Positions 1-44,888 of a DNA stretch of 44,888 nucleotides are shown one piece after another. The stretch lies in the IMG/VR virus record IMGVR_UViG_3300046820_000639, positions 1 to 44,888 of that record, one strand, 5' to 3'. The first letter of the stretch is position 1. The number at the start of each line of letters is the position of its first letter. The DNA comes from a virus. The notes beneath the pieces are model-generated. The model saw nothing but the letters and a program-made list of their open reading frames with translations, did no database searches and had not been told where the DNA came from. Both the position numbers and the translations under genes were made by a program.

Positions 1-49
1 GGTTGCGTAGCCAATTGAAAATTGCAGAATCTTGATAGTGTCTGGTCAT
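1..49 (-). CDS. Partial CDS, N-terminus only, predicted leaderless
   Basis: The first 16 codons of a minus-strand gene that leaves the window at its left edge. The ATG at 49 lies exactly 6 nt downstream of a TATAAT box, so transcription should begin at or next to the start codon and no Shine-Dalgarno is present. The fragment (begins MTRHYQDSAIF) is too short for a function call. It is included because promoter geometry supports the start. Confidence 0.5.
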   Translation of the reverse strand, partial: MTRHYQDSAIFNWLRN

Positions 50-55
50 ATGTTT

Positions 56-83
56 ATTATACAATAATTTTGATATTAGTCAA
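56..83 (-). promoter_or_regulatory. Early-type promoter (leaderless geometry)
   Basis: On the minus strand, TTGACT (83-78) and TATAAT (61-56) are separated by 16 nt. The -35 box overlaps the stop codon of the upstream gene. The -10 box is followed by 6 nt and then ATG, as at five other promoters in this window. Confidence 0.7.
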
Positions 84-369
84 AGTCTTTAACAAAATCA
101 AATACAGTACCCAATTTAACTTTTAATTTGGTTTCGGTTACTGTATGTATATCGCTGGTGTCGATGGTTTTATGTAAATGGTGTTTTAGAAACATAACAG
201 TGAACTCTGTGAAATTCTTGCCCCATTTTTCATACCAGTATTCAGCAGTGGGATATGTTCTACTGCCGTCGACTGTGAGGTAGTAAACATGATCCACTAC
301 TTCGCAATCCACAATTATTCTCAGCGGGCCTATGTCTTTTCTAATAGCCTCGATAATTTCTTGGTTCAT
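76..369 (-). CDS. Hypothetical early protein, 97 aa
   Basis: A 97-residue protein starting MNQEIIEAIRKD. I recognise no domain. The sequence is mixed alpha/beta in character, with aromatic residues in the middle (YWYEKWGKNFTEF). It is the last gene of a coupled minus-strand run: its ATG overlaps the upstream stop as ATGA (369-366). The next promoter begins at its stop codon, so it probably ends an early transcription unit. The coupling makes it a likely real gene of unknown function. Confidence 0.7.
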   Translation of the reverse strand: MNQEIIEAIRKDIGPLRIIVDCEVVDHVYYLTVDGSRTYPTAEYWYEKWGKNFTEFTVMFLKHHLHKTIDTSDIHTVTETKLKVKLGTVFDFVKDFD

Positions 370-584
370 TCTCTTCCGTACTTTACTGTTACTTTATCTA
401 GTGTTCTTTTGGCAATGCCCGACGAAGGGTGCTCTGGGTACATACGTTTAATATCATCTAATGCAGTCCACATAATTTCGTGTTCTTCTTGTTGACGATA
501 CATTCGATCACGCAAACTGCTAGCATCTAGTATGCTCATTATTGCCGATATCAAACGAGGTATTACACGTACCCAAATCTCCAT
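366..584 (-). CDS. Hypothetical early protein, 72 aa
   Basis: A short protein starting MEIWVRVIPRLI, with a hydrophobic N-terminal third and a charged remainder (RDRMYRQQEEHE). Its start codon abuts the stop of the upstream gene (TAA at 587-585, ATG at 584), and its stop overlaps the next start. No family is recognised. Gene status rests on the tight operon packing. Confidence 0.6.
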   Translation of the reverse strand: MEIWVRVIPRLISAIMSILDASSLRDRMYRQQEEHEIMWTALDDIKRMYPEHPSSGIAKRTLDKVTVKYGRE

Positions 585-860
585 TTATGCCAGCAGGTCG
601 ATGGCCTGCAATTTAATCCATGTTAGTTCTTTGTAATCAACATGCTCGTGTCGTCTGTACAGGTCTCTGCCATTTTTAATGATAGTAACTCCATTGGCAT
701 TTTCCATCCATACTCGACGACTGTGCATCATGGCTTCTGCGTGAAAACGTTTTTCAACTGCCGGAGACTCTTCAGGGTGGTAATTGAATTGTGCAATATA
801 TCGGTGTTGTTGTCCAAATACTTTAGCACCCTGTTCTAATTCGTAATAAACATCAATCAT
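585..860 (-). CDS. Hypothetical early protein, 91 aa
   Basis: A 91-residue protein starting MIDVYYELEQGAKVFGQQ, with patterns typical of small phage early proteins (RYIAQFNYHPEESPAVEKRF, then basic residues). It overlaps the upstream gene by 8 nt and abuts the downstream gene. No domain is recognised. Confidence 0.65.
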   Translation of the reverse strand: MIDVYYELEQGAKVFGQQHRYIAQFNYHPEESPAVEKRFHAEAMMHSRRVWMENANGVTIIKNGRDLYRRHEHVDYKELTWIKLQAIDLLA

Positions 861-1185
861 TGTATTGTTCCTTTAGTACGTCAAATTCGTCGCCGTAGGC
901 ATAAAATGTCCCACCGGGTCCAAAACGTTGTCTACGATAAATTACATCGCCTTTAAAATACCAACGCCCGTTGACTCTTCTGGGCATGAGTGTTACGGTA
1001 TACGGCTCCCAAGCTCCCCAAGTTATTGCCTGTTTCATACGCTGAACTTCTTTTATAACTTGTTCAGTTTGATTACGCAGTTCTGCCATAGATGCTGACA
1101 TTTCATCATTCATTTCTTTGATCATATGATCCATATTTTTGTATACGCCGTTGGTTTCTTTGAGCATGCGGTCAATTTCGTTCAT
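853..1185 (-). CDS. Hypothetical protein with N-terminal coiled coil, 110 aa
   Basis: The first half (residues about 1-50) is a heptad-like helix rich in Met, Glu and Lys, probably a coiled coil. The second half is beta-rich and basic, with a RRVNGRWYFKGDVIYRRQRF stretch that suggests a small nucleic-acid or protein-binding barrel. The start overlaps the upstream stop as ATGA. Function unknown. Confidence 0.65.
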   Translation of the reverse strand: MNEIDRMLKETNGVYKNMDHMIKEMNDEMSASMAELRNQTEQVIKEVQRMKQAITWGAWEPYTVTLMPRRVNGRWYFKGDVIYRRQRFGPGGTFYAYGDEFDVLKEQYND

Positions 1186-1430
1186 AGGTATTTCATCCTA
1201 AACCAAGTTTCCTTAACATCGTCGTAGAAGTCTAGGCATATATAATTTTTTATACTGTAACCAGTGCCTTCTGTTCCGTCGTATATTTTTTCTTGATGAT
1301 GCCTGACTGTAAAACCCAGTTCTCTTTTCATTGTGTCACGAATAAGCCGAACGCTAGCAGGTTGATCAGCAAATACAAAATCTCTGACCTTGTTCCATTC
1401 CCGTTCGTTAAGTTTGATAGTTCTAGGCAT
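1182..1430 (-). CDS. Small early protein, possible divergent member of the LKW array
   Basis: An 82-residue protein (MPRTIKLNEREWNKVRDFV). Its C-terminus (DDVKETWFRMKYL) resembles the ATxFxLKW ending of the next seven genes upstream, so it may be a diverged member of that tandem array. It overlaps its upstream neighbour by 8 nt and its downstream neighbour by 4 nt. Function unknown. Confidence 0.65.
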   Translation of the reverse strand: MPRTIKLNEREWNKVRDFVFADQPASVRLIRDTMKRELGFTVRHHQEKIYDGTEGTGYSIKNYICLDFYDDVKETWFRMKYL

Positions 1431-1722
1431 TGTTCCATTTCAATTGAAAAAGTGTTGCTTCCTTGTCATCCTTGATATAGATGGTATACATAGGGTCACC
1501 GGAATTGAAACGATGCGTACAATCTGTGGTGGGGCAATTCTCTGCCATCCATTGTTCAAACTCTTGATGGTCTTTAGGATAAGCCCAGCAATACCAACCT
1601 CGTGGAGGAATATTAGGCCAGTTGCTTCCTGGATTAACGGGATCCACACCGTTTTCAAAACGCCAATGATGAACTACAGTTTTACGCACACTAACCCATC
1701 CTCCTGGTACAGCCTTTAACAT
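1423..1722 (-). CDS. LKW-array small protein 1
   Basis: A 99-residue protein beginning MLKAVPGGWVSV and ending KEATLFQLKWNNA. It belongs to a tandem set of paralogous small proteins that share this terminal motif. The ATG at 1722 overlaps the upstream stop as TAATG, which favours it over an in-frame GTG at 1731. Trp-rich middle (RGWYCWAYPKDHQEFEQWM). The family is familiar in large phages, but I know of no assigned function. Confidence 0.7.
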   Translation of the reverse strand: MLKAVPGGWVSVRKTVVHHWRFENGVDPVNPGSNWPNIPPRGWYCWAYPKDHQEFEQWMAENCPTTDCTHRFNSGDPMYTIYIKDDKEATLFQLKWNNA

Positions 1723-2009
1723 TAGGTCCACTTTAAACTGAATATTGTAGCATCTTTTTTACTTTTAAACAACCATATACCCATATGTTCTTGATGCTCA
1801 TCTGTGCAATTTTGATGTACCCAATCTTTTATATCAACCCAACTGTGCGTAGGTGATACATAGTTTATAACGATTTTTGTCCAACCCAAATCGACCATTA
1901 CATCACTTAAGATAGTGAAATCAATGGACTTTGCCATTTGCAAACTTGCTTGATGGATAATCTCGTCCTGCAGATCTGTAACGGGTACTGCTTTTTTAAA
2001 TTTCTTCAT
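1722..2009 (-). CDS. LKW-array small protein 2
   Basis: A 95-residue protein starting MKKFKKAVPVTDLQDE and ending KKDATIFSLKWT. It shares with its neighbours an ending in which a short charged turn (SKKDA) leads into a final beta strand. It also has a Trp-containing helix (DWVHQNCTDEHQEHMGIWLF) comparable to its neighbours. It starts 3 nt after the upstream stop. Function unknown. Confidence 0.7.
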   Translation of the reverse strand: MKKFKKAVPVTDLQDEIIHQASLQMAKSIDFTILSDVMVDLGWTKIVINYVSPTHSWVDIKDWVHQNCTDEHQEHMGIWLFKSKKDATIFSLKWT

Positions 2010-2012
2010 TGG

Positions 2013-2210
2013 TTACATCCATTTTAATGTAAACAGCGTTGCATCTGGACCGTTTTTAAAAACAAAATAGTAACCAAGATTACGCCAATTGGCGCTTTTA
2101 AAGTTTTCGTAACACCAACGCTCTAAATCCCTAATTGTTGGTAAATTGGGATTTCTGTCGGTGCTCATTCTTATTTGATGAGGCCAATATTTTTTATTGA
2201 ATACCCTCAT
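2013..2210 (-). CDS. LKW-array small protein 3
   Basis: A 65-residue protein starting MRVFNKKYWPHQIRM and ending GPDATLFTLKWM. It is the shortest clear member of the array: it keeps the helix (LERWCYENFKSANW) and the terminal strand. It overlaps the upstream gene by 17 nt, which suggests translational coupling. Function unknown. Confidence 0.7.
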   Translation of the reverse strand: MRVFNKKYWPHQIRMSTDRNPNLPTIRDLERWCYENFKSANWRNLGYYFVFKNGPDATLFTLKWM

Positions 2211-2577
2211 AGTTGGTCCCTCCTAACTTCATCCACATATAACGCTTTTGCAATTCATCTAAAAAATATCGTGCTGGTTCTTCAGCATCAAATTTTACGC
2301 CCTCTACAACATAATGACCGACAATATGCGAAGTTAAGTAATCTCTAGCGTGGTCGTCTCCGGTGTACCACAACGCACTATCAATTGAATATGTTTCTAG
2401 TTCGCCATTATTTAAACTTACTCCCAACTGTGCTCGAGCAAGATTCAATTCTTCAAACAACATTTTTAGTACACGCTGGAGTTTTGCAGGATTATTAACC
2501 AGCACACGTTCGTAGCCTGGCCAAGATACTGCCCAACCACGTGGTAGCTCTGTGATAACAAAAGGTCCGGCGTACAT
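2194..2577 (-). CDS. Hypothetical early protein within the LKW array
   Basis: A 127-residue protein from the ATG at 2577 (MYAGPFVITELPRGW), which overlaps the upstream stop as TAATG; an in-frame ATG at 2586 would add three residues. Unlike its neighbours it lacks the clear ATxFxLKW ending, although RYMWMKLGGTNYEG is loosely similar. No known domain is visible. Confidence 0.65.
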   Translation of the reverse strand: MYAGPFVITELPRGWAVSWPGYERVLVNNPAKLQRVLKMLFEELNLARAQLGVSLNNGELETYSIDSALWYTGDDHARDYLTSHIVGHYVVEGVKFDAEEPARYFLDELQKRYMWMKLGGTNYEGIQ

Positions 2578-2834
2578 TATGTCCATCTCAATCTAAATGC
2601 AGTTGCATCAATATCTTTGTAAAAATAATAAGAACAGTAATTGTCGGGTCCGCGCCAACTACTGATATCACTCATGTCTGTGCTATCCCACCAAACAAAA
2701 CTTTCACAATGCTCTCTAGCCCAGGTACGCATGTCTTTTGGTCTATGCTTATCACCATCGACGTCCACACGATAACACCGGTCAAGCACTTCTCGTGGAG
2801 GTTTAAATTGATCTCTATTAATTGCCGGAAACAT
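2577..2834 (-). CDS. LKW-array small protein 4
   Basis: An 85-residue protein (MFPAINRDQFKPPREVLD) ending KDIDATAFRLRWT, a member of the tandem family. The middle is rich in Trp, Asp and Ser (ESFVWWDSTDMSDISSWRG). It overlaps the upstream gene by 17 nt. Function unknown. Confidence 0.7.
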   Translation of the reverse strand: MFPAINRDQFKPPREVLDRCYRVDVDGDKHRPKDMRTWAREHCESFVWWDSTDMSDISSWRGPDNYCSYYFYKDIDATAFRLRWT

Positions 2835-3072
2835 TATTACCCCATTTTAACATAAAGAACGTATGCTCTTTTTCTGTCAGTGTTGCTACAATTTTATATT
2901 GCTGATAAAAGTTTGTGTGATCCCAGTGTGAGGCCCAGTAAGTGTCTATGCTGTTCTCCATTACCCATTTGCCAGCTTCAGTTTGTTGCCATTCCCAAAT
3001 TGGCTGTACGGCATAGATTTCAGGATCGTCTACATCACCGACGGAAAATGTATGTACTATAGTTTTAATCAA
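2818..3072 (-). CDS. LKW-array small protein 5, TTG start
   Basis: An 84-residue protein ending EKEHTFFMLKWGNNVSGN, so the family motif is followed by a short tail. The start is a TTG whose last bases form the upstream TGA stop (TTGA, 3072-3069), a coupled non-AUG start. It has the typical helix (EWQQTEAGKWVMENSIDTYW). Function unknown. Confidence 0.65.
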   Translation of the reverse strand: MIKTIVHTFSVGDVDDPEIYAVQPIWEWQQTEAGKWVMENSIDTYWASHWDHTNFYQQYKIVATLTEKEHTFFMLKWGNNVSGN

Positions 3073-3320
3073 TTGATTAAACCCCCTACAAATTCCACTG
3101 CCAATTCTTGCAAGTCTTTTCTAAACCCGCCCGATTTAAGCTGAAACATCAGTGCATCATTTTCAGTTTCAAATACAAAGTCCATGTAATCTGTTGTAGG
3201 ATGAAACTGCACACGTTCCCCGGGAAGGCCATAGGTCTCTACAGTCCAGGCCAGCAGTTCGTTCCACGCGTCGCCGTGATTGTAGGGATCTTGCCAAGGT
3301 ACTCTAACAGTTATGCCCAT
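3069..3320 (-). CDS. LKW-array small protein 6
   Basis: An 83-residue protein starting MGITVRVPWQDPYNHGD. The family motif appears as ENDALMFQLKSGGF and is followed by about 17 more residues, so Trp is replaced and the tail is extended. It overlaps the upstream gene by 10 nt. Function unknown. Confidence 0.7.
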   Translation of the reverse strand: MGITVRVPWQDPYNHGDAWNELLAWTVETYGLPGERVQFHPTTDYMDFVFETENDALMFQLKSGGFRKDLQELAVEFVGGLIN

Positions 3321-3508
3321 AGTAATGCGAAATGCACCGCATCCTCCTTGCGTTGAAATTTAAATTCCCATCGCCAACTTGGAAACATATTATCAATGTT
3401 GTATTGTTCTCTGCCTATATTTGTATCGCACCACATTACAGCACCGTGTACGTCACTAGCAGAACCTTCGCCTAATTTTGTATTTGAGTTTAAGATAACA
3501 GAATGCAT
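3311..3508 (-). CDS. LKW-array small protein 7, first gene, predicted leaderless
   Basis: A 65-residue protein (MHSVILNSNTKLGEG) ending KEDAVHFALLWA, a diverged family motif. The ATG at 3508 lies exactly 6 nt after a TATAAT box (3520-3515) and has no Shine-Dalgarno, so it should be translated from a leaderless mRNA. It heads the coupled early operon that runs down to position 76. An upstream in-frame non-ATG start would fall inside the promoter and is rejected. Confidence 0.7.
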   Translation of the reverse strand: MHSVILNSNTKLGEGSASDVHGAVMWCDTNIGREQYNIDNMFPSWRWEFKFQRKEDAVHFALLWA

Positions 3509-3514
3509 AGCAAT

Positions 3515-3543
3515 ATTATACAATATTGCGATTTATTTGTCTT
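3515..3543 (-). promoter_or_regulatory. Early promoter for the LKW-array operon
   Basis: On the minus strand, TATAAT (3520-3515) with a weak -35 AAGACA 17 nt upstream. Six nt separate the -10 box from the ATG at 3508. It lies between two same-strand genes and overlaps the end of the upstream one. Confidence 0.6.
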
Positions 3544-3922
3544 GATCTTTAAGGATTTCGAATATACGTTTTTGTTCTTTGAATTTCTTTTCGGCCGCAC
3601 GGTAAGCATCACCTAGGGCCTTTAACTCATCAAACTCGGACTCGAGTTGTGGGTTGGGAGTTAGTATACCCAAACGACTTTCAATGCTTTCTAACATTTG
3701 GGTTAAATCGCGTCCTTTAACTGTAACATTACCATCAAATACTGCTTCACCCTTGACATATATTGTTGCAGAGCTAGCAGTGGTGTCCCACCCCGATGTG
3801 CTGGCCCATACATACGGGCTAGCAGTTCCAGTAACTCCGGTGTTTAGAGTAAAGCTCGTTTGAGTGCCACCGGCGAGCGTAATATTTCCGGTGGGAATAG
3901 CGGTTGTGTAGGTATGTGACAT
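3533..3922 (-). CDS. Putative virion structural protein with C-terminal coiled coil
   Basis: A 129-residue protein. Residues 1-70 are Thr/Ser/Gly-rich and beta-like. They are followed by a VFDGNVTVKGRDLTQMLESI motif that I associate with phage structural or fibre-type proteins, and then a Leu/Glu/Lys helix (ESRLGILTPNPQLESEFDEL) likely to be a coiled coil. The fibre-like protein at 36292-37542 contains a similar VLEGDVTIKG element. The start is leaderless (TATACT, 6 nt, ATG). Confidence 0.6.
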   Translation of the reverse strand: MSHTYTTAIPTGNITLAGGTQTSFTLNTGVTGTASPYVWASTSGWDTTASSATIYVKGEAVFDGNVTVKGRDLTQMLESIESRLGILTPNPQLESEFDELKALGDAYRAAEKKFKEQKRIFEILKDQDK

Positions 3923-3928
3923 AGCTAA

Positions 3929-3956
3929 AGTATATATTAAAAACTTAATAGGTCAA
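3929..3956 (-). promoter_or_regulatory. Early-type promoter (leaderless geometry)
   Basis: On the minus strand, TTGACC (3956-3951), a 16-nt spacer, TATACT (3934-3929), then 6 nt to the ATG at 3922. Confidence 0.7.
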
Positions 3957-3959
3957 GAG

Positions 3960-3968
3960 ATAAATACT
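3960..3968 (+). promoter_or_regulatory. Late-type promoter motif ATAAATACT
   Basis: ATAAATACT on the plus strand, 27 nt before the ATG of the next plus-strand gene. It resembles the T4 late promoter octamer TATAAATA. The same string precedes the plus-strand gene at 42109 at a similar distance. Confidence 0.55.
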
Positions 3969-3995
3969 TCATAATAGTATTAAGGAGATGCCAAA

Positions 3996-4388
3996 ATGGC
4001 AACAAAATACGGAATTAAACTAGTTTATAATATGAATGGTAATCCAGCAACGCTAGATGCTATGAGATCTACCCCATCTACAAGTCCATTGTACAACGCA
4101 TCGTTGGCAACATGGGCAACACAATACGAATCCTATCTTGACCAGCACAGTTGGGAAGGAACCGACCCTGTTAGAATTAAAATTGAATATGACGCGGGTT
4201 CAGATACTCAGACTGTAACATATTTGATCGAAGGCGCAACAGCCAGCGATGTAGAACAACTACAAAATATGCATGTATGGTTGGGATTATCTGGGGATAT
4301 TTCTCAAGCCGCTGAATGGCGTAAAAGCTATAGAGAAAGTGTTGGTATTGAATTAGCCAGCAAAGAAGTTGTAACTTTCGAAGTATAA
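3996..4388 (+). CDS. Hypothetical late protein, 130 aa
   Basis: A 130-residue soluble protein (MATKYGIKLVYNMNGNPATL). It is the only plus-strand gene with its own late-type promoter in the early region, and it is bounded by a strong terminator. AAGGAG lies 8 nt before the ATG. The sequence alternates helices and strands (VRIKIEYDAGSDTQTVTYL) and has no motif I recognise. Late expression suggests a virion or assembly role; this is inferred only. Confidence 0.7.
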   Translation: MATKYGIKLVYNMNGNPATLDAMRSTPSTSPLYNASLATWATQYESYLDQHSWEGTDPVRIKIEYDAGSDTQTVTYLIEGATASDVEQLQNMHVWLGLSGDISQAAEWRKSYRESVGIELASKEVVTFEV

Positions 4389-4414
4389 AAAACGGGTCCT
4401 TAGGACCCGTTTTA
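4389..4414. terminator. Bidirectional intrinsic terminator
   Basis: An inverted repeat, AACGGGTCC / GGACCCGTT, with A-rich and T-rich flanks. It sits between the ends of two convergent genes and can serve both strands. Confidence 0.85.
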
Positions 4415-4419
4415 TTTTG

Positions 4420-5250
4420 TCACACATCAAACCCAAAGCCAGGATCAAATTCCTGGCTTCTTGTTTCATAGCCAGCGTAACCGCGAGGGTTACATAAAAT
4501 TCTAGTAGATCCTACCAAGTAGTCAAATGTGTCGTGTGTATGGCCGTGTGTCCAAACTTGAATCTGCGGATTATCCAAAATAAACTCACTTAGATCACTG
4601 CTGTAGCCACCGTTGGTTAGATGGTCACCTTGGTATCTTGGTTTGATACTCAGCTTACTTGGAGAATGGTGTGTAACAACCACAAACTTTTGGTCCTGTT
4701 TACCTTCTACAGTTTCGCGGATAAAGTTACGCGACTTCCAATGTTCAGCTTCAGTACGCTCAGGGGTCAACCTATGATAAGCATTTTTAGCTTCGTTGAA
4801 CATGGTGACCTGACGATAGTCATTCATGTAATTTTGCAAATGGTAACGAGTAAGAGCATCGCCTTTGTTCATGTCTGTCCATAGTGTAGCACCCACAAAG
4901 GTTACATCCTCAATGGTATGAGTTTGGTTTTCCAGCAAGTGTACGTTATCCGGTAACTGGTTGGCAATTTGACTATAGGTCTTTTGGAACTGAAAACCAT
5001 AGTGTTCGTGGTTGCCCATTACATAGATAACTTGACTGTACTTGCGGCACTCTTCTTCCAAAAAGCGATAGTATCTGTCGGGACGTTGGTCTTTGCGTTC
5101 ATGCTCAAATAAAACCATATCGGGATTGTAGTGATCCTTTTTATAGTTTTTAGCTTCGCACACATCTCCAGACAAGATTAGTACGTCACCGCCTGGTAAT
5201 TCAAGGTCTGCAAATTCAAGGTGTAAATCACTCATTAAGTTGACATGCAT
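4420..5250 (-). CDS. Calcineurin-like metallophosphoesterase
   Basis: A 276-residue protein of the calcineurin-like phosphoesterase family. The metal-binding motifs are in order: SDLHLEF near residue 8 (D-x-H), LILSGDVCEA near 26 (GD), VMGNHEHYG near 80 (GNHE), VVTHHSPS near 195 and THGHTHDTFDY near 235 (GHxH). The family hydrolyses phosphomonoesters or diesters using two metal ions; the substrate here is unknown. AAGGAG lies 8 nt before the ATG. The gene converges on the 3996 gene across a shared terminator. Confidence 0.9.
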   Translation of the reverse strand: MHVNLMSDLHLEFADLELPGGDVLILSGDVCEAKNYKKDHYNPDMVLFEHERKDQRPDRYYRFLEEECRKYSQVIYVMGNHEHYGFQFQKTYSQIANQLPDNVHLLENQTHTIEDVTFVGATLWTDMNKGDALTRYHLQNYMNDYRQVTMFNEAKNAYHRLTPERTEAEHWKSRNFIRETVEGKQDQKFVVVTHHSPSKLSIKPRYQGDHLTNGGYSSDLSEFILDNPQIQVWTHGHTHDTFDYLVGSTRILCNPRGYAGYETRSQEFDPGFGFDV

Positions 5251-5283
5251 GTCAAACTCCTTATAAAACTGTATTGTATATTA

Positions 5284-5658
5284 TTATTCGGGAAAATGCA
5301 ACCAGCGTTCAGTTAAAACAATCCAGCCCAATTCGTCCAAATCATATTTAACTTCTTCGGTTACAAAACTTTCTTCTACAAAGCCAACAAAGTCTTGGCC
5401 TGCAAATCCGGTACCAGAACAGTACCAGTCGATATAGCTGTCGTCCTCTCGGATTTCGGCTATCATTTGTGCCGCATAACTCCAACTACAGTTCCACTTA
5501 AGATTACTTAATATAGCCCAACAGTCTTTGGGTGCAAACTCATTGTTACAAAGTGCGGCATAAAGATTTTGAGCATAAATTTCCTGCTTACGAATCTTTT
5601 TGATTAGATCCATCTCACGTCTAATGTCAAGTTCTAAGTTAAAAACTCTGCGACCCAT
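5284..5658 (-). CDS. Phage early protein of the CSW/DWYCSG family, copy 1
   Basis: A 124-residue protein from the ATG at 5658 (MGRRVFNLELD); an in-frame TTG upstream would run into the terminator. Shared with the gene at 6080-6478: YAQNLYAALCNNEF near residue 35, CSWSYAAQMIAEI near 60, YIDWYCSGTG near 80 and VTEEVKYDLDELGW near 105. The family recurs in large myoviruses, but I know of no function. It follows a terminator, with TAAATACT just before the ATG, so it may be independently expressed. Confidence 0.75.
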   Translation of the reverse strand: MGRRVFNLELDIRREMDLIKKIRKQEIYAQNLYAALCNNEFAPKDCWAILSNLKWNCSWSYAAQMIAEIREDDSYIDWYCSGTGFAGQDFVGFVEESFVTEEVKYDLDELGWIVLTERWLHFPE

Positions 5659-5684
5659 ATTAGTATTTAATGCGGGCAAAGAAA

Positions 5685-5707
5685 AAGCCCGCCTAAGCGG
5701 GCTTTAT
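5685..5707 (-). terminator. Intrinsic terminator
   Basis: Minus-strand hairpin AAAGCCCGC / GCGGGCTTT with a 3-4 nt loop, followed by a T-rich run. It lies just downstream of the 5725-5991 gene and probably ends its transcript. Confidence 0.8.
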
Positions 5708-5724
5708 ATGGGTTTTATACTAGA

Positions 5725-5991
5725 TTAAACTAGACCCATTGCAAGTGCTTTATAACCTGCGGCTACAACCTTACGTGATGGCTTGCCATGCTTGTAAGTT
5801 GTTACTTTAACACCGTTGCCAGCAACATGGCTGTCAGCGTAGATAGCGAAGCCAGCTTGTCGAATACGTGTTGCTTCGGCAGATAAGTTGCCGATGCCGT
5901 AACGCTTTTTAGCTTCAGATTGTGTCAAAGTTTGGCCTTCTAGAACGAGAGCCTTGAATGCCTTGCCGGTTTTGGTTTCAAGATTAAACAT
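5725..5991 (-). CDS. Putative helix-turn-helix DNA-binding protein
   Basis: An 88-residue basic protein. Residues about 20-50 (TLTQSEAKKRYGIGNLSAEA, then RIRQAGFAIYAD) match the helix-turn-helix and wing layout of small phage DNA-binding proteins, and the basic C-terminus (KHGKPSRKVVAAGYK) fits nucleic-acid contact. It has its own promoter (6063-6035), an AGGAG Shine-Dalgarno and a terminator, so it is a monocistronic unit. A transcriptional regulator is likely; the target is unknown. Confidence 0.7.
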   Translation of the reverse strand: MFNLETKTGKAFKALVLEGQTLTQSEAKKRYGIGNLSAEATRIRQAGFAIYADSHVAGNGVKVTTYKHGKPSRKVVAAGYKALAMGLV

Positions 5992-6034
5992 AATTTCTCC
6001 TAAGTAATTTGCTGTAAATTTAACAGCTGATATT

Positions 6035-6063
6035 AATGTAACACTTTAATTAGATTTTTGCAA
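6035..6063 (-). promoter_or_regulatory. Early-type promoter
   Basis: On the minus strand, TTGCAA (6063-6058), a 17-nt spacer and TACATT (6040-6035). A leader of about 40 nt with a Shine-Dalgarno follows before the gene starting at 5991. Confidence 0.5.
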
Positions 6064-6079
6064 CAACTAATTTAACCAT

Positions 6080-6478
6080 TTAAACAAAGTCGTCATTGTA
6101 CGGAACAGGTTGCCAACCCAGTTTGAGGAGATCCTCTCGAATCTCCTCAGTTACGTGGCCTTCGGGTGCATAGCCCTTGGTAAGAAAATGAGCTTGTGCC
6201 TCTTCTTCGGTTTCGTCATCTAGTGCGGCAAATCTGCCCATACCAGAACAATACCAATCCATGTAATCACCTTTGCCTTGTATTTGGGCAATGATTCCCC
6301 CGGCAGATCTCCAACTACAACCCCATAGCTCATCTTTTAAAATGGGCATAACGTCACGCTTTTGCCACTGCATGTTGCACATGGCCGCATACAAATTTTG
6401 GGCATAACTATCGCTGGCTCGAACTTTGTCTTTGAGCCATTGGCAATCCATCATATCGTCAAGCATATTGTGTTCCAT
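6080..6478 (-). CDS. Phage early protein of the CSW/DWYCSG family, copy 2
   Basis: A 132-residue paralogue of the 5284-5658 product. It shares YAQNLYAAMCN, CSWRSAGGIIAQI, YMDWYCSGMG and VTEEIREDLLKLGWQP, with an insertion of about 15 residues before the last block. The ATG at 6478 lies 6 nt after TATAAT, so it should be leaderless. Conserved Cys and Trp residues suggest a structured fold. No function is known to me. Confidence 0.8.
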   Translation of the reverse strand: MEHNMLDDMMDCQWLKDKVRASDSYAQNLYAAMCNMQWQKRDVMPILKDELWGCSWRSAGGIIAQIQGKGDYMDWYCSGMGRFAALDDETEEEAQAHFLTKGYAPEGHVTEEIREDLLKLGWQPVPYNDDFV

Positions 6479-6484
6479 GTGTGT

Positions 6485-6513
6485 ATTATAAAAGTATTTT
6501 TGATTTTTGTCAA
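6485..6513 (-). promoter_or_regulatory. Early-type promoter (leaderless geometry)
   Basis: Minus-strand TTGACA (6513-6508), 17-nt spacer, TATAAT (6490-6485), then ACACAC and the ATG. Consensus-perfect boxes. Confidence 0.8.
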
Positions 6514-6568
6514 CTTATATAGGTAAACAGGCGTTAATATATTATACACCTTAAAGGAGTATTCAAAT

Positions 6569-6754
6569 ATGCTAATGAGGACCAGAAATGAACAAATACG
6601 TACCAGCGATTACTGTGATTACAATAAGCCTGGCAAGTATGATGTCCGTGGCGAAGGATCATATCAAGAGCAATACGCTTACAGATGCCCATCACCGGAC
6701 TGTGACACGAAACGCACCGGTCCATGTAAGTGCAACAAAGATACCAAAGTTTAA
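6569..6754 (+). CDS. Alternative overlapping ORF, Cys-rich, 61 aa
   Basis: This frame has the better Shine-Dalgarno of the pair (AAGGAG, 9 nt before the ATG) and encodes a Cys-rich C-terminus (YRCPSPDCDTKRTGPCKCNK). It overlaps 6588-6962 in another frame over almost its whole length. It is either a real overlapping gene, a leader ORF driving coupled translation of the second frame, or chance. I favour the longer frame as the main product. Confidence 0.3.
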   Translation: MLMRTRNEQIRTSDYCDYNKPGKYDVRGEGSYQEQYAYRCPSPDCDTKRTGPCKCNKDTKV

Positions 6755-6962
6755 ACTGTTAAGAAGTAATCCTCACAGGGTTACTCATAAGCTACAAGAT
6801 TGGGATTACGATGAAATTGAAGATGACGCGATCATTAGTCCTTATCGAAGAAAAGATCTACATCAAGTAGTTAGCCCAAACGGGATTAACGATCACGTAA
6901 GGTGGCAACTATTTTTAGCAAGGCAAGCGGCACTGTTAATACATAAACAAAAATGGGGCTAG
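6588..6962 (+). CDS. Putative exported protein, 124 aa
   Basis: Residues 1-22 (MNKYVPAITVITISLASMMS) resemble a signal peptide without a lipobox. The rest is basic, then acidic (DWDYDEIEDDAI), ending WQLFLARQAALLIHKQKWG. GAGG lies about 7 nt before the ATG. The stop codon sits in the loop of the terminator that follows. Plus-strand gene between minus-strand operons. Function unknown, perhaps periplasmic. Confidence 0.65.
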   Translation: MNKYVPAITVITISLASMMSVAKDHIKSNTLTDAHHRTVTRNAPVHVSATKIPKFKLLRSNPHRVTHKLQDWDYDEIEDDAIISPYRRKDLHQVVSPNGINDHVRWQLFLARQAALLIHKQKWG

Positions 6963-6976
6963 GCCCCATTTTTATT
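6951..6976. terminator. Bidirectional intrinsic terminator
   Basis: Inverted repeat AAATGGGGC / GCCCCATTT around a TAG that is also the stop codon of the plus-strand gene. It is flanked by A and T runs and serves the convergent minus-strand gene as well. Confidence 0.8.
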
Positions 6977-7136
6977 CTTTCTTTTTAGTTAACGAAATAT
7001 CTCCGTTTTCTGTAATATCCCAGAGTAAAGTATCGCCAACGTCCCACCCACATTGATTTAGTGCGTCAACGGGAATAGGCATAATAAGATCACCAGTGAC
7101 AGGATCTTCTTCTAATTGCACAATCCAAGTGGTCAT
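6972..7136 (-). CDS. SpoVT/AbrB-like small protein, 54 aa
   Basis: A 54-residue protein starting MTTWIVQLEEDPVTGDLIMP. The pattern of a short strand, DLIMPIPVDALNQCGWDVGD and a final strand TLLWDITENGDISL matches the swapped-hairpin AbrB/MazE fold (IPxxxLxxxGxxxGDxL), usually DNA-binding. Its ATGA start overlaps the stop of the SH3-like gene upstream. The length suits a single AbrB domain. Confidence 0.75.
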   Translation of the reverse strand: MTTWIVQLEEDPVTGDLIMPIPVDALNQCGWDVGDTLLWDITENGDISLTKKKE

Positions 7137-7432
7137 TGCATCACGCGAACATGAGTTACATTAGCCACACGGAAACTACGCCACTCGCTTTTGTCCAAAC
7201 ACCACACACTTAAATTATTAGGGTTATAGATCTTAGTTTCGTGTAGCTTGCTGGCATCGCGTGCCGGCAATGCCGACGCCATTAGAGTACAAGGCATGGT
7301 GCGAGTTGTACCATCAACTTTAGTAAATGTTACTTCGCACTGATGATTCCAAAGCAAGTCTTGGATTTCTTTGTGCCTGGCGCCGATATCCAGTTCTTCC
7401 GGCGGCTGATTATAGTGAATTTCGTAGGACAT
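7133..7432 (-). CDS. SH3-like barrel phage protein (DUF2693-like)
   Basis: A 99-residue protein. The segment EVTFTKVDGTTRTMPCTLM near residues 33-51 and WCLDKSEWRSFRVANVTHVR near 77-96 match a common phage family annotated as SH3 beta-barrel or DUF2693. Role unknown. It is coupled to neighbours on both sides (TAATG upstream, ATGA downstream). Confidence 0.75.
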   Translation of the reverse strand: MSYEIHYNQPPEELDIGARHKEIQDLLWNHQCEVTFTKVDGTTRTMPCTLMASALPARDASKLHETKIYNPNNLSVWCLDKSEWRSFRVANVTHVRVMQ

Positions 7433-7593
7433 TAGTCACCTCTTTTGTTGCGAGCACTTTTGCCAGCAAGAGCAGAACGCTCGGCTTCGGCATAGCTCTT
7501 AATAAGACTGCGTCGCAGATTTTTATCTGTCATTGTTGCCGCAATACGTTTTACTGACTTTGATACTTTTGTTGCTCTCGGATCGTAACCCAT
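7432..7593 (-). CDS. Small basic protein, 53 aa
   Basis: A 53-residue Lys/Arg-rich helical protein starting MGYDPRATKVSKSVKRI and ending SALAGKSARNKRGD. The stop overlaps the next ATG as TAATG. AGGAG precedes the ATG. The basic helical composition suggests nucleic-acid binding; no family recognised. Confidence 0.65.
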   Translation of the reverse strand: MGYDPRATKVSKSVKRIAATMTDKNLRRSLIKSYAEAERSALAGKSARNKRGD

Positions 7594-7830
7594 TTAATCT
7601 CCTTTAAGTTCATTCATGATAAGTTGTTTACTGCGTTCTATATCTTCGTTATGCATGGCTTCGTATAACTTTGGTGCAACTATTTCTAGCGTTTCCATCA
7701 GCACTCTACGTCCATCTTCTGTCAAGTGGCAATAGGTGTGCCCAACGCTACTGTGATAAAAGTATTTTTTGTCACGTACTAGTGTACGCAACATACCCTG
7801 CACAATGAACATAACTTCTTTTTCATTCAT
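7594..7830 (-). CDS. Hypothetical early protein, 78 aa
   Basis: A 78-residue helical protein from the ATG at 7830 (MNEKEVMFIVQGMLRTLVRD). The long upstream extension of this frame lies inside the neighbouring gene and is rejected because of its composition. GHTYCHLTEDGRRVLMETLE resembles the recognition helix and wing of a small winged-helix protein. It overlaps the upstream gene by 8 nt. Confidence 0.65.
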   Translation of the reverse strand: MNEKEVMFIVQGMLRTLVRDKKYFYHSSVGHTYCHLTEDGRRVLMETLEIVAPKLYEAMHNEDIERSKQLIMNELKGD

Positions 7831-8338
7831 TGACAGTACCTTCGCCTGCTGTAGGAAATGGCCAATCTGTTGGGTTGAGCGGAGTGGGCTCCACTTCTTG
7901 CGTTTGGCCGCTATCTTCATCCACAAGCTCAATTTTAACTGGACCCAAAATCGCAACATGGTCGTCTTCAATTTCGTAATTATGGTCGCCATCATAAAGC
8001 CATCCTGTTCCACAACGCCCATCTTCATCTTCGGATTCATAACGTAAGATACTTTCAATATACTCTTTTTCTTCCTCGGTCCAGTTTTCGTCAAATTCAA
8101 CATACACTGAACACAAGTCATCTAGTTCACAGCCCCAGCCTACTTCGGGGCGACAATGCACACGATCTGTTTCTATATCGTAAACTGGTTCATCTTCCTC
8201 TCTGAAACCTTGACCCCACCGCCATGTTTCAGTAACCTGGAAACCTCGCACACTTCCATTATCTAGTCGTTCAAATATATCAACGAAGTATTCTACTGAT
8301 TTCTTTTCTAAGGGTGTAATACGATATAGTTTAGTCAT
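7823..8338 (-). CDS. Acidic hypothetical protein, 171 aa
   Basis: From the ATG at 8338 (MTKLYRITPLEKKSVEYFVD), which overlaps the upstream stop by 8 nt. It is strongly acidic, with a Cys/Trp/Gly section (GWGCELDDLCSVYVEF; DGRCGTGWLYDGDHNYEIED). A longer ORF from 8410 lies within the previous gene and is rejected. Possibly a protein-binding or DNA-mimic type; that is a composition-based guess only. Confidence 0.65.
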   Translation of the reverse strand: MTKLYRITPLEKKSVEYFVDIFERLDNGSVRGFQVTETWRWGQGFREEDEPVYDIETDRVHCRPEVGWGCELDDLCSVYVEFDENWTEEEKEYIESILRYESEDEDGRCGTGWLYDGDHNYEIEDDHVAILGPVKIELVDEDSGQTQEVEPTPLNPTDWPFPTAGEGTVNE

Positions 8339-8498
8339 TTTTGTTTTTACAGTTGCATAATCGACCTTGACAACAGTCGCCGGTACAGTTGTTGGTTGCC
8401 ACCACGGCATTTATAATAATTTTAACAGACGCTTGAATTAAAGTCAAGAAAGGCATTATCAAAATTCCAACAATTATACCTAAACCAAAATCATTCAT
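8331..8498 (-). CDS. Small membrane protein with Cys-rich tail, 55 aa
   Basis: Starts at the ATG at 8498 with GGAG upstream. One long hydrophobic segment (LGIIVGILIMPFLTLIQASV) is followed by a hydrophilic tail with five Cys residues (NNCTGDCCQGRLCNCKNKND). It overlaps both neighbours by 8 nt. Probably an inner-membrane peptide; function unknown. Confidence 0.6.
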   Translation of the reverse strand: MNDFGLGIIVGILIMPFLTLIQASVKIIINAVVATNNCTGDCCQGRLCNCKNKND

Positions 8499-8763
8499 AT
8501 GTACTCCATTGTCCTTTACTACGGTTCCAATGCCGGGTATCGTACAGATTAAAAATACAGTTGTAACCCAGCAATCCAAGTTCAATTCTTAATCCTGCAT
8601 GATCCTGACGTGTAGTAAGATCCACTGCAACTTCGGCAATAACAGAACTTTTATACACTTGCAGTTCAATACTCTTATGTCGTGCAACAGCATATACCTT
8701 GTACCAAATATTTTCAAAACGATCAGACCAAGGATTACGCAAAGTAAGATTAAGGGTTATCAT
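8491..8763 (-). CDS. Hypothetical protein, 90 aa
   Basis: Starts MITLNLTLRNPWSDRFENIW, predicted beta-rich, with YKVYAVARHKSIELQVYKSS and a Gly/Tyr/Trp-rich C-terminal half. I have seen small phage proteins with the LTLRNPWSxxFxN pattern but know no function. The start overlaps the upstream stop as ATGA. Confidence 0.65.
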   Translation of the reverse strand: MITLNLTLRNPWSDRFENIWYKVYAVARHKSIELQVYKSSVIAEVAVDLTTRQDHAGLRIELGLLGYNCIFNLYDTRHWNRSKGQWSTYE

Positions 8764-8990
8764 TCCGCAACTCCAAAATGTTTACGCAATCTGTTGTACA
8801 GTTCATGTTGATTATATCCATACCCATCATGAAGAATTGTTTCTTCGCTGAGTCTTTTACAACATTCTTCTACAATCAACTTGGTAAACTTGTTGAAATC
8901 TTCCGGCTCGCCAAATACCACAGCAAATTCTGAACCCGTACCAAAACTGCCGTTGGCTTGTAGAGCAAGTTCTTGAATTCGTTGGTTCAT
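8760..8990 (-). CDS. HFGV-tandem small protein 1
   Basis: A 76-residue protein starting MNQRIQELALQANG and ending RKHFGVAE. It is one of three clear tandem paralogues. They share an N-terminal helix (MNxRIxELxxxA), a middle helix (FTKLIVEECCKRL) and the HFGV ending. ATGA overlap with its downstream partner. The family is common in large phages and is uncharacterised. Confidence 0.75.
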   Translation of the reverse strand: MNQRIQELALQANGSFGTGSEFAVVFGEPEDFNKFTKLIVEECCKRLSEETILHDGYGYNQHELYNRLRKHFGVAE

Positions 8991-9199
8991 TCTTCAACTC
9001 CGAAATGTTCTTCAATCCTGTTCCCAATAATCATACCAGGTCCCGACAACTTGGGTTCATCGAATTTGTAAGCAATGTCAACACATTCTCTAACAATCAA
9101 CTCGGCGAACTTTTCAGGATCTATTTGCCACCGCTGACCATCATAGTCCGCTACAAATACGGTAGCCTGTTCAGCAAGTTCTTTAATTCGTTTGTTCAT
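8987..9199 (-). CDS. HFGV-tandem small protein 2
   Basis: A 70-residue paralogue: MNKRIKELAEQATVFV, then FAELIVRECVDIA and ending EEHFGVEE. The ATG at 9199 overlaps the stop of the 55-aa gene upstream (ATGA), so longer N-terminal extensions of this frame are rejected. Function unknown. Confidence 0.75.
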   Translation of the reverse strand: MNKRIKELAEQATVFVADYDGQRWQIDPEKFAELIVRECVDIAYKFDEPKLSGPGMIIGNRIEEHFGVEE

Positions 9200-9363
9200 T
9201 TTGATAGTTCCAACATTTTGTATAAAATACCAGCGTTCCAAGGATTGCCATTACACTTGGACCAAACTTCTTCAAACTTTTGTTGTGACAACTCGGGATT
9301 GATTTCTAACATCAATTCTCTAGCAATCTCTTGGTTCAGGATTTCATTTAGTTGTTCATTCAT
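9196..9363 (-). CDS. Small protein between HFGV paralogues, 55 aa
   Basis: A 55-residue protein (MNEQLNEILNQEIARELMLE) that begins like its neighbours but ends differently (NGNPWNAGILYKMLELSK). It overlaps the stop upstream and the start downstream (ATGA) and fills the gap between two paralogues exactly, which supports it as a gene. Possibly a diverged family member. Confidence 0.65.
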   Translation of the reverse strand: MNEQLNEILNQEIARELMLEINPELSQQKFEEVWSKCNGNPWNAGILYKMLELSK

Positions 9364-9560
9364 TCTTCAACTCCGAAATGTTCTTTGATGTTATTCAAAC
9401 AATGTAGTCTGCCTGTGTTGTAGTCAGCATTGCCTACTGCGGTTTTACACATTGCCATACATTCTCTAACAATCAACTCAGCTAGCTTGTTAGCACGGCC
9501 TGCAATCTCGGGCGCCGCATAACCTGCTTCTAGCATTAGTTCTTTAAGACGTTGGTTCAC
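9360..9560 (-). CDS. HFGV-tandem small protein 3, GTG start
   Basis: A 66-residue paralogue (NQRLKELMLEAGYAAPEI, LAELIVRECMAMC, ending KEHFGVEE). The start is GTG at 9560, overlapping the DNA ligase stop as GTGA. It heads the tandem set immediately after the ligase. Function unknown. Confidence 0.7.
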   Translation of the reverse strand: MNQRLKELMLEAGYAAPEIAGRANKLAELIVRECMAMCKTAVGNADYNTGRLHCLNNIKEHFGVEE

Positions 9561-10858
9561 AGTTTTTCTCCTGGCACAAATCCACGGAACCCTTTAAAGC
9601 GAGGAAACCTTAGCGAATAGCTACCATCTTGATTTTGTGTAACAGCATCGGCACGTACTTCAACGATGTTACCAATGATTGCATCGGCATTGTCCCAATA
9701 AACAACACGATCGCTATCAGTGAGACCTGAGCCAACGTTAGTCCTGATAAGTTTACCGTCGTCAATGCCTTCAACGATCAATGCACCCAGGCGTCCAACA
9801 TTTTTACCAGTGCCTTCTTCTACACCTACTACTGCTAGACTAACTTCGATGTAAGGCTTTTGCTTGAGCCAGCTGGTTGTACGTTTACACTCGTAGACAG
9901 CACTTGGATCTTTGATCATAATACCTTCGTATCCGCCATCAACTGCTTGCTTGTTGATTTCAGCAAAGCGAGCTTGTCCTTCTGGGTCACGCAGGTCAAC
10001 TAGTTCTTGTCCCACAATAGCCACGTTAGGCATATGATCTTTAATATGTTCGTACCAAGCCTTGAGTGTAAAACTGCGATCAATTTGTCGATGCTCGCCT
10101 ACTCCTTCACGGAACTCACGCAAGCTGATGATATCAAACAAGTGTAGCACAGCATCATTGGCCTCTACATCACTTTTACGATGTACTTGTTTCATAAGAT
10201 CTTGAAATGATGCTGACATAACTTCGCCATCTAATATCATGGGCTCGCTGAAGAACACAGCATGTTTGGCAATTTGCTTTTTGATATGCTCAAAGTTTAC
10301 CAGCTCTTTACCATTACGGCTGTACTGATCAACTTTACCGTCAGGATAAACCACAGTAATAACACGCACACCATCTAGTTTAACTTCAATGAGTTTTTCA
10401 CCAGTGACCTTGCTTTCGTGGTTAGCACCATCGTGTGCCAATTGACAAGTAAACACAGGAATATGATACTTGGGATCGGCATGTTTGTTGACGGTGGTTT
10501 CGCTGGTGCCGCATCGCATGTCCTTAATAAGGATACGACGGTACCAGAAGTTCCATTCATCTTCCTTTGCGTTCATACGCAAGAAGTTAATAGCAGTTTG
10601 TGCGGCGTTGCCTGTGAGCTTACGCTCGGCTAATTCCTGTGCAGTTTTCCAAAAAGTTTCCGGGTTAAGGCCTTTGCCATCACCTTTCTTTTCTTCAACT
10701 TTCTTAACGCCAAAGGTAACCATAGCATCATATGCCGCACGGAATCCTCGGAACAGTTCTGTGTTGCCTGCTGAACTTTCACGTGCAATTACTTCTTCTT
10801 TGAATAGTCGACTGTTATTGCTTTCCAGTTCAGCAATGATGTCCCATGTATTAGTCAT
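9557..10858 (-). CDS. ATP-dependent DNA ligase
   Basis: A 433-residue nucleotidyltransferase-superfamily ligase that seals nicks in phage DNA using ATP. Motif I is EVKLDGVRV with the adenylated Lys at residue 160. Motif III-like MILDGEVMSAS, motif IV EGIMIKDP and motif V SWLKQKPY follow, then an OB-fold domain with the terminal RFPRFKGFRG block. It is T4-like in layout but shorter than T4 gp30 (487 aa). The start overlaps the upstream gene by 8 nt. The early position fits a replication or repair role. Confidence 0.93.
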   Translation of the reverse strand: MTNTWDIIAELESNNSRLFKEEVIARESSAGNTELFRGFRAAYDAMVTFGVKKVEEKKGDGKGLNPETFWKTAQELAERKLTGNAAQTAINFLRMNAKEDEWNFWYRRILIKDMRCGTSETTVNKHADPKYHIPVFTCQLAHDGANHESKVTGEKLIEVKLDGVRVITVVYPDGKVDQYSRNGKELVNFEHIKKQIAKHAVFFSEPMILDGEVMSASFQDLMKQVHRKSDVEANDAVLHLFDIISLREFREGVGEHRQIDRSFTLKAWYEHIKDHMPNVAIVGQELVDLRDPEGQARFAEINKQAVDGGYEGIMIKDPSAVYECKRTTSWLKQKPYIEVSLAVVGVEEGTGKNVGRLGALIVEGIDDGKLIRTNVGSGLTDSDRVVYWDNADAIIGNIVEVRADAVTQNQDGSYSLRFPRFKGFRGFVPGEKL

Positions 10859-11474
10859 TTGTTTCTTCTTTCTTGTTAGTATGCGGAGTTAGTTTACACT
10901 CTTCTACACCTTCTTTGTACCATGCAGTAACTTCATCCTCATTTTCGGCTTCGTACTCGGCCATGGTTTCACTGATACAATAGGCCTCGTCAAGTTCATG
11001 AGGAATAGTGTTGCGAACTTCGTCGCTGTCCATGTCAGTTAAATCATAACTGGTATCACCGTGTTCGTCATATATGCCAGCAAAGCACATGCCGGGTTCA
11101 TAATAAGTTGCATACACACGGAAACCTAGGTCTTCAAAACGTTCGTATGCACTAGTTGGTGGTGACCATGCACTATCAAAATACACAATCAGTTCGTGAT
11201 CGTCCCAGGTTTGGATGCCGTTGGCATCGCCCACGTCCCACTTAGTACCCCAGTTGTTTACAGCATAGTCATACCAATCACTGGCACCATACTTTTTGCG
11301 TAGAGCTTCAGCTGAATTAGCATCTCTGTTGGGGCTAGTAGTTTCCTTGAGTTCAGCTGGTACAGGGATAAACTCGTCCAGCAGTCTGCCTTCAACGAAT
11401 GCCGCTTTGGCACGGACAATCATAGCAGGGTCATCGTGACCTAGAATCAAAGTATTGTTACACCAATTAGGCAT
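10851..11474 (-). CDS. Api92/YubB-like (DUF1281) ferredoxin-fold protein
   Basis: A 207-residue protein beginning MPNWCNNTLILGHDD, the signature start of the DUF1281/Api92-like family. Later family-like features are YGASDWYDYAVNNWGTKWDV near residue 80 and FDSAWSPPTSAYERFEDLGF near 115. The C-terminal 60 residues are acidic. Members occur on plasmids and phages and are of unknown function. Overlaps both neighbours by 8 nt. Confidence 0.85.
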   Translation of the reverse strand: MPNWCNNTLILGHDDPAMIVRAKAAFVEGRLLDEFIPVPAELKETTSPNRDANSAEALRKKYGASDWYDYAVNNWGTKWDVGDANGIQTWDDHELIVYFDSAWSPPTSAYERFEDLGFRVYATYYEPGMCFAGIYDEHGDTSYDLTDMDSDEVRNTIPHELDEAYCISETMAEYEAENEDEVTAWYKEGVEECKLTPHTNKKEETND

Positions 11475-11823
11475 AGTTAGCTCCTTGTAAAGTTTTCCAC
11501 ATAAATTCTTTTTCTCGTGCAGTGGCCCATGTAGTTCTACGGCCTCCTAAATCATCTCGCCATTGCTCTAATGCATCGTAACTGCCTACAGCCTGTCTAG
11601 GAGCACACTCGTTGATCCACATGGCAATGGCCCAGAACATCTGACGGTTGGCAGTATCAGCACAGTACAAAGCACGTTCGTAATCTTTGGCGATCATGCT
11701 TTCAACAAAGCCACCGGGTGCCCAACCACGAAACAAATAATTAGTAATGGTTTCTCGAGTATGGTCAGGAATCTCCATGCCCATGTATCGCAAATCCACA
11801 GTAGTTTTTTCAAAATCAAGCAT
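11467..11823 (-). CDS. Hypothetical phage protein, 118 aa
   Basis: From the ATG at 11823 (MLDFEKTTVDLRYMGMEIP), which overlaps the SWIM-protein stop by 8 nt. The APGGFVESMIAKDYERALYC and ADTANRQMFWAIAMWINECA segments match a recurring phage family with a GGFxxxxxxxDxxxAxxxAD pattern. Function unknown to me. Confidence 0.7.
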   Translation of the reverse strand: MLDFEKTTVDLRYMGMEIPDHTRETITNYLFRGWAPGGFVESMIAKDYERALYCADTANRQMFWAIAMWINECAPRQAVGSYDALEQWRDDLGGRRTTWATAREKEFMWKTLQGANYA

Positions 11824-12169
11824 TTTCAAAAGCCTTGGCATGTTTGCAATCACCGCGGAACTTAAAACCGCTACAAGTGCATTTTAACACATTATCAATT
11901 TTTTCTACAATATAAGTATCGCCTTTGGAGCCTTTTACTTCCCAACGCTGACCTTCGGATTTTTCTTCTTTGATTGAATAGTCAAAGGTATTCGGCACTT
12001 CCACAAACTTGCGACCACGAGTGCTGATGCGAATTGGCTTTTTGAACTCAAAGACCGCCTTGGTACCTACTTTGATGTAGGCATACATTTTTTCCTTGCT
12101 GTCGTTGAGCAGGTAAATGTGGTTGGGAGTAGGAACGTCCCATGCAGTAGTTTCTTGAAAGAATTTCAT
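11816..12169 (-). CDS. SWIM zinc-finger-like protein
   Basis: A 117-residue protein. The C-terminal CTCSGFKFRGDCKHAKAF matches the SWIM pattern CxCxnCxH, a zinc-binding module found in DNA- and protein-binding contexts. The N-terminal 90 residues are beta-rich and basic (KKPIRISTRGRKFVEV). GGAG precedes the ATG, and promoter 12226-12198 drives it. It heads the operon that continues through DNA ligase. Confidence 0.8.
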   Translation of the reverse strand: MKFFQETTAWDVPTPNHIYLLNDSKEKMYAYIKVGTKAVFEFKKPIRISTRGRKFVEVPNTFDYSIKEEKSEGQRWEVKGSKGDTYIVEKIDNVLKCTCSGFKFRGDCKHAKAFENA

Positions 12170-12197
12170 AAAACTCCAAATTTCTTAATATATGTAT

Positions 12198-12226
12198 ATT
12201 ATAGATTATTTGGAATTAATGGTCAA
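12198..12226 (-). promoter_or_regulatory. Early promoter heading the ligase operon
   Basis: Minus-strand TTGACC (12226-12221), 17-nt spacer and TATAAT (12203-12198). The spacer carries the ATTCCAAATAATC-type element seen in several other promoters here. Confidence 0.85.
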
Positions 12227-12231
12227 CCATA

Positions 12232-12259
12232 AAAAAGCCCCGTTTTAGCGGGGCTTTTT
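12232..12259 (-). terminator. Intrinsic terminator
   Basis: Hairpin AAAAAGCCCCG / CGGGGCTTTTT directly downstream of the 12274-12516 gene and directly upstream of the next promoter. It separates two transcription units. Confidence 0.9.
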
Positions 12260-12273
12260 GTGTTACTTGTAGC

Positions 12274-12516
12274 TTATGCAGATGGCGTATGATCTTGATA
12301 CACAGGAGGTGAATTTCCTTGTATAGCTGGGTCAATATTAACTGCGGTGCAGTAAGTTTCCCATAGGCTAATTTTTTCTTCTGTATTTGGTGATAAATCA
12401 GGTACGGTGTTTGTAGATACACCTACTGCAAGTTCAGTACTGTAAACTTGAAGGAATAGGTTTTTTTGTTCTGTTGTGGCCTCAGTTAAATACCAAGACA
12501 TAAATTGTTTAGGCAC
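12274..12516 (-). CDS. Hypothetical protein, 80 aa, GTG start
   Basis: The start is GTG at 12516 with AAGGAG 6 nt upstream; a longer frame to 12549 would include the late motif and is rejected. The protein (PKQFMSWYLTEATTEQKNLF) is helical, then Pro/Ser/Thr-rich at its C-terminus (GNSPPVYQDHTPSA). Monocistronic, between a late-type motif and a terminator. Possibly a minor virion protein; function unknown. Confidence 0.65.
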   Translation of the reverse strand: MPKQFMSWYLTEATTEQKNLFLQVYSTELAVGVSTNTVPDLSPNTEEKISLWETYCTAVNIDPAIQGNSPPVYQDHTPSA

Positions 12517-12537
12517 AATAGTCTCCTTGCTAATGTA

Positions 12538-12547
12538 GTTATTTATC
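12538..12547 (-). promoter_or_regulatory. Late-type promoter motif GATAAATAAC
   Basis: Minus strand, 21 nt upstream of the GTG start of the 80-aa gene. Same core (ATAAATA) as other late-type motifs in the window. Confidence 0.45.
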
Positions 12548-12552
12548 AAAAG

Positions 12553-12573
12553 AAACCCGCCGAAGCGGGTTTT
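12553..12573 (-). terminator. Intrinsic terminator
   Basis: Hairpin AAACCCGC / GCGGGTTT with a 4-nt loop and a T-run on either strand. On the minus strand it would end transcripts coming from the tmRNA region. Confidence 0.75.
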
Positions 12574-12601
12574 GTTATTTTCTGTTACGAGGTATAACTA
12601 C

Positions 12602-12650
12602 CCTAAGCGATGTTTAGGCCGCTAATGCGAACTAAAAAGTTTGCATTTAC
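12602..12650 (-). pseudogene. Degenerate copy of the tmRNA tag/helix-5 segment
   Basis: On the minus strand this stretch contains TAAATGCAAA, CGCATT, GGCCTAA and TTAGG in the same order as the real tmRNA tag region (13101-13143). It includes a possible helix-5-like hairpin CCTAA / TTAGG. The tag frame is broken: read from GCA it passes the TAA by one base. It flanks the GIY-YIG gene on the side opposite the intact tmRNA. It is a remnant or partial duplication rather than a functional RNA. Confidence 0.4.
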
Positions 12651-12658
12651 TAAATAAC
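12650..12658 (+). promoter_or_regulatory. Possible late-type motif CTAAATAAC
   Basis: Plus strand, about 13 nt before the ATG of the GIY-YIG gene and directly before its GGAGG. A weak match to the late motif family. Confidence 0.3.
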
Positions 12659-12670
12659 ACTGGAGGAGCT

Positions 12671-13084
12671 ATGCAATATTTTACCTACATATGGATTGAT
12701 AAATCTAGAAAAATGTTTTACATCGGAATACACGAAGGAAAAGTAGATGACAACTACGTTTCTTCTAGTAGGTGGTTTAATGGTGAATACCAATATCGCC
12801 CGGGCGATTTTAAACGAAAAATACTTAAACTTTTTGATAACAGAGCTTCCGCAAGAAAAGAAGAAGCAAGATTACTTGCATTAGTTAAAGAAGCTGAGTT
12901 TGGAACTAGATACTATAACCTCAAAACAGGAAGACCTAAGGGCACTCCTGCATCAAACAAAGGTAAATCAATGTCGCTGGAACAGAGAGAAAAACTTAGT
13001 GCCGCCAAATTGGGGAAAACTTCGGTAAGAAAAGGTATTCCTAATAAAATAAAGCTAGTTGATTCTGTTTCCAAGTTCAACTAG
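12671..13084 (+). CDS. GIY-YIG homing endonuclease with NUMOD3-like motif
   Basis: A 137-residue protein from the ATG at 12671 (strong GGAGG upstream; an upstream in-frame start is rejected). The N-terminus YFTYIWIDKSRKMFYIGIHE is a divergent GIY-YIG core. Later come RASARKEEARLL with the usual Glu-containing helix, and a GTPASNKGKSMSLEQREKLS / KLGKTSVRKGIPNK region typical of NUMOD3 DNA-binding repeats. It is free-standing, converges on the tmRNA gene and stops at its edge, so the tmRNA locus may be its homing site. Confidence 0.85.
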   Translation: MQYFTYIWIDKSRKMFYIGIHEGKVDDNYVSSSRWFNGEYQYRPGDFKRKILKLFDNRASARKEEARLLALVKEAEFGTRYYNLKTGRPKGTPASNKGKSMSLEQREKLSAAKLGKTSVRKGIPNKIKLVDSVSKFN

Positions 13085-13402
13085 CAAAACTCAGATGGGC
13101 CTAAGTTAGGCGGCCATCAAAAATGCGTTATCATTTGCATTTAAAGGTTTTGCTTCTACGACCGGGTTCCCCCAATCCTAACGGGTTCTGCTTTCCCGTG
13201 CTGTCTGCTCTGCTACTTAATACCACGTCGAAACCTGGTCAGGCCCATCATAAAAGGACTAATGCAAACACAACAAGAACAACTATTATACCTATTCCTA
13301 GGCTGGTTAGATCGTCATTCATGCTAATCTCCTTATGGTGGACCTGGAGGGAATCGAACCCTCGTCCGCAACACCTTTTACATCACTTCATACAGCAATA
13401 AC
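13085..13402 (-). ncRNA. ssrA: Permuted two-piece tmRNA (ssrA)
   Basis: On the minus strand the acceptor piece comes first (about 13402-13336). It has T-arm stem GAGGG / CCCTC, loop TTCGATT, acceptor strand CAGGTCC, discriminator A and an encoded CCA at 13338-13336. The coding piece follows (13246 to about 13085), starting GGGCCTGACCAGGTTTCGAC, the tmRNA 5' signature. GGGCCTG pairs with CAGGTCC over 7 bp and includes G3-U70, the alanine identity pair. ACAGCA in the coding piece can pair with TGCTGT in the acceptor piece (helix 2). The order is circularly permuted, as in alphaproteobacterial and some betaproteobacterial or cyanobacterial genes. Exact processing ends are estimated. Confidence 0.93.
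13106..13138 (-). other. tmRNA tag reading frame
   Basis: From the resume codon GCA at 13138 the frame reads ANDNAFLMAA and ends in TAA. The start AND and the end AA fit known degradation tags, but the third-last residue is Met rather than the usual Leu or Val. The stop lies in a hairpin GCCTA / TAGGC, the expected helix 5. Confidence 0.92.
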
Positions 13403-13403
13403 T

Positions 13404-13559
13404 TTAATTATAACCTCTAATCACATTATTGTCAATCTTAGGATTACCTTTGGCTAATACAACCTTGTTGGCTTCTTTTTCCCGCTGTTCACGTTCAAGC
13501 TCTTTGACCGTTTGTGTTTTATCTGTTCTACTACTTGACAATTTTGTGGGTTGTTGCAT
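13404..13559 (-). CDS. Small charged protein upstream of tmRNA, 51 aa
   Basis: From the ATG at 13559 (MQQPTKLSSSRTDKTQTVKE), a highly charged coiled-coil-like helix (ELEREQREKEANKVVLAKGN). Its stop codon lies directly against the tmRNA acceptor piece, so the two could share a transcript. AATAAATACT lies 5 nt upstream of the ATG and no Shine-Dalgarno is seen. The longer frame to 13640 is rejected because it crosses that motif. Confidence 0.55.
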   Translation of the reverse strand: MQQPTKLSSSRTDKTQTVKELEREQREKEANKVVLAKGNPKIDNNVIRGYN

Positions 13560-13564
13560 AGTCA

Positions 13565-13575
13565 AGTATTTATTA
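13565..13575 (-). promoter_or_regulatory. Late-type promoter motif AATAAATACT
   Basis: Minus strand, ending 5 nt before the ATG at 13559. The same 10-mer at the same 5-nt distance precedes the gene starting at 26969. It could make a near-leaderless mRNA and also supply the tmRNA transcript. Confidence 0.5.
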
Positions 13576-13645
13576 TTTTTGAGAGCACTTACCGGCATCT
13601 TGTGCCGTGCTACCAAATTGGTTCGGGCAAATGGTCTCAAAAATA

Positions 13646-13668
13646 AAGGGGCATTTCTGCCCCTTTTC
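13646..13668 (-). terminator. Intrinsic terminator
   Basis: Hairpin AAAGGGGCA / TGCCCCTTT with loop TTTC (plus-strand view) and T-rich flanks, immediately downstream of the 13683-14009 gene. Confidence 0.85.
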
Positions 13669-13682
13669 GCACACTTGACAGA

Positions 13683-14009
13683 TTACTCTGCAACTGCCTC
13701 TGCACGAGCTTTGATAGCTTCAAGGCTAGGAGCGGCCTTAACCTTAGCACCTTTAGCCTTAACCACGCCGTTGTACTTGGCGTCAGCATTGTCGATAGCC
13801 ATCTTGTATTCTGCATTCTGATACAAGTCAGTGGTCTTAAGGAAAGACACTAGCTCTGGCTTGTCCATCTCAGACGGCAATTCCATCAAATTGATATCGC
13901 TGTCAGTCTTAGCCAAGATCTTGACACGAGTCATGTCAGTAGCAAAACGCACTTTGTATGAACCACCAGCAGATTTAGAAACACCACCAACTTTGAACAA
14001 TTTAGTCAT
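13683..14009 (-). CDS. Hypothetical early protein, 108 aa
   Basis: From the ATG at 14009 with GGAG upstream (MTKLFKVGGVSKSAGGSYKV). A beta-rich N-terminal half is followed by an Ala/Lys-rich helical C-terminus (KAKGAKVKAAPSLEAIKARA). It is flanked by its own promoter (14104-14076) and terminator, so it is a strong monocistronic unit, probably an abundant product. Family not recognised. Confidence 0.75.
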   Translation of the reverse strand: MTKLFKVGGVSKSAGGSYKVRFATDMTRVKILAKTDSDINLMELPSEMDKPELVSFLKTTDLYQNAEYKMAIDNADAKYNGVVKAKGAKVKAAPSLEAIKARAEAVAE

Positions 14010-14075
14010 TTGAAACACTCCAATTTAAGTTAAGTTTGAAAAACAATGTTGATACACACTACCAACATATTTCAT

Positions 14076-14104
14076 ATTATAGATTATTTCGAAATAGAAG
14101 TCAA
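14076..14104 (-). promoter_or_regulatory. Early promoter
   Basis: Minus-strand TTGACT (14104-14099), 17-nt spacer, TATAAT (14081-14076). It is followed by a leader of about 65 nt before the ATG at 14009. Confidence 0.85.
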
Positions 14105-14132
14105 CCATAATATAAAATTCTTTTTTACCAAA

Positions 14133-14336
14133 TTAGCCAATTAATACAGCATTTTTGGTTACACAAGTACTTGGTCCACCGAACATGGCTTCCACAATAG
14201 TCCTGGCTTGACTAGGACCCATTGCTTGAACCACAATGGTCAAGTTACTCATATCACTGCGAGTACTATATCCGCCACTATAAGAATCTGTTGGGCTAGT
14301 GGTGATATCGTAAGTTACTTCGTATGGGTACATCAT
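14133..14336 (-). CDS. Hypothetical protein, 67 aa
   Basis: Starts with a double ATG (MMYPYEVTYDITTSPTDSYS). The second half (MSNLTIVVQAMGPSQARTIV) looks like a beta-alpha unit seen in small phage proteins that carry a Q-A-x-x-x-V-E-A-M-F motif. Coupled by ATGA to the membrane peptide upstream. Function unknown. Confidence 0.65.
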   Translation of the reverse strand: MMYPYEVTYDITTSPTDSYSGGYSTRSDMSNLTIVVQAMGPSQARTIVEAMFGGPSTCVTKNAVLIG

Positions 14337-14461
14337 TTTGCGGCCTCTCGGCTTACTTCTTGAACTTTAGCAACACCGTTATCGAACATACGTGCAATAC
14401 CAGTGAATCCCACAGTACAGATTATAATACCAAAAACAGTTCCCGCAATAAACGATTTCAT
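14333..14461 (-). CDS. Small single-pass membrane protein, 42 aa
   Basis: A 42-residue peptide with one membrane segment (FIAGTVFGIIICTVGFTGIA) and a short charged tail (ARMFDNGVAKVQEVSREAAK). It starts 2 nt after the upstream stop and overlaps the next start as ATGA, which supports it as a gene despite its size. Function unknown. Confidence 0.65.
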   Translation of the reverse strand: MKSFIAGTVFGIIICTVGFTGIARMFDNGVAKVQEVSREAAK

Positions 14462-14462
14462 G

Positions 14463-14675
14463 TTAACCTTTCTTGGATACAGATGTATCACCGGATTTAA
14501 ACAGCAGGCCAAATAGAACCAAAATACCCCAGGCCTGCAACCAGGAAATTTCGTTTACACCTGTAATGGCTCCAACCAAACAACCATTCCACAGTAGCAT
14601 TACAGGAAATGCCAGTACCAGTCCTACAATTACAATCAGGGCCACTACCACAGCGATAGCAAGTACGATAGCCAT
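14463..14675 (-). CDS. Small membrane protein, two predicted TM segments
   Basis: A 70-residue protein with two hydrophobic spans (residues about 3-27 and 47-62) separated by WNGCLVGAITGVNEISWLQA, a recurring sequence in small phage membrane proteins. It overlaps the upstream gene by one base. Probably inner membrane; function unknown. Confidence 0.7.
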   Translation of the reverse strand: MAIVLAIAVVVALIVIVGLVLAFPVMLLWNGCLVGAITGVNEISWLQAWGILVLFGLLFKSGDTSVSKKG

Positions 14676-15121
14676 TATTCAGTCTCCAATGAGTTAATTA
14701 CATCTGCCAACACTTCCAGTGGACGACCGTATTGGCTAACATACCAAACACCGTCTTTCATGATGTAGTAATACTCTGCACCACACCCATCATAATAGCT
14801 GATAAACGAGTCCAGGCTATGAAAGGTTTTCCACTCAGTACCTTCTTCACCACGATCACGTCCGTAAAAGGTAGTCCAATTTTCGTATTTGGCTTCGTCG
14901 TACTCGCCATCCTTGCACTCAAATTTTGAGAACGGATGTTGCTCGCCAATTTCAGTACGCAAAGAACTGATGTCACCTAGTGCAACCAAAAAGTTAGCCT
15001 TGGTGCTGTCGTAGAACTTTTGCAGGATAACGCCGTTGTGCTCGATGTAACCGTCCCAATGACAGTAAACAGCCTTGCACACATCACCATGCATCACACC
15101 AATTGCAGAACGAGTTGCCAT
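14675..15121 (-). CDS. Conserved phage protein (MATRSAIG family), 148 aa
   Basis: Starts MATRSAIGVMHGDVCKAVYC and continues with HWDGYIEHNGVILQKFY, a widespread family in phages and some bacteria, without an assigned function as far as I know. The C-terminal half has SYYDGCGAEYYYIMKDGVWY. It has its own promoter (15182-15154) and an AAGGA Shine-Dalgarno. Confidence 0.8.
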   Translation of the reverse strand: MATRSAIGVMHGDVCKAVYCHWDGYIEHNGVILQKFYDSTKANFLVALGDISSLRTEIGEQHPFSKFECKDGEYDEAKYENWTTFYGRDRGEEGTEWKTFHSLDSFISYYDGCGAEYYYIMKDGVWYVSQYGRPLEVLADVINSLETE

Positions 15122-15153
15122 GTTACAGATCCTTTTGCAGTTTCAATACAAGT

Positions 15154-15182
15154 ATTATAAAATAAAATGAATTATGGGTCAA
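15154..15182 (-). promoter_or_regulatory. Early promoter
   Basis: Minus-strand TTGACC (15182-15177), 17-nt spacer, TATAAT (15159-15154). Confidence 0.85.
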
Positions 15183-15187
15183 CCGTT

Positions 15188-15463
15188 TTACACGGCTTCC
15201 AGCATATTAGCCGGAACATTGTAACGGCCCGCAGGAGTAGCAACCAACACATACTTTAGTTTAACCTTTTCCACGGTACCTTGATATGTGATGCCGTTGC
15301 GGTTAGACGTAAACTTTACCACATCACCTGCACGTAGGGCACGAGTGTTCTGCTTAGTCAATTGGCTACGAGCGAAACGAAGTGCATCTGCAATAGCATC
15401 CAGATCTTGGTTAGAAAAACGACCCGAAATAATAGCACTACGCACATTTCCAAGTTCAGTCAT
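15188..15463 (-). CDS. Phage protein with C-terminal SH3/KOW-like domain, 91 aa
   Basis: The N-terminal helix (FSNQDLDAIADALRFARSQL) is followed by LRAGDVVKFTSNRNGITYQG and TVEKVKLKYVLVATPAGRYN, a small barrel resembling SH3 or KOW modules. The family is common in large phages. Promoter 15522-15494, AAGGAG before the ATG. Function unknown, perhaps nucleic-acid binding. Confidence 0.75.
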   Translation of the reverse strand: MTELGNVRSAIISGRFSNQDLDAIADALRFARSQLTKQNTRALRAGDVVKFTSNRNGITYQGTVEKVKLKYVLVATPAGRYNVPANMLEAV

Positions 15464-15493
15464 GTCAGCTCCTTATTAGTTACTATAACTACT

Positions 15494-15522
15494 ATTATAG
15501 ATTAAATGGATTTTTGGGTCAA
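15494..15522 (-). promoter_or_regulatory. Early promoter
   Basis: Minus-strand TTGACC (15522-15517), 17-nt spacer with AATCCATTTAATC, TATAAT (15499-15494). The -35 box overlaps the last codons of the upstream gene. Confidence 0.85.
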
Positions 15523-15752
15523 CCAAAAGCCTTTACAAGCCCTGTAAGCCCGATTGCTAGGGCTACAATGTTAACCAGCAACTGTGGCTTATTTGCAACA
15601 CGGATAGTCCAGATTAGGAACAAGATAGTTCCTATAAAAAATGTAAGGATGTTGTAAGGATAGGCACTGGGCCCAACAGCATTTAGGCTATGTCCGCCAA
15701 TGATAAACACGGCACCTGCCCACTGTAAGATTTCGTTAGTATCTAATTTCAT
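15519..15752 (-). CDS. Integral membrane protein, three predicted TM segments, predicted leaderless
   Basis: A 77-residue hydrophobic protein: ILQWAGAVFIIGGHSLNAVG, ILTFFIGTILFLIWTIRVAN and VNIVALAIGLTGLVKAF. The layout recalls one half of a small SemiSWEET or PnuC-like transporter and phage DUF6552-type proteins. The family is not certain. The ATG lies 6 nt after TATACT with no Shine-Dalgarno. Confidence 0.7.
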   Translation of the reverse strand: MKLDTNEILQWAGAVFIIGGHSLNAVGPSAYPYNILTFFIGTILFLIWTIRVANKPQLLVNIVALAIGLTGLVKAFG

Positions 15753-15758
15753 GCTATG

Positions 15759-15787
15759 AGTATAGCATAAATGGATTTATTGGTCAA
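15759..15787 (-). promoter_or_regulatory. Early-type promoter (leaderless geometry)
   Basis: Minus-strand TTGACC (15787-15782), 17-nt spacer with AATCCATTTATGC, TATACT (15764-15759), then 6 nt to the ATG. Confidence 0.8.
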
Positions 15788-15806
15788 ATTGGAAAGTTAG
15801 TGAGTA

Positions 15807-16001
15807 CTAACCAAAAATGCTGTGCTTGTCGCGATGTTTGAGTTCGTATTTTAATTCGACTTGCATTTTTTCAATTTCGATTTGCTTTTCAAAAACAGCA
15901 CAAAGACGTTTATGAACAACATAAAGGCTACAGGCACCGACGCCAAACAGCGTCAGCATAACAACAGCAATTATCAAATCAAGATAGTAAAGAAGTTCCA
16001 T
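15807..16001 (-). CDS. Small membrane protein with cytoplasmic helix, 64 aa
   Basis: One membrane segment (LDLIIAVVMLTLFGVGACSL) is followed by a charged amphipathic helix (FEKQIEIEKMQVELKYELKH). The topology resembles small phage membrane peptides; spanin or holin accessory roles are possible but unproven. It is divergent from the glycosyltransferase at 16065 across a palindromic promoter region. Confidence 0.6.
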   Translation of the reverse strand: MELLYYLDLIIAVVMLTLFGVGACSLYVVHKRLCAVFEKQIEIEKMQVELKYELKHRDKHSIFG

Positions 16002-16020
16002 AGGATTTTATGACCTTAGT

Positions 16021-16038
16021 ATATTTACCGGTAAATAT
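16021..16038. promoter_or_regulatory. Perfect 18-bp palindrome with late motif in both directions
   Basis: ATATTTACCGGTAAATAT lies between divergent genes (16001 minus, 16065 plus), so each strand reads GGTAAATAT toward its own gene. It may be a bidirectional late promoter or an operator for a dimeric regulator. Confidence 0.6.
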
Positions 16039-16064
16039 GTAAAACAACCTTTATTCAATTAAAA

Positions 16065-17165
16065 ATGATCAGCGTTTACTACGACAGCCAGCTACTACGG
16101 GACGAGTGGCTCAACAATATTTTACGTGGCTTAACTTGCGTTCCATTCACAAACTTAGATGAGTTTGAAGCCGATACAGCAGAAATTAAATTAGCGTTTA
16201 CCAGTCACAGGCTACATTGCGACCACGATGCTTATACCGGATTCGAAAAGAAGATCAACAGACTAAGTGCAGTCAGCCAATTGGTATTCAGCTTTGAAAG
16301 CGAATTACATTGGTACCATTGGGAAATATGGGAAAAGTGTCATCATAAAAATGTCTATTGGTGCTTGCCCGGGCAAGTAAACGACAACAGTGAAATGGAC
16401 AAGAACATTATATACTGGGGCGACTGGATGAAAACCACAGCCAACTTGTATAGACAATTACCCGATGTTACAGCCAGGTACACACCTTATGCTGTCAAGC
16501 CTAGGTACTTTGACGCATTGTTAGGCAGTCCCAAACCGCATAGAACATTTGTCAACGAAGCAGTCAAAGCCAATGGCCTGCAAGACAAGTTTATTATGAC
16601 ATATGGTGGACAGTGGGACGATAACAGTTTCTATGCCAAAGACTACTTTATCTACGAACCCGGCACAGAGATTGTTGAAAAGGATGCTCCAGGTACTTGC
16701 GGTTATGTTAAGTATCACAATATCCTGTGTCACTTGAGTCAAGTTATACCCACGCAGGTTTTTAATGATACTGCTTATAGCATTGTAGCAGAAACTGACT
16801 TTGACAATACACTCAGCTTCTACAGTGAAAAGACAGCCAAGCCTATGATCTATCGTAGATTGTTTGTGGCATTCAGCGGTTATAAGTTTTTACACAACTT
16901 ACATGAACTGGGATTTAAAACATTTGGGAACGTCATTGATGAAAGTTACGACTTAATCAAAGATGATGAACAACGATTAGCCGCGTCATTTGAACAGGTA
17001 AAGTGGTTGTGTAGTCAACCACAAGATCAAATCTATCTTAAGATAGCCGATACTCTAGATCACAATTATAATTTGATTATGAGCACTGACTGGAATATAC
17101 GATGTGCCGATCAAGTTAGATCTTTAATCGATCACGTACTAGCTGAGCCCAAGAACGCTGTGTAG
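16065..17165 (+). CDS. Exostosin-like glycosyltransferase family protein, copy 1
   Basis: A 366-residue protein, one of three related plus-strand genes. The conserved C-terminal block runs from VAETDFDNTLSFYSEKTAKP through YRRLFVAFSGYKFLHNLHEL to GFKTFGNVIDESYDLI (residues about 240-305). This matches phage proteins annotated as exostosin or GT47-like glycosyltransferases; the EKT-KP motif would contact the nucleotide sugar. The N-terminal domain is specific to this copy. Expected to transfer a sugar to virion, DNA or host glycan; the acceptor is unknown. The 3' end overlaps the convergent SGNH gene by 50 nt. Confidence 0.7.
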   Translation: MISVYYDSQLLRDEWLNNILRGLTCVPFTNLDEFEADTAEIKLAFTSHRLHCDHDAYTGFEKKINRLSAVSQLVFSFESELHWYHWEIWEKCHHKNVYWCLPGQVNDNSEMDKNIIYWGDWMKTTANLYRQLPDVTARYTPYAVKPRYFDALLGSPKPHRTFVNEAVKANGLQDKFIMTYGGQWDDNSFYAKDYFIYEPGTEIVEKDAPGTCGYVKYHNILCHLSQVIPTQVFNDTAYSIVAETDFDNTLSFYSEKTAKPMIYRRLFVAFSGYKFLHNLHELGFKTFGNVIDESYDLIKDDEQRLAASFEQVKWLCSQPQDQIYLKIADTLDHNYNLIMSTDWNIRCADQVRSLIDHVLAEPKNAV

Positions 17166-17874
17166 TTTCTGCGGGATGAAATCTATCTGGCTGTAGGTCA
17201 TTGTCGCGTACAGCCATTTCATATATACCGTTACGGTGTTCGTCAACAAAGATCCACTTACTCCAATCTACACCACGCAACAGTCTAGTTACTTCCGGAA
17301 ACTTGCCTACACCAAAGTCTCCGTTGCGTGATAAGTTCTCTCCGTCGCCCCAGTAGTTTACATAGCTCATGAACTTGTAGTCTATGCCTTGATTTTCTAA
17401 GAAGTTCTGCAACTTGATCATTTCCATGATGTTGGTCGTAGCGAGACTTAGTGGGCTAGATACTTTGTACATTTCTCGAAACATTTTTTCAGCCACAGGA
17501 TTGTTAAACCATGTGCCCATTTGCCCGCCTGAGAATATGTATCCTAGTTTGTCTGGACATGAATCTACTCTGCGATAAAATCCGTAACTGTTAAACAAGT
17601 CATTCCAGTGCGGATCTTCTAGGCCTGTTAAAAAGTCCAAGCGACTAACGCCAGTCCACATTACCAATACCTTGTCGTATTTGATCAACGGATTTTCTAG
17701 TATGTGACGCACAATGCTGTCGGCAATATACTGATTACCGGCACCGGGTTCGGCAATGTTTTTAATTCGCCAGGTGGGCTCTAATTCGCCCAAGTAACGT
17801 GGCCAACATGTGTTGGGCCCACCTACATATTCAGGCCACTGTGTAAAACTACATCCGCTTACTAGTATATTCAT
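17116..17874 (-). CDS. SGNH/GDSL hydrolase-like protein
   Basis: A 252-residue protein. MNILVSGCSFTQWPEYVGGP has the GxSFT block I of SGNH-fold esterases, and AEPGAGNQYIADSIVRHILE supplies the GxxN block III-like element near residue 42. The C-terminal RFHPAETTQRSWAQLVRD carries the block V-like His (DxxHP replaced by RFHP). Such proteins hydrolyse or transfer acyl groups on sugars. The context beside a glycosyltransferase suggests glycan deacylation or acetylation. Confidence 0.7.
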   Translation of the reverse strand: MNILVSGCSFTQWPEYVGGPNTCWPRYLGELEPTWRIKNIAEPGAGNQYIADSIVRHILENPLIKYDKVLVMWTGVSRLDFLTGLEDPHWNDLFNSYGFYRRVDSCPDKLGYIFSGGQMGTWFNNPVAEKMFREMYKVSSPLSLATTNIMEMIKLQNFLENQGIDYKFMSYVNYWGDGENLSRNGDFGVGKFPEVTRLLRGVDWSKWIFVDEHRNGIYEMAVRDNDLQPDRFHPAETTQRSWAQLVRDRLKI

Positions 17875-18631
17875 TATTGAGAAACTTTCTTTTTATTTCG
17901 TCGAAACAAGCAATATCTTGCTCTGTTAATTGTGTGTTGTTAACCATGTTGCGGAAAAACTCTGCACGTATTTCCAAATCTCGTATGTTATCCGGATATT
18001 TGAATTCTTCTGTAACACCAGCAACATCGTATGCATCCATGATAATATGATAACGATCAATGTTGCTATCATTACTTACTTGATGAGGAACGTTGACCCA
18101 AATAATGTAAACCGAACCATCAGCTGGCATGTGAAATGCTGTGCCATCTGCGTTATGTATGCAAGCAGGATCTGTTATAACTGGGATATGTATACGAGCC
18201 ATGTATTTTTCACGTGGGCCGTCACTGTGTAATAAAGTTTTGCCACCCGGACGTAATATGCTTACCCTAGCCCGCCTGATGTAAAATCCCAATGCTTGTA
18301 TTTGCTTTAATGCATCGGCAATAGGTCCAACACAGGCTTCGGTGGGATTCTTGTGTTCAAACGGATCACTGATATCTAAATACTTTACGGCTTTAAAGTT
18401 GGGCTCGCCATTGGGAAATATTAAATGTTCTGCAGGATGGCCGGTGTGCCCGACCTCCCAACCATCCTGCCACTGCCCTGTGCGTGTGGTCAATGACCAA
18501 CCGCCAAAGTTATTGTAGCCGTATTCTTCACCTTGAAATATAGGTGAGCCTAATTTAAAAATGTGTTCAGTCAGTGTTTGTTGAATAGCACCAACATCTA
18601 CCTTCAGCGGTAGAAGTTCATATGGTTTCAT
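17849..18631 (-). CDS. 2OG-Fe(II) oxygenase, aspartyl/asparaginyl beta-hydroxylase-like
   Basis: A 260-residue protein. The iron-binding HxD...H set appears as LLHSDGPREKYMARIHIPVI near residue 138 and WVNVPHQVSNDSNIDRYHII near 185, with the Arg of RYH a candidate for 2-oxoglutarate binding. This matches the Asp/Asn hydroxylase branch of phage 2OG oxygenases. The substrate may be a protein or a small molecule. The start overlaps the GH19 stop by 4 nt; the 3' end overlaps the SGNH gene by 26 nt. Confidence 0.75.
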   Translation of the reverse strand: MKPYELLPLKVDVGAIQQTLTEHIFKLGSPIFQGEEYGYNNFGGWSLTTRTGQWQDGWEVGHTGHPAEHLIFPNGEPNFKAVKYLDISDPFEHKNPTEACVGPIADALKQIQALGFYIRRARVSILRPGGKTLLHSDGPREKYMARIHIPVITDPACIHNADGTAFHMPADGSVYIIWVNVPHQVSNDSNIDRYHIIMDAYDVAGVTEEFKYPDNIRDLEIRAEFFRNMVNNTQLTEQDIACFDEIKRKFLNNEYTSKRM

Positions 18632-19368
18632 TTTGAAGCGTATTGTTGAAGTTTTTTCTGTCTTTGTTTCAGATGTTTCATACCCGGATTGATTGCTTTT
18701 GTTACTGCCTTGGTAGTTGCTTTGCTGGTATCGAAGTTAGCTACCTTAGGAGCAACACGATTGTTCCAGTACCATACTGCGGCCTTGGCAGCAACATCGG
18801 GACGTTCCATTAGTTCTGGATACTGTTCTAAGGGCAGTCCCAGGGCTTTGCCTGCTTGTGCATAATTGTAACGACCAGTAATTTGTAAGAATCCGCGACC
18901 TTTGTAACGTTCTCCGTCGCCGACTTGCGTGTTGCCTAATGCTTTAGCTTTCTTGGGTGCAAACTTGGGATCGTATTTCTTATCAAAATATTTTTTTGAT
19001 CCAATTTCCGTCATATGCTTAAAGTTTAACGTCTCGTGTGCGGCTTGGGCAAGTAATTGTGCTAGTTCATTGCCCATAATACCCGATGCTTTGGCTACAG
19101 TGGCCAAAAGTTTTTCCGGCGGCAAACTGTTTATGTTTGATTTTGTAACGTCTGTTTTTGCAATAGCATTTGGTATTTCAATTTTTGGTGTAGGACTAGT
19201 TGCTTGTGCTGTTACTGCTGGTACAGCTTGTTGTTGCTGTGGGCTGGCTTTTTGGCTAATGTAGTCATCTACTGCTACCCCACCTGCCGCGGCACCTACT
19301 AGACCTAATGCGGCAAGATTTTCCTTCCAACCTTCGTCAAGTTGCTTAGTGAATTCCTGTGCTCTCAT
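18628..19368 (-). CDS. GH19 lysozyme/chitinase with T4-like capsid-targeting leader
   Basis: A 246-residue protein. Residues 1-13 (MRAQEFTKQLDEG) match the leader shared by this cassette, with LDE as a possible prohead-protease site. Next is an Ala/Gly/Gln-rich linker (to about 100), then a GH19 domain: QAAHETLNFKHMTEIG with the catalytic acid, and GERYKGRGFLQITGRYNYAQ with the second Glu and the substrate-binding loop. GH19 enzymes cut chitin or peptidoglycan. With the leader, a virion-packaged wall hydrolase is inferred rather than a classical endolysin. ATGA coupled on both sides. Confidence 0.85.
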   Translation of the reverse strand: MRAQEFTKQLDEGWKENLAALGLVGAAAGGVAVDDYISQKASPQQQQAVPAVTAQATSPTPKIEIPNAIAKTDVTKSNINSLPPEKLLATVAKASGIMGNELAQLLAQAAHETLNFKHMTEIGSKKYFDKKYDPKFAPKKAKALGNTQVGDGERYKGRGFLQITGRYNYAQAGKALGLPLEQYPELMERPDVAAKAAVWYWNNRVAPKVANFDTSKATTKAVTKAINPGMKHLKQRQKKLQQYASK

Positions 19369-20636
19369 TCTAAGTATGCACCATATTTTGCAAAAACTTT
19401 GTCCAGCAAGTCATCAGCATTGTCGCCATTATCGAAGTATTGACGCTCAAGTTCTTCTTCATCGTCGCTCCATGTGTCGTTTTCTGCACGGTGACGATTC
19501 ATATATGCACTTAATATGTCTGCTAGTTTTTCTACTACAGCTAAGAATTCTGGTCTCCAATCGTCTCCGCTACCACCCGTAAATGTACGAGCATATCCAG
19601 AATCACCGTAGTCAAAGTCTGTACGAACAACTGCTGTGTCTCCTGTCTTGGTATCTACTAACACCCAAGCAACATCACCTGAATTATACAAGTCAATTTC
19701 CCTGTCGTGCAAGTCAACTCCGGTAGCGGCATAGATCTTTTGCCCTAGATTGGTATTAACTAATTCGTCACTTTGGTGAGACATCATGCTAAAACTCATA
19801 ATGTCTTTATCGCCATGCCACTTGGCATTTTGTTCAAGATATTTTTTGCTTTGTGCTACAAACTTACGTGCTGTTTCTGTGTTCATTAAATCAACTGTTG
19901 AAGTTTTTATCGCAATATCTTCAAAGGCTATTTTTAAACTAGGATAGTTTGCTACAACTTTTCTTAAGTCAACAGCACGATCTTGCTCGTCCATGTACTG
20001 TCGTGATTCAAAATGAAACTGGTATTTTTCTCCCGCATATTTAGGTTTCTTAGGAAGAATAATATATAGTTGACCTTGTTGGCTGTAGTGCTTGAACATG
20101 TTATTAGTCTTGGCCGCAGTACACCAACGTGTACCTTGTCCGTAATAGCATGCCGCTGTTTGATCTGTAGGAACAATAATTCTTACTGAATTGTCCTCGT
20201 AGAATATACGACTTTGACCTTTGTCGACTAGTTGTTCTTGATTGGGGTTAGGATATTCGTCCACTACACTCATGAAGTCTGCAATACTAGTGTAACGCAT
20301 GAAGTCGTTGCGTGGACTTGGAATCATGCGTTTTTGTTTTAGCTTGTGAAACTTGGCAATGTAGTCCGCTACAGTTGACCCCATGTCCTCAAATTTGATA
20401 CCACCTTTGCTATATAAGTTCGCTAGTGCTTGTGCATATTCTTTGTTAGGCGTTGGATCACAGTCTTCGATAGTATTTAATACCACATCAGCTAGTTGTT
20501 CATCAGTTACATACTCGGGATCTCTAAAGTCTCGGGGAATACTATTATCTCTACGTGCCACAGCAACAATCTTAGAACCAAAGTTGGCTTCAGTTTTGCT
20601 ACGATCGTATTCTAGTAAAAATTGATAGGCTCTCAT
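19365..20636 (-). CDS. Uncharacterised phage protein with GTRWCTA motif and capsid-targeting-like leader
   Basis: A 423-residue protein. The leader MRAYQFLLEYDRSK carries LLE, a T4-type prohead-protease site. The central domain (residues about 140-230) has ACYYGQGTRWCTAAKTNNMF, LYIILPKKPKYAGEKYQFHF and QYMDEQDRAVDLRKV, a motif set I recognise from many large-phage hypothetical proteins. The C-terminus is acidic (DNDTW..DDEEELERQYFDNG type). Function unknown. The leader suggests packaging in the head. Confidence 0.75.
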   Translation of the reverse strand: MRAYQFLLEYDRSKTEANFGSKIVAVARRDNSIPRDFRDPEYVTDEQLADVVLNTIEDCDPTPNKEYAQALANLYSKGGIKFEDMGSTVADYIAKFHKLKQKRMIPSPRNDFMRYTSIADFMSVVDEYPNPNQEQLVDKGQSRIFYEDNSVRIIVPTDQTAACYYGQGTRWCTAAKTNNMFKHYSQQGQLYIILPKKPKYAGEKYQFHFESRQYMDEQDRAVDLRKVVANYPSLKIAFEDIAIKTSTVDLMNTETARKFVAQSKKYLEQNAKWHGDKDIMSFSMMSHQSDELVNTNLGQKIYAATGVDLHDREIDLYNSGDVAWVLVDTKTGDTAVVRTDFDYGDSGYARTFTGGSGDDWRPEFLAVVEKLADILSAYMNRHRAENDTWSDDEEELERQYFDNGDNADDLLDKVFAKYGAYLE

Positions 20637-20962
20637 TACGCTACTCTAATTGTTGGTACTAAATCAGCCCACGGGTGTCCCTCAATGACTGTCTTTAATC
20701 TTAATATTCTTTGCTCGGGATCAACCATGGTTAATCCTATTGATATATTTAATTCTTGACTATGTAACCAAAATCTTTGCCCGGCTGCAAATTTTTTAAA
20801 TTTTGGTTTAATGGATGTAACGGTGTTGAGTAATTGATCGATACTATGGGGATTTATGTTTCTTTGTTTTACACGCTGAAACGCATGAGAATCTACTTGT
20901 ATAGTGTAGCTACCACGTGTTAATGGTGCGGCATGTTCTACAATAAATTCTTTGGCTCTCAT
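20636..20962 (-). CDS. DUF4258/RelE-like small protein with capsid-targeting-like leader
   Basis: A 108-residue protein. The leader MRAKEFIVEHAAP carries IVE and is very close to the T4 internal-protein leader. The remainder has DSHAFQRVKQRNINPHSIDQ, the HAxxRxxxRxI motif of DUF4258/BrnT-like toxin-type proteins, then KKFAAGQRFWLHSQELNISI and a beta-rich end. It could be an RNase-like effector delivered with DNA; activity is inferred from the fold only. TAATG and ATGA overlaps. Confidence 0.7.
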   Translation of the reverse strand: MRAKEFIVEHAAPLTRGSYTIQVDSHAFQRVKQRNINPHSIDQLLNTVTSIKPKFKKFAAGQRFWLHSQELNISIGLTMVDPEQRILRLKTVIEGHPWADLVPTIRVA

Positions 20963-21330
20963 CTTGCTTGAATCTCTTTTACTCGTTGTACAGTAAAGTA
21001 TGGAGCCAAAGATTTCATTACCACTGTTTCAAATGTAGCACCTGGGTCTTTGTAGGTCTGTGGATACCATCCGGCATCATATTCGTTGATATATAAACTG
21101 CCGTTTACAGCTCGTTTAACATGCTTGGCTGCAATTTTTTTAATGTCATCTGGCAACGGTCTGCCGTTCCATCCACCATAGTGTTGCTTAACTAATTTGC
21201 CTTTGTATTGACGAGCAGTCTTTTGTTGTTGTGCTTGTCTACGCAACATCAATTCTAACTGGTCGCGTTTTTCCTCTTCGTCAGGATCAAACGTCCAAGG
21301 GCTTTCATTTAATAATTCGTATAAAAACAT
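20959..21330 (-). CDS. Hypothetical cargo-cassette protein, 123 aa
   Basis: Starts MFLYELLNESPWTFDPDEEE: the MRA is replaced, but LYE and LNE are (L/I)xE sites within the first nine residues. A basic helical region (LMLRRQAQQQKTARQYKGKL) and a YINEYDAGWYPQTYKDPG segment follow. No domain recognised. Coupled to both neighbours within the cassette. Confidence 0.65.
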   Translation of the reverse strand: MFLYELLNESPWTFDPDEEEKRDQLELMLRRQAQQQKTARQYKGKLVKQHYGGWNGRPLPDDIKKIAAKHVKRAVNGSLYINEYDAGWYPQTYKDPGATFETVVMKSLAPYFTVQRVKEIQAR

Positions 21331-21968
21331 TAGGCAAAGTGTCCTATATATGCCGGTGCATACACACCGTTGTGAACACCATATTGGCGCAGAAGAGCAA
21401 TCATACGATGATGCCCTTCTAGTAACTCGAATCCACCTTGAGGATCATTAATTGATTTACGTGGGTGTAGTACAACAATCAATGGCTCTTTGATAAAGCC
21501 ACTACGTTTAACTATTTCATCTTGTGTACCAATACGCTTGGTATGTCGAGGAATTTTATCTGCTAGTTTGCTAGGGTCTTCGCCGGCCATTGCGGCTAGT
21601 TTGCTTTGTGTTGTACTATCCCAACTGTCCCATGAGAAAAATGTGTTTGCCTTGGTCCAACGCTTGATAGGATACTGTTGTTTCAAATATTGTATATGTG
21701 GCATTAAACTTTCTGCCCATTTCTTTTCTTGAAACTGTGCAACAACTTGTTTGTATTTTTCTAAATCAATTGAGCCATCACCGCGTGTAGCTAATTGTTT
21801 AGCTTCGTCGGTTTCTGCTTGTGTAACAGGAAAGCCTGAGCGTACAGCTTTGTTCATGCGTCCTAGCAATAGGTCACGAACAACATAGTCTGGCCAACCC
21901 GGAAAATGTTGCTGTAATAAACGCAACACTCCTCCGCGGTATTCTATTAAAAAGTCTTGTGCTCTCAT
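21330..21968 (-). CDS. ParB/sulfiredoxin-fold protein with capsid-targeting-like leader
   Basis: A 212-residue protein. The leader MRAQDFLIEYRGG carries LIE. The C-terminal domain has EPLIVVLHPRKSINDPQGGF and ELLEGHHRMIALLRQYGVHN, the GHHR core of the ParB N-terminal/sulfiredoxin-like fold (ATP- or CTP-binding, sometimes nuclease). The middle is helical. In this cassette it may act on host nucleic acid after entry; substrate unknown. Confidence 0.75.
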   Translation of the reverse strand: MRAQDFLIEYRGGVLRLLQQHFPGWPDYVVRDLLLGRMNKAVRSGFPVTQAETDEAKQLATRGDGSIDLEKYKQVVAQFQEKKWAESLMPHIQYLKQQYPIKRWTKANTFFSWDSWDSTTQSKLAAMAGEDPSKLADKIPRHTKRIGTQDEIVKRSGFIKEPLIVVLHPRKSINDPQGGFELLEGHHRMIALLRQYGVHNGVYAPAYIGHFA

Positions 21969-22663
21969 AGGCTTAGGTCTGCATCCTGTTCTCGGTGATA
22001 TGCTTTATTTAACTTATCTAAATAACCTAGATTTCTAAGCACTTTAAATGTTAGATTTTCTACACCAAACTCGCCGTATTGATCTAACCCACTACGACGC
22101 ATTTTACGAATCTTATCTGTTACACGTTTGATATCCTCAGGATCATTGGCATTGGCAATAGCTCGGTCAATTTCCTGTATTAGGTTTTTAACTTTTTGAT
22201 TTACAGAACGATCATCTATGTTAGGTGGATTATAGTCAGGCTCTTTAAGCCATTTGCCATCTAGTAGACTATACATACCGCCTGACACAGGTGGCTCGTT
22301 TACATCTTCCACGTACAATTCTGCTTCATGTCCACGTATCATAATGTCGTGGTTATCATTCCAGATTTGTTTCTTGGCACGATAGAACGCTTCTGCAATA
22401 TCATCACATTGTAAATCTGCATACTCAGTCACAACATGTATATCAAAGTCACTGAATTTGGTCCAGTTATAGTTGGCCATAGACCCTGTTAAAACAATGT
22501 CCAACACACGGAAGTTAGGAATATCAAGATAGCTAACAAATGTCTGTGCAATCTTAAGACACTTGTATCTAACTTCCATACGCATTTCTGAACCCTGCCA
22601 TGCCGCTGGATTCAGATTGTTGTGGTATGCCACATTGTTTTTAACGTAGTCTCTAGCTCTCAT
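21965..22663 (-). CDS. Nucleotidyltransferase-fold protein
   Basis: A 232-residue protein starting MRARDYVKNNVAYHNN: it keeps MRA but has no clear (L/I)xE site. Near residue 60, VLTGSMANYNWTKFSDFDIH gives the GS...DxD signature of the MNT/polymerase-beta-type nucleotidyltransferase fold; the third carboxylate may be in HEAELYVEDV. It would transfer NMP to a protein, RNA or small molecule. It follows the nuclease gene by 6 nt and is ATGA-coupled to the ParB-fold gene. Confidence 0.8.
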   Translation of the reverse strand: MRARDYVKNNVAYHNNLNPAAWQGSEMRMEVRYKCLKIAQTFVSYLDIPNFRVLDIVLTGSMANYNWTKFSDFDIHVVTEYADLQCDDIAEAFYRAKKQIWNDNHDIMIRGHEAELYVEDVNEPPVSGGMYSLLDGKWLKEPDYNPPNIDDRSVNQKVKNLIQEIDRAIANANDPEDIKRVTDKIRKMRRSGLDQYGEFGVENLTFKVLRNLGYLDKLNKAYHREQDADLSL

Positions 22664-22669
22664 ATTATA

Positions 22670-23104
22670 TTAGTTACACCAGCTTTGTTTTGCATCGCCA
22701 AAATATTCGCGAGCAAAGCCATTGCGAATCAATTCAGCACGTAGGCTAACACCATTTAGAATGATGTCCCCCAATACACGACCACCGAACTTATCCCATC
22801 CATAGAGAATGACCTGGTGCTGTTGCGTAGTTGCAACTGCATTCTTAGTGAAGGCACTTGCGGCTTGTCCTCGCTGATCTTCAGAAGGGCATTGGGCACG
22901 GAATCCTTTTTCTGGGGTGTCAACACCAAAGACTCGGACAGCAAGTTCTGGTTTAAGTGGTGCTGGGAGAAAGGGTGCCGCTATGACTACAGTATCACCA
23001 TCGTTTACACGAATGATTTTAGCGTCATAGGTTACTCCTTGCGGTGTTTTTTGTGCTAGTGCTAGTGTGGGAACTAGTAATAATACGGCTAATAATTTTT
23101 TCAT
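22670..23104 (-). CDS. Secreted thermonuclease (SNase) family protein
   Basis: A 144-residue protein. Residues 1-17 (MKKLLAVLLLVPTLALA) form a Sec signal peptide, so the mature enzyme is periplasmic. The SNase fold is shown by IIRVNDGDTVVIA, VRVFGVDTPEKGFRAQCP (Arg and Asp of the active site) and LYGWDKFGGRVLGDIILNGV. The second Arg of the triad fits GGRVLGD. It cuts DNA or RNA with Ca2+ in the family. It has a signal peptide rather than the MRA leader of its neighbours. Confidence 0.88.
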   Translation of the reverse strand: MKKLLAVLLLVPTLALAQKTPQGVTYDAKIIRVNDGDTVVIAAPFLPAPLKPELAVRVFGVDTPEKGFRAQCPSEDQRGQAASAFTKNAVATTQQHQVILYGWDKFGGRVLGDIILNGVSLRAELIRNGFAREYFGDAKQSWCN

Positions 23105-23116
23105 TGATTTTTCCTT

Positions 23117-25333
23117 TTAAATTCTTCTTACTCTCATGAAGCCTGGCGGCATGCCATTGGCCTCTTGTCGATTAATGTATTCTCTTATTTCATCAGCTGT
23201 AACATTACGTAGTGTGTCAAAAACTTCGTTGGGTGTATCGTACTGATATAATTCAACATCGCCTCTAGGTGCTTGAGACCTACTTCTATCTGCGGCATCA
23301 ACTGCTCCTGCAATATCTGGTTGGATATCTTTGACTGTAGAGTCTTTAGCTGGTCCTGTTTTAATACGTTTAGCAAGTTCTGCACGTCTACTCAATGGTT
23401 TTCTTACTGTGTCAAACTCAGAATAAGATCTAATATAATAGTCAACACCTGCATGCTTGTCCATTGCTAAATCTGCGGCTTCGCCTCTTGTGGCAGATTT
23501 AATTATGTCAATGATTTCGTCAGTTTCTCTATTAACTACTGCCCATTGTCCAGTGTTGGCTGATGTGTCTAACAACTCATATTGTTTCTTAAATCCTTCC
23601 ATTGACGAACCTGGACTAAGATCTTGTTTGGCTTTTGCTATAGCTTCGTCGTAGGTAAAATTACCATACTGTTTACCAGCTACAGGCTTGCCTGTGGTTT
23701 TATCATATAATTGCCATGTACTCTTTTTAAGAGTCTCAGGCGCATCTTTAGCCAATGCTGTTTCTGCCCATTGTTTCTTTAGTTCTTCTTTGGTAATTAC
23801 GCCAGCAGTATACTTTGCAAATAGTTCTAAGCTAGGATCTGATTTTTCTGGGGCAATAAGTTTGTACAACTTCTTAGCATACTCTTTACGCTCTAAGTCG
23901 GCACGGCTGGCAATGTGCATGGCCTGTGCATAACGCATCATGGTATTTTCTAGTCTATCAATACTGTCTGTGTATTCTTCACCGCCAGCACTACGGAATT
24001 CAATATAGCCTTGGTGCGGATTAATACTGGTGTACTTGCCAAAGTCGCCTTTGCTAATACTACGGCTAGCCAACTCAATCAAGTTACCACGCATCAACTC
24101 CATAGCGTCAGTTACCTTGGCATTGCCTCTGGCTATACTAGAACGAATCTTTTTCATTGCGGCTTCAGTAAAGTGATTACTGCTACGGCCAAATTCTTTT
24201 AATACGTGTTCGTCACCTAGGAATAGTGCCAACTTAACAAAGTCGACATTACCGCCAGCGTATGGTAAACTTACTCCCATATGGAAGCCAGTGGACCTAT
24301 TACTGTAAGCACCATTGCTGATTGCCCACTTAAAGAATTCACGCATCTTGTCTAGTGCTTCCTTAATAGGCATTGGTGGACTAACAATTTCTACTGGCAT
24401 ATCACCTGAGTCGGCATCAAGACTTGAGTCTGGTTCAAAAATCCAAGTTACATCATCTCGACGAGCACTATGGTATCCGCCTGATACTTTGGTTTTTACG
24501 CCAAGTACTTCACTTAAATCATCTGCTAGTCGTTGTGCATTTTGTTCACTGTATCCTGATTCGTTGCCACCAGAGCCGGTCATGTAAGGCCAATCTAAAT
24601 CAAATTGATCACGAACATCGCTCATCCAGCGTAGGCCAACATCACTAAAGAAACTACTGTCGTCATCTACTTGGAAATCGTTGCGGAACTCATCTAGGGC
24701 CATGTCATAGAAACCGTCTTGATCAGCAAGACTGTTTTCTGCTTGTGTTTGTAAGTCGTTTTCTGCTTGATCACGACCTTCTAAATAGTTGTCATAGGCT
24801 TTGCTGGCTTCTCTGGCCGCATTTTGATCGCTTAATTTAGTGTAGCGTGGTGCTGACTCGCCTGCTTCCATAGCGGCATCAACTTCTTCGTCGCTGAGTC
24901 CCATGGCTTCTAGTGCTTCACGAGTTTTGTCGTCCCAGTCCCACTCTTCGTCTTCGATGACTTTTTTAATTAACTCTTCTGCTTCGTCACGGAATGCATC
25001 GTACATTTGTTCGTCGTACCATTCCATGTACATTTCATCAAGACCGTTGCGTAGTTCACGTTCGCCACGAGGACTTAGTCCGTAGCCCCATTCATCATTG
25101 CTGAAAAAGTCAATAACTTCGTCAATAGACGAACAACGCTCGTCCATATCCATGTCCGGTTCCCAATCTTCTGGGTCAGATTCGCCTAAGCCTGTGAATA
25201 CTAATTCAGCTTCAAATCCAGCACGTATGCCTTCGGCTTCGGGACTGTTAATAAATGATTTGAGCGAGCTAGGGCTCATGCGTAGCTCGTCTAATTGTTC
25301 TTCTGTGAGTGTTCTAAAGTCTGTAAAACGCAT
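23117..25333 (-). CDS. Amidoligase_2-like enzyme with cassette leader, 738 aa
   Basis: The largest protein here. The leader MRFTDFRTLTEEQLDELR contains LDE. An acidic region (residues about 40-200) precedes the catalytic region: AGFEAELVFTG (about 40), VTWIFEPDSSLDADSGDMPV then EIVSPPMPIKEALDKMREFF and STGFHMGVSLPYAGGNVDFV (about 290-370). These match the GCS-like amidoligase_2 fold (D-S-L, EIVSPP, GxHxx). The family joins carboxylates to amines with ATP. The C-terminal 250 residues show internal WxLxDxxTG-like units. First gene of the coupled cassette. Confidence 0.75.
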   Translation of the reverse strand: MRFTDFRTLTEEQLDELRMSPSSLKSFINSPEAEGIRAGFEAELVFTGLGESDPEDWEPDMDMDERCSSIDEVIDFFSNDEWGYGLSPRGERELRNGLDEMYMEWYDEQMYDAFRDEAEELIKKVIEDEEWDWDDKTREALEAMGLSDEEVDAAMEAGESAPRYTKLSDQNAAREASKAYDNYLEGRDQAENDLQTQAENSLADQDGFYDMALDEFRNDFQVDDDSSFFSDVGLRWMSDVRDQFDLDWPYMTGSGGNESGYSEQNAQRLADDLSEVLGVKTKVSGGYHSARRDDVTWIFEPDSSLDADSGDMPVEIVSPPMPIKEALDKMREFFKWAISNGAYSNRSTGFHMGVSLPYAGGNVDFVKLALFLGDEHVLKEFGRSSNHFTEAAMKKIRSSIARGNAKVTDAMELMRGNLIELASRSISKGDFGKYTSINPHQGYIEFRSAGGEEYTDSIDRLENTMMRYAQAMHIASRADLERKEYAKKLYKLIAPEKSDPSLELFAKYTAGVITKEELKKQWAETALAKDAPETLKKSTWQLYDKTTGKPVAGKQYGNFTYDEAIAKAKQDLSPGSSMEGFKKQYELLDTSANTGQWAVVNRETDEIIDIIKSATRGEAADLAMDKHAGVDYYIRSYSEFDTVRKPLSRRAELAKRIKTGPAKDSTVKDIQPDIAGAVDAADRSRSQAPRGDVELYQYDTPNEVFDTLRNVTADEIREYINRQEANGMPPGFMRVRRI

Positions 25334-25360
25334 ATAAGATACCGTAAAAAGTCAGTGTTA

Positions 25361-25981
25361 TTAACTATTTACCGTATCTTTATCGTTTAAGATATTTGAT
25401 GTATAGTCGTAATTTACCATCATTCCGTGGCTTTGTGTACGACGTTTTTCGCTTTTATCTGCATTTGGGATAGCACGTAGCACTTTAGCACCATTGGCCA
25501 AATGAAACTTAGCCACAGGATCTCCTTGTGCTTTTAAGAACTCAACAACAGCTTCAACACTAGGTGGTTCACTGAAATGAGCACTTAGGTTTGGAATAGG
25601 ACTCATGGTAACAAAGTTACGCACCTGTGGCATGTTTTCTTTGATCCATGTTGCGGCTTCACGTATAAGCACAGCACCTACATTTTTTAATTGGGTAGCT
25701 ACATCTGTGCGGAATACGCTGTAAAAAATAGCATGACTAGCACGAGTTGATACCGGACTGTTGTTGTCTAGTATGTCATCAATGTCATCGGGTAGGCCAC
25801 CTGTGTAGGCTACACAAAGCACAGCAACGGGTTTATCGTTTTCTAACAAAAAGAAAATATTACGATCATAACGACAACGACGCAACAAGGTTCTTGCGTC
25901 AGTTATACTGTGTACGGGGTCTTGGAATATGTACTGATAGAAATCAGTGTTGAAATTTTTGGATCTTAAGTGGGCGAGCAT
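25361..25981 (-). CDS. Malonyl-CoA decarboxylase-like catalytic domain (GNAT fold)
   Basis: A 206-residue protein that resembles the C-terminal catalytic domain of malonyl-CoA decarboxylase along its length. In order: VHSITDARTLLRRCRYDRNI, PVAVLCVAYTGGLPDDIDDI, HAIFYSVFRTDVATQL, NFVTMSPIPNL (catalytic Ser in SPIP) and DPVAKFHLANGAKVLR (catalytic His in FHL), ending MMVNYDY. MCD turns malonyl-CoA into acetyl-CoA and CO2. The helical N-terminal oligomerisation domain of cellular MCD is absent. AGGA precedes the ATG; a late-type motif lies upstream. Confidence 0.75.
   Translation of the reverse strand: MLAHLRSKNFNTDFYQYIFQDPVHSITDARTLLRRCRYDRNIFFLLENDKPVAVLCVAYTGGLPDDIDDILDNNSPVSTRASHAIFYSVFRTDVATQLKNVGAVLIREAATWIKENMPQVRNFVTMSPIPNLSAHFSEPPSVEAVVEFLKAQGDPVAKFHLANGAKVLRAIPNADKSEKRRTQSHGMMVNYDYTSNILNDKDTVNS
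25365..25373 (-). promoter_or_regulatory. Late-type motif GGTAAATAG upstream of the cargo cassette
   Basis: Minus strand, 31 nt before the ATG at 25333 and inside the end of the upstream gene. It lies in one arm of an imperfect inverted repeat (25336-25348 against 25368-25380, 12 of 13 positions paired). The core matches the motif in the palindrome at 16021. Confidence 0.45.
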
Positions 25982-26005
25982 GGCAGTTTTTCCTGGAGTA
26001 ATATG

Positions 26006-26015
26006 CGTATTTATT
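26006..26015 (-). promoter_or_regulatory. Late-type motif AATAAATACG
   Basis: Minus strand, about 24 nt before the ATG of the MCD-like gene, with AGGA in between. Confidence 0.5.
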
Positions 26016-26039
26016 ACTCACACGAAAAAACTACGCAGT

Positions 26040-26969
26040 TTATGATTTTACGTAAGGTACCAATGCCTTTATACTGGTCATGCCACGTTTGCGAGCGGCA
26101 GTGACTCGGTGATTACCATCTAATACCCAACCTTCATCATCCACTACAATAGGTTTACGTTCTATGTCGTGTGTAGTAATATCGTCAATGTGATCCCAGT
26201 CCAAGTCAATTACTCTGCGGTAACGGTCGTCCTGGTCATAAAATTCTGGAGTTTTTAATGTGCGTATAGGCACATGCTTTAATTGCCACGCTTTGTGATC
26301 TAATATAGGTTTGTCTAGAGTATAGCCATCTGCATGGATGCCCTTTACATACTTTAGAACCTGCTTGTTGGTGTATAGTTTGTTATTTCCGGTATTAGTG
26401 GCTTGCTCAAAATCTTCTTCTACAGATTCTGTTTGCACTTTGCCGGCTAAGGCTAAACGAAGTTTCTTTAATGCTTGATCGCACTCACCGTCTTGGTATA
26501 ATATACCGATACCACCATTGGCTTCCCATAAGCGTATATTGGTTGCATAATCATCTATTAAAATGTTAGGAGTGCCATCGGGTTGACGTGCGAATCTTTC
26601 TTTGTTGTGATCAAATAATATAGACTTCGGTGAGTGTTTGGTTAAATGCTTTTCTAACCATTCGGCTTTTTCTCTAGTGCTTTGTTCTATTTCGCTCATT
26701 AACGGACTAGACAATATACTATACTTGCCAGCATACTTTAGCACACCGTGTATTAGTTTACCTGCTTCGGGTAATGGCTGTAGATTTTCAAAAAATCCTG
26801 GTGTTTGTGCTACTTGCTCAATGCGGTCTTTTTCTTTGCGGGCTTGACGCCAATGCTCGGACCCTTCCCCTTTGGCCGCGGCACCAAAGAAGTCAGCAAG
26901 AACCCCGTCCATATCTACATAAACAACAGGTGGCTTTGGGTTATTGCTTTCGAACTCAAATGATTTCAT
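26040..26969 (-). CDS. HAD-type 5'-nucleotidase fused to ParB-fold domain
   Basis: A 309-residue two-domain protein. Residues about 15-175 form a HAD phosphatase of the 5'(3')-deoxyribonucleotidase type: VVYVDMDGVLADFFG (DxDG nucleophile), YSILSSPLMSE (motif II Ser), and ILIDDYATNIRLWEANGG (acidic motif IV). Residues about 200-309 form a ParB-like domain ending VLDGNHRVTAARKRGMTSIK. The nucleotidase part may remove phosphate from dNMPs. The start MKSFEFESNN only loosely resembles the cassette leader. Confidence 0.8.
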   Translation of the reverse strand: MKSFEFESNNPKPPVVYVDMDGVLADFFGAAAKGEGSEHWRQARKEKDRIEQVAQTPGFFENLQPLPEAGKLIHGVLKYAGKYSILSSPLMSEIEQSTREKAEWLEKHLTKHSPKSILFDHNKERFARQPDGTPNILIDDYATNIRLWEANGGIGILYQDGECDQALKKLRLALAGKVQTESVEEDFEQATNTGNNKLYTNKQVLKYVKGIHADGYTLDKPILDHKAWQLKHVPIRTLKTPEFYDQDDRYRRVIDLDWDHIDDITTHDIERKPIVVDDEGWVLDGNHRVTAARKRGMTSIKALVPYVKS

Positions 26970-26974
26970 AGTTT

Positions 26975-26985
26975 AGTATTTATTA
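26975..26985 (-). promoter_or_regulatory. Late-type motif AATAAATACT, 5 nt before ATG
   Basis: Minus strand, ending 5 nt before the ATG at 26969, the same geometry as at 13559. If used as in T4, the transcript would start at about the ATG. Confidence 0.5.
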
Positions 26986-27537
26986 CTAAACCTTTAACAT
27001 TTTATGGAAACGTATTAGTCTATCCTGCACCATTTGCTTGTGTCGGAACATGGCCTCTTTACCTAAGGTATACAAATTCATTGGTGGCAATGTTACTCTA
27101 GCATCAGCATCACCTTCGTGTTTGCTTATTTCTAGGCCAAACTTCTCCACCAGGTGTATAATAGGGCGATTATAGCTTAAACAATGCATGTAAACATCGC
27201 GGAAATTGCGATTCTGACACCATGTTACAGCATAGTCCATCATTTGACTGCTAACACCTTGATTGCGATGTGACTCTGCGACCATTACACCTAACTCAAC
27301 TTCTTGATCGCTGATTGTGGCTATGTGTACAGTACCAACAATTTCTAAATCGCTGTCTTCGGCTACCACTATATGATGCTTCTCTGGGTTTTCCAATATC
27401 ATATCAACCAACAAAGTAATTTGAATATCAGAGTAGGGTATACCAAAGTACATACTACGAGTATCCATATTGCGTTGTTTTAAGAAATACTCGTAGCATC
27501 GAAGTTCGTGTACGCTTAATAGTCTACAGGTAATCAT
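26986..27537 (-). CDS. GNAT-family N-acetyltransferase
   Basis: A 183-residue protein. GNAT motif A is seen as VELGVMVAESHRNQGVSSQM near residue 105, with the acetyl-CoA loop HRNQGV (variant of R/Q-x-x-G-x-G/A). Motif B is seen in the following FRDVYMHCLSYNRPIIHLVE KFGLE region, split here for length. The acceptor is unknown. It starts 2 nt after the 31-aa gene, so the two are co-translated. Confidence 0.85.
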   Translation of the reverse strand: MITCRLLSVHELRCYEYFLKQRNMDTRSMYFGIPYSDIQITLLVDMILENPEKHHIVVAEDSDLEIVGTVHIATISDQEVELGVMVAESHRNQGVSSQMMDYAVTWCQNRNFRDVYMHCLSYNRPIIHLVEKFGLEISKHEGDADARVTLPPMNLYTLGKEAMFRHKQMVQDRLIRFHKMLKV

Positions 27538-27538
27538 T

Positions 27539-27634
27539 TTAGTACCAATAACATGTGTTCTTCTTTAGGTAAAGTCTACGTTCTTCGCGGTATGCATCAA
27601 TAAAACTCTTTACTGCTGTATAAACTTTAAACAT
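27539..27634 (-). CDS. Micro-protein, 31 aa
   Basis: A 31-residue peptide (MFKVYTAVKSFIDAYREERR then LYLKKNTCYWY). AGGAAAG precedes the ATG, the stop lies 1 nt before the GNAT start, and a consensus promoter lies 60 nt upstream. Amphipathic and basic with an aromatic end. It is real if the leader is translated; it may also act as a leader peptide for the GNAT gene. Confidence 0.55.
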   Translation of the reverse strand: MFKVYTAVKSFIDAYREERRLYLKKNTCYWY

Positions 27635-27692
27635 AGTCTTTCCTTTTTGTTTTGCACTAATACTTATCTCAGTGTTTCTACTGATATAAGAT

Positions 27693-27720
27693 ATTATATT
27701 GCAGAGCCACAAAAAGTCAA
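27693..27720 (-). promoter_or_regulatory. Early-type promoter
   Basis: Minus-strand TTGACT (27720-27715), 16-nt spacer, TATAAT (27698-27693). It overlaps the last codons of the upstream gene and serves the micro-protein and GNAT genes. Confidence 0.75.
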
Positions 27721-27954
27721 GGCAAAAAGAGTAGACAGCTCGGGATTAGTTATATCTACAGACCAACCGATGATGTAATTTTCGTCTAGGTCTACTTCTC
27801 TAACCGCTATTATTTCCCAACCTGAGCCTATATGTACCACTGGATCTTCACCGCGACCGTACAAGGGCCCCACATGTTCTGTGAGCCAATTGACTATTTC
27901 GGGCAGTCTATTACGATTGCCCAAAATAAATTCACTGATATCCAGTAATGCCAT
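27694..27954 (-). CDS. Hypothetical protein at the end of the ClpP operon, 86 aa
   Basis: An 86-residue protein (MALLDISEFILGNRNRLPEI). The helix LPEIVNWLTEHVGPLYGRG is followed by beta strands with GSGWEIIAVREVDLDENYII. The pattern resembles small phage proteins of unknown role. The start overlaps the GroES stop as TGATG. Confidence 0.65.
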   Translation of the reverse strand: MALLDISEFILGNRNRLPEIVNWLTEHVGPLYGRGEDPVVHIGSGWEIIAVREVDLDENYIIGWSVDITNPELSTLFALTFCGSAI

Positions 27955-28235
27955 CAGTCAACAACAGCAATAAGTTCTTCTTCTTTAAATACCAACAGAT
28001 CTTGACTGTCAATTTTAACTTTAAGTCCTGCACCCACAGGGAACATTACTCGATCGCCAACTTTAACAGTCATTGGAATAACTACTCCTTGTTTAGACAG
28101 TTTTCCGGGGCCTGTTGCTGTAACTCTCCCGGTGTTGGCTTGTTCGGCAGAGGCTGTTGGGATAAACAGTCCTGCACTTGTTTTTTCTTCTTTATCGTCT
28201 TGTAGTACTACTACACGATCAAACATTGGTGTCAT
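27954..28235 (-). CDS. groES: GroES-like co-chaperonin
   Basis: A 93-residue protein from the ATG at 28235 (MTPMFDRVVVLQDDKEEKTS). The mobile loop AGLFIPTASAEQANTGRVTA and the C-terminal YR/LVFKEEELIAV block (DLLVFKEEELIAVVD) match GroES. Size is as expected (about 97 aa). It caps host GroEL during folding, as phage homologues do for capsid proteins. It starts 1 nt after the ClpP stop. Confidence 0.92.
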   Translation of the reverse strand: MTPMFDRVVVLQDDKEEKTSAGLFIPTASAEQANTGRVTATGPGKLSKQGVVIPMTVKVGDRVMFPVGAGLKVKIDSQDLLVFKEEELIAVVD

Positions 28236-28236
28236 A

Positions 28237-28860
28237 TTAAACTCGCTTGGTAACAACTTCGTCAGCTAGACCGTAGTCTACTGCTTCTTGGGCACTTAAG
28301 AATGTATCAAACTTCATAGCTTCAAACAGTTCTTCGTAGGTCTTGCCCTTGGTATTGTGCTTGACATACAGTTCAGTTAGTCGCTGATTAATGCGAACTG
28401 ATTCATCAAAGCTACGTTTAGCATCTTCGAACTGTAGTTCTTGTACGTGAACGCTACCACGTGTGCCCGGAGTACCAGAACTAACACGGTGAATCATTGT
28501 GCGTGATTCTGGTAGTACTAGTCGTTTCCCGGCAGCACCGGCGTTTGCGAGAAAACTTCCCATAGAGCAGGCCTGGCCCAGTACAATGGTAGATACATCA
28601 GGCTTAATGAATTGCATAGTATCGTATATTGCAAGTCCAGCAGTGACTGAGCCGCCTGGACTGTTGATGTAGAATAATATGTCTGCATCTGGGTTCTCAC
28701 TTTCTAAAAATAGCATTTGTGCTACAACGAGGCTAGCTGAGTGTTCGTTGACATCAGTGTCTAGCATTACAATACGGTCTTTGAGCAAGCGACTGTAAAT
28801 GTCGTAAGCACGTTCACCGTTTGAAGTTTTTTCTAATACAGTTGGTACAAAGTGTGGCAT
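28237..28860 (-). CDS. clpP: ClpP-like protease, copy 1
   Basis: A 207-residue ATP-dependent Clp protease proteolytic subunit. Oxyanion region [17 protein letters not shown], catalytic Ser in [14 protein letters not shown], catalytic His in [13 protein letters not shown], and Asp region [20 protein letters not shown] are all intact. It forms a barrel and needs a Clp ATPase such as host ClpX or ClpA. It overlaps the radical SAM gene by 28 nt. Full length with a complete triad, so it is likely active. Confidence 0.93.
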
Positions 28861-29984
28861 CGTTCACCTAATAGTTGATATGTTTCTGGAAATGTTTCTT
28901 GAAAACTTTGTTTTCGTTGCTTATCTAATATTTTAACATATTTTACAGTTGTGTCAAGTAATTCACTGTCATCTTTTGCCCACATGGCATTTAAGATTGG
29001 ATCTAATTGATCCGACATACTGTACAATTTAAACTTGCGTTCAATTGCTTGCTTGGATTCTTTAGGCAGTACCGTAATACTATAATAGTTAGGCCGCGTT
29101 AATAAACCCAAATAAGGTTGCGGCAGGCCATGCTTATCGCACCATAACAAAAAGTCAGGTAGTGCATGTAGCGTAAAGATGCTGACTGTGTGACTGACGC
29201 TAAGTTGTACATTAGACCGTTGTTTACGATACTCTAGCCAACGTCCCAAATTGATCAATACATCAGGCCAACGTGCAGGCCAACGATTGTATTCAAATTG
29301 ATTTCTAGTTCCGTCAATGCTAATTTGCACATCCACTTTTTTAAATCTTGGCCACCATTCATCTAGTATTTCATGACTGGGCATTTTTGTGCCATTGGTA
29401 ATATAGTGCAGGCTAACCTGATCGGCTTTGCCTTTTTTAACTATGTCAGACAGTAAATGAAAGTGTGGTTTGGCATCAGCATAAAACGGCTCGCCTCCGG
29501 CTATTTCAATTTGTAGCACACCGTCCAGCTGATCTAATAGCTTGGTCATAAACTCAGGATCTTTATAGAACTGATTGTGACCCCAAATTTTTATGTCGGG
29601 GAAATGTGGCTCTAATTTTTTAGCTTCCTGGGCCCAACGACTACTGGGATAACTGCTACAAATACGGCAGGCTAGATTGCAAGTATTGCCAAAGGTTAGA
29701 CTTAATGCTTTAATACCAGATAGTTCTGGTGCTTGATTGTCAAACAGGTACTGATTGTCAAGTGTGCGTTTTGATGGTAGACCTGCGTCTTCGTCTTTCC
29801 AACAGCGACTACATCCTTCGGGCTTGCGGCCAGCAACAAAATCCTCTTGCAGTTGTTTTAATGCAGGACTTGTTTGATACTCGTCTAGACTTTTAGCAAG
29901 AGTGCTGGTGTATTTACAGCAGGGCTTGAATTCACCCTGTGGGCTGATATCTAAACCAACCCAAGGATGATAACACATGGTCAT
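28833..29984 (-). CDS. Radical SAM protein with twitch/SPASM-type cysteines
   Basis: A 383-residue protein. An N-terminal Cys cluster ([20 protein letters not shown] then GCSRCW) precedes the radical SAM CxxxCxxC ([20 protein letters not shown]), followed by [11 protein letters not shown] (GGEP SAM-binding motif) and SISIDG-like [13 protein letters not shown]. This is the phage twitch-domain radical SAM family. Members may modify peptides; the substrate here is unknown. It sits between two clpP genes, with ATGA coupling to the upstream clpP. Confidence 0.88.
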
Positions 29985-30583
29985 CGTTTGGATGTTTTTG
30001 TTGTGGGTTGTTTAACTGTGCGAGCTTTAGCTGGCTCAGCAATATGATCGCATAGACCAAGTTTCAGTGCTTCTTGAGCACTAAGGTAAACGTCATGCGG
30101 CGGTAGCAAAAATTCTTTGATTTGAGCTTCTGCTAAGTTAGTGCAGGATTTGTAGTGATTGATCATACGCTCTTTAGTAAGCTCAAATTCTTTTACTACA
30201 GCAAATAGTTCATGCTCTTTACCCGAACTACCCCAACTAAACTGATGACTTAGAATGCTAGTGTTAGGTGTAAGTGTACGAGTATGCCCTGCTAAGAAAA
30301 TAAGTAGGCCTGCTGATGCAATACTGCCTAATCCCACTGTACGAATTGGTACGGTACTAGAATTCATCACGTCAATAAGAGCGAACGCATCTGACACACT
30401 ACCACCGTCAGAATTAATCATTAAAATTAGCTCTTTTTTCTTGGGTGTGCGTACATGATTCTCTACTAGAATCCAATCAATGATGGGCTCAATATTATCA
30501 GTATCAACTTCGCCCATGAAGTTGTATATACCCGCATCTTGGGGCGATAGTTCTTTATTGTCTAGTTCGAGGTTAGCTGGCAT
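29981..30583 (-). CDS. ClpP-like protease, copy 2 (divergent)
   Basis: A 200-residue ClpP-fold protease, divergent from copy 1. LMINSDGGSVSDAFALIDVM, catalytic Ser in GLGSIASAGLLIFLAG, His in SILSHQFSWGSSG and Asp region HDVYLSAQEALKLGLCD are present. The N-terminus is shorter and acidic; the C-terminus is a basic tail ([15 protein letters not shown]). A mixed barrel with copy 1 is possible, as in organisms with two ClpPs. A late-type motif lies 35-45 nt upstream. Confidence 0.88.
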   Translation of the reverse strand: MPANLELDNKELSPQDAGIYNFMGEVDTDNIEPIIDWILVENHVRTPKKKELILMINSDGGSVSDAFALIDVMNSSTVPIRTVGLGSIASAGLLIFLAGHTRTLTPNTSILSHQFSWGSSGKEHELFAVVKEFELTKERMINHYKSCTNLAEAQIKEFLLPPHDVYLSAQEALKLGLCDHIAEPAKARTVKQPTTKTSKR

Positions 30584-30617
30584 TTGGCTCTCTTAATTGA
30601 AAAAACGTGGTCGATAA

Positions 30618-30628
30618 AGTATTTATTA
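30618..30628 (-). promoter_or_regulatory. Late-type motif AATAAATACT upstream of the ClpP operon
   Basis: Minus strand, about 35 nt before the ATG at 30583. Supports late expression of clpP2, radical SAM, clpP1 and groES as one unit. Confidence 0.5.
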
Positions 30629-30668
30629 TACAGTATCTTCCACGATTTCCAAAACGGTTTTTATACCA

Positions 30669-31406
30669 TTAGCGAACAGTTAGTTGCCCAACTACTGCTC
30701 CGGGCTTTTGTAACGCTTCATCCCTGCGTTTTTTATACTCTTCGTTGTCAACTTGAAGCAGGGTAATTTCAGAAGATTTACCATTTTCGGTTACACCTAC
30801 TACCTTGTCGTTTGATGTAACAGGCTTGACTTCAACTTTGGGTTGATCTTGCTCGGGTCCAGCAATACGGTCAAGTTCTTTAAACTCTTCCTTCATATTG
30901 CCTATAGCTTGACGCTCGAGACGCTCACGGTGTTTGGTACGAGCTAGTGTATTAGCATCTCCTGTGGGCAGTTTAACCAGCACAAAGGCACGAATACGGC
31001 CACCTTCTTGCACAAAAGAATTCTTAACTACAGTAGCGCCAGTTACATCAACATCAGGACAAAAGTTACGAATAGCGGTTGTTGATGTGCTGGTACTAGA
31101 ACGTTCTGTATCTACACGATACACTTTAGTTTGGCTACGCACCTTACCACCAGCAGTCTGACAAATACCTTCAAACGCATTGGCACGAGCAGTACTCAAC
31201 GCACCACTGGCACTAGAACTAACAGCGTCACCTACTGCAAAGATAGCATTGTCATCTTTAGGCACATCGGTGAACCAGTCTGGAATATTAGAAACAGAAG
31301 CTTTGGCTTGCTGAATCTCCATTTTTTGCTGGGCTGTAGGCTTTGGACCTGATGCACAGGCTGTAAGCATACTACCAACGGCTACTACTAACAACAGTTT
31401 TTTCAT
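30669..31406 (-). CDS. LPP20-like lipoprotein
   Basis: A 245-residue protein with a lipoprotein signal (MKKLLLVVAVGSMLTACASG; lipobox LTAC, Cys17). The middle (PDWFTDVPKDDNAIFAVGDA, then ALSTARANAFEGICQ) matches the LPP20/FlgT-N-like fold of bacterial outer-membrane lipoproteins. An outer-membrane or periplasmic location is expected. Phage lipoproteins can block superinfection or aid lysis; the role here is unknown. Confidence 0.8.
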   Translation of the reverse strand: MKKLLLVVAVGSMLTACASGPKPTAQQKMEIQQAKASVSNIPDWFTDVPKDDNAIFAVGDAVSSSASGALSTARANAFEGICQTAGGKVRSQTKVYRVDTERSSTSTSTTAIRNFCPDVDVTGATVVKNSFVQEGGRIRAFVLVKLPTGDANTLARTKHRERLERQAIGNMKEEFKELDRIAGPEQDQPKVEVKPVTSNDKVVGVTENGKSSEITLLQVDNEEYKKRRDEALQKPGAVVGQLTVR

Positions 31407-31461
31407 TCTAAACCTCTTAGGTTAAATTGCGATAACAACATATTAACATTTAATGTCATTA

Positions 31462-31902
31462 TCAGTCAACCAAGGCTTCCCATTTGTTTACAACCGGTTG
31501 AGTTTGTCCCTTGGCATAACAAACCGAACCTTGACTACTACCAACCGCAAAGTCTTCTCGAACGTGAGTGCAACCTTGTGGTTTTGGATTTGGTGCCGGG
31601 CACCAAGTTTCCAATTCTTTAATATAGCTACGAATCATTGCTTGCGATCGTCTGTCGTATACAGCACGATGCTCGTGGTATGTTCCGTTAGCAACAGTTG
31701 CCACAGTACCAAATACACTGGTTACAGCCAAAGCACTTAGTTGAGCTTCGTTGCGACTGGGCATTTGAGCATTTAGCCATCGTAGTTGTTCTTCTTTGCG
31801 TGAACAATCTGGTTTGAAATAGCGTAGATCCTCTGTGGACATTCGTTTGGTTGTTGAACATCCTACAAGTAGAACAGTGGCTAAAATGGCTAAAGTTTTC
31901 AT
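31462..31902 (-). CDS. Putative lipoprotein, 146 aa
   Basis: From the ATG at 31902 (MKTLAILATVLLVGCSTTKR), lipobox LVGC. The mature part has YFKPDCSRKEEQLRWLNAQM and IRSYIKELETWCPAPNPKPQ; a shorter version of the PDC...LxxWC/HYC pattern occurs in the next gene upstream, so the two are probably related. A second hydrophobic stretch (LAVTSVFGTVATVANG) may be a membrane segment. ATGA-coupled to the upstream gene. Confidence 0.7.
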   Translation of the reverse strand: MKTLAILATVLLVGCSTTKRMSTEDLRYFKPDCSRKEEQLRWLNAQMPSRNEAQLSALAVTSVFGTVATVANGTYHEHRAVYDRRSQAMIRSYIKELETWCPAPNPKPQGCTHVREDFAVGSSQGSVCYAKGQTQPVVNKWEALVD

Positions 31903-32132
31903 GAGCAATAATGTTTTAGTCTAGCAACCTGAATGTCAATGGTACGATCATACTGTGATTCTGTGACATCGCCTTGTGTGGGTTTACCTTTAAGGCTCAT
32001 CAAGTATCTAACATGACGTTGTGCATTGGCACAATCAGGGGCCAATTCTGTAACAGTTGCGTATGGCGGACGATGTTGATTAGCACAGCCCGCCAACACA
32101 GCTACAAGAATTAGACTGTAACGGTACGCCAT
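31899..32132 (-). CDS. Putative lipoprotein, 77 aa
   Basis: A 77-residue protein with signal MAYRYSLILVAVLAGCANQH (lipobox LAGC). Mature part LAPDCANAQRHVRYLMSLKG ... IDIQVARLKHYC shares the PDC...YC pattern with the neighbour at 31462-31902. Its small size recalls Rz1-like spanin lipoproteins, but it lacks their Pro-richness. Function unknown. Confidence 0.65.
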   Translation of the reverse strand: MAYRYSLILVAVLAGCANQHRPPYATVTELAPDCANAQRHVRYLMSLKGKPTQGDVTESQYDRTIDIQVARLKHYCS

Positions 32133-32305
32133 GGATCACGTGCCTTTTTATGAAACGTGGTCACTGCCTTGATGGCTTTTTGTGCCGTGGGCTCATCAGT
32201 ATGAGCATTACGCTGAACATAACGAACAGCGTCACGAGTGTTGAATTGCAGTACAAATACTGCCTCATTGGCCATGGCTTCTACGCGGTTATTCAAAGTA
32301 GTCAT
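32111..32305 (-). CDS. Hypothetical protein, 64 aa
   Basis: Starts at the second of two adjacent ATGs (32305; AAGGAG about 7 nt upstream). A helical protein (MTTLNNRVEAMANEAVFVLQ then AQKAIKAVTTFHKKARDPWR). It overlaps the lipoprotein start downstream. No domain seen. Confidence 0.6.
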   Translation of the reverse strand: MTTLNNRVEAMANEAVFVLQFNTRDAVRYVQRNAHTDEPTAQKAIKAVTTFHKKARDPWRTVTV

Positions 32306-32471
32306 CATCTTCTCCTTGGTTACGATGCTTGGGTTTACGAACATAAGTGTCTTTGCGTTTTACAATCTTAGGCTTGAACGGACTGTCCTCGTCGAACAGT
32401 ACGCGATGCACCCTCGGGTTGGGACTGCGATTTAAAACTTTGGGTTTTTGTTCCCGACGATCTTTTGACAT
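32289..32471 (-). CDS. Basic hypothetical protein, 60 aa, overlaps upstream gene
   Basis: A Lys/Arg-rich protein (MSKDRREQKPKVLNRSPNPR) ending KHRNQGEDDDYFE. It overlaps the 32368-32721 gene by 104 nt in another frame, which is unusual here. It may be a separate gene, or the second half of a single product joined by a frameshift at about 32470. Low certainty. Confidence 0.4.
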   Translation of the reverse strand: MSKDRREQKPKVLNRSPNPRVHRVLFDEDSPFKPKIVKRKDTYVRKPKHRNQGEDDDYFE

Positions 32472-32721
32472 GATACTCTGGGTCTTTGTCTTGAACTTGG
32501 CTAATCATACTGCTCAGATAATGCGATACTAATTTCTTTTGTATCATATCTGTGACAGTTAGATGCGGCCATTCCATGATAAAGGGACAACCATCCTTCC
32601 ATCGGCTGTGTTTAAGAAAATATTGATACTCTTTGAGATCCACTGGATCAATTGGGTTAAAAAGTCTTTTGGTCCAATAATGCTCTGACAATCTAAAACG
32701 TTTGGGTGCTCTGTTAGACAT
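32368..32721 (-). CDS. Hypothetical protein, 117 aa
   Basis: Starts MSNRAPKRFRLSEHYWTKRL; the first 85 residues look well structured (EYQYFLKHSRWKDGCPFIME and TVTDMIQKKLVSHYLSSMIS). The last 30 residues are low-complexity Ser/Gln/Arg where it overlaps the next frame, so the true C-terminus may be different. AAGGA lies upstream and a consensus promoter 70 nt upstream. Confidence 0.6.
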   Translation of the reverse strand: MSNRAPKRFRLSEHYWTKRLFNPIDPVDLKEYQYFLKHSRWKDGCPFIMEWPHLTVTDMIQKKLVSHYLSSMISQVQDKDPEYHVKRSSGTKTQSFKSQSQPEGASRTVRRGQSVQA

Positions 32722-32790
32722 AGTGTCGATCAGTTCCTTAGTTTAGTTAATAAACCGCTGTCGCGGGCTTGAAACTTCAACAACAAAACA

Positions 32791-32819
32791 ATTATAAATT
32801 AATTGGAATTACTGGTCAA
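32791..32819 (-). promoter_or_regulatory. Early promoter
   Basis: Minus-strand TTGACC (32819-32814), 17-nt spacer with ATTCCAATTAATT, TATAAT (32796-32791). The -35 box overlaps the stop of the upstream gene. Confidence 0.85.
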
Positions 32820-33010
32820 TCAACTTGAATGTCTGCAATCTTGCCATCTCGAAAGATAAAGTAAAGGTTCATAAAACTCCAATAAACCCATACACATTCA
32901 TTGCCCGGGGTCATTACATAGTAGGTCCCTGGGTAGTTCTCCTCCATATAGGCGCCAACTTGAATTGCTTCGAATTCGTTGACGCCGGCTCTTACCTCGG
33001 CGTTACGCAT
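32816..33010 (-). CDS. Hypothetical protein, 64 aa
   Basis: A small aromatic-rich protein (MRNAEVRAGVNEFEAIQVGA then YMEENYPGTYYVMTPG). TAATG coupling with the upstream gene. Function unknown. Confidence 0.6.
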   Translation of the reverse strand: MRNAEVRAGVNEFEAIQVGAYMEENYPGTYYVMTPGNECVWVYWSFMNLYFIFRDGKIADIQVD

Positions 33011-33321
33011 TACATTGACCAGTAAGTTTCGGAACTAGGGCTACAGCACAAAGGAGTGTCTGCATCTTCTAGGTATTTTTTACCTGTCATCAAATTAGTA
33101 CGCTCAACCATGTTATCTCGATACAACTCAACTTTCATCATTTTCAAGTTGCTGTCTAGAGCACAAAGACGAGTTGAACTACGTTTTTCACCATGGGTAA
33201 TGTCAATCCAAGGGGTCACTGCACCAGATGCACTAGGACTCAGTGTAATGTTAGTAATAGTACCATTCAAACGACCTGCGGCACTTACCCAAGTAATTTT
33301 AGTTCCAATTTCTAGCTTCAT
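33010..33321 (-). CDS. Small SH3-like beta-barrel protein, 103 aa
   Basis: From the ATG at 33321 with AGGAG upstream (MKLEIGTKITWVSAAGRLNG). The N-terminal 60 residues (TKITWVSAAGRLNGTITNIT, then WIDITHGEKRSSTRLCALD) look like a KOW/SH3 barrel; the C-terminus is less ordered (DADTPLCCSPSSETYW). Consensus promoter upstream. Function unknown. Confidence 0.65.
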   Translation of the reverse strand: MKLEIGTKITWVSAAGRLNGTITNITLSPSASGAVTPWIDITHGEKRSSTRLCALDSNLKMMKVELYRDNMVERTNLMTGKKYLEDADTPLCCSPSSETYWSM

Positions 33322-33352
33322 CTTAGACTCCTTGTTTATCACTATAACTACT

Positions 33353-33381
33353 ATTATAGATTAAATGGATTTAACGGTCAA
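33353..33381 (-). promoter_or_regulatory. Early promoter
   Basis: Minus-strand TTGACC (33381-33376), 17-nt spacer with AATCCATTTAATC, TATAAT (33358-33353). Nearly identical to the promoter at 15494-15522. Confidence 0.88.
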
Positions 33382-33385
33382 CCAT

Positions 33386-33414
33386 AAAAAAAGCCCCGTT
33401 TTTGGGGCTTTTTT
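33386..33414 (-). terminator. Intrinsic terminator
   Basis: Hairpin AAAAGCCCC / GGGGCTTTT with a T-run, between the phasin-like gene and the next promoter. Confidence 0.9.
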
Positions 33415-33437
33415 GGGTGTTGCTTTTATGCAACAGA

Positions 33438-33680
33438 TTACTTCTTAGCAAAATACTTGGTAACGTCAAATTTGCTGAAATCAAAAGCTTCTGCTTTTGG
33501 CAAGTTTTCAACTACCAATTTGGCCAATTCTAGGTTGGTATTGTAAACAGTTTTTGTATAGTCGGCTTGTGCATCAACTAGAGCTTCAAACTCTTTGCGG
33601 ATTCCTTCTTCTTTAACGAAAGAAACCATTTGCTTGGTATTTTTTACTGCTTGGTCAACGATTGTATCAAATGTAAACAT
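33438..33680 (-). CDS. Small phasin-like helical protein, 80 aa
   Basis: An 80-residue all-helical protein (MFTFDTIVDQAVKNTKQMVS then YTKTVYNTNLELAKLVVENL). The amphipathic heptad pattern and length recall phasin-type or similar helical proteins, but no diagnostic motif is present. AAGGAG precedes the ATG. Own promoter (33797-33769) and terminator, so probably abundant. Confidence 0.65.
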   Translation of the reverse strand: MFTFDTIVDQAVKNTKQMVSFVKEEGIRKEFEALVDAQADYTKTVYNTNLELAKLVVENLPKAEAFDFSKFDVTKYFAKK

Positions 33681-33768
33681 AATTTTCTCCTTATTAAGCG
33701 AGTTTACGGGTTTTACACATGGCCCACATTATGCGGCACCTTGTGGTTACTACTAAATTTATTTATCA

Positions 33769-33797
33769 ATTATATGTTGCAACGCAACAAAATGCAA
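33769..33797 (-). promoter_or_regulatory. Early-type promoter with long leader
   Basis: Minus-strand TTGCAT (33797-33792), 17-nt spacer, TATAAT (33774-33769). A leader of about 85 nt follows; it also contains GATAAATAAA (about 33757-33766) and an 11-codon ORF (33729-33694). Confidence 0.55.
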
Positions 33798-33836
33798 GTC
33801 TTTTGGATAAAAAAGTTTTGCATCATTAACAGCCCA

Positions 33837-33845
33837 CTAAATATT
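33837..33845 (+). promoter_or_regulatory. Late-type motif CTAAATATT
   Basis: Plus strand, about 29 nt before the ATG at 33874, followed by AAGGAG. Likely late promoter of the basic protein gene. Confidence 0.45.
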
Positions 33846-33873
33846 TTTACATCAACTTGCAAGGAGATTTTCG

Positions 33874-34149
33874 ATGTTTAAAGCAATTAAAGAGTTTTTC
33901 TTAGGTAAGCCAGCAGAGGCAACACAACCAGAAGCGGCACCTTACAAAGTAGAAACAGCACCAGCAGTACAAGTGGCAGTTGAAGGCGCCGGAGTAGTAG
34001 AAGCTAAACCTGCACCAGCTAAAAAGGCCGCACCAAAGGCTAAAGCACCAGCTAAGCCAAAGGCACCTGTTAAGAAAGCAACAGCACCAAAAGCCAAGGC
34101 ACCTGCCAAAAAAGTACCAGCTAAGAAACCAGCTAAAAAAGCTCAGTAA
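33874..34149 (+). CDS. Histone H1-like Lys/Ala/Pro-rich protein
   Basis: A 91-residue protein. Residues 1-14 (MFKAIKEFFLGKPA) form an amphipathic helix, followed by an acidic/Ala stretch, then from about 48 repeated PAKKA/KAPAK units that resemble histone H1 C-terminal tails and bacterial Hc1/AlgP-type proteins. It probably binds DNA through charge; role in packaging or host nucleoid binding is inferred. Late-type promoter upstream, strong terminator downstream. Confidence 0.75.
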   Translation: MFKAIKEFFLGKPAEATQPEAAPYKVETAPAVQVAVEGAGVVEAKPAPAKKAAPKAKAPAKPKAPVKKATAPKAKAPAKKVPAKKPAKKAQ

Positions 34150-34151
34150 TC

Positions 34152-35255
34152 TTGGTTAGTAGTAGCACAACCGGAATTTTCTATCCCCCAGAGAATTCCG
34201 GTTTTTTTCATTATCATCTTTCAAACCTTAAACAATTTTGTGCCAGTGATGCCAATCATTACTTAACCACAGATGCGTTTATAGCAACACCACACGACCA
34301 TAAGGTAGCGTGTTTTCAAATACCTTACCCATACGATTCTAAATTAGAACAACAAATAGATCTGTTGTACGATCATGTAGACGAAATTGCTATTATAGGA
34401 TGTGAGCTACATCCGCCTACAGTAGATTTTATACGTAGATACGATCGTCCTAAGATCACTTACTTTCTATGCGGGTTCTTGGATCAACCATTACAGCATA
34501 GTCCAACACATTTATTCCTGGACTGGTTCATTACCAGCACTTACTTTTATAAATCTGTTAGACCCGAAACCTTAGATGATCTAACACCGTTTGCAGTCAA
34601 ACCATATACTTTTGATGCTTTGTTAGGTCGTAAGAAACCACACAGGGATCAAGCATATCGCTATATTAACTGTTATCTCAAAGACAACGGCATTACGACC
34701 TACATGAACAGTTATGATACTAACTTTGCCGACAACGACAGTCAGCAATGGATATGGGAAAATCCAGGATTAGTGTTTAAAAAGAAAATTGAATGGACTG
34801 TGGACTTTGTTGATTACTATGGTCACGAGATGAGCATCAGTCAAGTTATTCCAATTGGTGTGTATAACAAAACTGCTTATAGTCTAGTAGCCGAGACCAA
34901 CATAGACAATGACTACGTGTTCTTTACAGAAAAGACTGTAAAGCCTATATTAAGTAAACGCTTGTTTATTACACTAAGCAATAAACATACATTGAAACGT
35001 CTACGTGAACTAGGATTCAAAACATTTAACAGTATCATTGACGAAAGCTACGACAGCATAGACGATCATGAAAGTAGATTTGGTCTTGCACTTACACAAT
35101 TAAATTTATTGTGTGGGTGGGACCAAGCAGAGGTCCTAGAAAAATGCCGAGCTATTGTTGAACACAACGCCCGGCATATGATTGAAACTGACTGGTACGA
35201 GTTATACTTTAGATCTAAATTTGAGAGCTTGTTCAGCAAACGCAAAACTGGCTAA
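34152..35255 (+). CDS. Exostosin-like glycosyltransferase family protein, copy 2, TTG start
   Basis: A 367-residue paralogue of the 16065 gene. The C-terminal block runs VAETNIDNDYVFFTEKTVKP, KRLFITLSNKHTLKRLRELG, FKTFNSIIDESYDSIDDHES. A middle block (FAVKPYTFDALLGRKKPHRD) also matches copy 1. No ATG, GTG or later TTG exists near the N-terminus, so TTG at 34152, 2 nt after the previous stop, is the likely start, by re-initiation. The first 19 codons run through a strong terminator. The 3' end overlaps the UV endonuclease gene by 54 nt. Confidence 0.7.
   Translation: MVSSSTTGIFYPPENSGFFHYHLSNLKQFCASDANHYLTTDAFIATPHDHKVACFQIPYPYDSKLEQQIDLLYDHVDEIAIIGCELHPPTVDFIRRYDRPKITYFLCGFLDQPLQHSPTHLFLDWFITSTYFYKSVRPETLDDLTPFAVKPYTFDALLGRKKPHRDQAYRYINCYLKDNGITTYMNSYDTNFADNDSQQWIWENPGLVFKKKIEWTVDFVDYYGHEMSISQVIPIGVYNKTAYSLVAETNIDNDYVFFTEKTVKPILSKRLFITLSNKHTLKRLRELGFKTFNSIIDESYDSIDDHESRFGLALTQLNLLCGWDQAEVLEKCRAIVEHNARHMIETDWYELYFRSKFESLFSKRKTG
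34169..34208 (+). terminator. Strong intrinsic terminator inside a coding start
   Basis: A 10-bp perfect stem AACCGGAATT / AATTCCGGTT, extendable by 4 pairs including one G-U, 7-nt loop and a run of 7 T. It ends the basic-protein transcript but lies within codons of the downstream glycosyltransferase. Confidence 0.9.
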
Positions 35256-36248
35256 GTTCTTGGCCTTACTCTCGCACATAATATCAAAATTATCTAAAAA
35301 GCCACTAGCCCATTCATTTACTGTAGCATTCCAATAGAAGTCACTGTGTGCTCTCAACTTGGCTTTCTTGTAACCTGCCTCTAGCAAAGATTGATAGTCC
35401 GGAAGAGTGTTTACACAATGTCCAGACAAGTAATCTTCTCTTGACACAGAGTAATGCATAGCTGGACGCACACCACGCCATCCATCAATTACTTGACGCA
35501 CACGCACATCGTTGTGTTGGATATATTCGCCTTCACGAACCCAGTGATGATGAATGTCCATTACTGTGGGAATAATATCATTAAGACTCAAGCAGTCCAA
35601 GAGCCCCCAGGAGTTTTCTTCGTTTTCGAGGGTAATGGTATTGCGGGCTTCGGGGGTAAGTTTTTTGTAGGTATCGCGAATACCTTGGGGACCGGCTCGA
35701 CCCGATATATGTACGTTGATCTTAAAGTCCTGGAAAGATTTACCATAGCCCATCCACCTTGCCATGTCTACGTGATATTCAAACTCTTCGATTGAACGTC
35801 GAACAATATCTCCATTATCACTTGCGAGAACGCAGAATTGACCTGGATGAAAAGATAAACGCACACCAAGCATACGAGCAAGAACACCCACTTCCGCAAA
35901 ATGTTTCTCGCAATAAGCCCTAACGTCAGTGCGACGCCAAAAATAACTCCAAGAAGGCTCGGTATATACAGGAAGAAGGTCACTGCTAAGTCTAACCATT
36001 CTAAGATGTGGGTCAAGATTTCCTACCTTTTCTATTAGTCGTTGAATTGCTTGAATGTTATGAACCATAATGTCCCAGAGTCTTTGTTCTGCGACATCCT
36101 TGGTCTGTCTATTTAGCCAAGCTACAGTTGTGGCTCGTGTATTTAGATCGCGGGTAGGTGATTTTGGATGAATGCCATCAATCTCTGATGCATCATTGAT
36201 CCATTTGCAAGCAAAACCGATACGAGGAGTAGGAATAACTGTAGTCAT
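35202..36248 (-). CDS. uvsE: UV damage endonuclease (UvdE/UvsE family)
   Basis: A 348-residue TIM-barrel nuclease. RIGFACKWIN (family start), HLRMVRLSSDLLP, VRLSFHPGQFCVLASDN (metal His), KINVHISGRAG, ITLENEENSWGL (Glu), PTVMDIHHHWV (Asp/His) and MHYSVSR then RAHSDFYW match UvdE. It nicks 5' to UV photoproducts and starts alternative excision repair. Leaderless early-type promoter upstream. Convergent overlap of 54 nt with the glycosyltransferase gene. Confidence 0.92.
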   Translation of the reverse strand: MTTVIPTPRIGFACKWINDASEIDGIHPKSPTRDLNTRATTVAWLNRQTKDVAEQRLWDIMVHNIQAIQRLIEKVGNLDPHLRMVRLSSDLLPVYTEPSWSYFWRRTDVRAYCEKHFAEVGVLARMLGVRLSFHPGQFCVLASDNGDIVRRSIEEFEYHVDMARWMGYGKSFQDFKINVHISGRAGPQGIRDTYKKLTPEARNTITLENEENSWGLLDCLSLNDIIPTVMDIHHHWVREGEYIQHNDVRVRQVIDGWRGVRPAMHYSVSREDYLSGHCVNTLPDYQSLLEAGYKKAKLRAHSDFYWNATVNEWASGFLDNFDIMCESKAKNLASFAFAEQALKFRSKV

Positions 36249-36254
36249 ATCAGC

Positions 36255-36283
36255 AGTATATATTATGCTGAATTATCAGTCAA
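36255..36283 (-). promoter_or_regulatory. Early-type promoter (leaderless geometry)
   Basis: Minus-strand TTGACT (36283-36278), 17-nt spacer, TATACT (36260-36255), 6 nt, then the ATG at 36248. Confidence 0.8.
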
Positions 36284-36291
36284 TTGATTAG

Positions 36292-37542
36292 TTAGTCAAT
36301 GATACCAAAATTGGCCCAACGTGCATCGCCTAAGCTGACCCAGCCCAACGGGCCGCCCAAACTTGGATTTTCGTTGAACAACACAGTACCTTTTGGTGCT
36401 TCGTGGCTTGGAGCACTTGTGGCTGTTCCAAACTGCATACGACCAATGTTTATGGTTTGTACACTTACACTACCATCTGTGTTTAGGGCTAGGTTCTCTT
36501 TGTTGTTACTGCTTAGAATAACAGTTTGGTAACGTGAGCTACCAATGAACGCTGTGTCTTTACGTTTCTTGCTGATTTGGATTTCGACTTCTTCGTCCCA
36601 GACGCTTAGTGTAGCACCTGGCTCAATGGTGTTGATACCCATACGCTTGTCAGCAATGTATACGCTGTTGTTAAATAAACTTTCGCCTTTGACTTGTAGT
36701 TCTTTTAACACACCAACTTTTTGTAAATTACTTTCTGTAATGTTAGGAGTTAGTGCATTACCAATAATAACGTCTGCGCCGTTAAGTTTAATCTTGTTTA
36801 AATCAATGCCGTCGGCTTGTAGTTTTTCAAACACCAAGTCTCGATATTGCACAAACATGTCTGTGCCGAGTTCTGCTTGTAAACGTGACTTAGCGGCATT
36901 AACAATGCTAATAAATCCTGGACTACTCTCGGGTATAGTACCTTTGATAGTTACATCACCTTCAAGTACTGTTGGACCTTTGACTGTTAGGCCTGCGGCT
37001 AACAAGTTATTTTCAAATACTGTGTGATCATCTAAAATAGTTAAACGGCAATCTGTGGCTTTGTCGTCAATACCGGTGCTACCAAAGTTCTTAACAATAC
37101 CACCGTCAATGGCATCACCGCTGATTGTAGTATCAAACTTAACGGCACTAGCAGGAATACTGTTAGCCGGGAAAGCATAATCTTTTAATTTAGAATCTAG
37201 GTGCCCATTGATACTTTGTGTTGCTAAACGATCAAAGTCTACGTTAGCAATACGATCGCGAATAGTACTTTCTACATTGTTTTTAGCATTTGCTTGTATG
37301 CTGTCAATGATAACTTTTGCGGCGCTGTTAATTTGCTGTTCAATGTTGGCTGTGTCGGGTTGATATTTTTCAACTGCTAGTTTTGCCGCGGCATCAGCGG
37401 CAGCATCAACACGAGCTTGAATGTCTATGTTGTATAGTTGCTCTTTGATAGCAGTACGCAAAGCATCATCAACCTTGCTTTGTACTTGCTGTAATATTTG
37501 TTGAGTTAGGCTTTCAACAAAGCCGTCTAGTTTAATATCCAT
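36292..37542 (-). CDS. Putative fibre or baseplate-type virion protein
   Basis: A 416-residue protein. An N-terminal helical region (residues about 1-110, SLTQQILQQVQSKVDDALRT) is followed by repeated beta elements (LTVKGPTVLEGDVTIKGTIP; LQVKGESLFNNSVYIADKRM). The C-terminal GINTIEPGATLSVWDEEVEI and GWVSLGDARWANFGIID resemble ends of phage tail fibre or neck-fibre proteins. Trimeric fibre architecture is likely. Start overlaps the upstream gene by 11 nt. Confidence 0.75.
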   Translation of the reverse strand: MDIKLDGFVESLTQQILQQVQSKVDDALRTAIKEQLYNIDIQARVDAAADAAAKLAVEKYQPDTANIEQQINSAAKVIIDSIQANAKNNVESTIRDRIANVDFDRLATQSINGHLDSKLKDYAFPANSIPASAVKFDTTISGDAIDGGIVKNFGSTGIDDKATDCRLTILDDHTVFENNLLAAGLTVKGPTVLEGDVTIKGTIPESSPGFISIVNAAKSRLQAELGTDMFVQYRDLVFEKLQADGIDLNKIKLNGADVIIGNALTPNITESNLQKVGVLKELQVKGESLFNNSVYIADKRMGINTIEPGATLSVWDEEVEIQISKKRKDTAFIGSSRYQTVILSSNNKENLALNTDGSVSVQTINIGRMQFGTATSAPSHEAPKGTVLFNENPSLGGPLGWVSLGDARWANFGIID

Positions 37543-38278
37543 CGTCGAATCTTATGCTAATTACGTGCTCGTAGTTCTTTTTAATCAAACTCTTGTACAT
37601 CAAATTTTTATGGACCAGGAAGTCACTTGCACCTGAATCCATACTAAACTTTGCCAATTGCTTAAAATACATAGTACGTCTGTTAAACTGACCGTATGTA
37701 GTTAAGTGGTTGCTAGGATTATCAATTTCATAAACCATAGTGTTCCAGCTGGCGCGATCTTTTAAATCCCAGTCGTGATATTCATTGTATACTTTACTGC
37801 TAGCACCATTTCTAACTAATGCTGGCTGACTGAATTCACGATCTTTAAAATCTTGGTTTTTATAGTCTCGTAATGTACTTATCACAAAATCTGTAGCCAC
37901 GCTACAAATTAATTTAACTGTATTTTGCTGATCTATGTCCGAACTAGCAAATGTAAAGAATTCTTCTAGTGCTATAACTGCTTCAAAACTCTTGGGTTTT
38001 TCTGCTAGCTGTTCGATCGGAATGTATGTAAAATTAACACCCTTTTCGGTTAAGTAATCTTGTGCTGTTTTGCTGATTTCTGTAACTGCTATAGTTTTAG
38101 CACGGCAACTTAAAATCGCAGGGCTAAAACCAACAAACAATACACTGGTTGGAACAAGGTTGTGAAAGCGATAAACCCCATCAAGGATTTCCTGCTTTTT
38201 TGCTACTGCATCATTTGCTTTAGGGTTAAACCTAAGAGCAGAAAGAACTGCGTCAGTATATCTAGCGAATGTTGTCAT
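37532..38278 (-). CDS. Methyltransferase-like fold protein
   Basis: A 248-residue protein. VPTSVLFVGFSPAILSCRAK near residue 42, followed by YIPIEQLAEKPKSFEAVIAL (acidic E-x-F-F after it), resembles a Rossmann SAM-methyltransferase with a degenerate glycine loop. The C-terminal half is specific (FNRRTMYFKQLAKFSMDSG). Coupled to the fibre-like gene, so a structural or virion-associated role is as likely as methylation. Late-type motif upstream. Confidence 0.55.
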   Translation of the reverse strand: MTTFARYTDAVLSALRFNPKANDAVAKKQEILDGVYRFHNLVPTSVLFVGFSPAILSCRAKTIAVTEISKTAQDYLTEKGVNFTYIPIEQLAEKPKSFEAVIALEEFFTFASSDIDQQNTVKLICSVATDFVISTLRDYKNQDFKDREFSQPALVRNGASSKVYNEYHDWDLKDRASWNTMVYEIDNPSNHLTTYGQFNRRTMYFKQLAKFSMDSGASDFLVHKNLMYKSLIKKNYEHVISIRFDDGY

Positions 38279-38302
38279 TGTCCTAATTCTTAAAAACTCA
38301 TT

Positions 38303-38314
38303 GTTAATATTTAT
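38303..38314 (-). promoter_or_regulatory. Late-type motif CATAAATATTAA
   Basis: Minus strand, about 26 nt before the ATG at 38278, overlapping the stop of the amidinotransferase gene. Likely late promoter for the fibre unit. Confidence 0.45.
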
Positions 38315-39227
38315 GCTCTCGCAGTAAATCTAAAGTAACGCAATGAAAGCCGCCTCCTAGTGTCCTGCTATGTCTGAGTTCCAATGGAATTACAGTAAAC
38401 AACCTTTGTTCTAATTCTTCAATTAACTTAGTTTGGTGTTTGTCTACCACAACCGTGTTGGGATCAATGACCAACATGTTTAACGCAATCCATTTGCTGG
38501 CATAAGGATACTGATAAAAATCTTGTGCTACCACTCGATCCACATAAATTTTATCCCATGTATCAAATACACGAGGACAATTGTCAGCATTAACTCTGCT
38601 GGCATTTAACAAAACCAAACCCTCTCGTAGGGGAGTAATTGTTGAGTCAATATGTACGCCACTGTAGAAATTGCATAATTCAATGTCAACGTCAGGAAAC
38701 TGTTGGCATAACCAATCGTATGCCGCACGATTGCCGCTGGCACTTTCTAGGAATAGCATTTTACCTTTGCCTAAACGTAATACATTGGCCGCATCTAGTA
38801 TCATGCCTTGATCTCGTGGCATACTAATCACACGTTTTGCATCCTTGAGAATATCAGTGTAAGATTCGTATTCCATGTCTCTACAAGGATACATCATGGC
38901 TGGATCAATGACAGTATCTCCGTAGACAATAAATCGATCTCTAGGGCAGTAGTTGTATAGCCCATCACGCTTCTGAAAATCTAACTCTGCTGGTCTAAGA
39001 ACTTCAACACCGTGTGCCGCTAGTGCTTGACAAAAAGCACCAAGGTCTTGTTCAGTTTCTTCAATGATATGTGCTGGAACTGGGCCACTGGGTACAGGTG
39101 TTTTGGTCCAAAGAGTTTTTTCGCTTTCTAATTTAAAAACTGGATCGGTTATTGGCCAATTTGCATGGTCAGCACGGCCTACGACAATCCGCTTGAGCGG
39201 ACTCCATTCGTCGAAACTATTAATCAT
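38304..39227 (-). CDS. Amidinotransferase family protein
   Basis: A 307-residue pentein-fold protein. FDEWSPLKRIVVGRA (family start), YNYCPRDRFIVYGDT (acidic active site), FYSGVHIDSTITPLREGL (catalytic His in HID) and LGGGFHCVTLDLL (catalytic Cys in FHC) match glycine/inosamine amidinotransferases. It moves an amidino group from arginine to an amine. The next genes upstream, an oxygenase and a sugar dehydrogenase, suggest modification of an amino sugar or another small molecule. ATGA-type coupling to the upstream gene. Confidence 0.88.
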   Translation of the reverse strand: MINSFDEWSPLKRIVVGRADHANWPITDPVFKLESEKTLWTKTPVPSGPVPAHIIEETEQDLGAFCQALAAHGVEVLRPAELDFQKRDGLYNYCPRDRFIVYGDTVIDPAMMYPCRDMEYESYTDILKDAKRVISMPRDQGMILDAANVLRLGKGKMLFLESASGNRAAYDWLCQQFPDVDIELCNFYSGVHIDSTITPLREGLVLLNASRVNADNCPRVFDTWDKIYVDRVVAQDFYQYPYASKWIALNMLVIDPNTVVVDKHQTKLIEELEQRLFTVIPLELRHSRTLGGGFHCVTLDLLREHKY

Positions 39228-39730
39228 ACATGCCCTGTAATTTGTAGTGTATATCTTGGATCTAAGCCCATGTTAGCGGCCATGTGCGGATCGTCCCATT
39301 CCCATTCAACAGTTGCGCCAGCCAACCAATTGACATACGGGCTGTCAAAATACTCAGCGTAGTGTCCGGGTTTCCAATCCTCAAGGAATACTACTGCACG
39401 TCTTATGTTACGCTCTTGCCCTTGCAAGTTGTGTATTTCAATGTACTTGGTATACAAATCACTGTGCGTGGGAAGAATAGTGCCTGGCATCATACGATAG
39501 TAACTGGTACCAATGTCTTTCCATCCCAGTGCTTTGAATATTTCAATAAAACCGTGATTCCAGCTGGGTTGTGGGCTACGCATGTCACACATATCTCCAG
39601 TGAACTTGTTGGGATAACCTAGTTCAAGCCAGCGTTTAACATTAGGATCATCATTGAACTGTTCATTAGAATACTCAAGTGTTTTAAACTCATCATCCCA
39701 GAATTTATGCAATTGATATTGTGTTAACAT
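39224..39730 (-). CDS. 2OG-Fe(II) oxygenase-like protein
   Basis: A 168-residue protein. GTILPTHSDLYTKYIEIHNL gives HxD, VFLEDWKPGHYAEYFDSPYV and WEWDDPHMAANMGLDPRYTL gives the distal His followed by an Arg (RYTLQITG), the layout of a 2OG-Fe(II) oxygenase. The substrate is unknown. It lies between the amidinotransferase and the sugar dehydrogenase, with TAATG-type coupling. Confidence 0.7.
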   Translation of the reverse strand: MLTQYQLHKFWDDEFKTLEYSNEQFNDDPNVKRWLELGYPNKFTGDMCDMRSPQPSWNHGFIEIFKALGWKDIGTSYYRMMPGTILPTHSDLYTKYIEIHNLQGQERNIRRAVVFLEDWKPGHYAEYFDSPYVNWLAGATVEWEWDDPHMAANMGLDPRYTLQITGHV

Positions 39731-40947
39731 TAGTGTCTAGTGTTACCGTAGTGTATGACTTGAATGTTACTGTTTGCAGTCGAATATTTACGCCATGGAT
39801 CAATGATAACACTACCATCTTCGAACTTACAATACATAGGTTGTTCTTGTATTACGCCGGAGTAGCCGTATGTTACCTGTTGATTGTGTGCCAGTAGTAC
39901 GCAACCTTTTACGCTGTCAGGTACAGTTGATTCTGTTAAAGGATCAATGTAGGTTACCTCGATGCCCATTTCTTTTAGATAGTAGCCTACCAATAGACTG
40001 TAACTACCTTCTAGATATTCTACATTGGGCTTATATGCTTTACCGTGAATATACACAGGAAGTCCTGCACGATTGTCATATATGAAACGCGCCATATTTT
40101 TTGCTTGTTGTTCACGTGCCTTCATGATCACATCAAATAAGTCGTAGCCTAGGTCAAGGCTTTCGGCTAGATAACGCAAAGCAATATTGTCACGTGGATG
40201 ACAAGGTCCTGCATCACCAAGTCCTGCTGTCATATACTTTGGACCCATGATACGCATAGTTGAATTAGCTAATGCATTAGTTACTACATCAACATTGATG
40301 TTGCCTTGTTTAATAGCAACGTCTTGAATCATGTTAACCAATCCAATTTTAGCACTGATAAATGTATTGTAAAAAACTTTAATACATTCACATTCGTCCC
40401 AAGTACCAACAACATACCTAGGACTGTTTTGCATGATAGTCTTATAGAATTCTATCAGCTGATGTGCATCTCCAGTTTCACTGCCATCCTCTGTACCAAT
40501 CATAACCATCTCAGGATTAACCATGTCCCACTCAACTGACCCCATGGCAATCAAGTAAGGATTGTAAATAAAACGTGTGTTGTTGACCAACTGTACAAAT
40601 TCTCTACGTGTGGTGCCTGGCAGAACTGTGGAGATAAGAACCACTAACTGATCTCTGTTTGCATATTGATTAATTTCTGTCAGTACATTTTTAACAATAG
40701 TATAATCAAAATCCTTGTTCTTTAAATGTGTAATAGGTTGATCGCCACCATAGATTGGGTCGTGCGGCGTTTGTACTGCTACAAAGATAATGTCCTTACC
40801 ACTAACTGCATCTTGTAATGTGGATGCAATCTTTATTTTGTCACTTTGGCGTGGATAAATATCATAGCCCGTTACGTCGTGTTGCGTTGACATAACCTCG
40901 GCACAAGCCATACCCAACTTACCTATTCCAATAAATCCTACTTTCAA
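39730..40947 (-). CDS. Nucleotide-sugar dehydrogenase (UDP-Glc/GDP-Man type), TTG start
   Basis: A 405-residue protein. The start is TTG at 40947 with AAGGAG 8 nt upstream (KVGFIGIGKLGMACAEVMS); a longer frame to 40986 is rejected. The Rossmann GxGxxG region, FVAVQTPHDP, VLISTVLPGTTR, FYNTFISAKIGLVNMI and catalytic Cys in GLGDAGPCHPRDNIAL match the UDP-glucose/GDP-mannose dehydrogenase family. It oxidises a sugar C6 to a uronate using NAD. The C-terminal IHGKAYKPNVEYLEGS block is intact. Confidence 0.88.
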   Translation of the reverse strand: MKVGFIGIGKLGMACAEVMSTQHDVTGYDIYPRQSDKIKIASTLQDAVSGKDIIFVAVQTPHDPIYGGDQPITHLKNKDFDYTIVKNVLTEINQYANRDQLVVLISTVLPGTTRREFVQLVNNTRFIYNPYLIAMGSVEWDMVNPEMVMIGTEDGSETGDAHQLIEFYKTIMQNSPRYVVGTWDECECIKVFYNTFISAKIGLVNMIQDVAIKQGNINVDVVTNALANSTMRIMGPKYMTAGLGDAGPCHPRDNIALRYLAESLDLGYDLFDVIMKAREQQAKNMARFIYDNRAGLPVYIHGKAYKPNVEYLEGSYSLLVGYYLKEMGIEVTYIDPLTESTVPDSVKGCVLLAHNQQVTYGYSGVIQEQPMYCKFEDGSVIIDPWRKYSTANSNIQVIHYGNTRH

Positions 40948-40950
40948 CTT

Positions 40951-42078
40951 ATGATCTCCTTTGATGATTGGTACTATTCGATTCACAAAAACTTTTTAAA
41001 AAGTATCGATTCTCAATGTTACTTTGTAAACGATTTTTATCCTGAATCGCCATTTTATAAAATACAAAATTCTTGCTATAACGACGCAAACGCTAGGCAT
41101 GCATTTTTGTTCTTTGATCAAGAGCCGTTTTATTCCAAATTATTTGGTCAGGCCGCGTTCCCTGTAGAGCTAATGCGTGGTAATGGTAAAAAGTTTTTCG
41201 TTACAAGCGAAATTTCGAATGATGTCACTAATTTTTTGAACACAATAAATTACAAAAGTATTTATTATTTTTTTCATGCTGTTGCGGCAAATCATTGGTA
41301 CCGTAACTACAGAGCATGCCCACCAAAATTCATTGAACCCATAACACACGCATTTATCAGCTACAACAACCTAGCTTCTAGTTTTAGAAGCCATAGAGTC
41401 GACTTACTCAGTAGATTATACAGCAAAGATTTAATAAAGCAAGGTCTTGTTAGTTTCAATAGCCCAGGTCTGGAAAAATTACAACAGTCAATTGAATCGT
41501 TGCCGGATTATCCTGCACAGTCCCTTGAGATATTTGAACAGCAAAAACATAATTTAGACAAGTCATTGATAATCGATCAAAAGTCCATACACGGATCATT
41601 GAGTGCAAGCATTGACCTAGATTCAGCTAGAAGTTGTTTTGTGCAATTAGTAACCGAAACAGTTTACTATCAAAATAAACTTCATTTAACAGAAAAAGTA
41701 TTTAAACCCATTGTTACCGGACAACCGTTCTTACTACTGGCGGCGCCAAACAATCTTAAGTATCTAAAAAGTTACGGGTTTAAAACCTTTGGTGCTTACT
41801 GGGACGAAAACTACGACAGTATGCTAGATCCAGCAGATAGAATGGCGGCTGTAGTTAATATAACAGAACAATTGTGCAACAAGCCATTGGCAGAACTAGA
41901 AGAAATGCGCCGTGATATGCAAGATATACTTGAGCATAACTATCGTCATTTCTATTACGATTTGGTGCCATTAGTTATTACAGAGTTTATCAACAACCTT
42001 GAATCTGCACTTAAAGACGCAGATATCGCCTACAACAAAGCTGAACTAACCGAGCTGTACCAAATTCTAACATATTAA
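40951..42078 (+). CDS. Exostosin-like glycosyltransferase family protein, copy 3
   Basis: A 375-residue, more divergent relative of the 16065 and 34152 genes. LVTETVYYQNKLHLTEKVFK then PIVTGQPFLLLAAPNNLKYL and SYGFKTFGAYWDENYDSMLD match the shared C-terminal block. Start MISFDDWYYSI parallels MISVYYDSQLL of copy 1. Its ATG is only 3 nt from the divergent dehydrogenase start. The role is presumably sugar transfer using a donor from the neighbouring pathway. Confidence 0.7.
   Translation: MISFDDWYYSIHKNFLKSIDSQCYFVNDFYPESPFYKIQNSCYNDANARHAFLFFDQEPFYSKLFGQAAFPVELMRGNGKKFFVTSEISNDVTNFLNTINYKSIYYFFHAVAANHWYRNYRACPPKFIEPITHAFISYNNLASSFRSHRVDLLSRLYSKDLIKQGLVSFNSPGLEKLQQSIESLPDYPAQSLEIFEQQKHNLDKSLIIDQKSIHGSLSASIDLDSARSCFVQLVTETVYYQNKLHLTEKVFKPIVTGQPFLLLAAPNNLKYLKSYGFKTFGAYWDENYDSMLDPADRMAAVVNITEQLCNKPLAELEEMRRDMQDILEHNYRHFYYDLVPLVITEFINNLESALKDADIAYNKAELTELYQILTY
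41257..41267 (-). promoter_or_regulatory. Late-type motif AATAAATACT inside a gene
   Basis: Minus strand, exact match to the best late motif, within the plus-strand glycosyltransferase gene and about 310 nt upstream of the dehydrogenase start. Could drive the minus-strand dehydrogenase operon; could also be chance. Confidence 0.35.
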
Positions 42079-42079
42079 A

Positions 42080-42088
42080 ATAAATACT
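42080..42088 (+). promoter_or_regulatory. Late-type motif ATAAATACT
   Basis: Plus strand, 20 nt before the ATG at 42109 with AAGGAG in between. Same string as at 3960. Confidence 0.55.
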
Positions 42089-42108
42089 AGCACAGTCAAG
42101 GAGCTAGT

Positions 42109-42390
42109 ATGAACGAGATTTTCAAAATTATAGGGGACCTAGGATTCCCAATAGCAGTTGCATTTGCAGGCGGCTATTTCGTGTACTTAACAATAAAACT
42201 ATTATTACAAGGTGTACTAGGGTCTATTAAAGGTATGGCTGGTATTATTGTTGCCCTTGATAACCGTGTTAAGACCATGAATCACGATGTTATTCGTATC
42301 GATACTATTGTATCAAACGCACTGGGATTAAAACCCGATACAGACCGTATTGCTCGTGCAGACGGTAAAAATGACGCGAGACGTGACTGA
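42109..42390 (+). CDS. YvrJ/holin-like membrane protein, copy 1
   Basis: A 93-residue protein. IIGDLGFPIAVAFAGGYFVY and LTIKLLLQGVLGSIKGMAG form one or two membrane spans with the GFPIxVA motif of YvrJ-like proteins; the remainder is a charged helix. A paralogue lies at 42586. Small phage membrane proteins of this type are candidates for holins, but that is not shown. Strong Shine-Dalgarno; late-type motif. Confidence 0.65.
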   Translation: MNEIFKIIGDLGFPIAVAFAGGYFVYLTIKLLLQGVLGSIKGMAGIIVALDNRVKTMNHDVIRIDTIVSNALGLKPDTDRIARADGKNDARRD

Positions 42391-42593
42391 TGAGATACTA
42401 CGACTACGATTGGGACTTGAGCCCTCGAGGTATTATATTAGACACTGACTTAAATGTAGATAAGCTAGGGTGGCGCGGCGGCGACTACTTTAAGTTTGTT
42501 AATGTCAATGGCGTAAAGATGCTGGTTAAAGTTAACGACGTTGAAAAATTCCTGTTACAGGGTATCGAAGAAAGAGAAGATCAAAATGGGTGA
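42390..42593 (+). CDS. Hypothetical protein, 67 aa
   Basis: A small beta-rich protein (MRYYDYDWDLSPRGIILDTD then GWRGGDYFKFVNVNGVKMLV). The pattern GWxxGDxF is AbrB/SpoVT-like in flavour but incomplete. It overlaps both neighbours (TGATG upstream, 8 nt downstream). Function unknown. Confidence 0.65.
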   Translation: MRYYDYDWDLSPRGIILDTDLNVDKLGWRGGDYFKFVNVNGVKMLVKVNDVEKFLLQGIEEREDQNG

Positions 42594-42966
42594 AATTGCA
42601 GATTTAGTAAACAAATATGGATTTCCAATTGTTATGGCAGTTGGAATGGGCTACATTATCAAGTACGTTTGGGAATGGTCAACTAAGGAAGTTAAACCGG
42701 TTATTTCAGAAGCTAATACTGTGTTGATTGCGTTAATTGACCGTATCCGTATGTTAGACAACGACTTGATTCGTTTAAATCAAAAAGTAAACACAGTATT
42801 ACACTTGCGTGGTAAAATCATCGAAAGTGATCGTGTGCTAGAGCAAGTTAAAGTTGAGCGTGAAGCCGCTAAACAATTTGACAAAGCTGTGCGTATGGAC
42901 GATCCTAAAGGTTCTAAGAAAGAAAAAACCGACGATGACAAAACTGCCAGCGCCGGTGAAGGTTAA
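42586..42966 (+). CDS. YvrJ/holin-like membrane protein, copy 2
   Basis: A 126-residue paralogue of the 42109 product, from the ATG at 42586 (MGEIADLVNKYGFPIVMAVG). It has a membrane segment (FPIVMAVGMGYIIKYVWEW), a shared IALIDRIRMLDNDLIRLNQK helix and a longer charged tail (KKEKTDDDKTASAGEG). Likely inner-membrane with a cytoplasmic coiled coil; holin-like role possible. Confidence 0.65.
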   Translation: MGEIADLVNKYGFPIVMAVGMGYIIKYVWEWSTKEVKPVISEANTVLIALIDRIRMLDNDLIRLNQKVNTVLHLRGKIIESDRVLEQVKVEREAAKQFDKAVRMDDPKGSKKEKTDDDKTASAGEG

Positions 42967-43169
42967 ACCTTACAAACACTAGATTGTTTGATTCCGTTTA
43001 GACTAAACGTACTAACCCACTGATCAACTTCGTCACCACGGCCTATCATCTCAAATGGTGCATAATACCATTTGAGCAACAACCAAACCCACTGATCAAC
43101 TAACATATTAGCTACAATATTACTTGGAAGTAGCTGAAAGTATTCTGATACAATTTTAGATGAATACAC
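42963..43169 (-). CDS. Hypothetical protein, 68 aa, GTG start
   Basis: A small Trp-rich protein (YSSKIVSEYFQLLPSNIVAN then MLVDQWVWLLLKWYYAPFEM). The GTG at 43169 overlaps the end of the HNH gene. It converges on the plus-strand holin-like operon with a 4-nt overlap. Family not recognised; moderate support from composition only. Confidence 0.5.
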   Translation of the reverse strand: MYSSKIVSEYFQLLPSNIVANMLVDQWVWLLLKWYYAPFEMIGRGDEVDQWVSTFSLNGIKQSSVCKV

Positions 43170-43698
43170 AATTTTTTCCTATTTTATAGGCACTAACACC
43201 TGTTAGTTTCTCTGCTTCGTTTAGGCTATTATATTCTACCCCTTGATAGACCAATGGCTTTCCTCGTTTTCTTCGAGATTCAGCAGACTGTGGTCCCAAT
43301 ATTTTTCCTTTGTTCCAAGGATCTTTGCCGTACATTGGGTTTTTACTTCCATCGCCCTTCCATGCAAGCCGTTTATTAATGTGTTCTTTAGATTGTTTTT
43401 TGCCTTTTAGCTTGCCTTTGTTACTTTCACTAATTTTTCTTTTTGACTCTTCGGTATGCTTTTTACCGTAAAAGAAGTTACCTTCTCCTTTACGAGCCGC
43501 ATACATAATTTTCATTCTTTCTTCTTCTGTTATTAACCCTAGCAAACCTTGCCAAGCAACATAGTCTTGCCACCTCTTGTATTGCTCAAACAAACTTTTA
43601 TGAGCGTTGGCATGTTCTTCTATTGTTAGTTCAACTAAATTTAAGGGGTCGTCTGTGCCACCGGCATGTTTTGGTATAATATGATGTATGTGTTTCAT
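43156..43698 (-). CDS. HNH homing endonuclease with NUMOD3 and NUMOD1 motifs
   Basis: A 180-residue protein from the ATG at 43698. KHIHHIIPKHAGGTDDPLNL then VELTIEEHANAHKSLF is a clear HNH nuclease. GEGNFFYGKKHTEESKRKIS and KNPMYGKDPWNKGK are NUMOD3 repeats, and VYQGVEYNSLNEAEKLTGVS is NUMOD1-like DNA binding. Free-standing mobile gene beside the cyclase gene. TAAATATATG lies directly upstream, so it may have a late-type promoter. Confidence 0.9.
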   Translation of the reverse strand: MKHIHHIIPKHAGGTDDPLNLVELTIEEHANAHKSLFEQYKRWQDYVAWQGLLGLITEEERMKIMYAARKGEGNFFYGKKHTEESKRKISESNKGKLKGKKQSKEHINKRLAWKGDGSKNPMYGKDPWNKGKILGPQSAESRRKRGKPLVYQGVEYNSLNEAEKLTGVSAYKIGKNCVFI

Positions 43699-43727
43699 AC
43701 ATATATTTAGCAAGTAGCTCTATAAAG

Positions 43728-44888
43728 TTACTTTGATTGTGCCCTGAAAACCCCATCCCAATCTTTTGGTAGGTCATGAGTTTTCATCTCCTTGCAACGT
43801 TCTATCCATAGCTCGTAGCTATGATCCATTTGGCCATCGAACTCGCCTGTTAACTGTTTACACATTTTAATTGCTTGATCGAACTTCTGACTACGATATG
43901 CGGCTAGCATAGCATCATGTGTTTCACGTGCCATCATATACTCGGGCATTGAACCTGCGTCTGTGTACAACAAAGGTGTGTAGATATTTAATCCAACTGC
44001 TTTACCTTTAACAGCTATACAGTCTAATTCTAGACAGAAAAAGTCATCTTTAACTTCTTTGTATGTGTCGGGACCAATGATCAACAGCACACCATAGCCC
44101 TTGGTTTGTCCTTCTAAACGACTGGCTACCGACACAGGATCGCCTAGTACATCATAGCCCATCTTACCTTCAGCACCAATGTTACCTACCAGTATCTTAC
44201 CTGTATTAACACCGGCACCCATACCCACTGGCGGCTTGCCAATTGACTCCAAGTGTTTGTTAAATTCTTCAACAGCCTTAACCATTTCAATGGCTGTCTT
44301 AACTGCATGGTAAGCATGACGATCATCGTCTAGTGGTGCACCGTGAATGTGCAATGACGCATCTCCAATGAACTTGATCAAGCATCCGTTGTTGTCAAAC
44401 ACAGGTTTAGCAATAGCAGTCATATATTCGTTCATGATAGCTGTAAAGCCTTCTACATCTGTGCCGTACTTTTCACCTAAGCCAGTAAAGTTACGCATGT
44501 CGGTCATAACTGCTGTCAACATCTTTTCTTCACCGCCTAGTTTAATTAGTTCAGGATTCTTCTGTAAACGTTCAACAATCACAGGGCTTACATAGCTACC
44601 AAACTGTTTCTTAATCTGTTGCTTCTGTAAGAATTCGCTTACAAACTTAACACCATAAGCGTGAAGCATAACCAAAATAAGACCGCCGACTGGAATAGTC
44701 GCGTCCACAAGCCATTGGCTACTGCTATATGCGAAATTACATAAAGGAATAATAACGCCAATACCAACAACACCTGCCCCAATACCAACATAAGTCCACC
44801 TTGTTAAAAATAATAATGTAACACCAATTAATAATACCGTCAATAGTTCAGCACCGTCGGCCCAATCAGGACGTTGAATAACTACACC
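43728..44888 (-). CDS. CHASE2-type class III adenylate/guanylate cyclase, N-terminus beyond window
   Basis: 386 codons are present; the frame is open to the right edge and begins RPDWADGAEL, typical of the end of a CHASE2 sensor. Three membrane spans follow (TVLLIGVTLLFLTRW..., then IGVIIPL and VGGLILVMLHAYG), then the cyclase domain: VMTDMRNFTGL (metal Asp), LIKFIGDASLHIHGAP (Lys and second metal Asp) and VLGDPVSVASRLEG (base-binding Asp). The usual Asn of the N-x-x-x-R pair is Ser here. It should make cAMP (or cGMP) at the host inner membrane. Unusual for a phage. Confidence 0.85.
   Translation of the reverse strand, partial: GVVIQRPDWADGAELLTVLLIGVTLLFLTRWTYVGIGAGVVGIGVIIPLCNFAYSSSQWLVDATIPVGGLILVMLHAYGVKFVSEFLQKQQIKKQFGSYVSPVIVERLQKNPELIKLGGEEKMLTAVMTDMRNFTGLGEKYGTDVEGFTAIMNEYMTAIAKPVFDNNGCLIKFIGDASLHIHGAPLDDDRHAYHAVKTAIEMVKAVEEFNKHLESIGKPPVGMGAGVNTGKILVGNIGAEGKMGYDVLGDPVSVASRLEGQTKGYGVLLIIGPDTYKEVKDDFFCLELDCIAVKGKAVGLNIYTPLLYTDAGSMPEYMMARETHDAMLAAYRSQKFDQAIKMCKQLTGEFDGQMDHSYELWIERCKEMKTHDLPKDWDGVFRAQSK

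What the first reader, a model, noticed from the sequence alone, without database searches (positions are those of the whole stretch)
49..36283. Six promoters with TATA(A/C)T-N6-ATG geometry: a class of leaderless early genes
At 49, 3508, 3922, 6478, 15752 and 36248 (all minus strand) the start codon lies exactly 6 nt after the -10 box, with a -35 box 16 or 17 nt upstream and no Shine-Dalgarno. That puts the expected transcription start at or beside the A of ATG. The constant 6-nt distance over six unrelated genes is unlikely to be chance. It suggests these are translated as leaderless mRNAs, perhaps to favour 70S initiation early in infection.
Basis: seen in the sequence. Interest (0 to 1): 0.75.

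Follow-up and report, generated by a model that had tools for sequence, protein, structure and literature searches.

The report
Conserved leaderless genes in giant phages
In this group of large freshwater viruses of bacteria, a set of unrelated genes have their promoter so close that the message should begin exactly at the start codon, and that spacing is kept by evolution, so these genes are probably translated without the usual ribosome-binding leader.

Summary
All six TATA(A/C)T-N6-ATG sites exist; the window has 7 matches against 1.4 expected, the seventh inside a gene. The window is a fragment of a group of ~340-365 kb phages. In five relatives plus the window, 230 consensus sigma-70 promoters place an ATG exactly 6 nt after the -10 box 59 times, against 4 at 5 nt and 7 at 7 nt; a second, Shine-Dalgarno-bearing class peaks at 30 nt. 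The 46 leaderless ORFs of 40+ codons fall in 33 families. For the 15752 gene, 39 of 43 distinct upstreams keep TATAAT-N6-ATG with varying hexamers; the other four have SD-like motifs. Orthologues of leaderless genes stay leaderless in 49 of 90 pairs; orthologues of SD genes become so in 1 of 134. A pyrimidine precedes ATG in 57 of 59, the start-site signature also seen in leadered promoters. Leaderless transcription is well supported; 'early' and 'favours 70S' are untested. Only two of the six window sites have conserved leaderless orthologues. Leaderless genes are a known kind; I found no report of a conserved class in such phages.

The parts
47..83 (-). TTGACT-16-TATAAT-N6-ATG promoter/start of a gene cut off by the window edge (16 codons visible)
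3506..3543 (-). AAGACA(weak)-17-TATAAT-N6-ATG promoter/start; overlaps the end of the upstream gene
3311..3508 (-). 65-aa gene with leaderless-type start; first of a run of small ORFs ending in similar F.LKW motifs
   Evidence: two 32% relatives only
3920..3956 (-). TTGACC-16-TATACT-N6-ATG promoter/start
3533..3922 (-). 129-aa gene, no Pfam/PHROG match; homologues 34-40% identical in three relatives
6476..6513 (-). TTGACA-17-TATAAT-N6-ATG (12 of 12 consensus) promoter/start
6080..6478 (-). 132-aa gene, no Pfam/PHROG match; relatives are not leaderless
15750..15787 (-). TTGACC-17-TATACT-N6-ATG promoter/start, conserved in relatives
15519..15752 (-). 77-aa DUF6552 protein
   Evidence: PF20189, 7.5e-07
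36246..36283 (-). TTGACT-17-TATACT-N6-ATG promoter/start, conserved in part of the family
35202..36248 (-). UV-damage endonuclease (UvdE)
   Evidence: PF03851, 2.5e-36; phrog_8420
15494..15522 (-). contrast: leadered promoter TTGACC-17-TATAAT, ATG 30 nt downstream (15463) with AAGGAG
15154..15182 (-). contrast: leadered promoter, ATG 32 nt downstream (15121)
33353..33381 (-). contrast: leadered promoter, ATG 31 nt downstream (33321) with AAGGAG
12198..12226 (-). contrast: leadered promoter, ATG 28 nt downstream (12169) with GGAG

Best explanation
The six sites belong to a conserved class of leaderless genes in a group of large phages. A sigma-70-type promoter sits so that the position RNA polymerase prefers to start from, 7 bp after the -10 box, is the A of the ATG. 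The transcript then begins 5'-AUG and has no leader or SD, and translation must start at the 5'-terminal AUG. The same phages use the same promoter type about 24 nt further upstream, with an SD, for a larger second class. Shown here: the geometry, its excess, its conservation, the two-class split and the start-site signature. Inferred: the actual transcription start, use of a host-type sigma-70 polymerase, and translation by the leaderless route. Unknown: timing and benefit.
For: (1) 59 of 230 strict promoters in five relatives plus the window have ATG at exactly 6 nt; 4 at 5 nt, 7 at 7 nt; full pattern in 20 shuffles 0-1. (2) 12 large relatives: 108 matches with N6 and 8 with N9; backwards control 0 in all 12 (some records are near-duplicates). 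(3) DUF6552 gene: 38 of 43 distinct upstreams pass with d=6, one more (L138) has TATAAT-N6-ATG with a weak -35, the other four have an SD-like motif; 18 different hexamers, always 6 long, and third-codon-position variability from codon 2 on. (4) Class is kept gene by gene: 49 LL, 17 SD, 24 neither of 90 pairs, against 114 SD, 1 LL, 19 neither of 134. (5) SD of 4+ letters in 1 of 50 leaderless, 107 of 133 leadered. (6) Pyrimidine just before ATG in 57 of 59; the same position is Y in 84 of 102 leadered promoters, and the next position is A in 58 of 102. Position 7 is the preferred start position in E. coli (PMC5730371, passages). (7) 33 families among 46 ORFs. (8) Nine reference large phages: 2 matches in all; 100 Burkholderiales genomes: 20 matches in 15.
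Against: No transcript data. Of the window's six, only 15752 and 36248 have conserved leaderless orthologues. For 6478, 0 convincing of 34 distinct relative upstreams; the two flagged have poor -10 boxes. The one 3922 homologue classified has an SD. 3508 has a weak -35 and no close relatives. uvdE: 27 of 60 distinct upstreams leaderless-type (22 at d=6, 5 at d=5), 32 not, 1 undecidable. Lack of SD is partly mechanical, since a -10 box this close occupies its place; sites at 0-5 and 7-12 nt lack it too (1 of 37 has one). 13 of the 59 d=6 ATGs head ORFs under 40 codons (one, 49, is cut off) and 6 of the 46 long ones have an in-frame SD-like second start.
Confidence: 0.9

Rival explanations
1. 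Dual-use messages: the 5'-AUG is only a ribosome landing site or short upstream ORF, and the protein is made from a second, SD-led start downstream.
For: In 6 of 59 d=6 sites a short 5'-AUG ORF precedes an SD-led ORF, and two longer ones carry AAGGAG plus an in-frame ATG at +24, in L240 and L241. E. coli has such mRNAs (PMC4965119, abstract).
Against: 40 of 59 are ORFs of 40+ codons with no in-frame SD-led alternative within 60 nt. For 15752 the only alternative is a GTG at codon 15 after AGGT, yet codons 2-20 are under coding constraint.
Confidence: 0.12
2. Transcription starts 1-3 nt away from the A, so the mRNAs carry a very short leader rather than none.
For: Start-site choice in E. coli spreads over positions 6-9 (PMC5730371, passages); five distinct uvdE upstreams have d=5.
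Against: Sharp peak at d=6 and pyrimidine before the A in 57 of 59.
Confidence: 0.2
3. The spacing reflects an operator or other DNA element overlapping -10 and ATG, not leaderless translation.
For: Some uvdE relatives have a palindrome across the -10 box (L037, L077, L081, L068, L013, L020). Many uvdE promoters share ACTGGC after the -35.
Against: The hexamer is not conserved in sequence (18 versions in one family) and 33 families share only the spacing.
Confidence: 0.04
4. Chance: A+T-rich DNA with many TATAAT and ATG words.
For: The bare word TATAMT-N6-ATG alone is expected 1.4 times in the window, and one of seven matches (17067, +) is such a case.
Against: Shuffles, N9 control, backwards control and orthologue conservation.
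Confidence: 0.02

Closest known systems
TA-led leaderless genes of bacteria (Actinobacteria, Deinococcus-Thermus; PMC3160421 and PMC12340547, passages read)
   Same: -10 box placed just before the start codon in place of an SD
   Different: There a TANNNT box, with a -35 not required in Deinococcus; here full TTGAC/TATAMT promoters in a minority of genes of a phage that otherwise uses SD
Leaderless lambda cI mRNA (named in PMC9031893 passages and PMC4965119 abstract)
   Same: Phage gene read from a 5'-terminal AUG
   Different: cI is a single repressor gene of a temperate phage (recalled); here 33 families across genomes, among them repair enzymes, a chaperone and small proteins
Leaderless genes of Burkholderia cenocepacia (PMC4603805, passages read)
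   Same: Betaproteobacterial; start of transcription exactly at the start codon for 72 annotated genes, TA-rich motif directly upstream
   Different: Host genes mapped by RNA-seq; here phage genes inferred from sequence
E. coli 5'-uAUG mRNAs (PMC4965119, abstract read)
   Same: 5'-terminal AUG, in some cases followed by an SD-led ORF
   Different: Most sites here (40 of 59) have no in-frame SD-led alternative

Membership tests
Leaderless (TA-led) genes of bacteria | -10-like box at a fixed short distance before the start codon | tested here: met
Leaderless (TA-led) genes of bacteria | No SD before the start codon | tested here: met
   1 of 50 has 4+ SD letters
Leaderless (TA-led) genes of bacteria | Spacing conserved in orthologues | tested here: met
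   met for DUF6552 and about half of uvdE, 49 of 90 pairs overall; not met for the 6478 gene
Leaderless (TA-led) genes of bacteria | 5' end of the transcript at the start codon | not testable with these tools
   no RNA data; indirect Y-A signature
Leaderless (TA-led) genes of bacteria | Translation starts at the 5'-terminal AUG | not testable with these tools
   needs toeprints, ribosome profiling or proteomics
Phage repressor leaderless mRNAs (lambda cI kind) | Gene product is a repressor | tested here: not met
   Pfam names UvdE and DUF6552 in the window and no repressor; genes without a match cannot be judged
5'-uAUG mRNAs | 5'-terminal AUG plus a separate SD-led start downstream | tested here: not met
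   not met by 3922, 6478 and 36248; 15752 has only a weak GTG candidate; 49 is cut off and 3508 fell outside the strict scan
Early-expressed phage genes | Transcribed early in infection | not testable with these tools
   no time-course data for this group

The most novel reading that the evidence does not exclude
These phages run two parallel translation routes and supply their own help for the leaderless one. Seven of twelve large relatives match an initiator-type tRNA pattern (C1:A72 or A1:A72 mismatch in the three read in full), and initiator tRNA is reported to boost leaderless translation strongly (PMC9031893, passages). The leaderless set would keep being translated when SD-led initiation is changed during infection.
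Probability: 0.15. Interest if true: 0.8.

Novelty: new member of a known kind. Interest (0 to 1): 0.55.

Why it matters
Gene finders that rely on SD signals may misplace or miss such starts, so a conserved leaderless class in these freshwater phages would affect annotation. It also offers a natural experiment: the same gene has a leaderless or an SD start in sister phages, which makes the question of what leaderless translation is good for testable.

Tried and rejected
RegB link (an enzyme that cuts SD motifs; leaderless messages would escape it): PF10715 found in 0 of 11 records, but the control also stayed silent, so nothing follows. Mini-ORFs after TATAAT-N5 in some uvdE relatives looked like leaderless leader peptides; they are explained by a palindrome across the -10 box. 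Host from ClpP: best hits 58% to mixed Gammaproteobacteria, not informative; the beta-type tmRNA is the better hint. A Burkholderiales assembly contig with four N6 matches (G075 C205, L643) is not related to this group. The initiator tRNA does not track the leaderless count cleanly: absent by pattern in G003, G004, G008, G009, G011, which have 5, 10, 8, 8, 1 matches. Relatives of the 3922 gene were not found by the search for related loci but were by tblastn in three of the five fetched genomes. The leadered control gene at 15463 gave only 4 relatives; the upstreams printed show an SD-like motif in L639-L642 by eye.
Full report
Observation. The six sites are real and exact. The window holds 7 matches to TATAMT-N6-ATG, shuffles give 1.42 on average, and none of 100 reaches 7. 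Five of the six have a -35 of 5-6 matching letters 16-17 nt upstream; 3508 has 4 of 6. Other strong promoters in the same window (ATG at 12169, 15121, 15463, 33321) have 28-32 nt leaders with an SD, so two classes exist side by side.

What the window is. It is an IMG/VR fragment of 44,888 bases without DNA-level match in 50,697 phage records for its first 25 kb. Of its 52 non-overlapping ORFs of 100+ codons, 38 have a tblastn match in at least one of five fetched relatives of 338-365 kb. It encodes a permuted tmRNA that matches Rfam's beta_tmRNA family, which hints at a betaproteobacterial host; this is an inference.

Is the spacing more than chance beyond the window? In the five relatives (1.75 Mb) plus the window I counted 230 promoters TTGAC-N17..19-TATAMT. 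An ATG follows at exactly 6 nt in 59, at 5 nt in 4, at 7 nt in 7; a second broad peak lies at 24-34 nt (30 at exactly 30 nt). The full pattern occurs 0-1 times in 20 shuffles. In 12 large relatives the N6 pattern occurs 108 times and the N9 pattern 8 times, two of the 8 being N6 sites followed by a second ATG; the backwards control is 0 in all 12. G001/G012 and G002/G007 share many sites, so the 108 are not independent. Nine well-known large phages (T4, KVP40, phiKZ, S-PM2, HTVC008M, Atu_ph07, AR9, NCTB, G) give 2 matches together, both in S-PM2. They also have few such consensus promoters, 0-13 each, so part of the contrast is promoter style. 100 Burkholderiales genomes give 20 matches in 15 genomes.

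Conservation by gene. For the DUF6552 gene (15752) I compared 80 loci with 43 distinct upstream sequences. 38 pass my leaderless test, all with 6 nt; L138 has TATAAT-N6-ATG with a weak -35. The four others lack a promoter there and carry an SD-like motif instead. The hexamer takes 18 forms, always 6 long, and codons 2-20 vary mostly at third positions (0.129, 0.061, 0.335), so coding begins at or very near this ATG. For uvdE (36248), 60 distinct upstreams: 22 leaderless at 6 nt, 5 at 5 nt, 32 not, 1 at a contig edge; 10 of the 32 show an SD of 4+ letters. For the 6478 gene, 34 distinct upstreams: none convincing. The 3922 and 3508 genes have only distant relatives. The gene at 49 is cut off. 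Across the five relatives and the window, 42 leaderless genes of 60+ codons give 90 orthologue pairs: 49 leaderless, 17 SD, 24 neither. 81 leadered genes give 134 pairs: 114 SD, 1 leaderless, 19 neither. The architecture is therefore a lasting property of the gene, sometimes exchanged. The 80 loci (49 hits at 6 nt, 0-11 at most nearby distances) were chosen for carrying uvdE and are not independent evidence.

Where transcription starts. In E. coli the preferred start is 7 bp after the -10 box (PMC5730371, passages), which is the A of these ATGs. In leadered promoters of this group position 6 is a pyrimidine in 84 of 102 and position 7 is A in 58 or T in 39; in the leaderless ones position 6 is a pyrimidine in 57 of 59. 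The same start signature thus appears in both classes. That a pyrimidine precedes ATG also at N6 matches heading short ORFs in other viruses (29 of 35) suggests that this is a promoter feature, not a translation feature.

Translation. An SD of 4+ letters precedes 1 of 50 leaderless starts and 107 of 133 leadered ones, but sites at neighbouring short distances lack it too (1 of 37 has one), because the -10 box takes its place. 40 of 59 sites head ORFs of 40+ codons with no in-frame SD-led start within 60 nt. Six long ORFs have one (four of them weak), six short 5'-AUG ORFs precede an SD-led ORF, and seven are short without one, among them the cut-off gene at 49. Some messages may therefore be dual-use, as known in E. 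coli (PMC4965119, abstract).

What the genes are. 46 ORFs of 40+ codons make 33 families. Pfam matches among the 20 relatives' genes and the window genes scanned: UvdE and DUF6552; 3'-5' exoribonuclease, DnaJ, PD-(D/E)XK nuclease, AAA; 4'-phosphopantetheinyl transferase, a methyltransferase, GlutR_dimer. Many are small proteins without a match. Nothing shows that they are early.

Known or new. Leaderless genes with a -10 box next to the start are known in bacteria (PMC3160421, PMC12340547, passages), including a betaproteobacterium (PMC4603805, passages), and lambda cI is the classic phage case. The AR9 paper remarks that phage transcripts 'are often leaderless' but finds leaders of 26-491 nt in AR9 (PMC5312081, passages). 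A 2026 review of jumbo phages has no occurrence of 'leaderless' (PMC13282480, word search only). My searches (listings) showed no report of a conserved leaderless class in such phages; subscription papers are mostly not held.

A bolder lead. Seven of 12 relatives match an initiator-tRNA pattern, 0 of 9 reference phages do. Three of the five genomes read in full (G001, G007, G010) have a tRNA-Met with a mismatched 1:72 pair (C:A, C:A, A:A), the recalled mark of initiator tRNA. More initiator tRNA is reported to enhance leaderless translation strongly (PMC9031893, passages). The presence of the tRNA does not track the leaderless count cleanly, so this stays a lead.

Noticed in passing
window 1182-3508 (-): A run of about eight small adjacent ORFs whose proteins end in similar motifs (F.LKW and variants), perhaps tandem paralogues, headed by the leaderless gene at 3508; seen by eye in the translations.
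   Followed up: no
window 13050-13449 (-): Permuted tmRNA gene matching Rfam beta_tmRNA; tag ANDNAFLMAA.
   Followed up: partly
G001, G007, G010 (L223:6573-6647 in G007): Phage-encoded initiator-type tRNA-Met with a mismatched 1:72 pair.
   Followed up: partly
L037, L077, L081, L068, L013, L020 upstream of uvdE: A palindrome of about 28 bp centred on the -10 box, probably an operator.
   Followed up: no
L037:7318, L077:7318, L072:546: Consensus promoter followed at 6 nt by a conserved ATGCGG..CCCGCAATA.AAACTCTGC stretch that is not a long ORF, possibly a small RNA; no Rfam match.
   Followed up: partly
uvdE relatives such as L009, L015, L058: Many uvdE promoters share ACTGGC right after TTGACA (TTGACAACTGGC), perhaps a regulator site.
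   Followed up: no
L643 (G075 C205): A contig in a Burkholderiales assembly, unrelated to this phage group, has four N6 leaderless-type promoters within about 6 kb.
   Followed up: partly

Follow-up and report, generated by a model that had tools for sequence, protein, structure and literature searches.

A permuted tmRNA gene and its phage

The window, a virus fragment of 44,888 bases, carries on its minus strand a complete phage circularly permuted tmRNA of the beta type. An initial annotation, which gave no strand, had placed a permuted tmRNA with the tag ANDNAFLMAA at 13085-13402, and this is borne out by ARAGORN, which calls a tmRNA* with the same tag at 13015-13428 (-), and by Rfam cmscan. 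A covariance-model check yields scores above the curated cut-offs for both RF04321 tmRNA_permuted (13397..13106; 119.5 bits against a gathering value of 47, E 6.9e-23, full model 1-213) and RF01850 beta_tmRNA (13449..13050; 90.6 bits, gathering 84). In the RF04321/RF01850 alignments and the ARAGORN call the acceptor piece (13336..13397, minus strand) comprises the T-arm, the 3' acceptor strand CAGGUCC, A73 and the encoded CCA. The T-arm and CCA (13363-13336) lie upstream of the coding piece (13106..13246, minus strand; ARAGORN, Rfam), which extends from the 5' acceptor strand GGGCCUG to the tag ANDNAFLMAA* at 13138-13106. The predicted arrangement of the two pieces and the 7-bp acceptor stem (GGGCCUG/CAGGUCC) that includes G3-U70 are recovered in the Rfam alignment and in the folds. 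The tag frame and helix-5 hairpin, described as intact, are both present: the tag is closed by a stop after small and hydrophobic C-terminal residues, and the tag stop is followed by a helix-5-like hairpin (CUUAG..CUGAG). The two pieces are separated by an intervening segment (IVS) of 89 nt (13247..13335, minus strand), the last four bases of which are UGAU.

Directly upstream of the acceptor piece a consensus scan finds a sigma-70 promoter that matches at 12 of 12 positions (TTGACA-17-TATAAT; 13407..13435, minus strand), while downstream a terminator-like 9-bp stem-loop is followed by a U-rich tail UUUAUUUUAUU (13054..13085, minus strand; z -3.4 for 13040-13110). The stem-loop is missing from the consensus-scan list that gave the promoter. 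With a promoter directly upstream and a terminator-like hairpin downstream, the tmRNA gene looks like a self-contained transcription unit. A homing-endonuclease-like ORF of GIY/HNH type (12641-13084, plus strand; phrog_314, E 1.2e-14) lies outside the tmRNA gene, converging on it and overlapping the terminator-like hairpin.

An Amidoligase_2 protein (738 aa, 23117-25333, minus strand) is related to one in Agrobacterium phage Atu_ph07, and window genes are shared with contigs of 42 to 278 kb, which together point to a large phage. The same phage encodes a UDP-glucose dehydrogenase (39730-40986, minus strand) and a radical SAM protein (28833-29984, minus strand). A 371-aa protein (43728-44843, minus strand) contains an adenylate/guanylate cyclase catalytic domain (PF00211, E 3.9e-15). 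Such a protein is unusual for a phage; the related contigs L320 and L506 have it too, at a conservation of about 50%.

A phage permuted tmRNA is by itself ordinary and already published: two-piece tmRNAs are reported in 53 phages, 50 of them from marine or aquatic samples (PMC9004378). The MAA end of the tag had been put forward as a possible change in ClpX or ClpA recognition, and this reading did not hold up. The same end occurs in 18 of 269 phage tags and in the Burkholderiales tag ANDENFAMAA, from the host order, so it gives no hint by itself of altered recognition and is ruled out as a special feature. Unusually long predicted tags of 23-31 aa recur in phage permuted tmRNAs (L023, L039, L042, L061, L314, L491 and others; for example ANADTFDFSAMSFTGNTVSGKSKVALAA). 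Stenotrophomonas phage QDWS359 (L002, NC_073028) has at 2993-3571 a permuted tmRNA (RF04321, 108.7 bits; tag ANDSVYAQAIAA) that is unannotated in its record, where a hypothetical protein is annotated antisense over the same stretch. In the Menderavirus genomes L627, L628 and L632 the ends of the annotated tmRNA are overlapped by ~20 nt by a tRNA-Thr annotation and, in two of the three, by a tRNA-Leu annotation, and the ends given for these tmRNA features may need correction.

None of nine phage records with a permuted tmRNA contains an SmpB gene. This would suit a phage RNA that serves as a decoy, titrating host SmpB or blocking the host tmRNA with no rescue of its own, for which the tRNA-like fragment of mycobacteriophage DS6A provides a precedent (PMC4131195, PMC11915505). 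Such a decoy is very improbable here: in contrast to that of DS6A, the window RNA has its tag frame, resume region and helix-5-like hairpin preserved, and the LAA end, which a decoy would not need, is kept in 209 of 269 phage tags. Given the missing SmpB genes, an active phage tmRNA would rely on host SmpB, and a role of the tmRNA in ribosome rescue during infection is plausible.

The reading frame within the intervening segment

The IVS of the window is filled by an ORF (13248..13322; read 13322-13248 on the minus strand) that is absent from the initial annotation. It is led by the Shine-Dalgarno (SD) sequence AAGGAG (13329..13334, minus strand), positioned 1 nt past the CCA and 6 nt ahead of the ATG, and consists of 24 codons followed by a UGA, with a single base left between this stop and the coding piece. 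The stop is the UGA of the conserved UGAU preceding the RNase P site. The predicted product, MNDDLTSLGIGIIVVLVVFALVLL, is a micro-protein of 24 aa with an acidic head and a single strongly hydrophobic stretch that forms one predicted membrane span, and within its cluster hydropathy exceeds 3 over 17 residues.

The codons of this ORF are under purifying selection. Across the 11 distinct DNAs of its group pS is 0.545 and pN 0.099 (pN/pS 0.18), with 249, 98 and 512 differences at codon positions 1, 2 and 3, respectively. For codons 2-18, which lie outside the paired 3' end, pN/pS is 0.23, and 0 of 300 column shuffles were as low, although these controls ignore the tree and their counts are not exact probabilities. 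The ratio is also low for codons 7-18, outside the helix. As judged from these substitution patterns, the peptide is kept among the relatives while the DNA diverges, which shows coding selection.

A search made with the peptide only, in which a degenerate pattern for the second half of MNDDLTSLGIGIIVVLVVFALVLL plus the stop was run over all viral contigs, returned 31 matching stretches, every one of them inside the IVS of a permuted tmRNA. They comprise 19 loci already in hand and 12 new ones, and all 12 new loci show a CCA acceptor end before the ORF and TTCGAC after it. No stand-alone copy of the family is present among these 31 matches. By tblastn against named phages nothing was found for IVS peptides of 24, 41 and 83 aa, and a fourth gave only weak partial matches to Lactobacillus phage endolysins (E 0.5-1). 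The Pfam search of the IVS peptides gave no match and the PHROGs search only matches at E 0.006 or worse. The possibility that the IVS peptides also exist as stand-alone genes was therefore rejected, the tblastn, Pfam and PHROGs results being unconvincing and the peptide-only pattern matching IVS copies exclusively. Neither Pfam nor PHROGs provides a relative of known function for MNDDLTSLGIGIIVVLVVFALVLL, which counts against the interpretation favored below.

Intervening segments across phages and bacteria

Pattern scans of viral contigs gave at least about 350 matches to the permuted-tmRNA pattern, and the prevalence of IVS ORFs taken from these scans is a lower bound. One of the scans demanded an ATG near the CCA and hence yielded an ORF-enriched sample. 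In a sample not selected for ORFs, which comprises 111 distinct IVSs (86-116 nt when measured to GGTTTCGAC), 15 hold an SD-led ORF that spans 20 aa or more and lies wholly within the IVS, as against 0.6 expected from shuffles (maximum 4). With all clustered ORFs counted, the figure for this sample is 24 of 111, compared with 0 of 101 among IVSs of 55-85 nt. An ORF is absent from most phage IVSs, and all carriers of IVS ORFs are metagenomic contigs. Similar 12/12 promoters are found at other IVS-ORF loci, where they precede the scanned acceptor piece by 25-30 nt.

By a simple similarity threshold the IVS ORFs form at least 26 clusters, with membrane-type and soluble-type members, a count that includes several single unconfirmed ORFs and a few singletons split merely by trimming at contig ends. 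Three further families show the coding signal in shuffles that again ignore the tree: MENLILL... (pN/pS 0.30; 0 of 500 shuffles as low), MDKTELK... (0.13; 0 of 500) and MKYTALC... (0.22; 2 of 500). Another three small groups, for which 24 to 30 of 500 shuffles were as low, are suggestive only. The portion of the peptide within the IVS is mostly 22-45 aa and reaches 83 aa in L284, a 338-kb contig whose 284-nt IVS holds an SD-led hydrophobic ORF, the largest IVS cargo seen. Among 67 distinct IVS coding sequences, 47 stop within the IVS and 20 run past the RNase P site to overlap the coding piece.

The cargo can differ where the surrounding DNA does not. Contigs L039 and L061 are identical at 3898 of 3900 nt on one side and at 3311 of 3311 nt on the other (2 mismatches in 7.2 kb), whereas their IVSs are 41% identical, so that these near-clonal contigs otherwise differ solely in this cassette. 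One cargo is a zinc-ribbon-like peptide (MKYTALCPSCF...) and the other a membrane-type peptide (MMNPAYVISGI...). An assembly error is possible in principle, and it would need to replace exactly the IVS segment. A similar IVS difference separates L069 and L341, which are 99% identical on the downstream side. From these comparisons we conclude that the IVS across phages constitutes a swappable slot for many unrelated micro-genes.

A scan of 84,980 bacterial and archaeal species genomes with the T-arm-CCA-SD-ATG pattern returned 102 loci, the majority being tRNA-Tyr (66) or tRNA-Ala (11). A tmRNA was called at two of them, and the single IVS read there (46 nt) contains no ORF. In the host order, reached via a Herbaspirillum genome, 9 of 200 genomes pass the RF04321 cut-off, and no ORF is found in the four IVSs readable by pattern (41-46 nt to TTCGAC). 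The IVSs of the named phages read (Menderavirus, Xanthomonas phages X1 and Rb1, and Stenotrophomonas phage QDWS359) are likewise non-coding. That the IVSs read in bacteria and named phages lack ORFs indicates that the ORF is an addition, outside the tmRNA's own machinery.

With or without an ORF, the ends of nearly all phage IVSs pair with each other to extend the acceptor helix, the median duplex energies being -13.0 and -15.9 kcal/mol for own ends versus -7.6 and -6.6 for swapped ends. The window ORF is superimposed on this helix frame: the 5' strand contains the SD, the 3' strand the last codons, and the UGA of UGAU serves as the stop. If the gene were a phage permuted tmRNA of the usual kind and its IVS were non-coding, pairing of this sort could dictate AAGGAG close to the CCA and CCUUUUAUGAU close to the coding piece, and the ORF would be a product of chance or a by-product of RNA structure. 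Consistent with this account, UGAU precedes the coding piece in 139 of 198 types that have no ORF (and in 53 of 55 that do), and the ORF-less IVSs are the majority. It is nonetheless highly unlikely: the substitutions are biased to third positions with low pN/pS outside the helix, several unrelated families carry a like coding signal, SD-led ORFs exceed the shuffle expectation, and the peptide-only pattern matches nothing but IVSs. The coding tests outside the helix likewise disfavor the ORF as an RNA-structure artifact.

The same helix bears on a second alternative, in which the ORF is mainly regulatory. Ribosomes translating the IVS would prevent the acceptor helix from closing and thereby hold back both RNase P and 3'-end processing; the tmRNA would then mature as translation falters, and the peptide itself would be of little importance. 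The SD and the last codons do make up the acceptor-extending helix, the stop abuts the 5' acceptor strand, and the position of the cargo is fixed while its sequence is highly variable. Amino acids are however conserved within families, which pure traffic control would not need, and many phages of the same kind manage without an ORF; we regard this alternative as unlikely.

The precursor as a candidate dual transcript

The interpretation that we favor, and consider probable, is that the precursor is both a tmRNA and a mini-mRNA for a membrane micro-protein, housed in an exchangeable micro-gene slot. The transcript would start at the strong host-type promoter. As expected from the family, its acceptor and coding pieces would form a tmRNA that tags and rescues stalled ribosomes together with host SmpB. 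The IVS, which is discarded in ordinary permuted tmRNAs, would contribute an SD, an AUG start, 24 codons and, immediately ahead of the RNase P cut, a UGA stop, and either the intact precursor or the excised IVS could act as a complete mini-mRNA for a single-pass membrane micro-protein. Translation at the IVS ATG would occur either during transcription, ahead of helix closure, or on the IVS once it is released. Because the SD lies inside the acceptor-extending helix, paired with the last codons, the tmRNA fold and the translating ribosome should be in competition for one molecule. The predicted pairing of the window SD counts against the precursor serving as an mRNA, as does the finding that ORF carriers are all metagenomic contigs while the named phages read have no IVS ORF. 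Most likely, though this is speculative, the peptide would work in the membrane of the host, as a factor for host takeover or for exclusion.

In gene order, G3-U70 stem, CCA, tag and IVS the window gene resembles the permuted tmRNAs of RF04321/RF01850, including that of Methylophilales phage Melnitz (PMC9004378). Unlike those in the host-order genes and the named phages read, its IVS is a conserved protein-coding cassette. Genes nested in a part of the tmRNA precursor that is removed at maturation have been described before, as the homing-endonuclease genes of group I introns in tmRNA genes (36 of 883) and as one tRNA-Ala inside a permuted-tmRNA IVS (PMC11915505). In contrast to the former, the IVS ORFs are associated with neither an intron nor a homing endonuclease, would be removed by tRNA-type processing, and encode proteins of 22-83 aa, many with a membrane span and with the SD at the CCA end. 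An endonuclease nested in a group I intron does not account for the window gene, in which the T-loop is uninterrupted, RF04321 aligns end to end, and neither Pfam nor PHROGs has a match to the IVS peptide.

SgrS/SgrT is a dual-function RNA. RyhB/RyhP is another (PMC5331693), and the window transcript would similarly combine a functional RNA with a small-protein mRNA; unlike in RyhB/RyhP, the role of functional RNA falls to a tmRNA, and the ORF occupies the part that processing discards. In the open-access literature, which defined the scope of our search, no earlier report of protein genes in a permuted-tmRNA IVS was found.

Where a cassette runs on beyond the RNase P site, processing would leave stop-less fragments that become trans-translation substrates. 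The arfA mRNA is stop-less and repressed by trans-translation (PMC10107115); IVS ORFs running past the RNase P site would resemble arfA in turning stop-less after processing, unlike the window ORF, whose stop stays inside the IVS. A more elaborate and distinctly tentative proposal is that the IVS serves phages as a dedicated, exchangeable site for expressing micro-proteins, the output of which is wired to ribosome rescue. The excised IVS of TM-type cassettes would be a complete mini-mRNA ending in UGAU, while the stop-less cut mRNA of read-through cassettes would give arfA-like feedback.

A segment regarded as processing waste thus becomes a conserved, swappable protein-coding slot, and families of phage micro-proteins come to light whose small size and location within an RNA gene can let them escape gene callers. 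With one transcript serving both ribosome rescue and another phage product, the choice of the RNA between folding and translation becomes testable. The exchange of cassettes between near-clonal phages suggests that the cargo is under rapid selection, as would be expected of genes for host takeover or phage competition.

Follow-up and report, generated by a model that had tools for sequence, protein, structure and literature searches.

Bacteriophage T4 carries three small internal proteins (IPs), all of which inhibit type IV restriction enzymes, and across the T-even phages only the leader of the IPs is common, the bodies being unrelated (PMC12373910). Within the T4 leader, residues 4 and 7 drive targeting and residues 8 and 10 drive processing; T4 also packages the ADP-ribosyltransferase Alt, which is processed by gp21 (PMC9026906). 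In phiKZ and SPN3US, many head proteins lose N-terminal propeptides and are ejected into the host, with gp245 as the prohead protease (PMC10052503). The P1 Dar proteins (DarA, Hdf, and DdrB) are internal, processed, injected, and anti-restriction (PMC12810830; PMC5512222), while polyvalent proteins, known from both phages and conjugative elements, are described as enzyme-rich, multidomain, and predicted to be packaged and injected, with ParB and nucleotidyltransferase among the domains named (Iyer et al. 2017, PMC5512222).

The window, by which we mean the whole 44.9-kb stretch of viral DNA analysed, contains a minus-strand cluster in which enzymes of unrelated fold stand behind similar leaders, six genes having a short N-terminal propeptide that ends in L/I-x-E. 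Like those of T4 IPI, IPII, and IPIII, these propeptides are 10–19 residues long with an aromatic and acidic front; as with the T4 internal proteins, one propeptide is found on unrelated bodies, in a clade that has T4-like head genes and an S77 protease. T4 itself shows the same two layouts as the window leaders: IPII and IPIII begin MKTYQEFIAE/A (the slash marks the site), in agreement with the form MKTYxEFIAE given in an initial annotation of this DNA, and IPI begins MKTFKEF...ITE/A. The consensus here is MRAxEF[IL]xE versus MKTYQEFIAE in T4, and the functional residues of the T4 leader are matched by F6, I/L7, and E9. Unlike the T4 IPs, the proteins described here are multi-hundred-residue enzymes that fall into dozens of families and occur in operon-sized clusters and polyproteins. 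Like T4 Alt, one relative's leader protein matches ADPrib_exo_Tox; Alt, however, is one enzyme on its own, and the window cluster contains no recognised ADP-ribosyltransferase. phiKZ and SPN3US represent another giant-phage lineage with mostly long propeptides (111–254 residues) and no common short leader on an enzyme cassette, the Dar proteins belong to a different phage type, and polyvalent proteins, as far as the available part of their description goes, differ in that T4-type leaders and L/I-x-E at domain junctions are present here. The packaging-leader principle is already known from T4, and the initial annotation's view that such a set is not described as a system was too strong, because T-even IPs (PMC12373910) and predicted packaged multi-enzyme polyvalent proteins (PMC5512222) precede it; the scale, the enzymatic cargo, the polyprotein organisation, and the proposed unmasking of export signals appear to be new.

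The leader-bearing gene cluster

All seven N-termini listed in the initial annotation are present on the minus strand. In line with that annotation, adjacent genes overlap or abut, but the coupled run is interrupted by a leaderless SNase-like gene (22670-23104) that had been omitted.

18628..19368, minus strand: gene of a GH19 hydrolase (chitinase class I / endolysin-like), leader-bearing; Pfam PF00182 E=5.8e-12, PHROG endolysin E=2.1e-37
19333..19368, minus strand: GH19 leader MRAQEFTKQLDE in split form, with targeting part MRAQEF and then putative cut site QLDE
19261..19332, minus strand: hydrophobic segment GWKENLAALGLVGAAAGGVAVDDY of the GH19 protein, immediately following the putative cut site
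19365..20636, minus strand: 423-aa protein with a conserved GQGTRWCTA core; its PA5oct homologue is a virion protein by mass spectrometry
20610..20636, minus strand: leader MRAYQFLLE of the 423-aa protein, based on junction conservation and an AlphaFold model
20636..20962, minus strand: 108-aa leader protein, judged by eye to be DUF4258-like, without a Pfam match
20936..20962, minus strand: leader MRAKEFIVE of the 108-aa protein; the L305/L201 homologue has MRATEFIIE
20959..21330, minus strand: 123-aa leader protein; a homologue was sought in the fetched loci and none was found
21304..21330, minus strand: variant leader MFLYELLNE of the 123-aa protein, assigned from sequence
21330..21968, minus strand: 212-aa leader protein, weakly ParB-like (PHROG E=0.0067)
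21942..21968, minus strand: leader MRAQDFLIE of the 212-aa protein; homologues have LVE/YQGG, ILE/YRQG, and LFE/YQGG
21965..22663, minus strand: nucleotidyltransferase (phrog_36119)
22646..22663, minus strand: leader-like prefix MRARDY of the nucleotidyltransferase, without a cut site (N-terminus MRARDYVKNN); MRARDF in close relatives
22670..23104, minus strand: SNase-like nuclease (Pfam SNase E=1.6e-9) that lacks a capsid leader and has a Sec-type signal peptide of its own
23117..25333, minus strand: amidoligase_2-domain protein with leader; Pfam PF12224 E=4.2e-7
25286..25333, minus strand: amidoligase leader MRFTDFRTLTEEQLDE, with a QLDE-type site conserved in family contexts
26007..26014, minus strand: T4-late-promoter-like ATAAATAC, upstream of the cluster
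26040..26969, minus strand: NT5C nucleotidase and ParB-like fusion, same gene set; NT5C E=1.7e-12

The earlier GH19 and amidoligase labels are borne out by the Pfam matches; the ParB-fold label rests on the PHROG match only, and the DUF4258-like label, lacking a Pfam match, is also weak. The split layout of the GH19 leader resembles T4 IPI (MKTFKEFTSTTTPVSTITE). Variants similar to MFLYELLNE occur in relatives on NMNAT-like proteins (MFLTELFE and MFLSQLFE), and cyanophage homologues of the nucleotidyltransferase have LLSE or LISE at the start. The NT5C fusion, the only multi-enzyme-domain polypeptide in the window, starts with a leader-like prefix, MKSFEF (MKSFEFES), without a cut site, a start also missing from the initial annotation; its ParB-like part matches a leader protein of the relative G001 that begins MRAREFITE, and a homologue of its NT5C part is fused to an NTase in the relative G009. 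Both the nucleotidyltransferase and the NT5C protein, having the prefix without the cut site, count against the leader reading.

ATAAATAC precedes two cluster genes. The window as a whole has 7 matches where 2.86 would be expected, and 5 of the 7 stand immediately before a gene start; as a motif match it is only suggestive of a late promoter for the cluster. No T4-type late promoter TATAAATA was found in the window. A DNA-level search of the cluster against phage records returned no match, and PADLOC defence models gave no convincing match, only a weak one to an SNase domain (E=7.5e-5).

Leader clustering and junction conservation

A fixed leader regular expression matched five of nine cluster genes versus none of the 73 other window genes (Fisher p=4.6e-6). 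The MRAxxFxxE-start search proposed in the initial annotation likewise found such starts clustered in relatives, whose genomes reach 355 kb: 5/27 genes matched in the cluster of G001 versus 0/220 elsewhere, and 7/14 versus 0/86 in the relative G005. Around homologues, 222 of 1,586 unique ORFs matched, whereas shuffling residues 2–17 predicts 8.8 (maximum of 18 over 50 shuffles); the match rate at internal Met is 0.5%, and 3 of 760 background ORFs begin MRAxx[FY]. N-anchored clustering sorts the 276 leader proteins into 95 body families; it was used instead of single-linkage clustering because the 55 clusters given by the latter were distorted by multidomain chaining. When 84 representatives were aligned, MRxxEFIxE was the sole common part. 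Leader-bearing families number in the dozens, most without a Pfam match. The upstream 20-mers of leader genes are only 15–35% identical and their Ala codons differ, indicating that no single DNA segment was copied to give the leaders.

Leaders of homologues vary in sequence and length, but the position of L/I-x-E, exactly where leader and body meet, does not change. In the 423-aa family, [LI]xE stands before Y in 41/41 unique junction contexts. Amidoligase homologues required an alignment-based search (a scan with a single amidoligase sequence gave no match), and in this family [LI]xE precedes (V/I/L/A)xM in 60 of 65 contexts by regular expression; the remaining five also have QLDE on reading, bringing the count to essentially 65/65, with 29 contexts internal to fusions. 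For comparison, [LI]xE has a background frequency of 1.07% at any particular site. Junction conservation extends to the GH19 family, in which LxE is kept before (G/D)W, and to the 21330-type family. Judged from these alignments, the putative cut site is under selection at the leader/body junction; counting against the leader reading, L/I-x-E in the amidoligase family could be partly a fold feature at the domain start. The motif also recurs at domain junctions deep inside fused polyproteins of relatives, where NTase, amidoligase, and other domains are joined in ORFs of 1,200–2,080 aa, a multidomain organisation that these relatives have in common with polyvalent proteins. Homologues of the 212-aa protein (21330..21968) are contained in polyproteins as well.

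Prohead protease, virion evidence, and competing explanations

The gp21-like protease that the initial annotation proposed to look for is present in relatives: a gp21-type S77 prohead protease is encoded at the end of the 219-kb G001 (E=1.3e-20), which shares 28 window ORFs at up to 91% identity with order largely kept, and eight further records, named or related, also have an S77 protease, among them G008, G009, G010, PA5oct, and Atu_ph07. None was found in the 44.9-kb window, an absence to be expected because the window is a fragment. L/IxE sites are conserved in gp21, gp22, and gp23 of the clade; here gp23 was identified by its position after gp21/gp22, and a Pfam gp23 search was uninformative, as it gave no match anywhere, controls included. 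In Atu_ph07 the gene of an amidoligase homologue adjoins the portal gene.

Virion evidence comes from PA5oct, in whose virions ESI-MS/MS detected EST35_0205, the homologue of the 423-aa protein; EST35_0205 itself begins MKLFEVFTLYE/DK. An AlphaFold model of the 423-aa protein shows an unfolded leader, with the body beginning at residue ~11, and no PDB relative was found for the fold. Among MS-detected PA5oct proteins, L/IxE alone is not enriched (10/93 versus 29/340, p=0.31), and the full leader pattern is weakly enriched (5/93 versus 3/340, p=0.013), a value we treat as weak because the regular expression was adjusted after the list had been seen.

The leader, its clustering, the junction conservation, the protease in relatives, and one homologue in virions constitute the basis in hand. 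They support the capsid-targeting reading of the initial annotation, and we consider it very probable that the leaders are propeptides of the T4 internal-protein type whose cargo is packed, cut by the S77 protease, and injected, although binding, cleavage, retention, and injection are all inferred. Also in favour is a leaderless GH19 paralogue located elsewhere in G005, G001, and G009. The lack of direct proteomics for the window phage and its close relatives is a limit that counts against this reading. Under the proposed mechanism, the cluster would be expressed late in infection, and the basic/aromatic front of the leader (M[RK]Ax[DE]F) would bind the core of the prohead, and enzymes that differ in fold would in this way be enclosed in the prohead. 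The gp21-type S77 protease would then cut behind L/I-x-E and free the mature enzymes, which would be kept in the filled head, pass into the next host together with the DNA (injection being inferred by analogy with T4), and act ahead of any phage gene expression. In relatives, cargo fused as polyproteins with the same cut site between domains would provide several enzymes per leader.

The leaders might truly target the capsid while the mature products have a structural or assembly role in the head (as core or decoration) and are not injected effectors. The T4 core proteins gp67, gp68, and gp22 are gp21 substrates too (PMC9026906), the gp67-like PA5oct protein EST35_0150 has such a start (MKINDIITE), and the Atu_ph07 amidoligase gene has the portal gene as its neighbour. 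We nevertheless find this explanation unlikely: the window cargo is catalytic (GH19, amidoligase, and nucleotidyltransferase), cargo elsewhere includes GNAT, an ADP-ribosyltransferase-family domain, SOD, and gamma-glutamyl cyclotransferase, its turnover between relatives is fast (95 families), and its genes lie apart from those of the head, flanked by ClpA-like and DNA polymerase genes. That a ClpA-like gene adjoins the cluster in several relatives, and that ClpP-like proteins are encoded in the window, could instead point to a degradation or adaptor tag for phage Clp machinery, or to another intracellular address. We rejected such a role as highly improbable because it leaves unexplained the invariant junction L/I-x-E and its recurrence at internal polyprotein junctions, as well as the match to T4 leaders and the MS-detected homologue. 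Scarcely credible, despite the tight gene coupling, with several start codons overlapping the stop of the gene before, is a by-product of duplication, 5'-end recombination, or translation-initiation selection with no protein-level role: a duplicated DNA cassette and a translation-start artefact are rejected in view of the unrelated upstream DNA, differing synonymous codons, non-homologous bodies, conservation at amino-acid positions F6, [IL]7, and E9, and L/I-x-E recurring hundreds of residues from any start.

Possible export signals behind the putative cut site and implications

Leader proteins of relatives contain twin-arginine (Tat) signals as far as 110–500 residues inside the polypeptide, where, being buried, they cannot work. 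Ten of 13 distinct Tat-like signals lie 2–3 residues past an L/I-x-E, as in SEELDE/IDRRGFLKGLGA. At the position of GWKENLAALGLVGAAAGGVAVDDY, GH19 homologues carry a hydrophobic or Tat-type segment, and the relative L221 combines leader, Tat signal, and GH19. GWKENLAALGLVGAAAGGVAVDDY is a candidate export or membrane signal that cleavage would unmask, its function being inferred. Whether the prohead protease also unmasks the next address, such that a cut in the head creates a new N-terminus bearing a Tat or Sec signal for periplasmic export of folded cargo (for example GH19) in the newly infected cell, is in our judgement evenly balanced; if true, the unmasking of export signals by a capsid protease would be a new idea.

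Our analysis suggests that phages of this group load a large and variable enzyme kit into the head and probably inject it, with packaging, cleavage, and injection inferred. If so, a large uncultured group of T4-like phages with genomes up to 355 kb would load dozens of unrelated enzymes by means of one short, sequence-readable tag, and leaders of this kind may find use in loading enzymes into phage heads. The tag would be a handle for genome mining, predicting that a tagged gene of any fold is active in the first minutes of infection, and through it dozens of families with leaders would gain roles that can be tested. The T4 internal-protein idea would thereby grow beyond three inhibitors of restriction to cover kits of enzymes and polyproteins processed by a protease.

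Leader Genes, Relatives and Prohead Protease

All seven N-terminal starts that the initial annotation had likened to T4 capsid-targeting leaders are present in the window (44,888 bases, classified as a linear fragment), with coordinates and strand as described. Its GH19 and amidoligase labels were borne out by Pfam (E = 5.8e-12, with PHROGs adding endolysin-type GH19, and amidoligase_2, E = 4.2e-7, respectively), while its ParB-like label has only weak support (PHROG E = 0.0067) and its DUF4258 label none in Pfam. Two genes listed here, the SNase-like gene and the NT5C neighbor, had gone unmentioned.

18628-25333, minus strand: approximate extent of the leader-gene run
19365-20636, minus strand: 423-aa protein, leader MRAYQFLLE
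21330-21968: 212-aa protein
22670-23104, within the run: SNase-like gene (Pfam E = 1.6e-9), Sec-type signal peptide, no leader
25361-25981, minus strand: Pfam MCD (malonyl-CoA decarboxylase, C-terminal domain) matched strongly, E = 1.2e-32, unusual in phage; no leader; 55% relative at L286:3410-4012
26040-26969: NT5C (Pfam E = 1.7e-12) and ParB-like gene, leader-like prefix without cut site
13015-13428, minus strand: tmRNA gene (ARAGORN, marked tmRNA*), tag peptide ANDNAFLMAA

The cluster's nucleotidyltransferase (Pfam borderline, E = 4.4e-4; PHROGs match phrog_36119) likewise retains a prefix of the leader type but lacks a cut site. Possibly it enters the head uncleaved, since T4 leaders whose final residue is Asp retain targeting (PMC9026906), or else the prefix may belong to the enzyme. 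With this protein as query, 12 viral contigs were matched, 11 at 62-70% identity, one of the 12 being G001 (218,902 bases). Most carry runs of similar leaders on the same strand as the match, flanked in several by a ClpA-like gene and a DNA polymerase gene. G001 and the window have 28 ORFs in common at up to 91% identity, in largely the same order. A gp21-like protease, which the initial annotation had made a condition of its reading, was found as the last gene of G001, a T4 gp21-type S77 protease (E = 1.3e-20) preceded by portal and gp67/gp68-like genes. The order gp21-gp22-gp23 is seen in longer flanks of L029 and other loci, and L/I-x-E positions are conserved in gp21, gp22 and gp23 of the clade. 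S77 proteases also occur in the records G008, G009 and G010, in PA5oct and Atu_ph07, and in cyanophages.

Leader Pattern and Cut Site

In the T4 genome, the leaders of IPII and IPIII read MKTYQEFIAE/A and that of IPI MKTFKEFTSTTTPVSTITE/A (slash, presumed cut point), showing both layouts of the window, compact (MRAQDFLIE) and split (MRAQEF...QLDE). Residues 4 and 7 of the T4 leader serve targeting and residues 8 and 10 processing, with cleavage after L/I-x-E (PMC9026906). We defined the leader pattern as M[KR], then [DENQR][FLIVY], then [LI]xE by residue 17. It occurs in 5/9 cluster genes of the window versus 0/73 others (p = 4.6e-6); cluster and remainder compare as 5/27 versus 0/220 in G001, 7/14 versus 0/86 in G005, 2/12 versus 3/310 in G009, and 2/28 versus 0/202 in G010. 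The surroundings of homologues contain 1,586 unique ORFs, of which 222 fit, against 8.8 expected when residues 2-17 are shuffled and a rate of 0.5% at internal methionines. The 20 bases upstream of the leaders are unrelated (15-35% identity) and leader codons differ synonymously between genes; therefore, the likeness is maintained at the protein level.

The strongest test of the leader reading, a sequence-level one, is conservation of the junction between leader and body. Alignment-based scans retrieved 80 loci that encode homologues of the 423-aa protein and 80 for the amidoligase; the leaders of these homologues differ in sequence and length (MRARHFITE, MRLQELLAENITLLE, MKLRELFESSVLLE, MRYNEIKSVILE and others). 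In the 423-aa family, [LI]xE is the triplet directly before the conserved body in 41/41 parsed contexts; for the amidoligase it precedes the body in 60/65 by regex, and the remaining five also read QLDE. The background rate at a given site is 1.07%. LDEVxM at the amidoligase start could partly be a feature of the fold. In 29 of the 65 amidoligase contexts the domain lies >100 residues into a fused polypeptide, with the site still at its start, and homologues of GH19 and the 212-aa protein have like junction sites, both N-terminal and within fusions. Fusions of 1,200-2,080 aa at L248-L270 and other amidoligase loci (nucleotidyltransferase, amidoligase, others) look like protease-processed polyproteins.

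An AlphaFold model of the 423-aa protein (44-sequence alignment) has pLDDT >90 for most blocks of residues ~11-265, and the first ten residues average 60 without secondary structure. Neither a PDB fold match nor a convincing PDB sequence match was found for this protein; in BFVD, giant-virus proteins (Marseillevirus-like and Indivirus) match its conserved GQGTRWCTA domain at the level of fold.

Virion Proteins and Export Signals

EST35_0205 of Pseudomonas phage PA5oct, a homologue of the 423-aa protein (tblastn E = 7e-22) that begins MKLFEVFTLYE/DK, is on record as a structural protein detected by ESI-MS/MS. Many proteins of the PA5oct ClpA-to-DNA polymerase stretch are MS-detected, most without such leaders. 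Genome-wide in PA5oct, L/IxE alone is not enriched among MS-detected proteins (p = 0.31), and the full pattern is weakly so (5/93 versus 3/340, p = 0.013). In Atu_ph07, for which 131 virion proteins are reported (PMC6102473), the amidoligase homologue starts MRWQDISSKKLTE/LKM and lies near the portal gene.

Among 3,295 unique ORFs there are five distinct Tat-like signals, each directly behind [LI]xE. A separate pattern scan for the Tat core, run on all viral contigs, added SEELDE/IDRRGFLKG (residue ~110), GSLDE/VDRR (~205), MLDE/IDRR (~250), EQLEE/IDRR (~500) and MKITE/IDRR (N-terminus of a LysM-like protein), with KVDE/VDRR, TNE/DLDRR and VNERRG as exceptions. Pooled, [LI]xE ends 2-3 residues before the arginines in 10/13 distinct cases (background 2.3% per position).

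Loci with Tat-type signals, mostly 2-3 residues after L/I-x-E
L213:8439-9965
L221:520-1149
L263:9086-9484
L283:7961-9223
L325
L326
L330
L332
L134:14476-16722 (G009)

Several are buried 48-500 residues inside polypeptides. Those lying hundreds of residues in would work only once the preceding part is removed, thus lending independent support to cleavage. L221 combines leader, Tat signal and GH19, and L331 Tat with GH19-like sequence; the window GH19 has a hydrophobic stretch behind QLDE and no twin arginine. The position of the Tat signals suggests that cleavage in the head readies cargo for periplasmic export after injection; we consider such unmasking in relatives an evenly balanced proposition.

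Cargo and Proposed Packaging Route

Grouped by N-anchored similarity, the 276 leader proteins make up 95 body families, and 84 representatives have only MRxxEFIxE in common, the very pattern by which they were chosen. Pfam domains include GH19, amidoligase, nucleotidyltransferase, GNAT, sigma-70 region 4, ADP-ribosyltransferase-family, superoxide dismutase, pterin dehydratase, gamma-glutamyl cyclotransferase and several DUFs. GH19 is encoded twice in G005, with a leader in the cluster and without one elsewhere, and leaderless GH19 also occurs in G001 and G009, which fits a split between packaged and lysis enzymes.

A distant relative shows recurring starts of other kinds on consecutive genes (L012:16672-18062 and 18428-20669), with an acidic site at the end: MKITKSQLKQIIKEE on three genes, and the LFENWRxFVEE type. 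These may represent the leader class of a different phage group. NMNAT-like nucleotidyltransferases have leader-like starts in Synechococcus phage S-B68 (L148:6738-7607, MKNFNSFLTEAE), S-CRM01 (L149:6692-7549, MKLFNQFFKEAE) and L009:1874-2620 (MFLTELFEA); judging from these starts, cyanophages may therefore use the same device.

In the proposed route, the cluster would be expressed late, the leader would direct each protein to the prohead core, the S77 protease would cleave it, and the product would stay in the head until injected. Weak support for late expression comes from ATAAATAC upstream of cluster genes, likely a late-promoter motif of the clade: 5/7 copies in the window (3960, 26007, 26976, 30619 and 42080) lie 6-35 bases upstream of a same-strand gene start. 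We regard packaging by a T4-type leader as very probable and injection as effectors as probable, with somewhat less assurance.

The proposed working matches that of the T4 internal-protein system in the defining features decidable from sequence; late expression has only the weak motif support given above, and virion presence and injection are inferred. At least ten T-even internal proteins sharing only the leader are known (PMC12373910), and packaging has been predicted for enzyme-rich polyvalent proteins (PMC5512222). As far as the open literature shows, what appears to be new is that distant T4-like phages carry the tag on scores of protein families, that its cut site recurs at polyprotein junctions, and that export signals lie directly behind this site.

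Follow-up and report, generated by a model that had tools for sequence, protein, structure and literature searches.

The gene product described here belongs, judged by its sequence, to the malonyl-CoA decarboxylases (MCDs), a known enzyme family of which it is a new, compact phage variant. It is encoded in a 44.9 kb virus record that was analysed over its whole length (hereafter the window), which comes from a bacteriophage of aquatic type and is probably a fragment; the viral location of the gene, assumed in the initial annotation, was borne out. We consider it probable, on the basis of homology and structure prediction, that the protein is an MCD-type malonyl-thioester decarboxylase in a compact form specific to phages, likely active on malonyl-CoA or malonyl-ACP.

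Homology, predicted structure and active site

The gene is a minus-strand open reading frame whose span, 25361-25981, is exactly that of the annotated feature; it runs from an ATG start to a TAA stop, is preceded by an AGGA about 10 nt 5' of the ATG and encodes 206 residues. The initial annotation had proposed kinship with the MCD catalytic domain on the basis of a series of sequence blocks (VHSI, AYTGG, AIFYS, SPIP, PVAKFHLANGA and MVNYDY), all of which are present in the translation in the order given, and the proposal is upheld by a match to the MCD catalytic domain family PF05292 far above chance (E 1.2e-32, 114 bits against a Pfam cut-off of 23.2). PF05292 is the sole Pfam family matching the protein at E<=1. 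The match is split into two segments (profile positions 24-147 and 212-252), and the gap between them corresponds to a helical insert region that is skipped. In the PDB, sequence matches at E<=1e-10 are exclusively MCDs, with five MCD sequences as convincing relatives and the human and bacterial enzymes as the best relatives of solved structure. Cellular MCDs (human MLYCD and those of R. palustris, A. vitis and C. metallidurans; PDB 2ygw, 4f0x, 4ksa, 4ksf, 4ks9) share about 30% identity with the phage catalytic domain, as well as the GNAT fold, the Phe/Ser/His/Tyr active-site set and the FHxxNGA and NYxY motifs.

The AlphaFold2 model of the phage protein, built on 13 viral sequences (mean pLDDT 92.9, pTM 0.88), has a predicted GNAT-type fold that is nearest to MCD. 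In a Foldseek search the chains ranked 1-17 are all MCDs, followed by the CurA, GphF and SxtA decarboxylases, and the same order emerges from VIA-align, where the model superimposes on human MCD with a Z of 21.6 (rmsd 3.1 over 199 residues) and where MCDs score 18.0-21.6, the CurA, GphF and SxtA decarboxylases 16.4-17.7 and acetyltransferases at most 13.1. In the viral structure library BFVD, only distant GNATs matched the model.

We mapped the active-site residues by alignment to the PDB MCDs, allowing for a shift of 30 between chain and human numbering. Phe86 (codon 25724-25726), Ser127 (25601-25603), His160 (25502-25504) and Tyr193 (25403-25405), all on the minus strand, correspond to human Phe288, Ser329, His423 and Tyr456, respectively. 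Ser329 and His423 form the catalytic dyad of the human enzyme, where S329A lowers kcat 110-fold and H423N 7-fold, activity being reduced in the Y456S mutant as well; Tyr456 holds the catalytic His, and Phe288 has been proposed as a nonpolar place for CO2 (PMC3701320). None of the four residues varies among 24 distinct viral sequences or among the best 80 of at least 590 bacterial matches, and Phe86 is invariant in all viral and cellular sequences covering its region. Lys158, which is Arg in most relatives, occupies the position of human Asn421, whose counterpart in CurA contacts the CoA phosphates (PMC3701320). The initial annotation had placed a Ser and a His at catalytic positions, and the alignments to MCDs, from which we take the position of the dyad, agree with this; the structural match of the model to MCD is well above that to other GNATs. 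By sequence and predicted structure, the phage protein appears catalytically complete.

Compactness and the proposed reaction

Cellular MCDs are mostly 380-500 residues long and carry an N-terminal helical domain and a β5-β6 insert, whereas the viral form has 183-231 residues and neither of the two. The N-terminal helical oligomerisation domain (MCD_N, PF17408), already noted as missing in the initial annotation, was indeed found neither anywhere on the contig nor on 24 related viral records, in a search that detects a cellular control and one cellular-type contig. The second missing part, overlooked in that annotation, is the helical insert that separates the catalytic Ser from the catalytic His in cellular MCDs: the two residues are 33 positions apart in the phage protein and 32-34 across all viral members, as compared to 42-91 in bacterial MCDs (best 80 of at least 590 matches) and, by residue numbers, 94 in the human enzyme, 77 in that of R. 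palustris and 34 in CurA (PMC3701320). The phage protein therefore belongs to the PF05292 catalytic-domain family but does not have the full-length two-domain MCD architecture, and the viral form is, at the level of sequence, the smallest in our analysis with the entire MCD active-site set. With two structural elements of the cellular enzyme gone, its kinetics and oligomer state may differ; as the insert prevents dimerisation through the GNAT strands in MCD, according to the authors of the MCD structures (PMC3701320), the phage form may, by analogy, dimerise like plain GNATs.

In the mechanism that we propose, malonyl-CoA (possibly malonyl-ACP) would be bound in the GNAT fold, its thioester carbonyl would be polarised by Ser127 and His160, CO2 would be released into a pocket near Phe86, and the enolate would be reprotonated to give acetyl-CoA, while Tyr193 would keep the His in place. 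Having shed both the helical insert and the oligomerisation domain at the N-terminus, the phage form is a single catalytic domain of the size of a CurA-type decarboxylase.

As the same dyad is found in decarboxylases that next pass the acetyl group to ACP, sequence alone leaves the exact reaction unfixed, and it is possible, if doubtful, that the protein is instead a malonyl-ACP decarboxylase or acetyl-loading enzyme, which would turn host or phage malonyl-ACP into acetyl-ACP and thereby prime fatty-acid synthesis like MadA/MadB or load an ACP like CurA. The compact form and the Ser-His spacing of 33, against 34 in CurA, favour such an enzyme, as do the rank of CurA, GphF and SxtA as the next best structural matches after MCDs and the finding that, in E. 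coli, malonyl-ACP decarboxylation supports FabH-independent fatty-acid initiation (PMC8666670). The GNAT-like decarboxylase domains of these polyketide synthases (PDB 2ree, 2ref, 6mfc, 7uci) are, like the phage form, compact single GNAT domains, but they share only 14-16% identity with it, and both in sequence and in structure the phage protein is nearer to MCD than to CurA, whose dyad is His-Thr while the phage form has Ser. The phage gene is also a stand-alone reading frame and not part of a polyketide synthase, with no synthase nearby and no ketosynthase (KAS) on 28 viral records, and the link to polyketide chemistry considered in the initial annotation accordingly found no support. As for MadA/MadB (PF09500), the type of reaction may be common to both, but these malonyl-ACP decarboxylases have a hot-dog fold (PMC8666670) and no homology to the phage protein.

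Lipid genes on the viral contigs bear on the same question. The nearest relative lies on an 81 kb contig (G002), where an ACP gene and a desaturase gene overlap at a distance of about 8 kb from the MCD gene (operon at L117:11277-12306), and an ACP is found together with five tandem fatty-acid desaturases in one further MCD lineage (desaturases at L130:6236-10376, on the 228 kb viral contig G010), where the reading frames downstream of the desaturases resemble parts of a TRAP transporter. While these phage ACPs speak for an ACP-type enzyme, they occur in just 3 of 29 MCD records, from 2 lineages, as against 0 of 17 relatives in which no MCD was detected, counts too small for an association with MCD to be demonstrable. 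A link to desaturases was considered and rejected: 5 of 28 MCD records carry one, but so do 9 of those 17 relatives lacking a detected MCD, which makes desaturases a trait of the lineage and not of MCD carriers. With no ketosynthase on the viral records and no FabH on the MCD contigs, the phage MCD comes without an accompanying fatty-acid pathway.

It is improbable that the protein is an ordinary GNAT acyltransferase with the look of an MCD, transferring acyl groups to an amine or a protein. It does have the GNAT fold, and a second GNAT gene, of the ordinary type, lies close by in the window (26986-27537), but no GNAT acetyltransferase (Acetyltransf) Pfam model matches the protein at E<=1, the invariant His160 sits where canonical GNATs have their catalytic Tyr (general acid), the MCD dyad is invariant, and the VIA-align Z is 21.6 for MCD versus about 13 for acetyltransferases. 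The comparison of the MCD profile with other GNATs, set as a check in the initial annotation, thus came out in favour of MCD. Even less credible is a protein that senses or binds malonyl-CoA but has lost catalysis, given that the catalytic residues rank among the most conserved positions.

The viral family, its phylogeny and a distant relative

Scans of IMG/VR yielded 33 loci, all compact except L114, and the compact ones lie on about 32 contigs other than the window, the longest of 364 kb. L114 was rejected as a viral MCD and is treated as cellular because it is full-length, has MCD_N and falls inside the cellular clade. The 24 distinct sequences of compact viral members span 183-231 residues where complete. 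A T4-type terminase was found in 8 of 28 MCD-bearing viral records; in one contig (G007:216587-219521, minus strand), the terminase large subunit is split into two parts separated by about 1.4 kb, which suggests an intron or an inserted gene. Another record, L129 (CAKLQH020000007.1), is labelled as an Acinetobacter phage and carries the bacterial housekeeping genes fabD, fabG, acpP and rpmF; it looks mislabelled.

The searches that follow did not encounter the compact form. The viral-pattern scan of bacterial genome contigs yielded no relative, and the mixed-pattern scan gave at least 590 matches, the best 80 of which are all longer reading frames with a longer Ser-His insert. Of 220 plasmid matches, all are below 60% identity, and the best reach about 30-34%, in line with cellular MCDs. 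PHROGs, NCBIfam and 50,697 annotated phage records returned no match for the 206-residue protein, so that its absence from the usual phage gene catalogues, as first surmised, holds. Within the sequences searched, the compact branch would thus seem confined to large phages.

In our tree, which has no settled root, one branch parts the viral from the cellular MCDs with a support of 100/95. With stricter columns and without the longest branches, this support is 100/100; L102 and L016 have long branches and an unsure placement, and the viral clade stands without both. The dN/dS ratios in informative viral pairs are 0.04-0.10, and the clade is under strong purifying selection. That the gene is a decaying, truncated copy of a host MCD gene acquired by chance, as its two missing parts might suggest, can be dismissed as far as sequence allows, since the same compact form is found in all 24 distinct viral sequences, in one clade and at such dN/dS ratios, and all bacterial relatives checked (best 80 of at least 590) are longer.

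We also found a distant relative in the isolated SAR11 (Pelagibacter) phage Mosig, the 161-residue protein Mosig_00145 (L233:4965-5450), which is annotated only as a hypothetical protein and has relatives encoded by at least 178 viral contigs. Profile comparison connects the Mosig type to the compact MCD family with 97.2% probability (E 3.4e-11), and the motifs TLSP and FHxxNGA are separated by only 10 residues in 80 of 80 contigs related to Mosig_00145, which is itself devoid of the NYxY block. A weak model of the Mosig type (pLDDT 69) resembles GNATs generally, with MCD among its Foldseek matches and outside the VIA top 50.

Gene neighbourhoods and biological meaning

The neighbourhood of the gene in the window consists of phage-type genes, including an ATP-dependent DNA ligase, UvdE, ClpP proteases, an amidoligase-like protein and an adenylate cyclase, and no metabolic partner that is fixed across neighbourhoods emerges. 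The upstream neighbour, a deoxyribonucleotidase (NT5C) with a ParB-like C-terminal part (26040-26969, minus strand), adjoins the MCD gene in the window, L001 and L002. A ClpP-like protease is encoded at 28237-28860 (minus strand; Pfam CLP_protease, 4e-64), and in the window's own clade a ClpP gene often precedes MCD, directly in L005, L010, L011 and L014 and two genes upstream in L004. In the clade of L099, L100 and L101, AhpC-like genes adjoin MCD, joined in L101 by an AhpD-like one; these genes are found in large phage contigs (L099:8694-9233, L101:8582-9088). Between two ClpP genes of the window lies a radical SAM protein (28833-29984, minus strand) with weak matches to prokaryotic viperins (3.6e-8). 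A role of the MCD protein in antiviral signalling, raised in the initial annotation, is without support, PADLOC giving no match for it. Several neighbours, including that at 23117-25333 of the window (minus strand) and others in L003, L005 and L008, have N-termini of the form MRxxEF or similar, which may resemble the sequence that targets packaged proteins to the T4 capsid. The window further encodes a permuted, two-piece tmRNA (13106-13397, minus strand), which also scores as a betaproteobacterial tmRNA and has a likeness in the methylophage Melnitz, and an adenylate/guanylate cyclase (43728-44843, minus strand) with 50% identity to its homologue in the Methylophilales phage Melnitz; this cyclase, a single gene, points to a possible kinship with Methylophilales and Pelagibacter phages.

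Genes for fatty-acid metabolism are already known from phages, as in the desaturases of cyanophages and pelagiphages and the acpP-fabG-fabF genes of roseophages, but none of these sets includes an MCD (PMC8224337, PMC11480375). In the open literature searched we found no description of a phage MCD, nor of a phage gene for the destruction of malonyl-CoA or a priming step from it.

In fatty-acid synthesis, malonyl-CoA serves as the committed building block. If active in the infected cell, a decarboxylase of the MCD type would convert malonyl to acetyl units, a possible drain on malonyl-CoA of the kind supposed in the initial annotation, and could so benefit the phage, either by holding back chain elongation and saving acetyl-CoA or by supplying acetyl primers. 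A broader scenario, which we put forward as a speculation, is that of a virus-only branch of MCD-type GNAT decarboxylases that reprogrammes the start of fatty-acid synthesis when aquatic bacteria are infected, with malonyl-ACP or malonyl-CoA as substrate and phage ACPs and desaturases as partners, and that extends to the ultra-compact 161-residue relative common in SAR11-type marine phages. That our searches met this MCD branch in none but large phages suggests that these viruses tune the building blocks of host fatty-acid synthesis, and a phage enzyme that destroys malonyl-CoA, or makes a primer of it, would, if true, give the virus direct control over membrane synthesis in its host. The minimal viral form, moreover, lends itself to asking what purpose the additional parts of human MCD serve.
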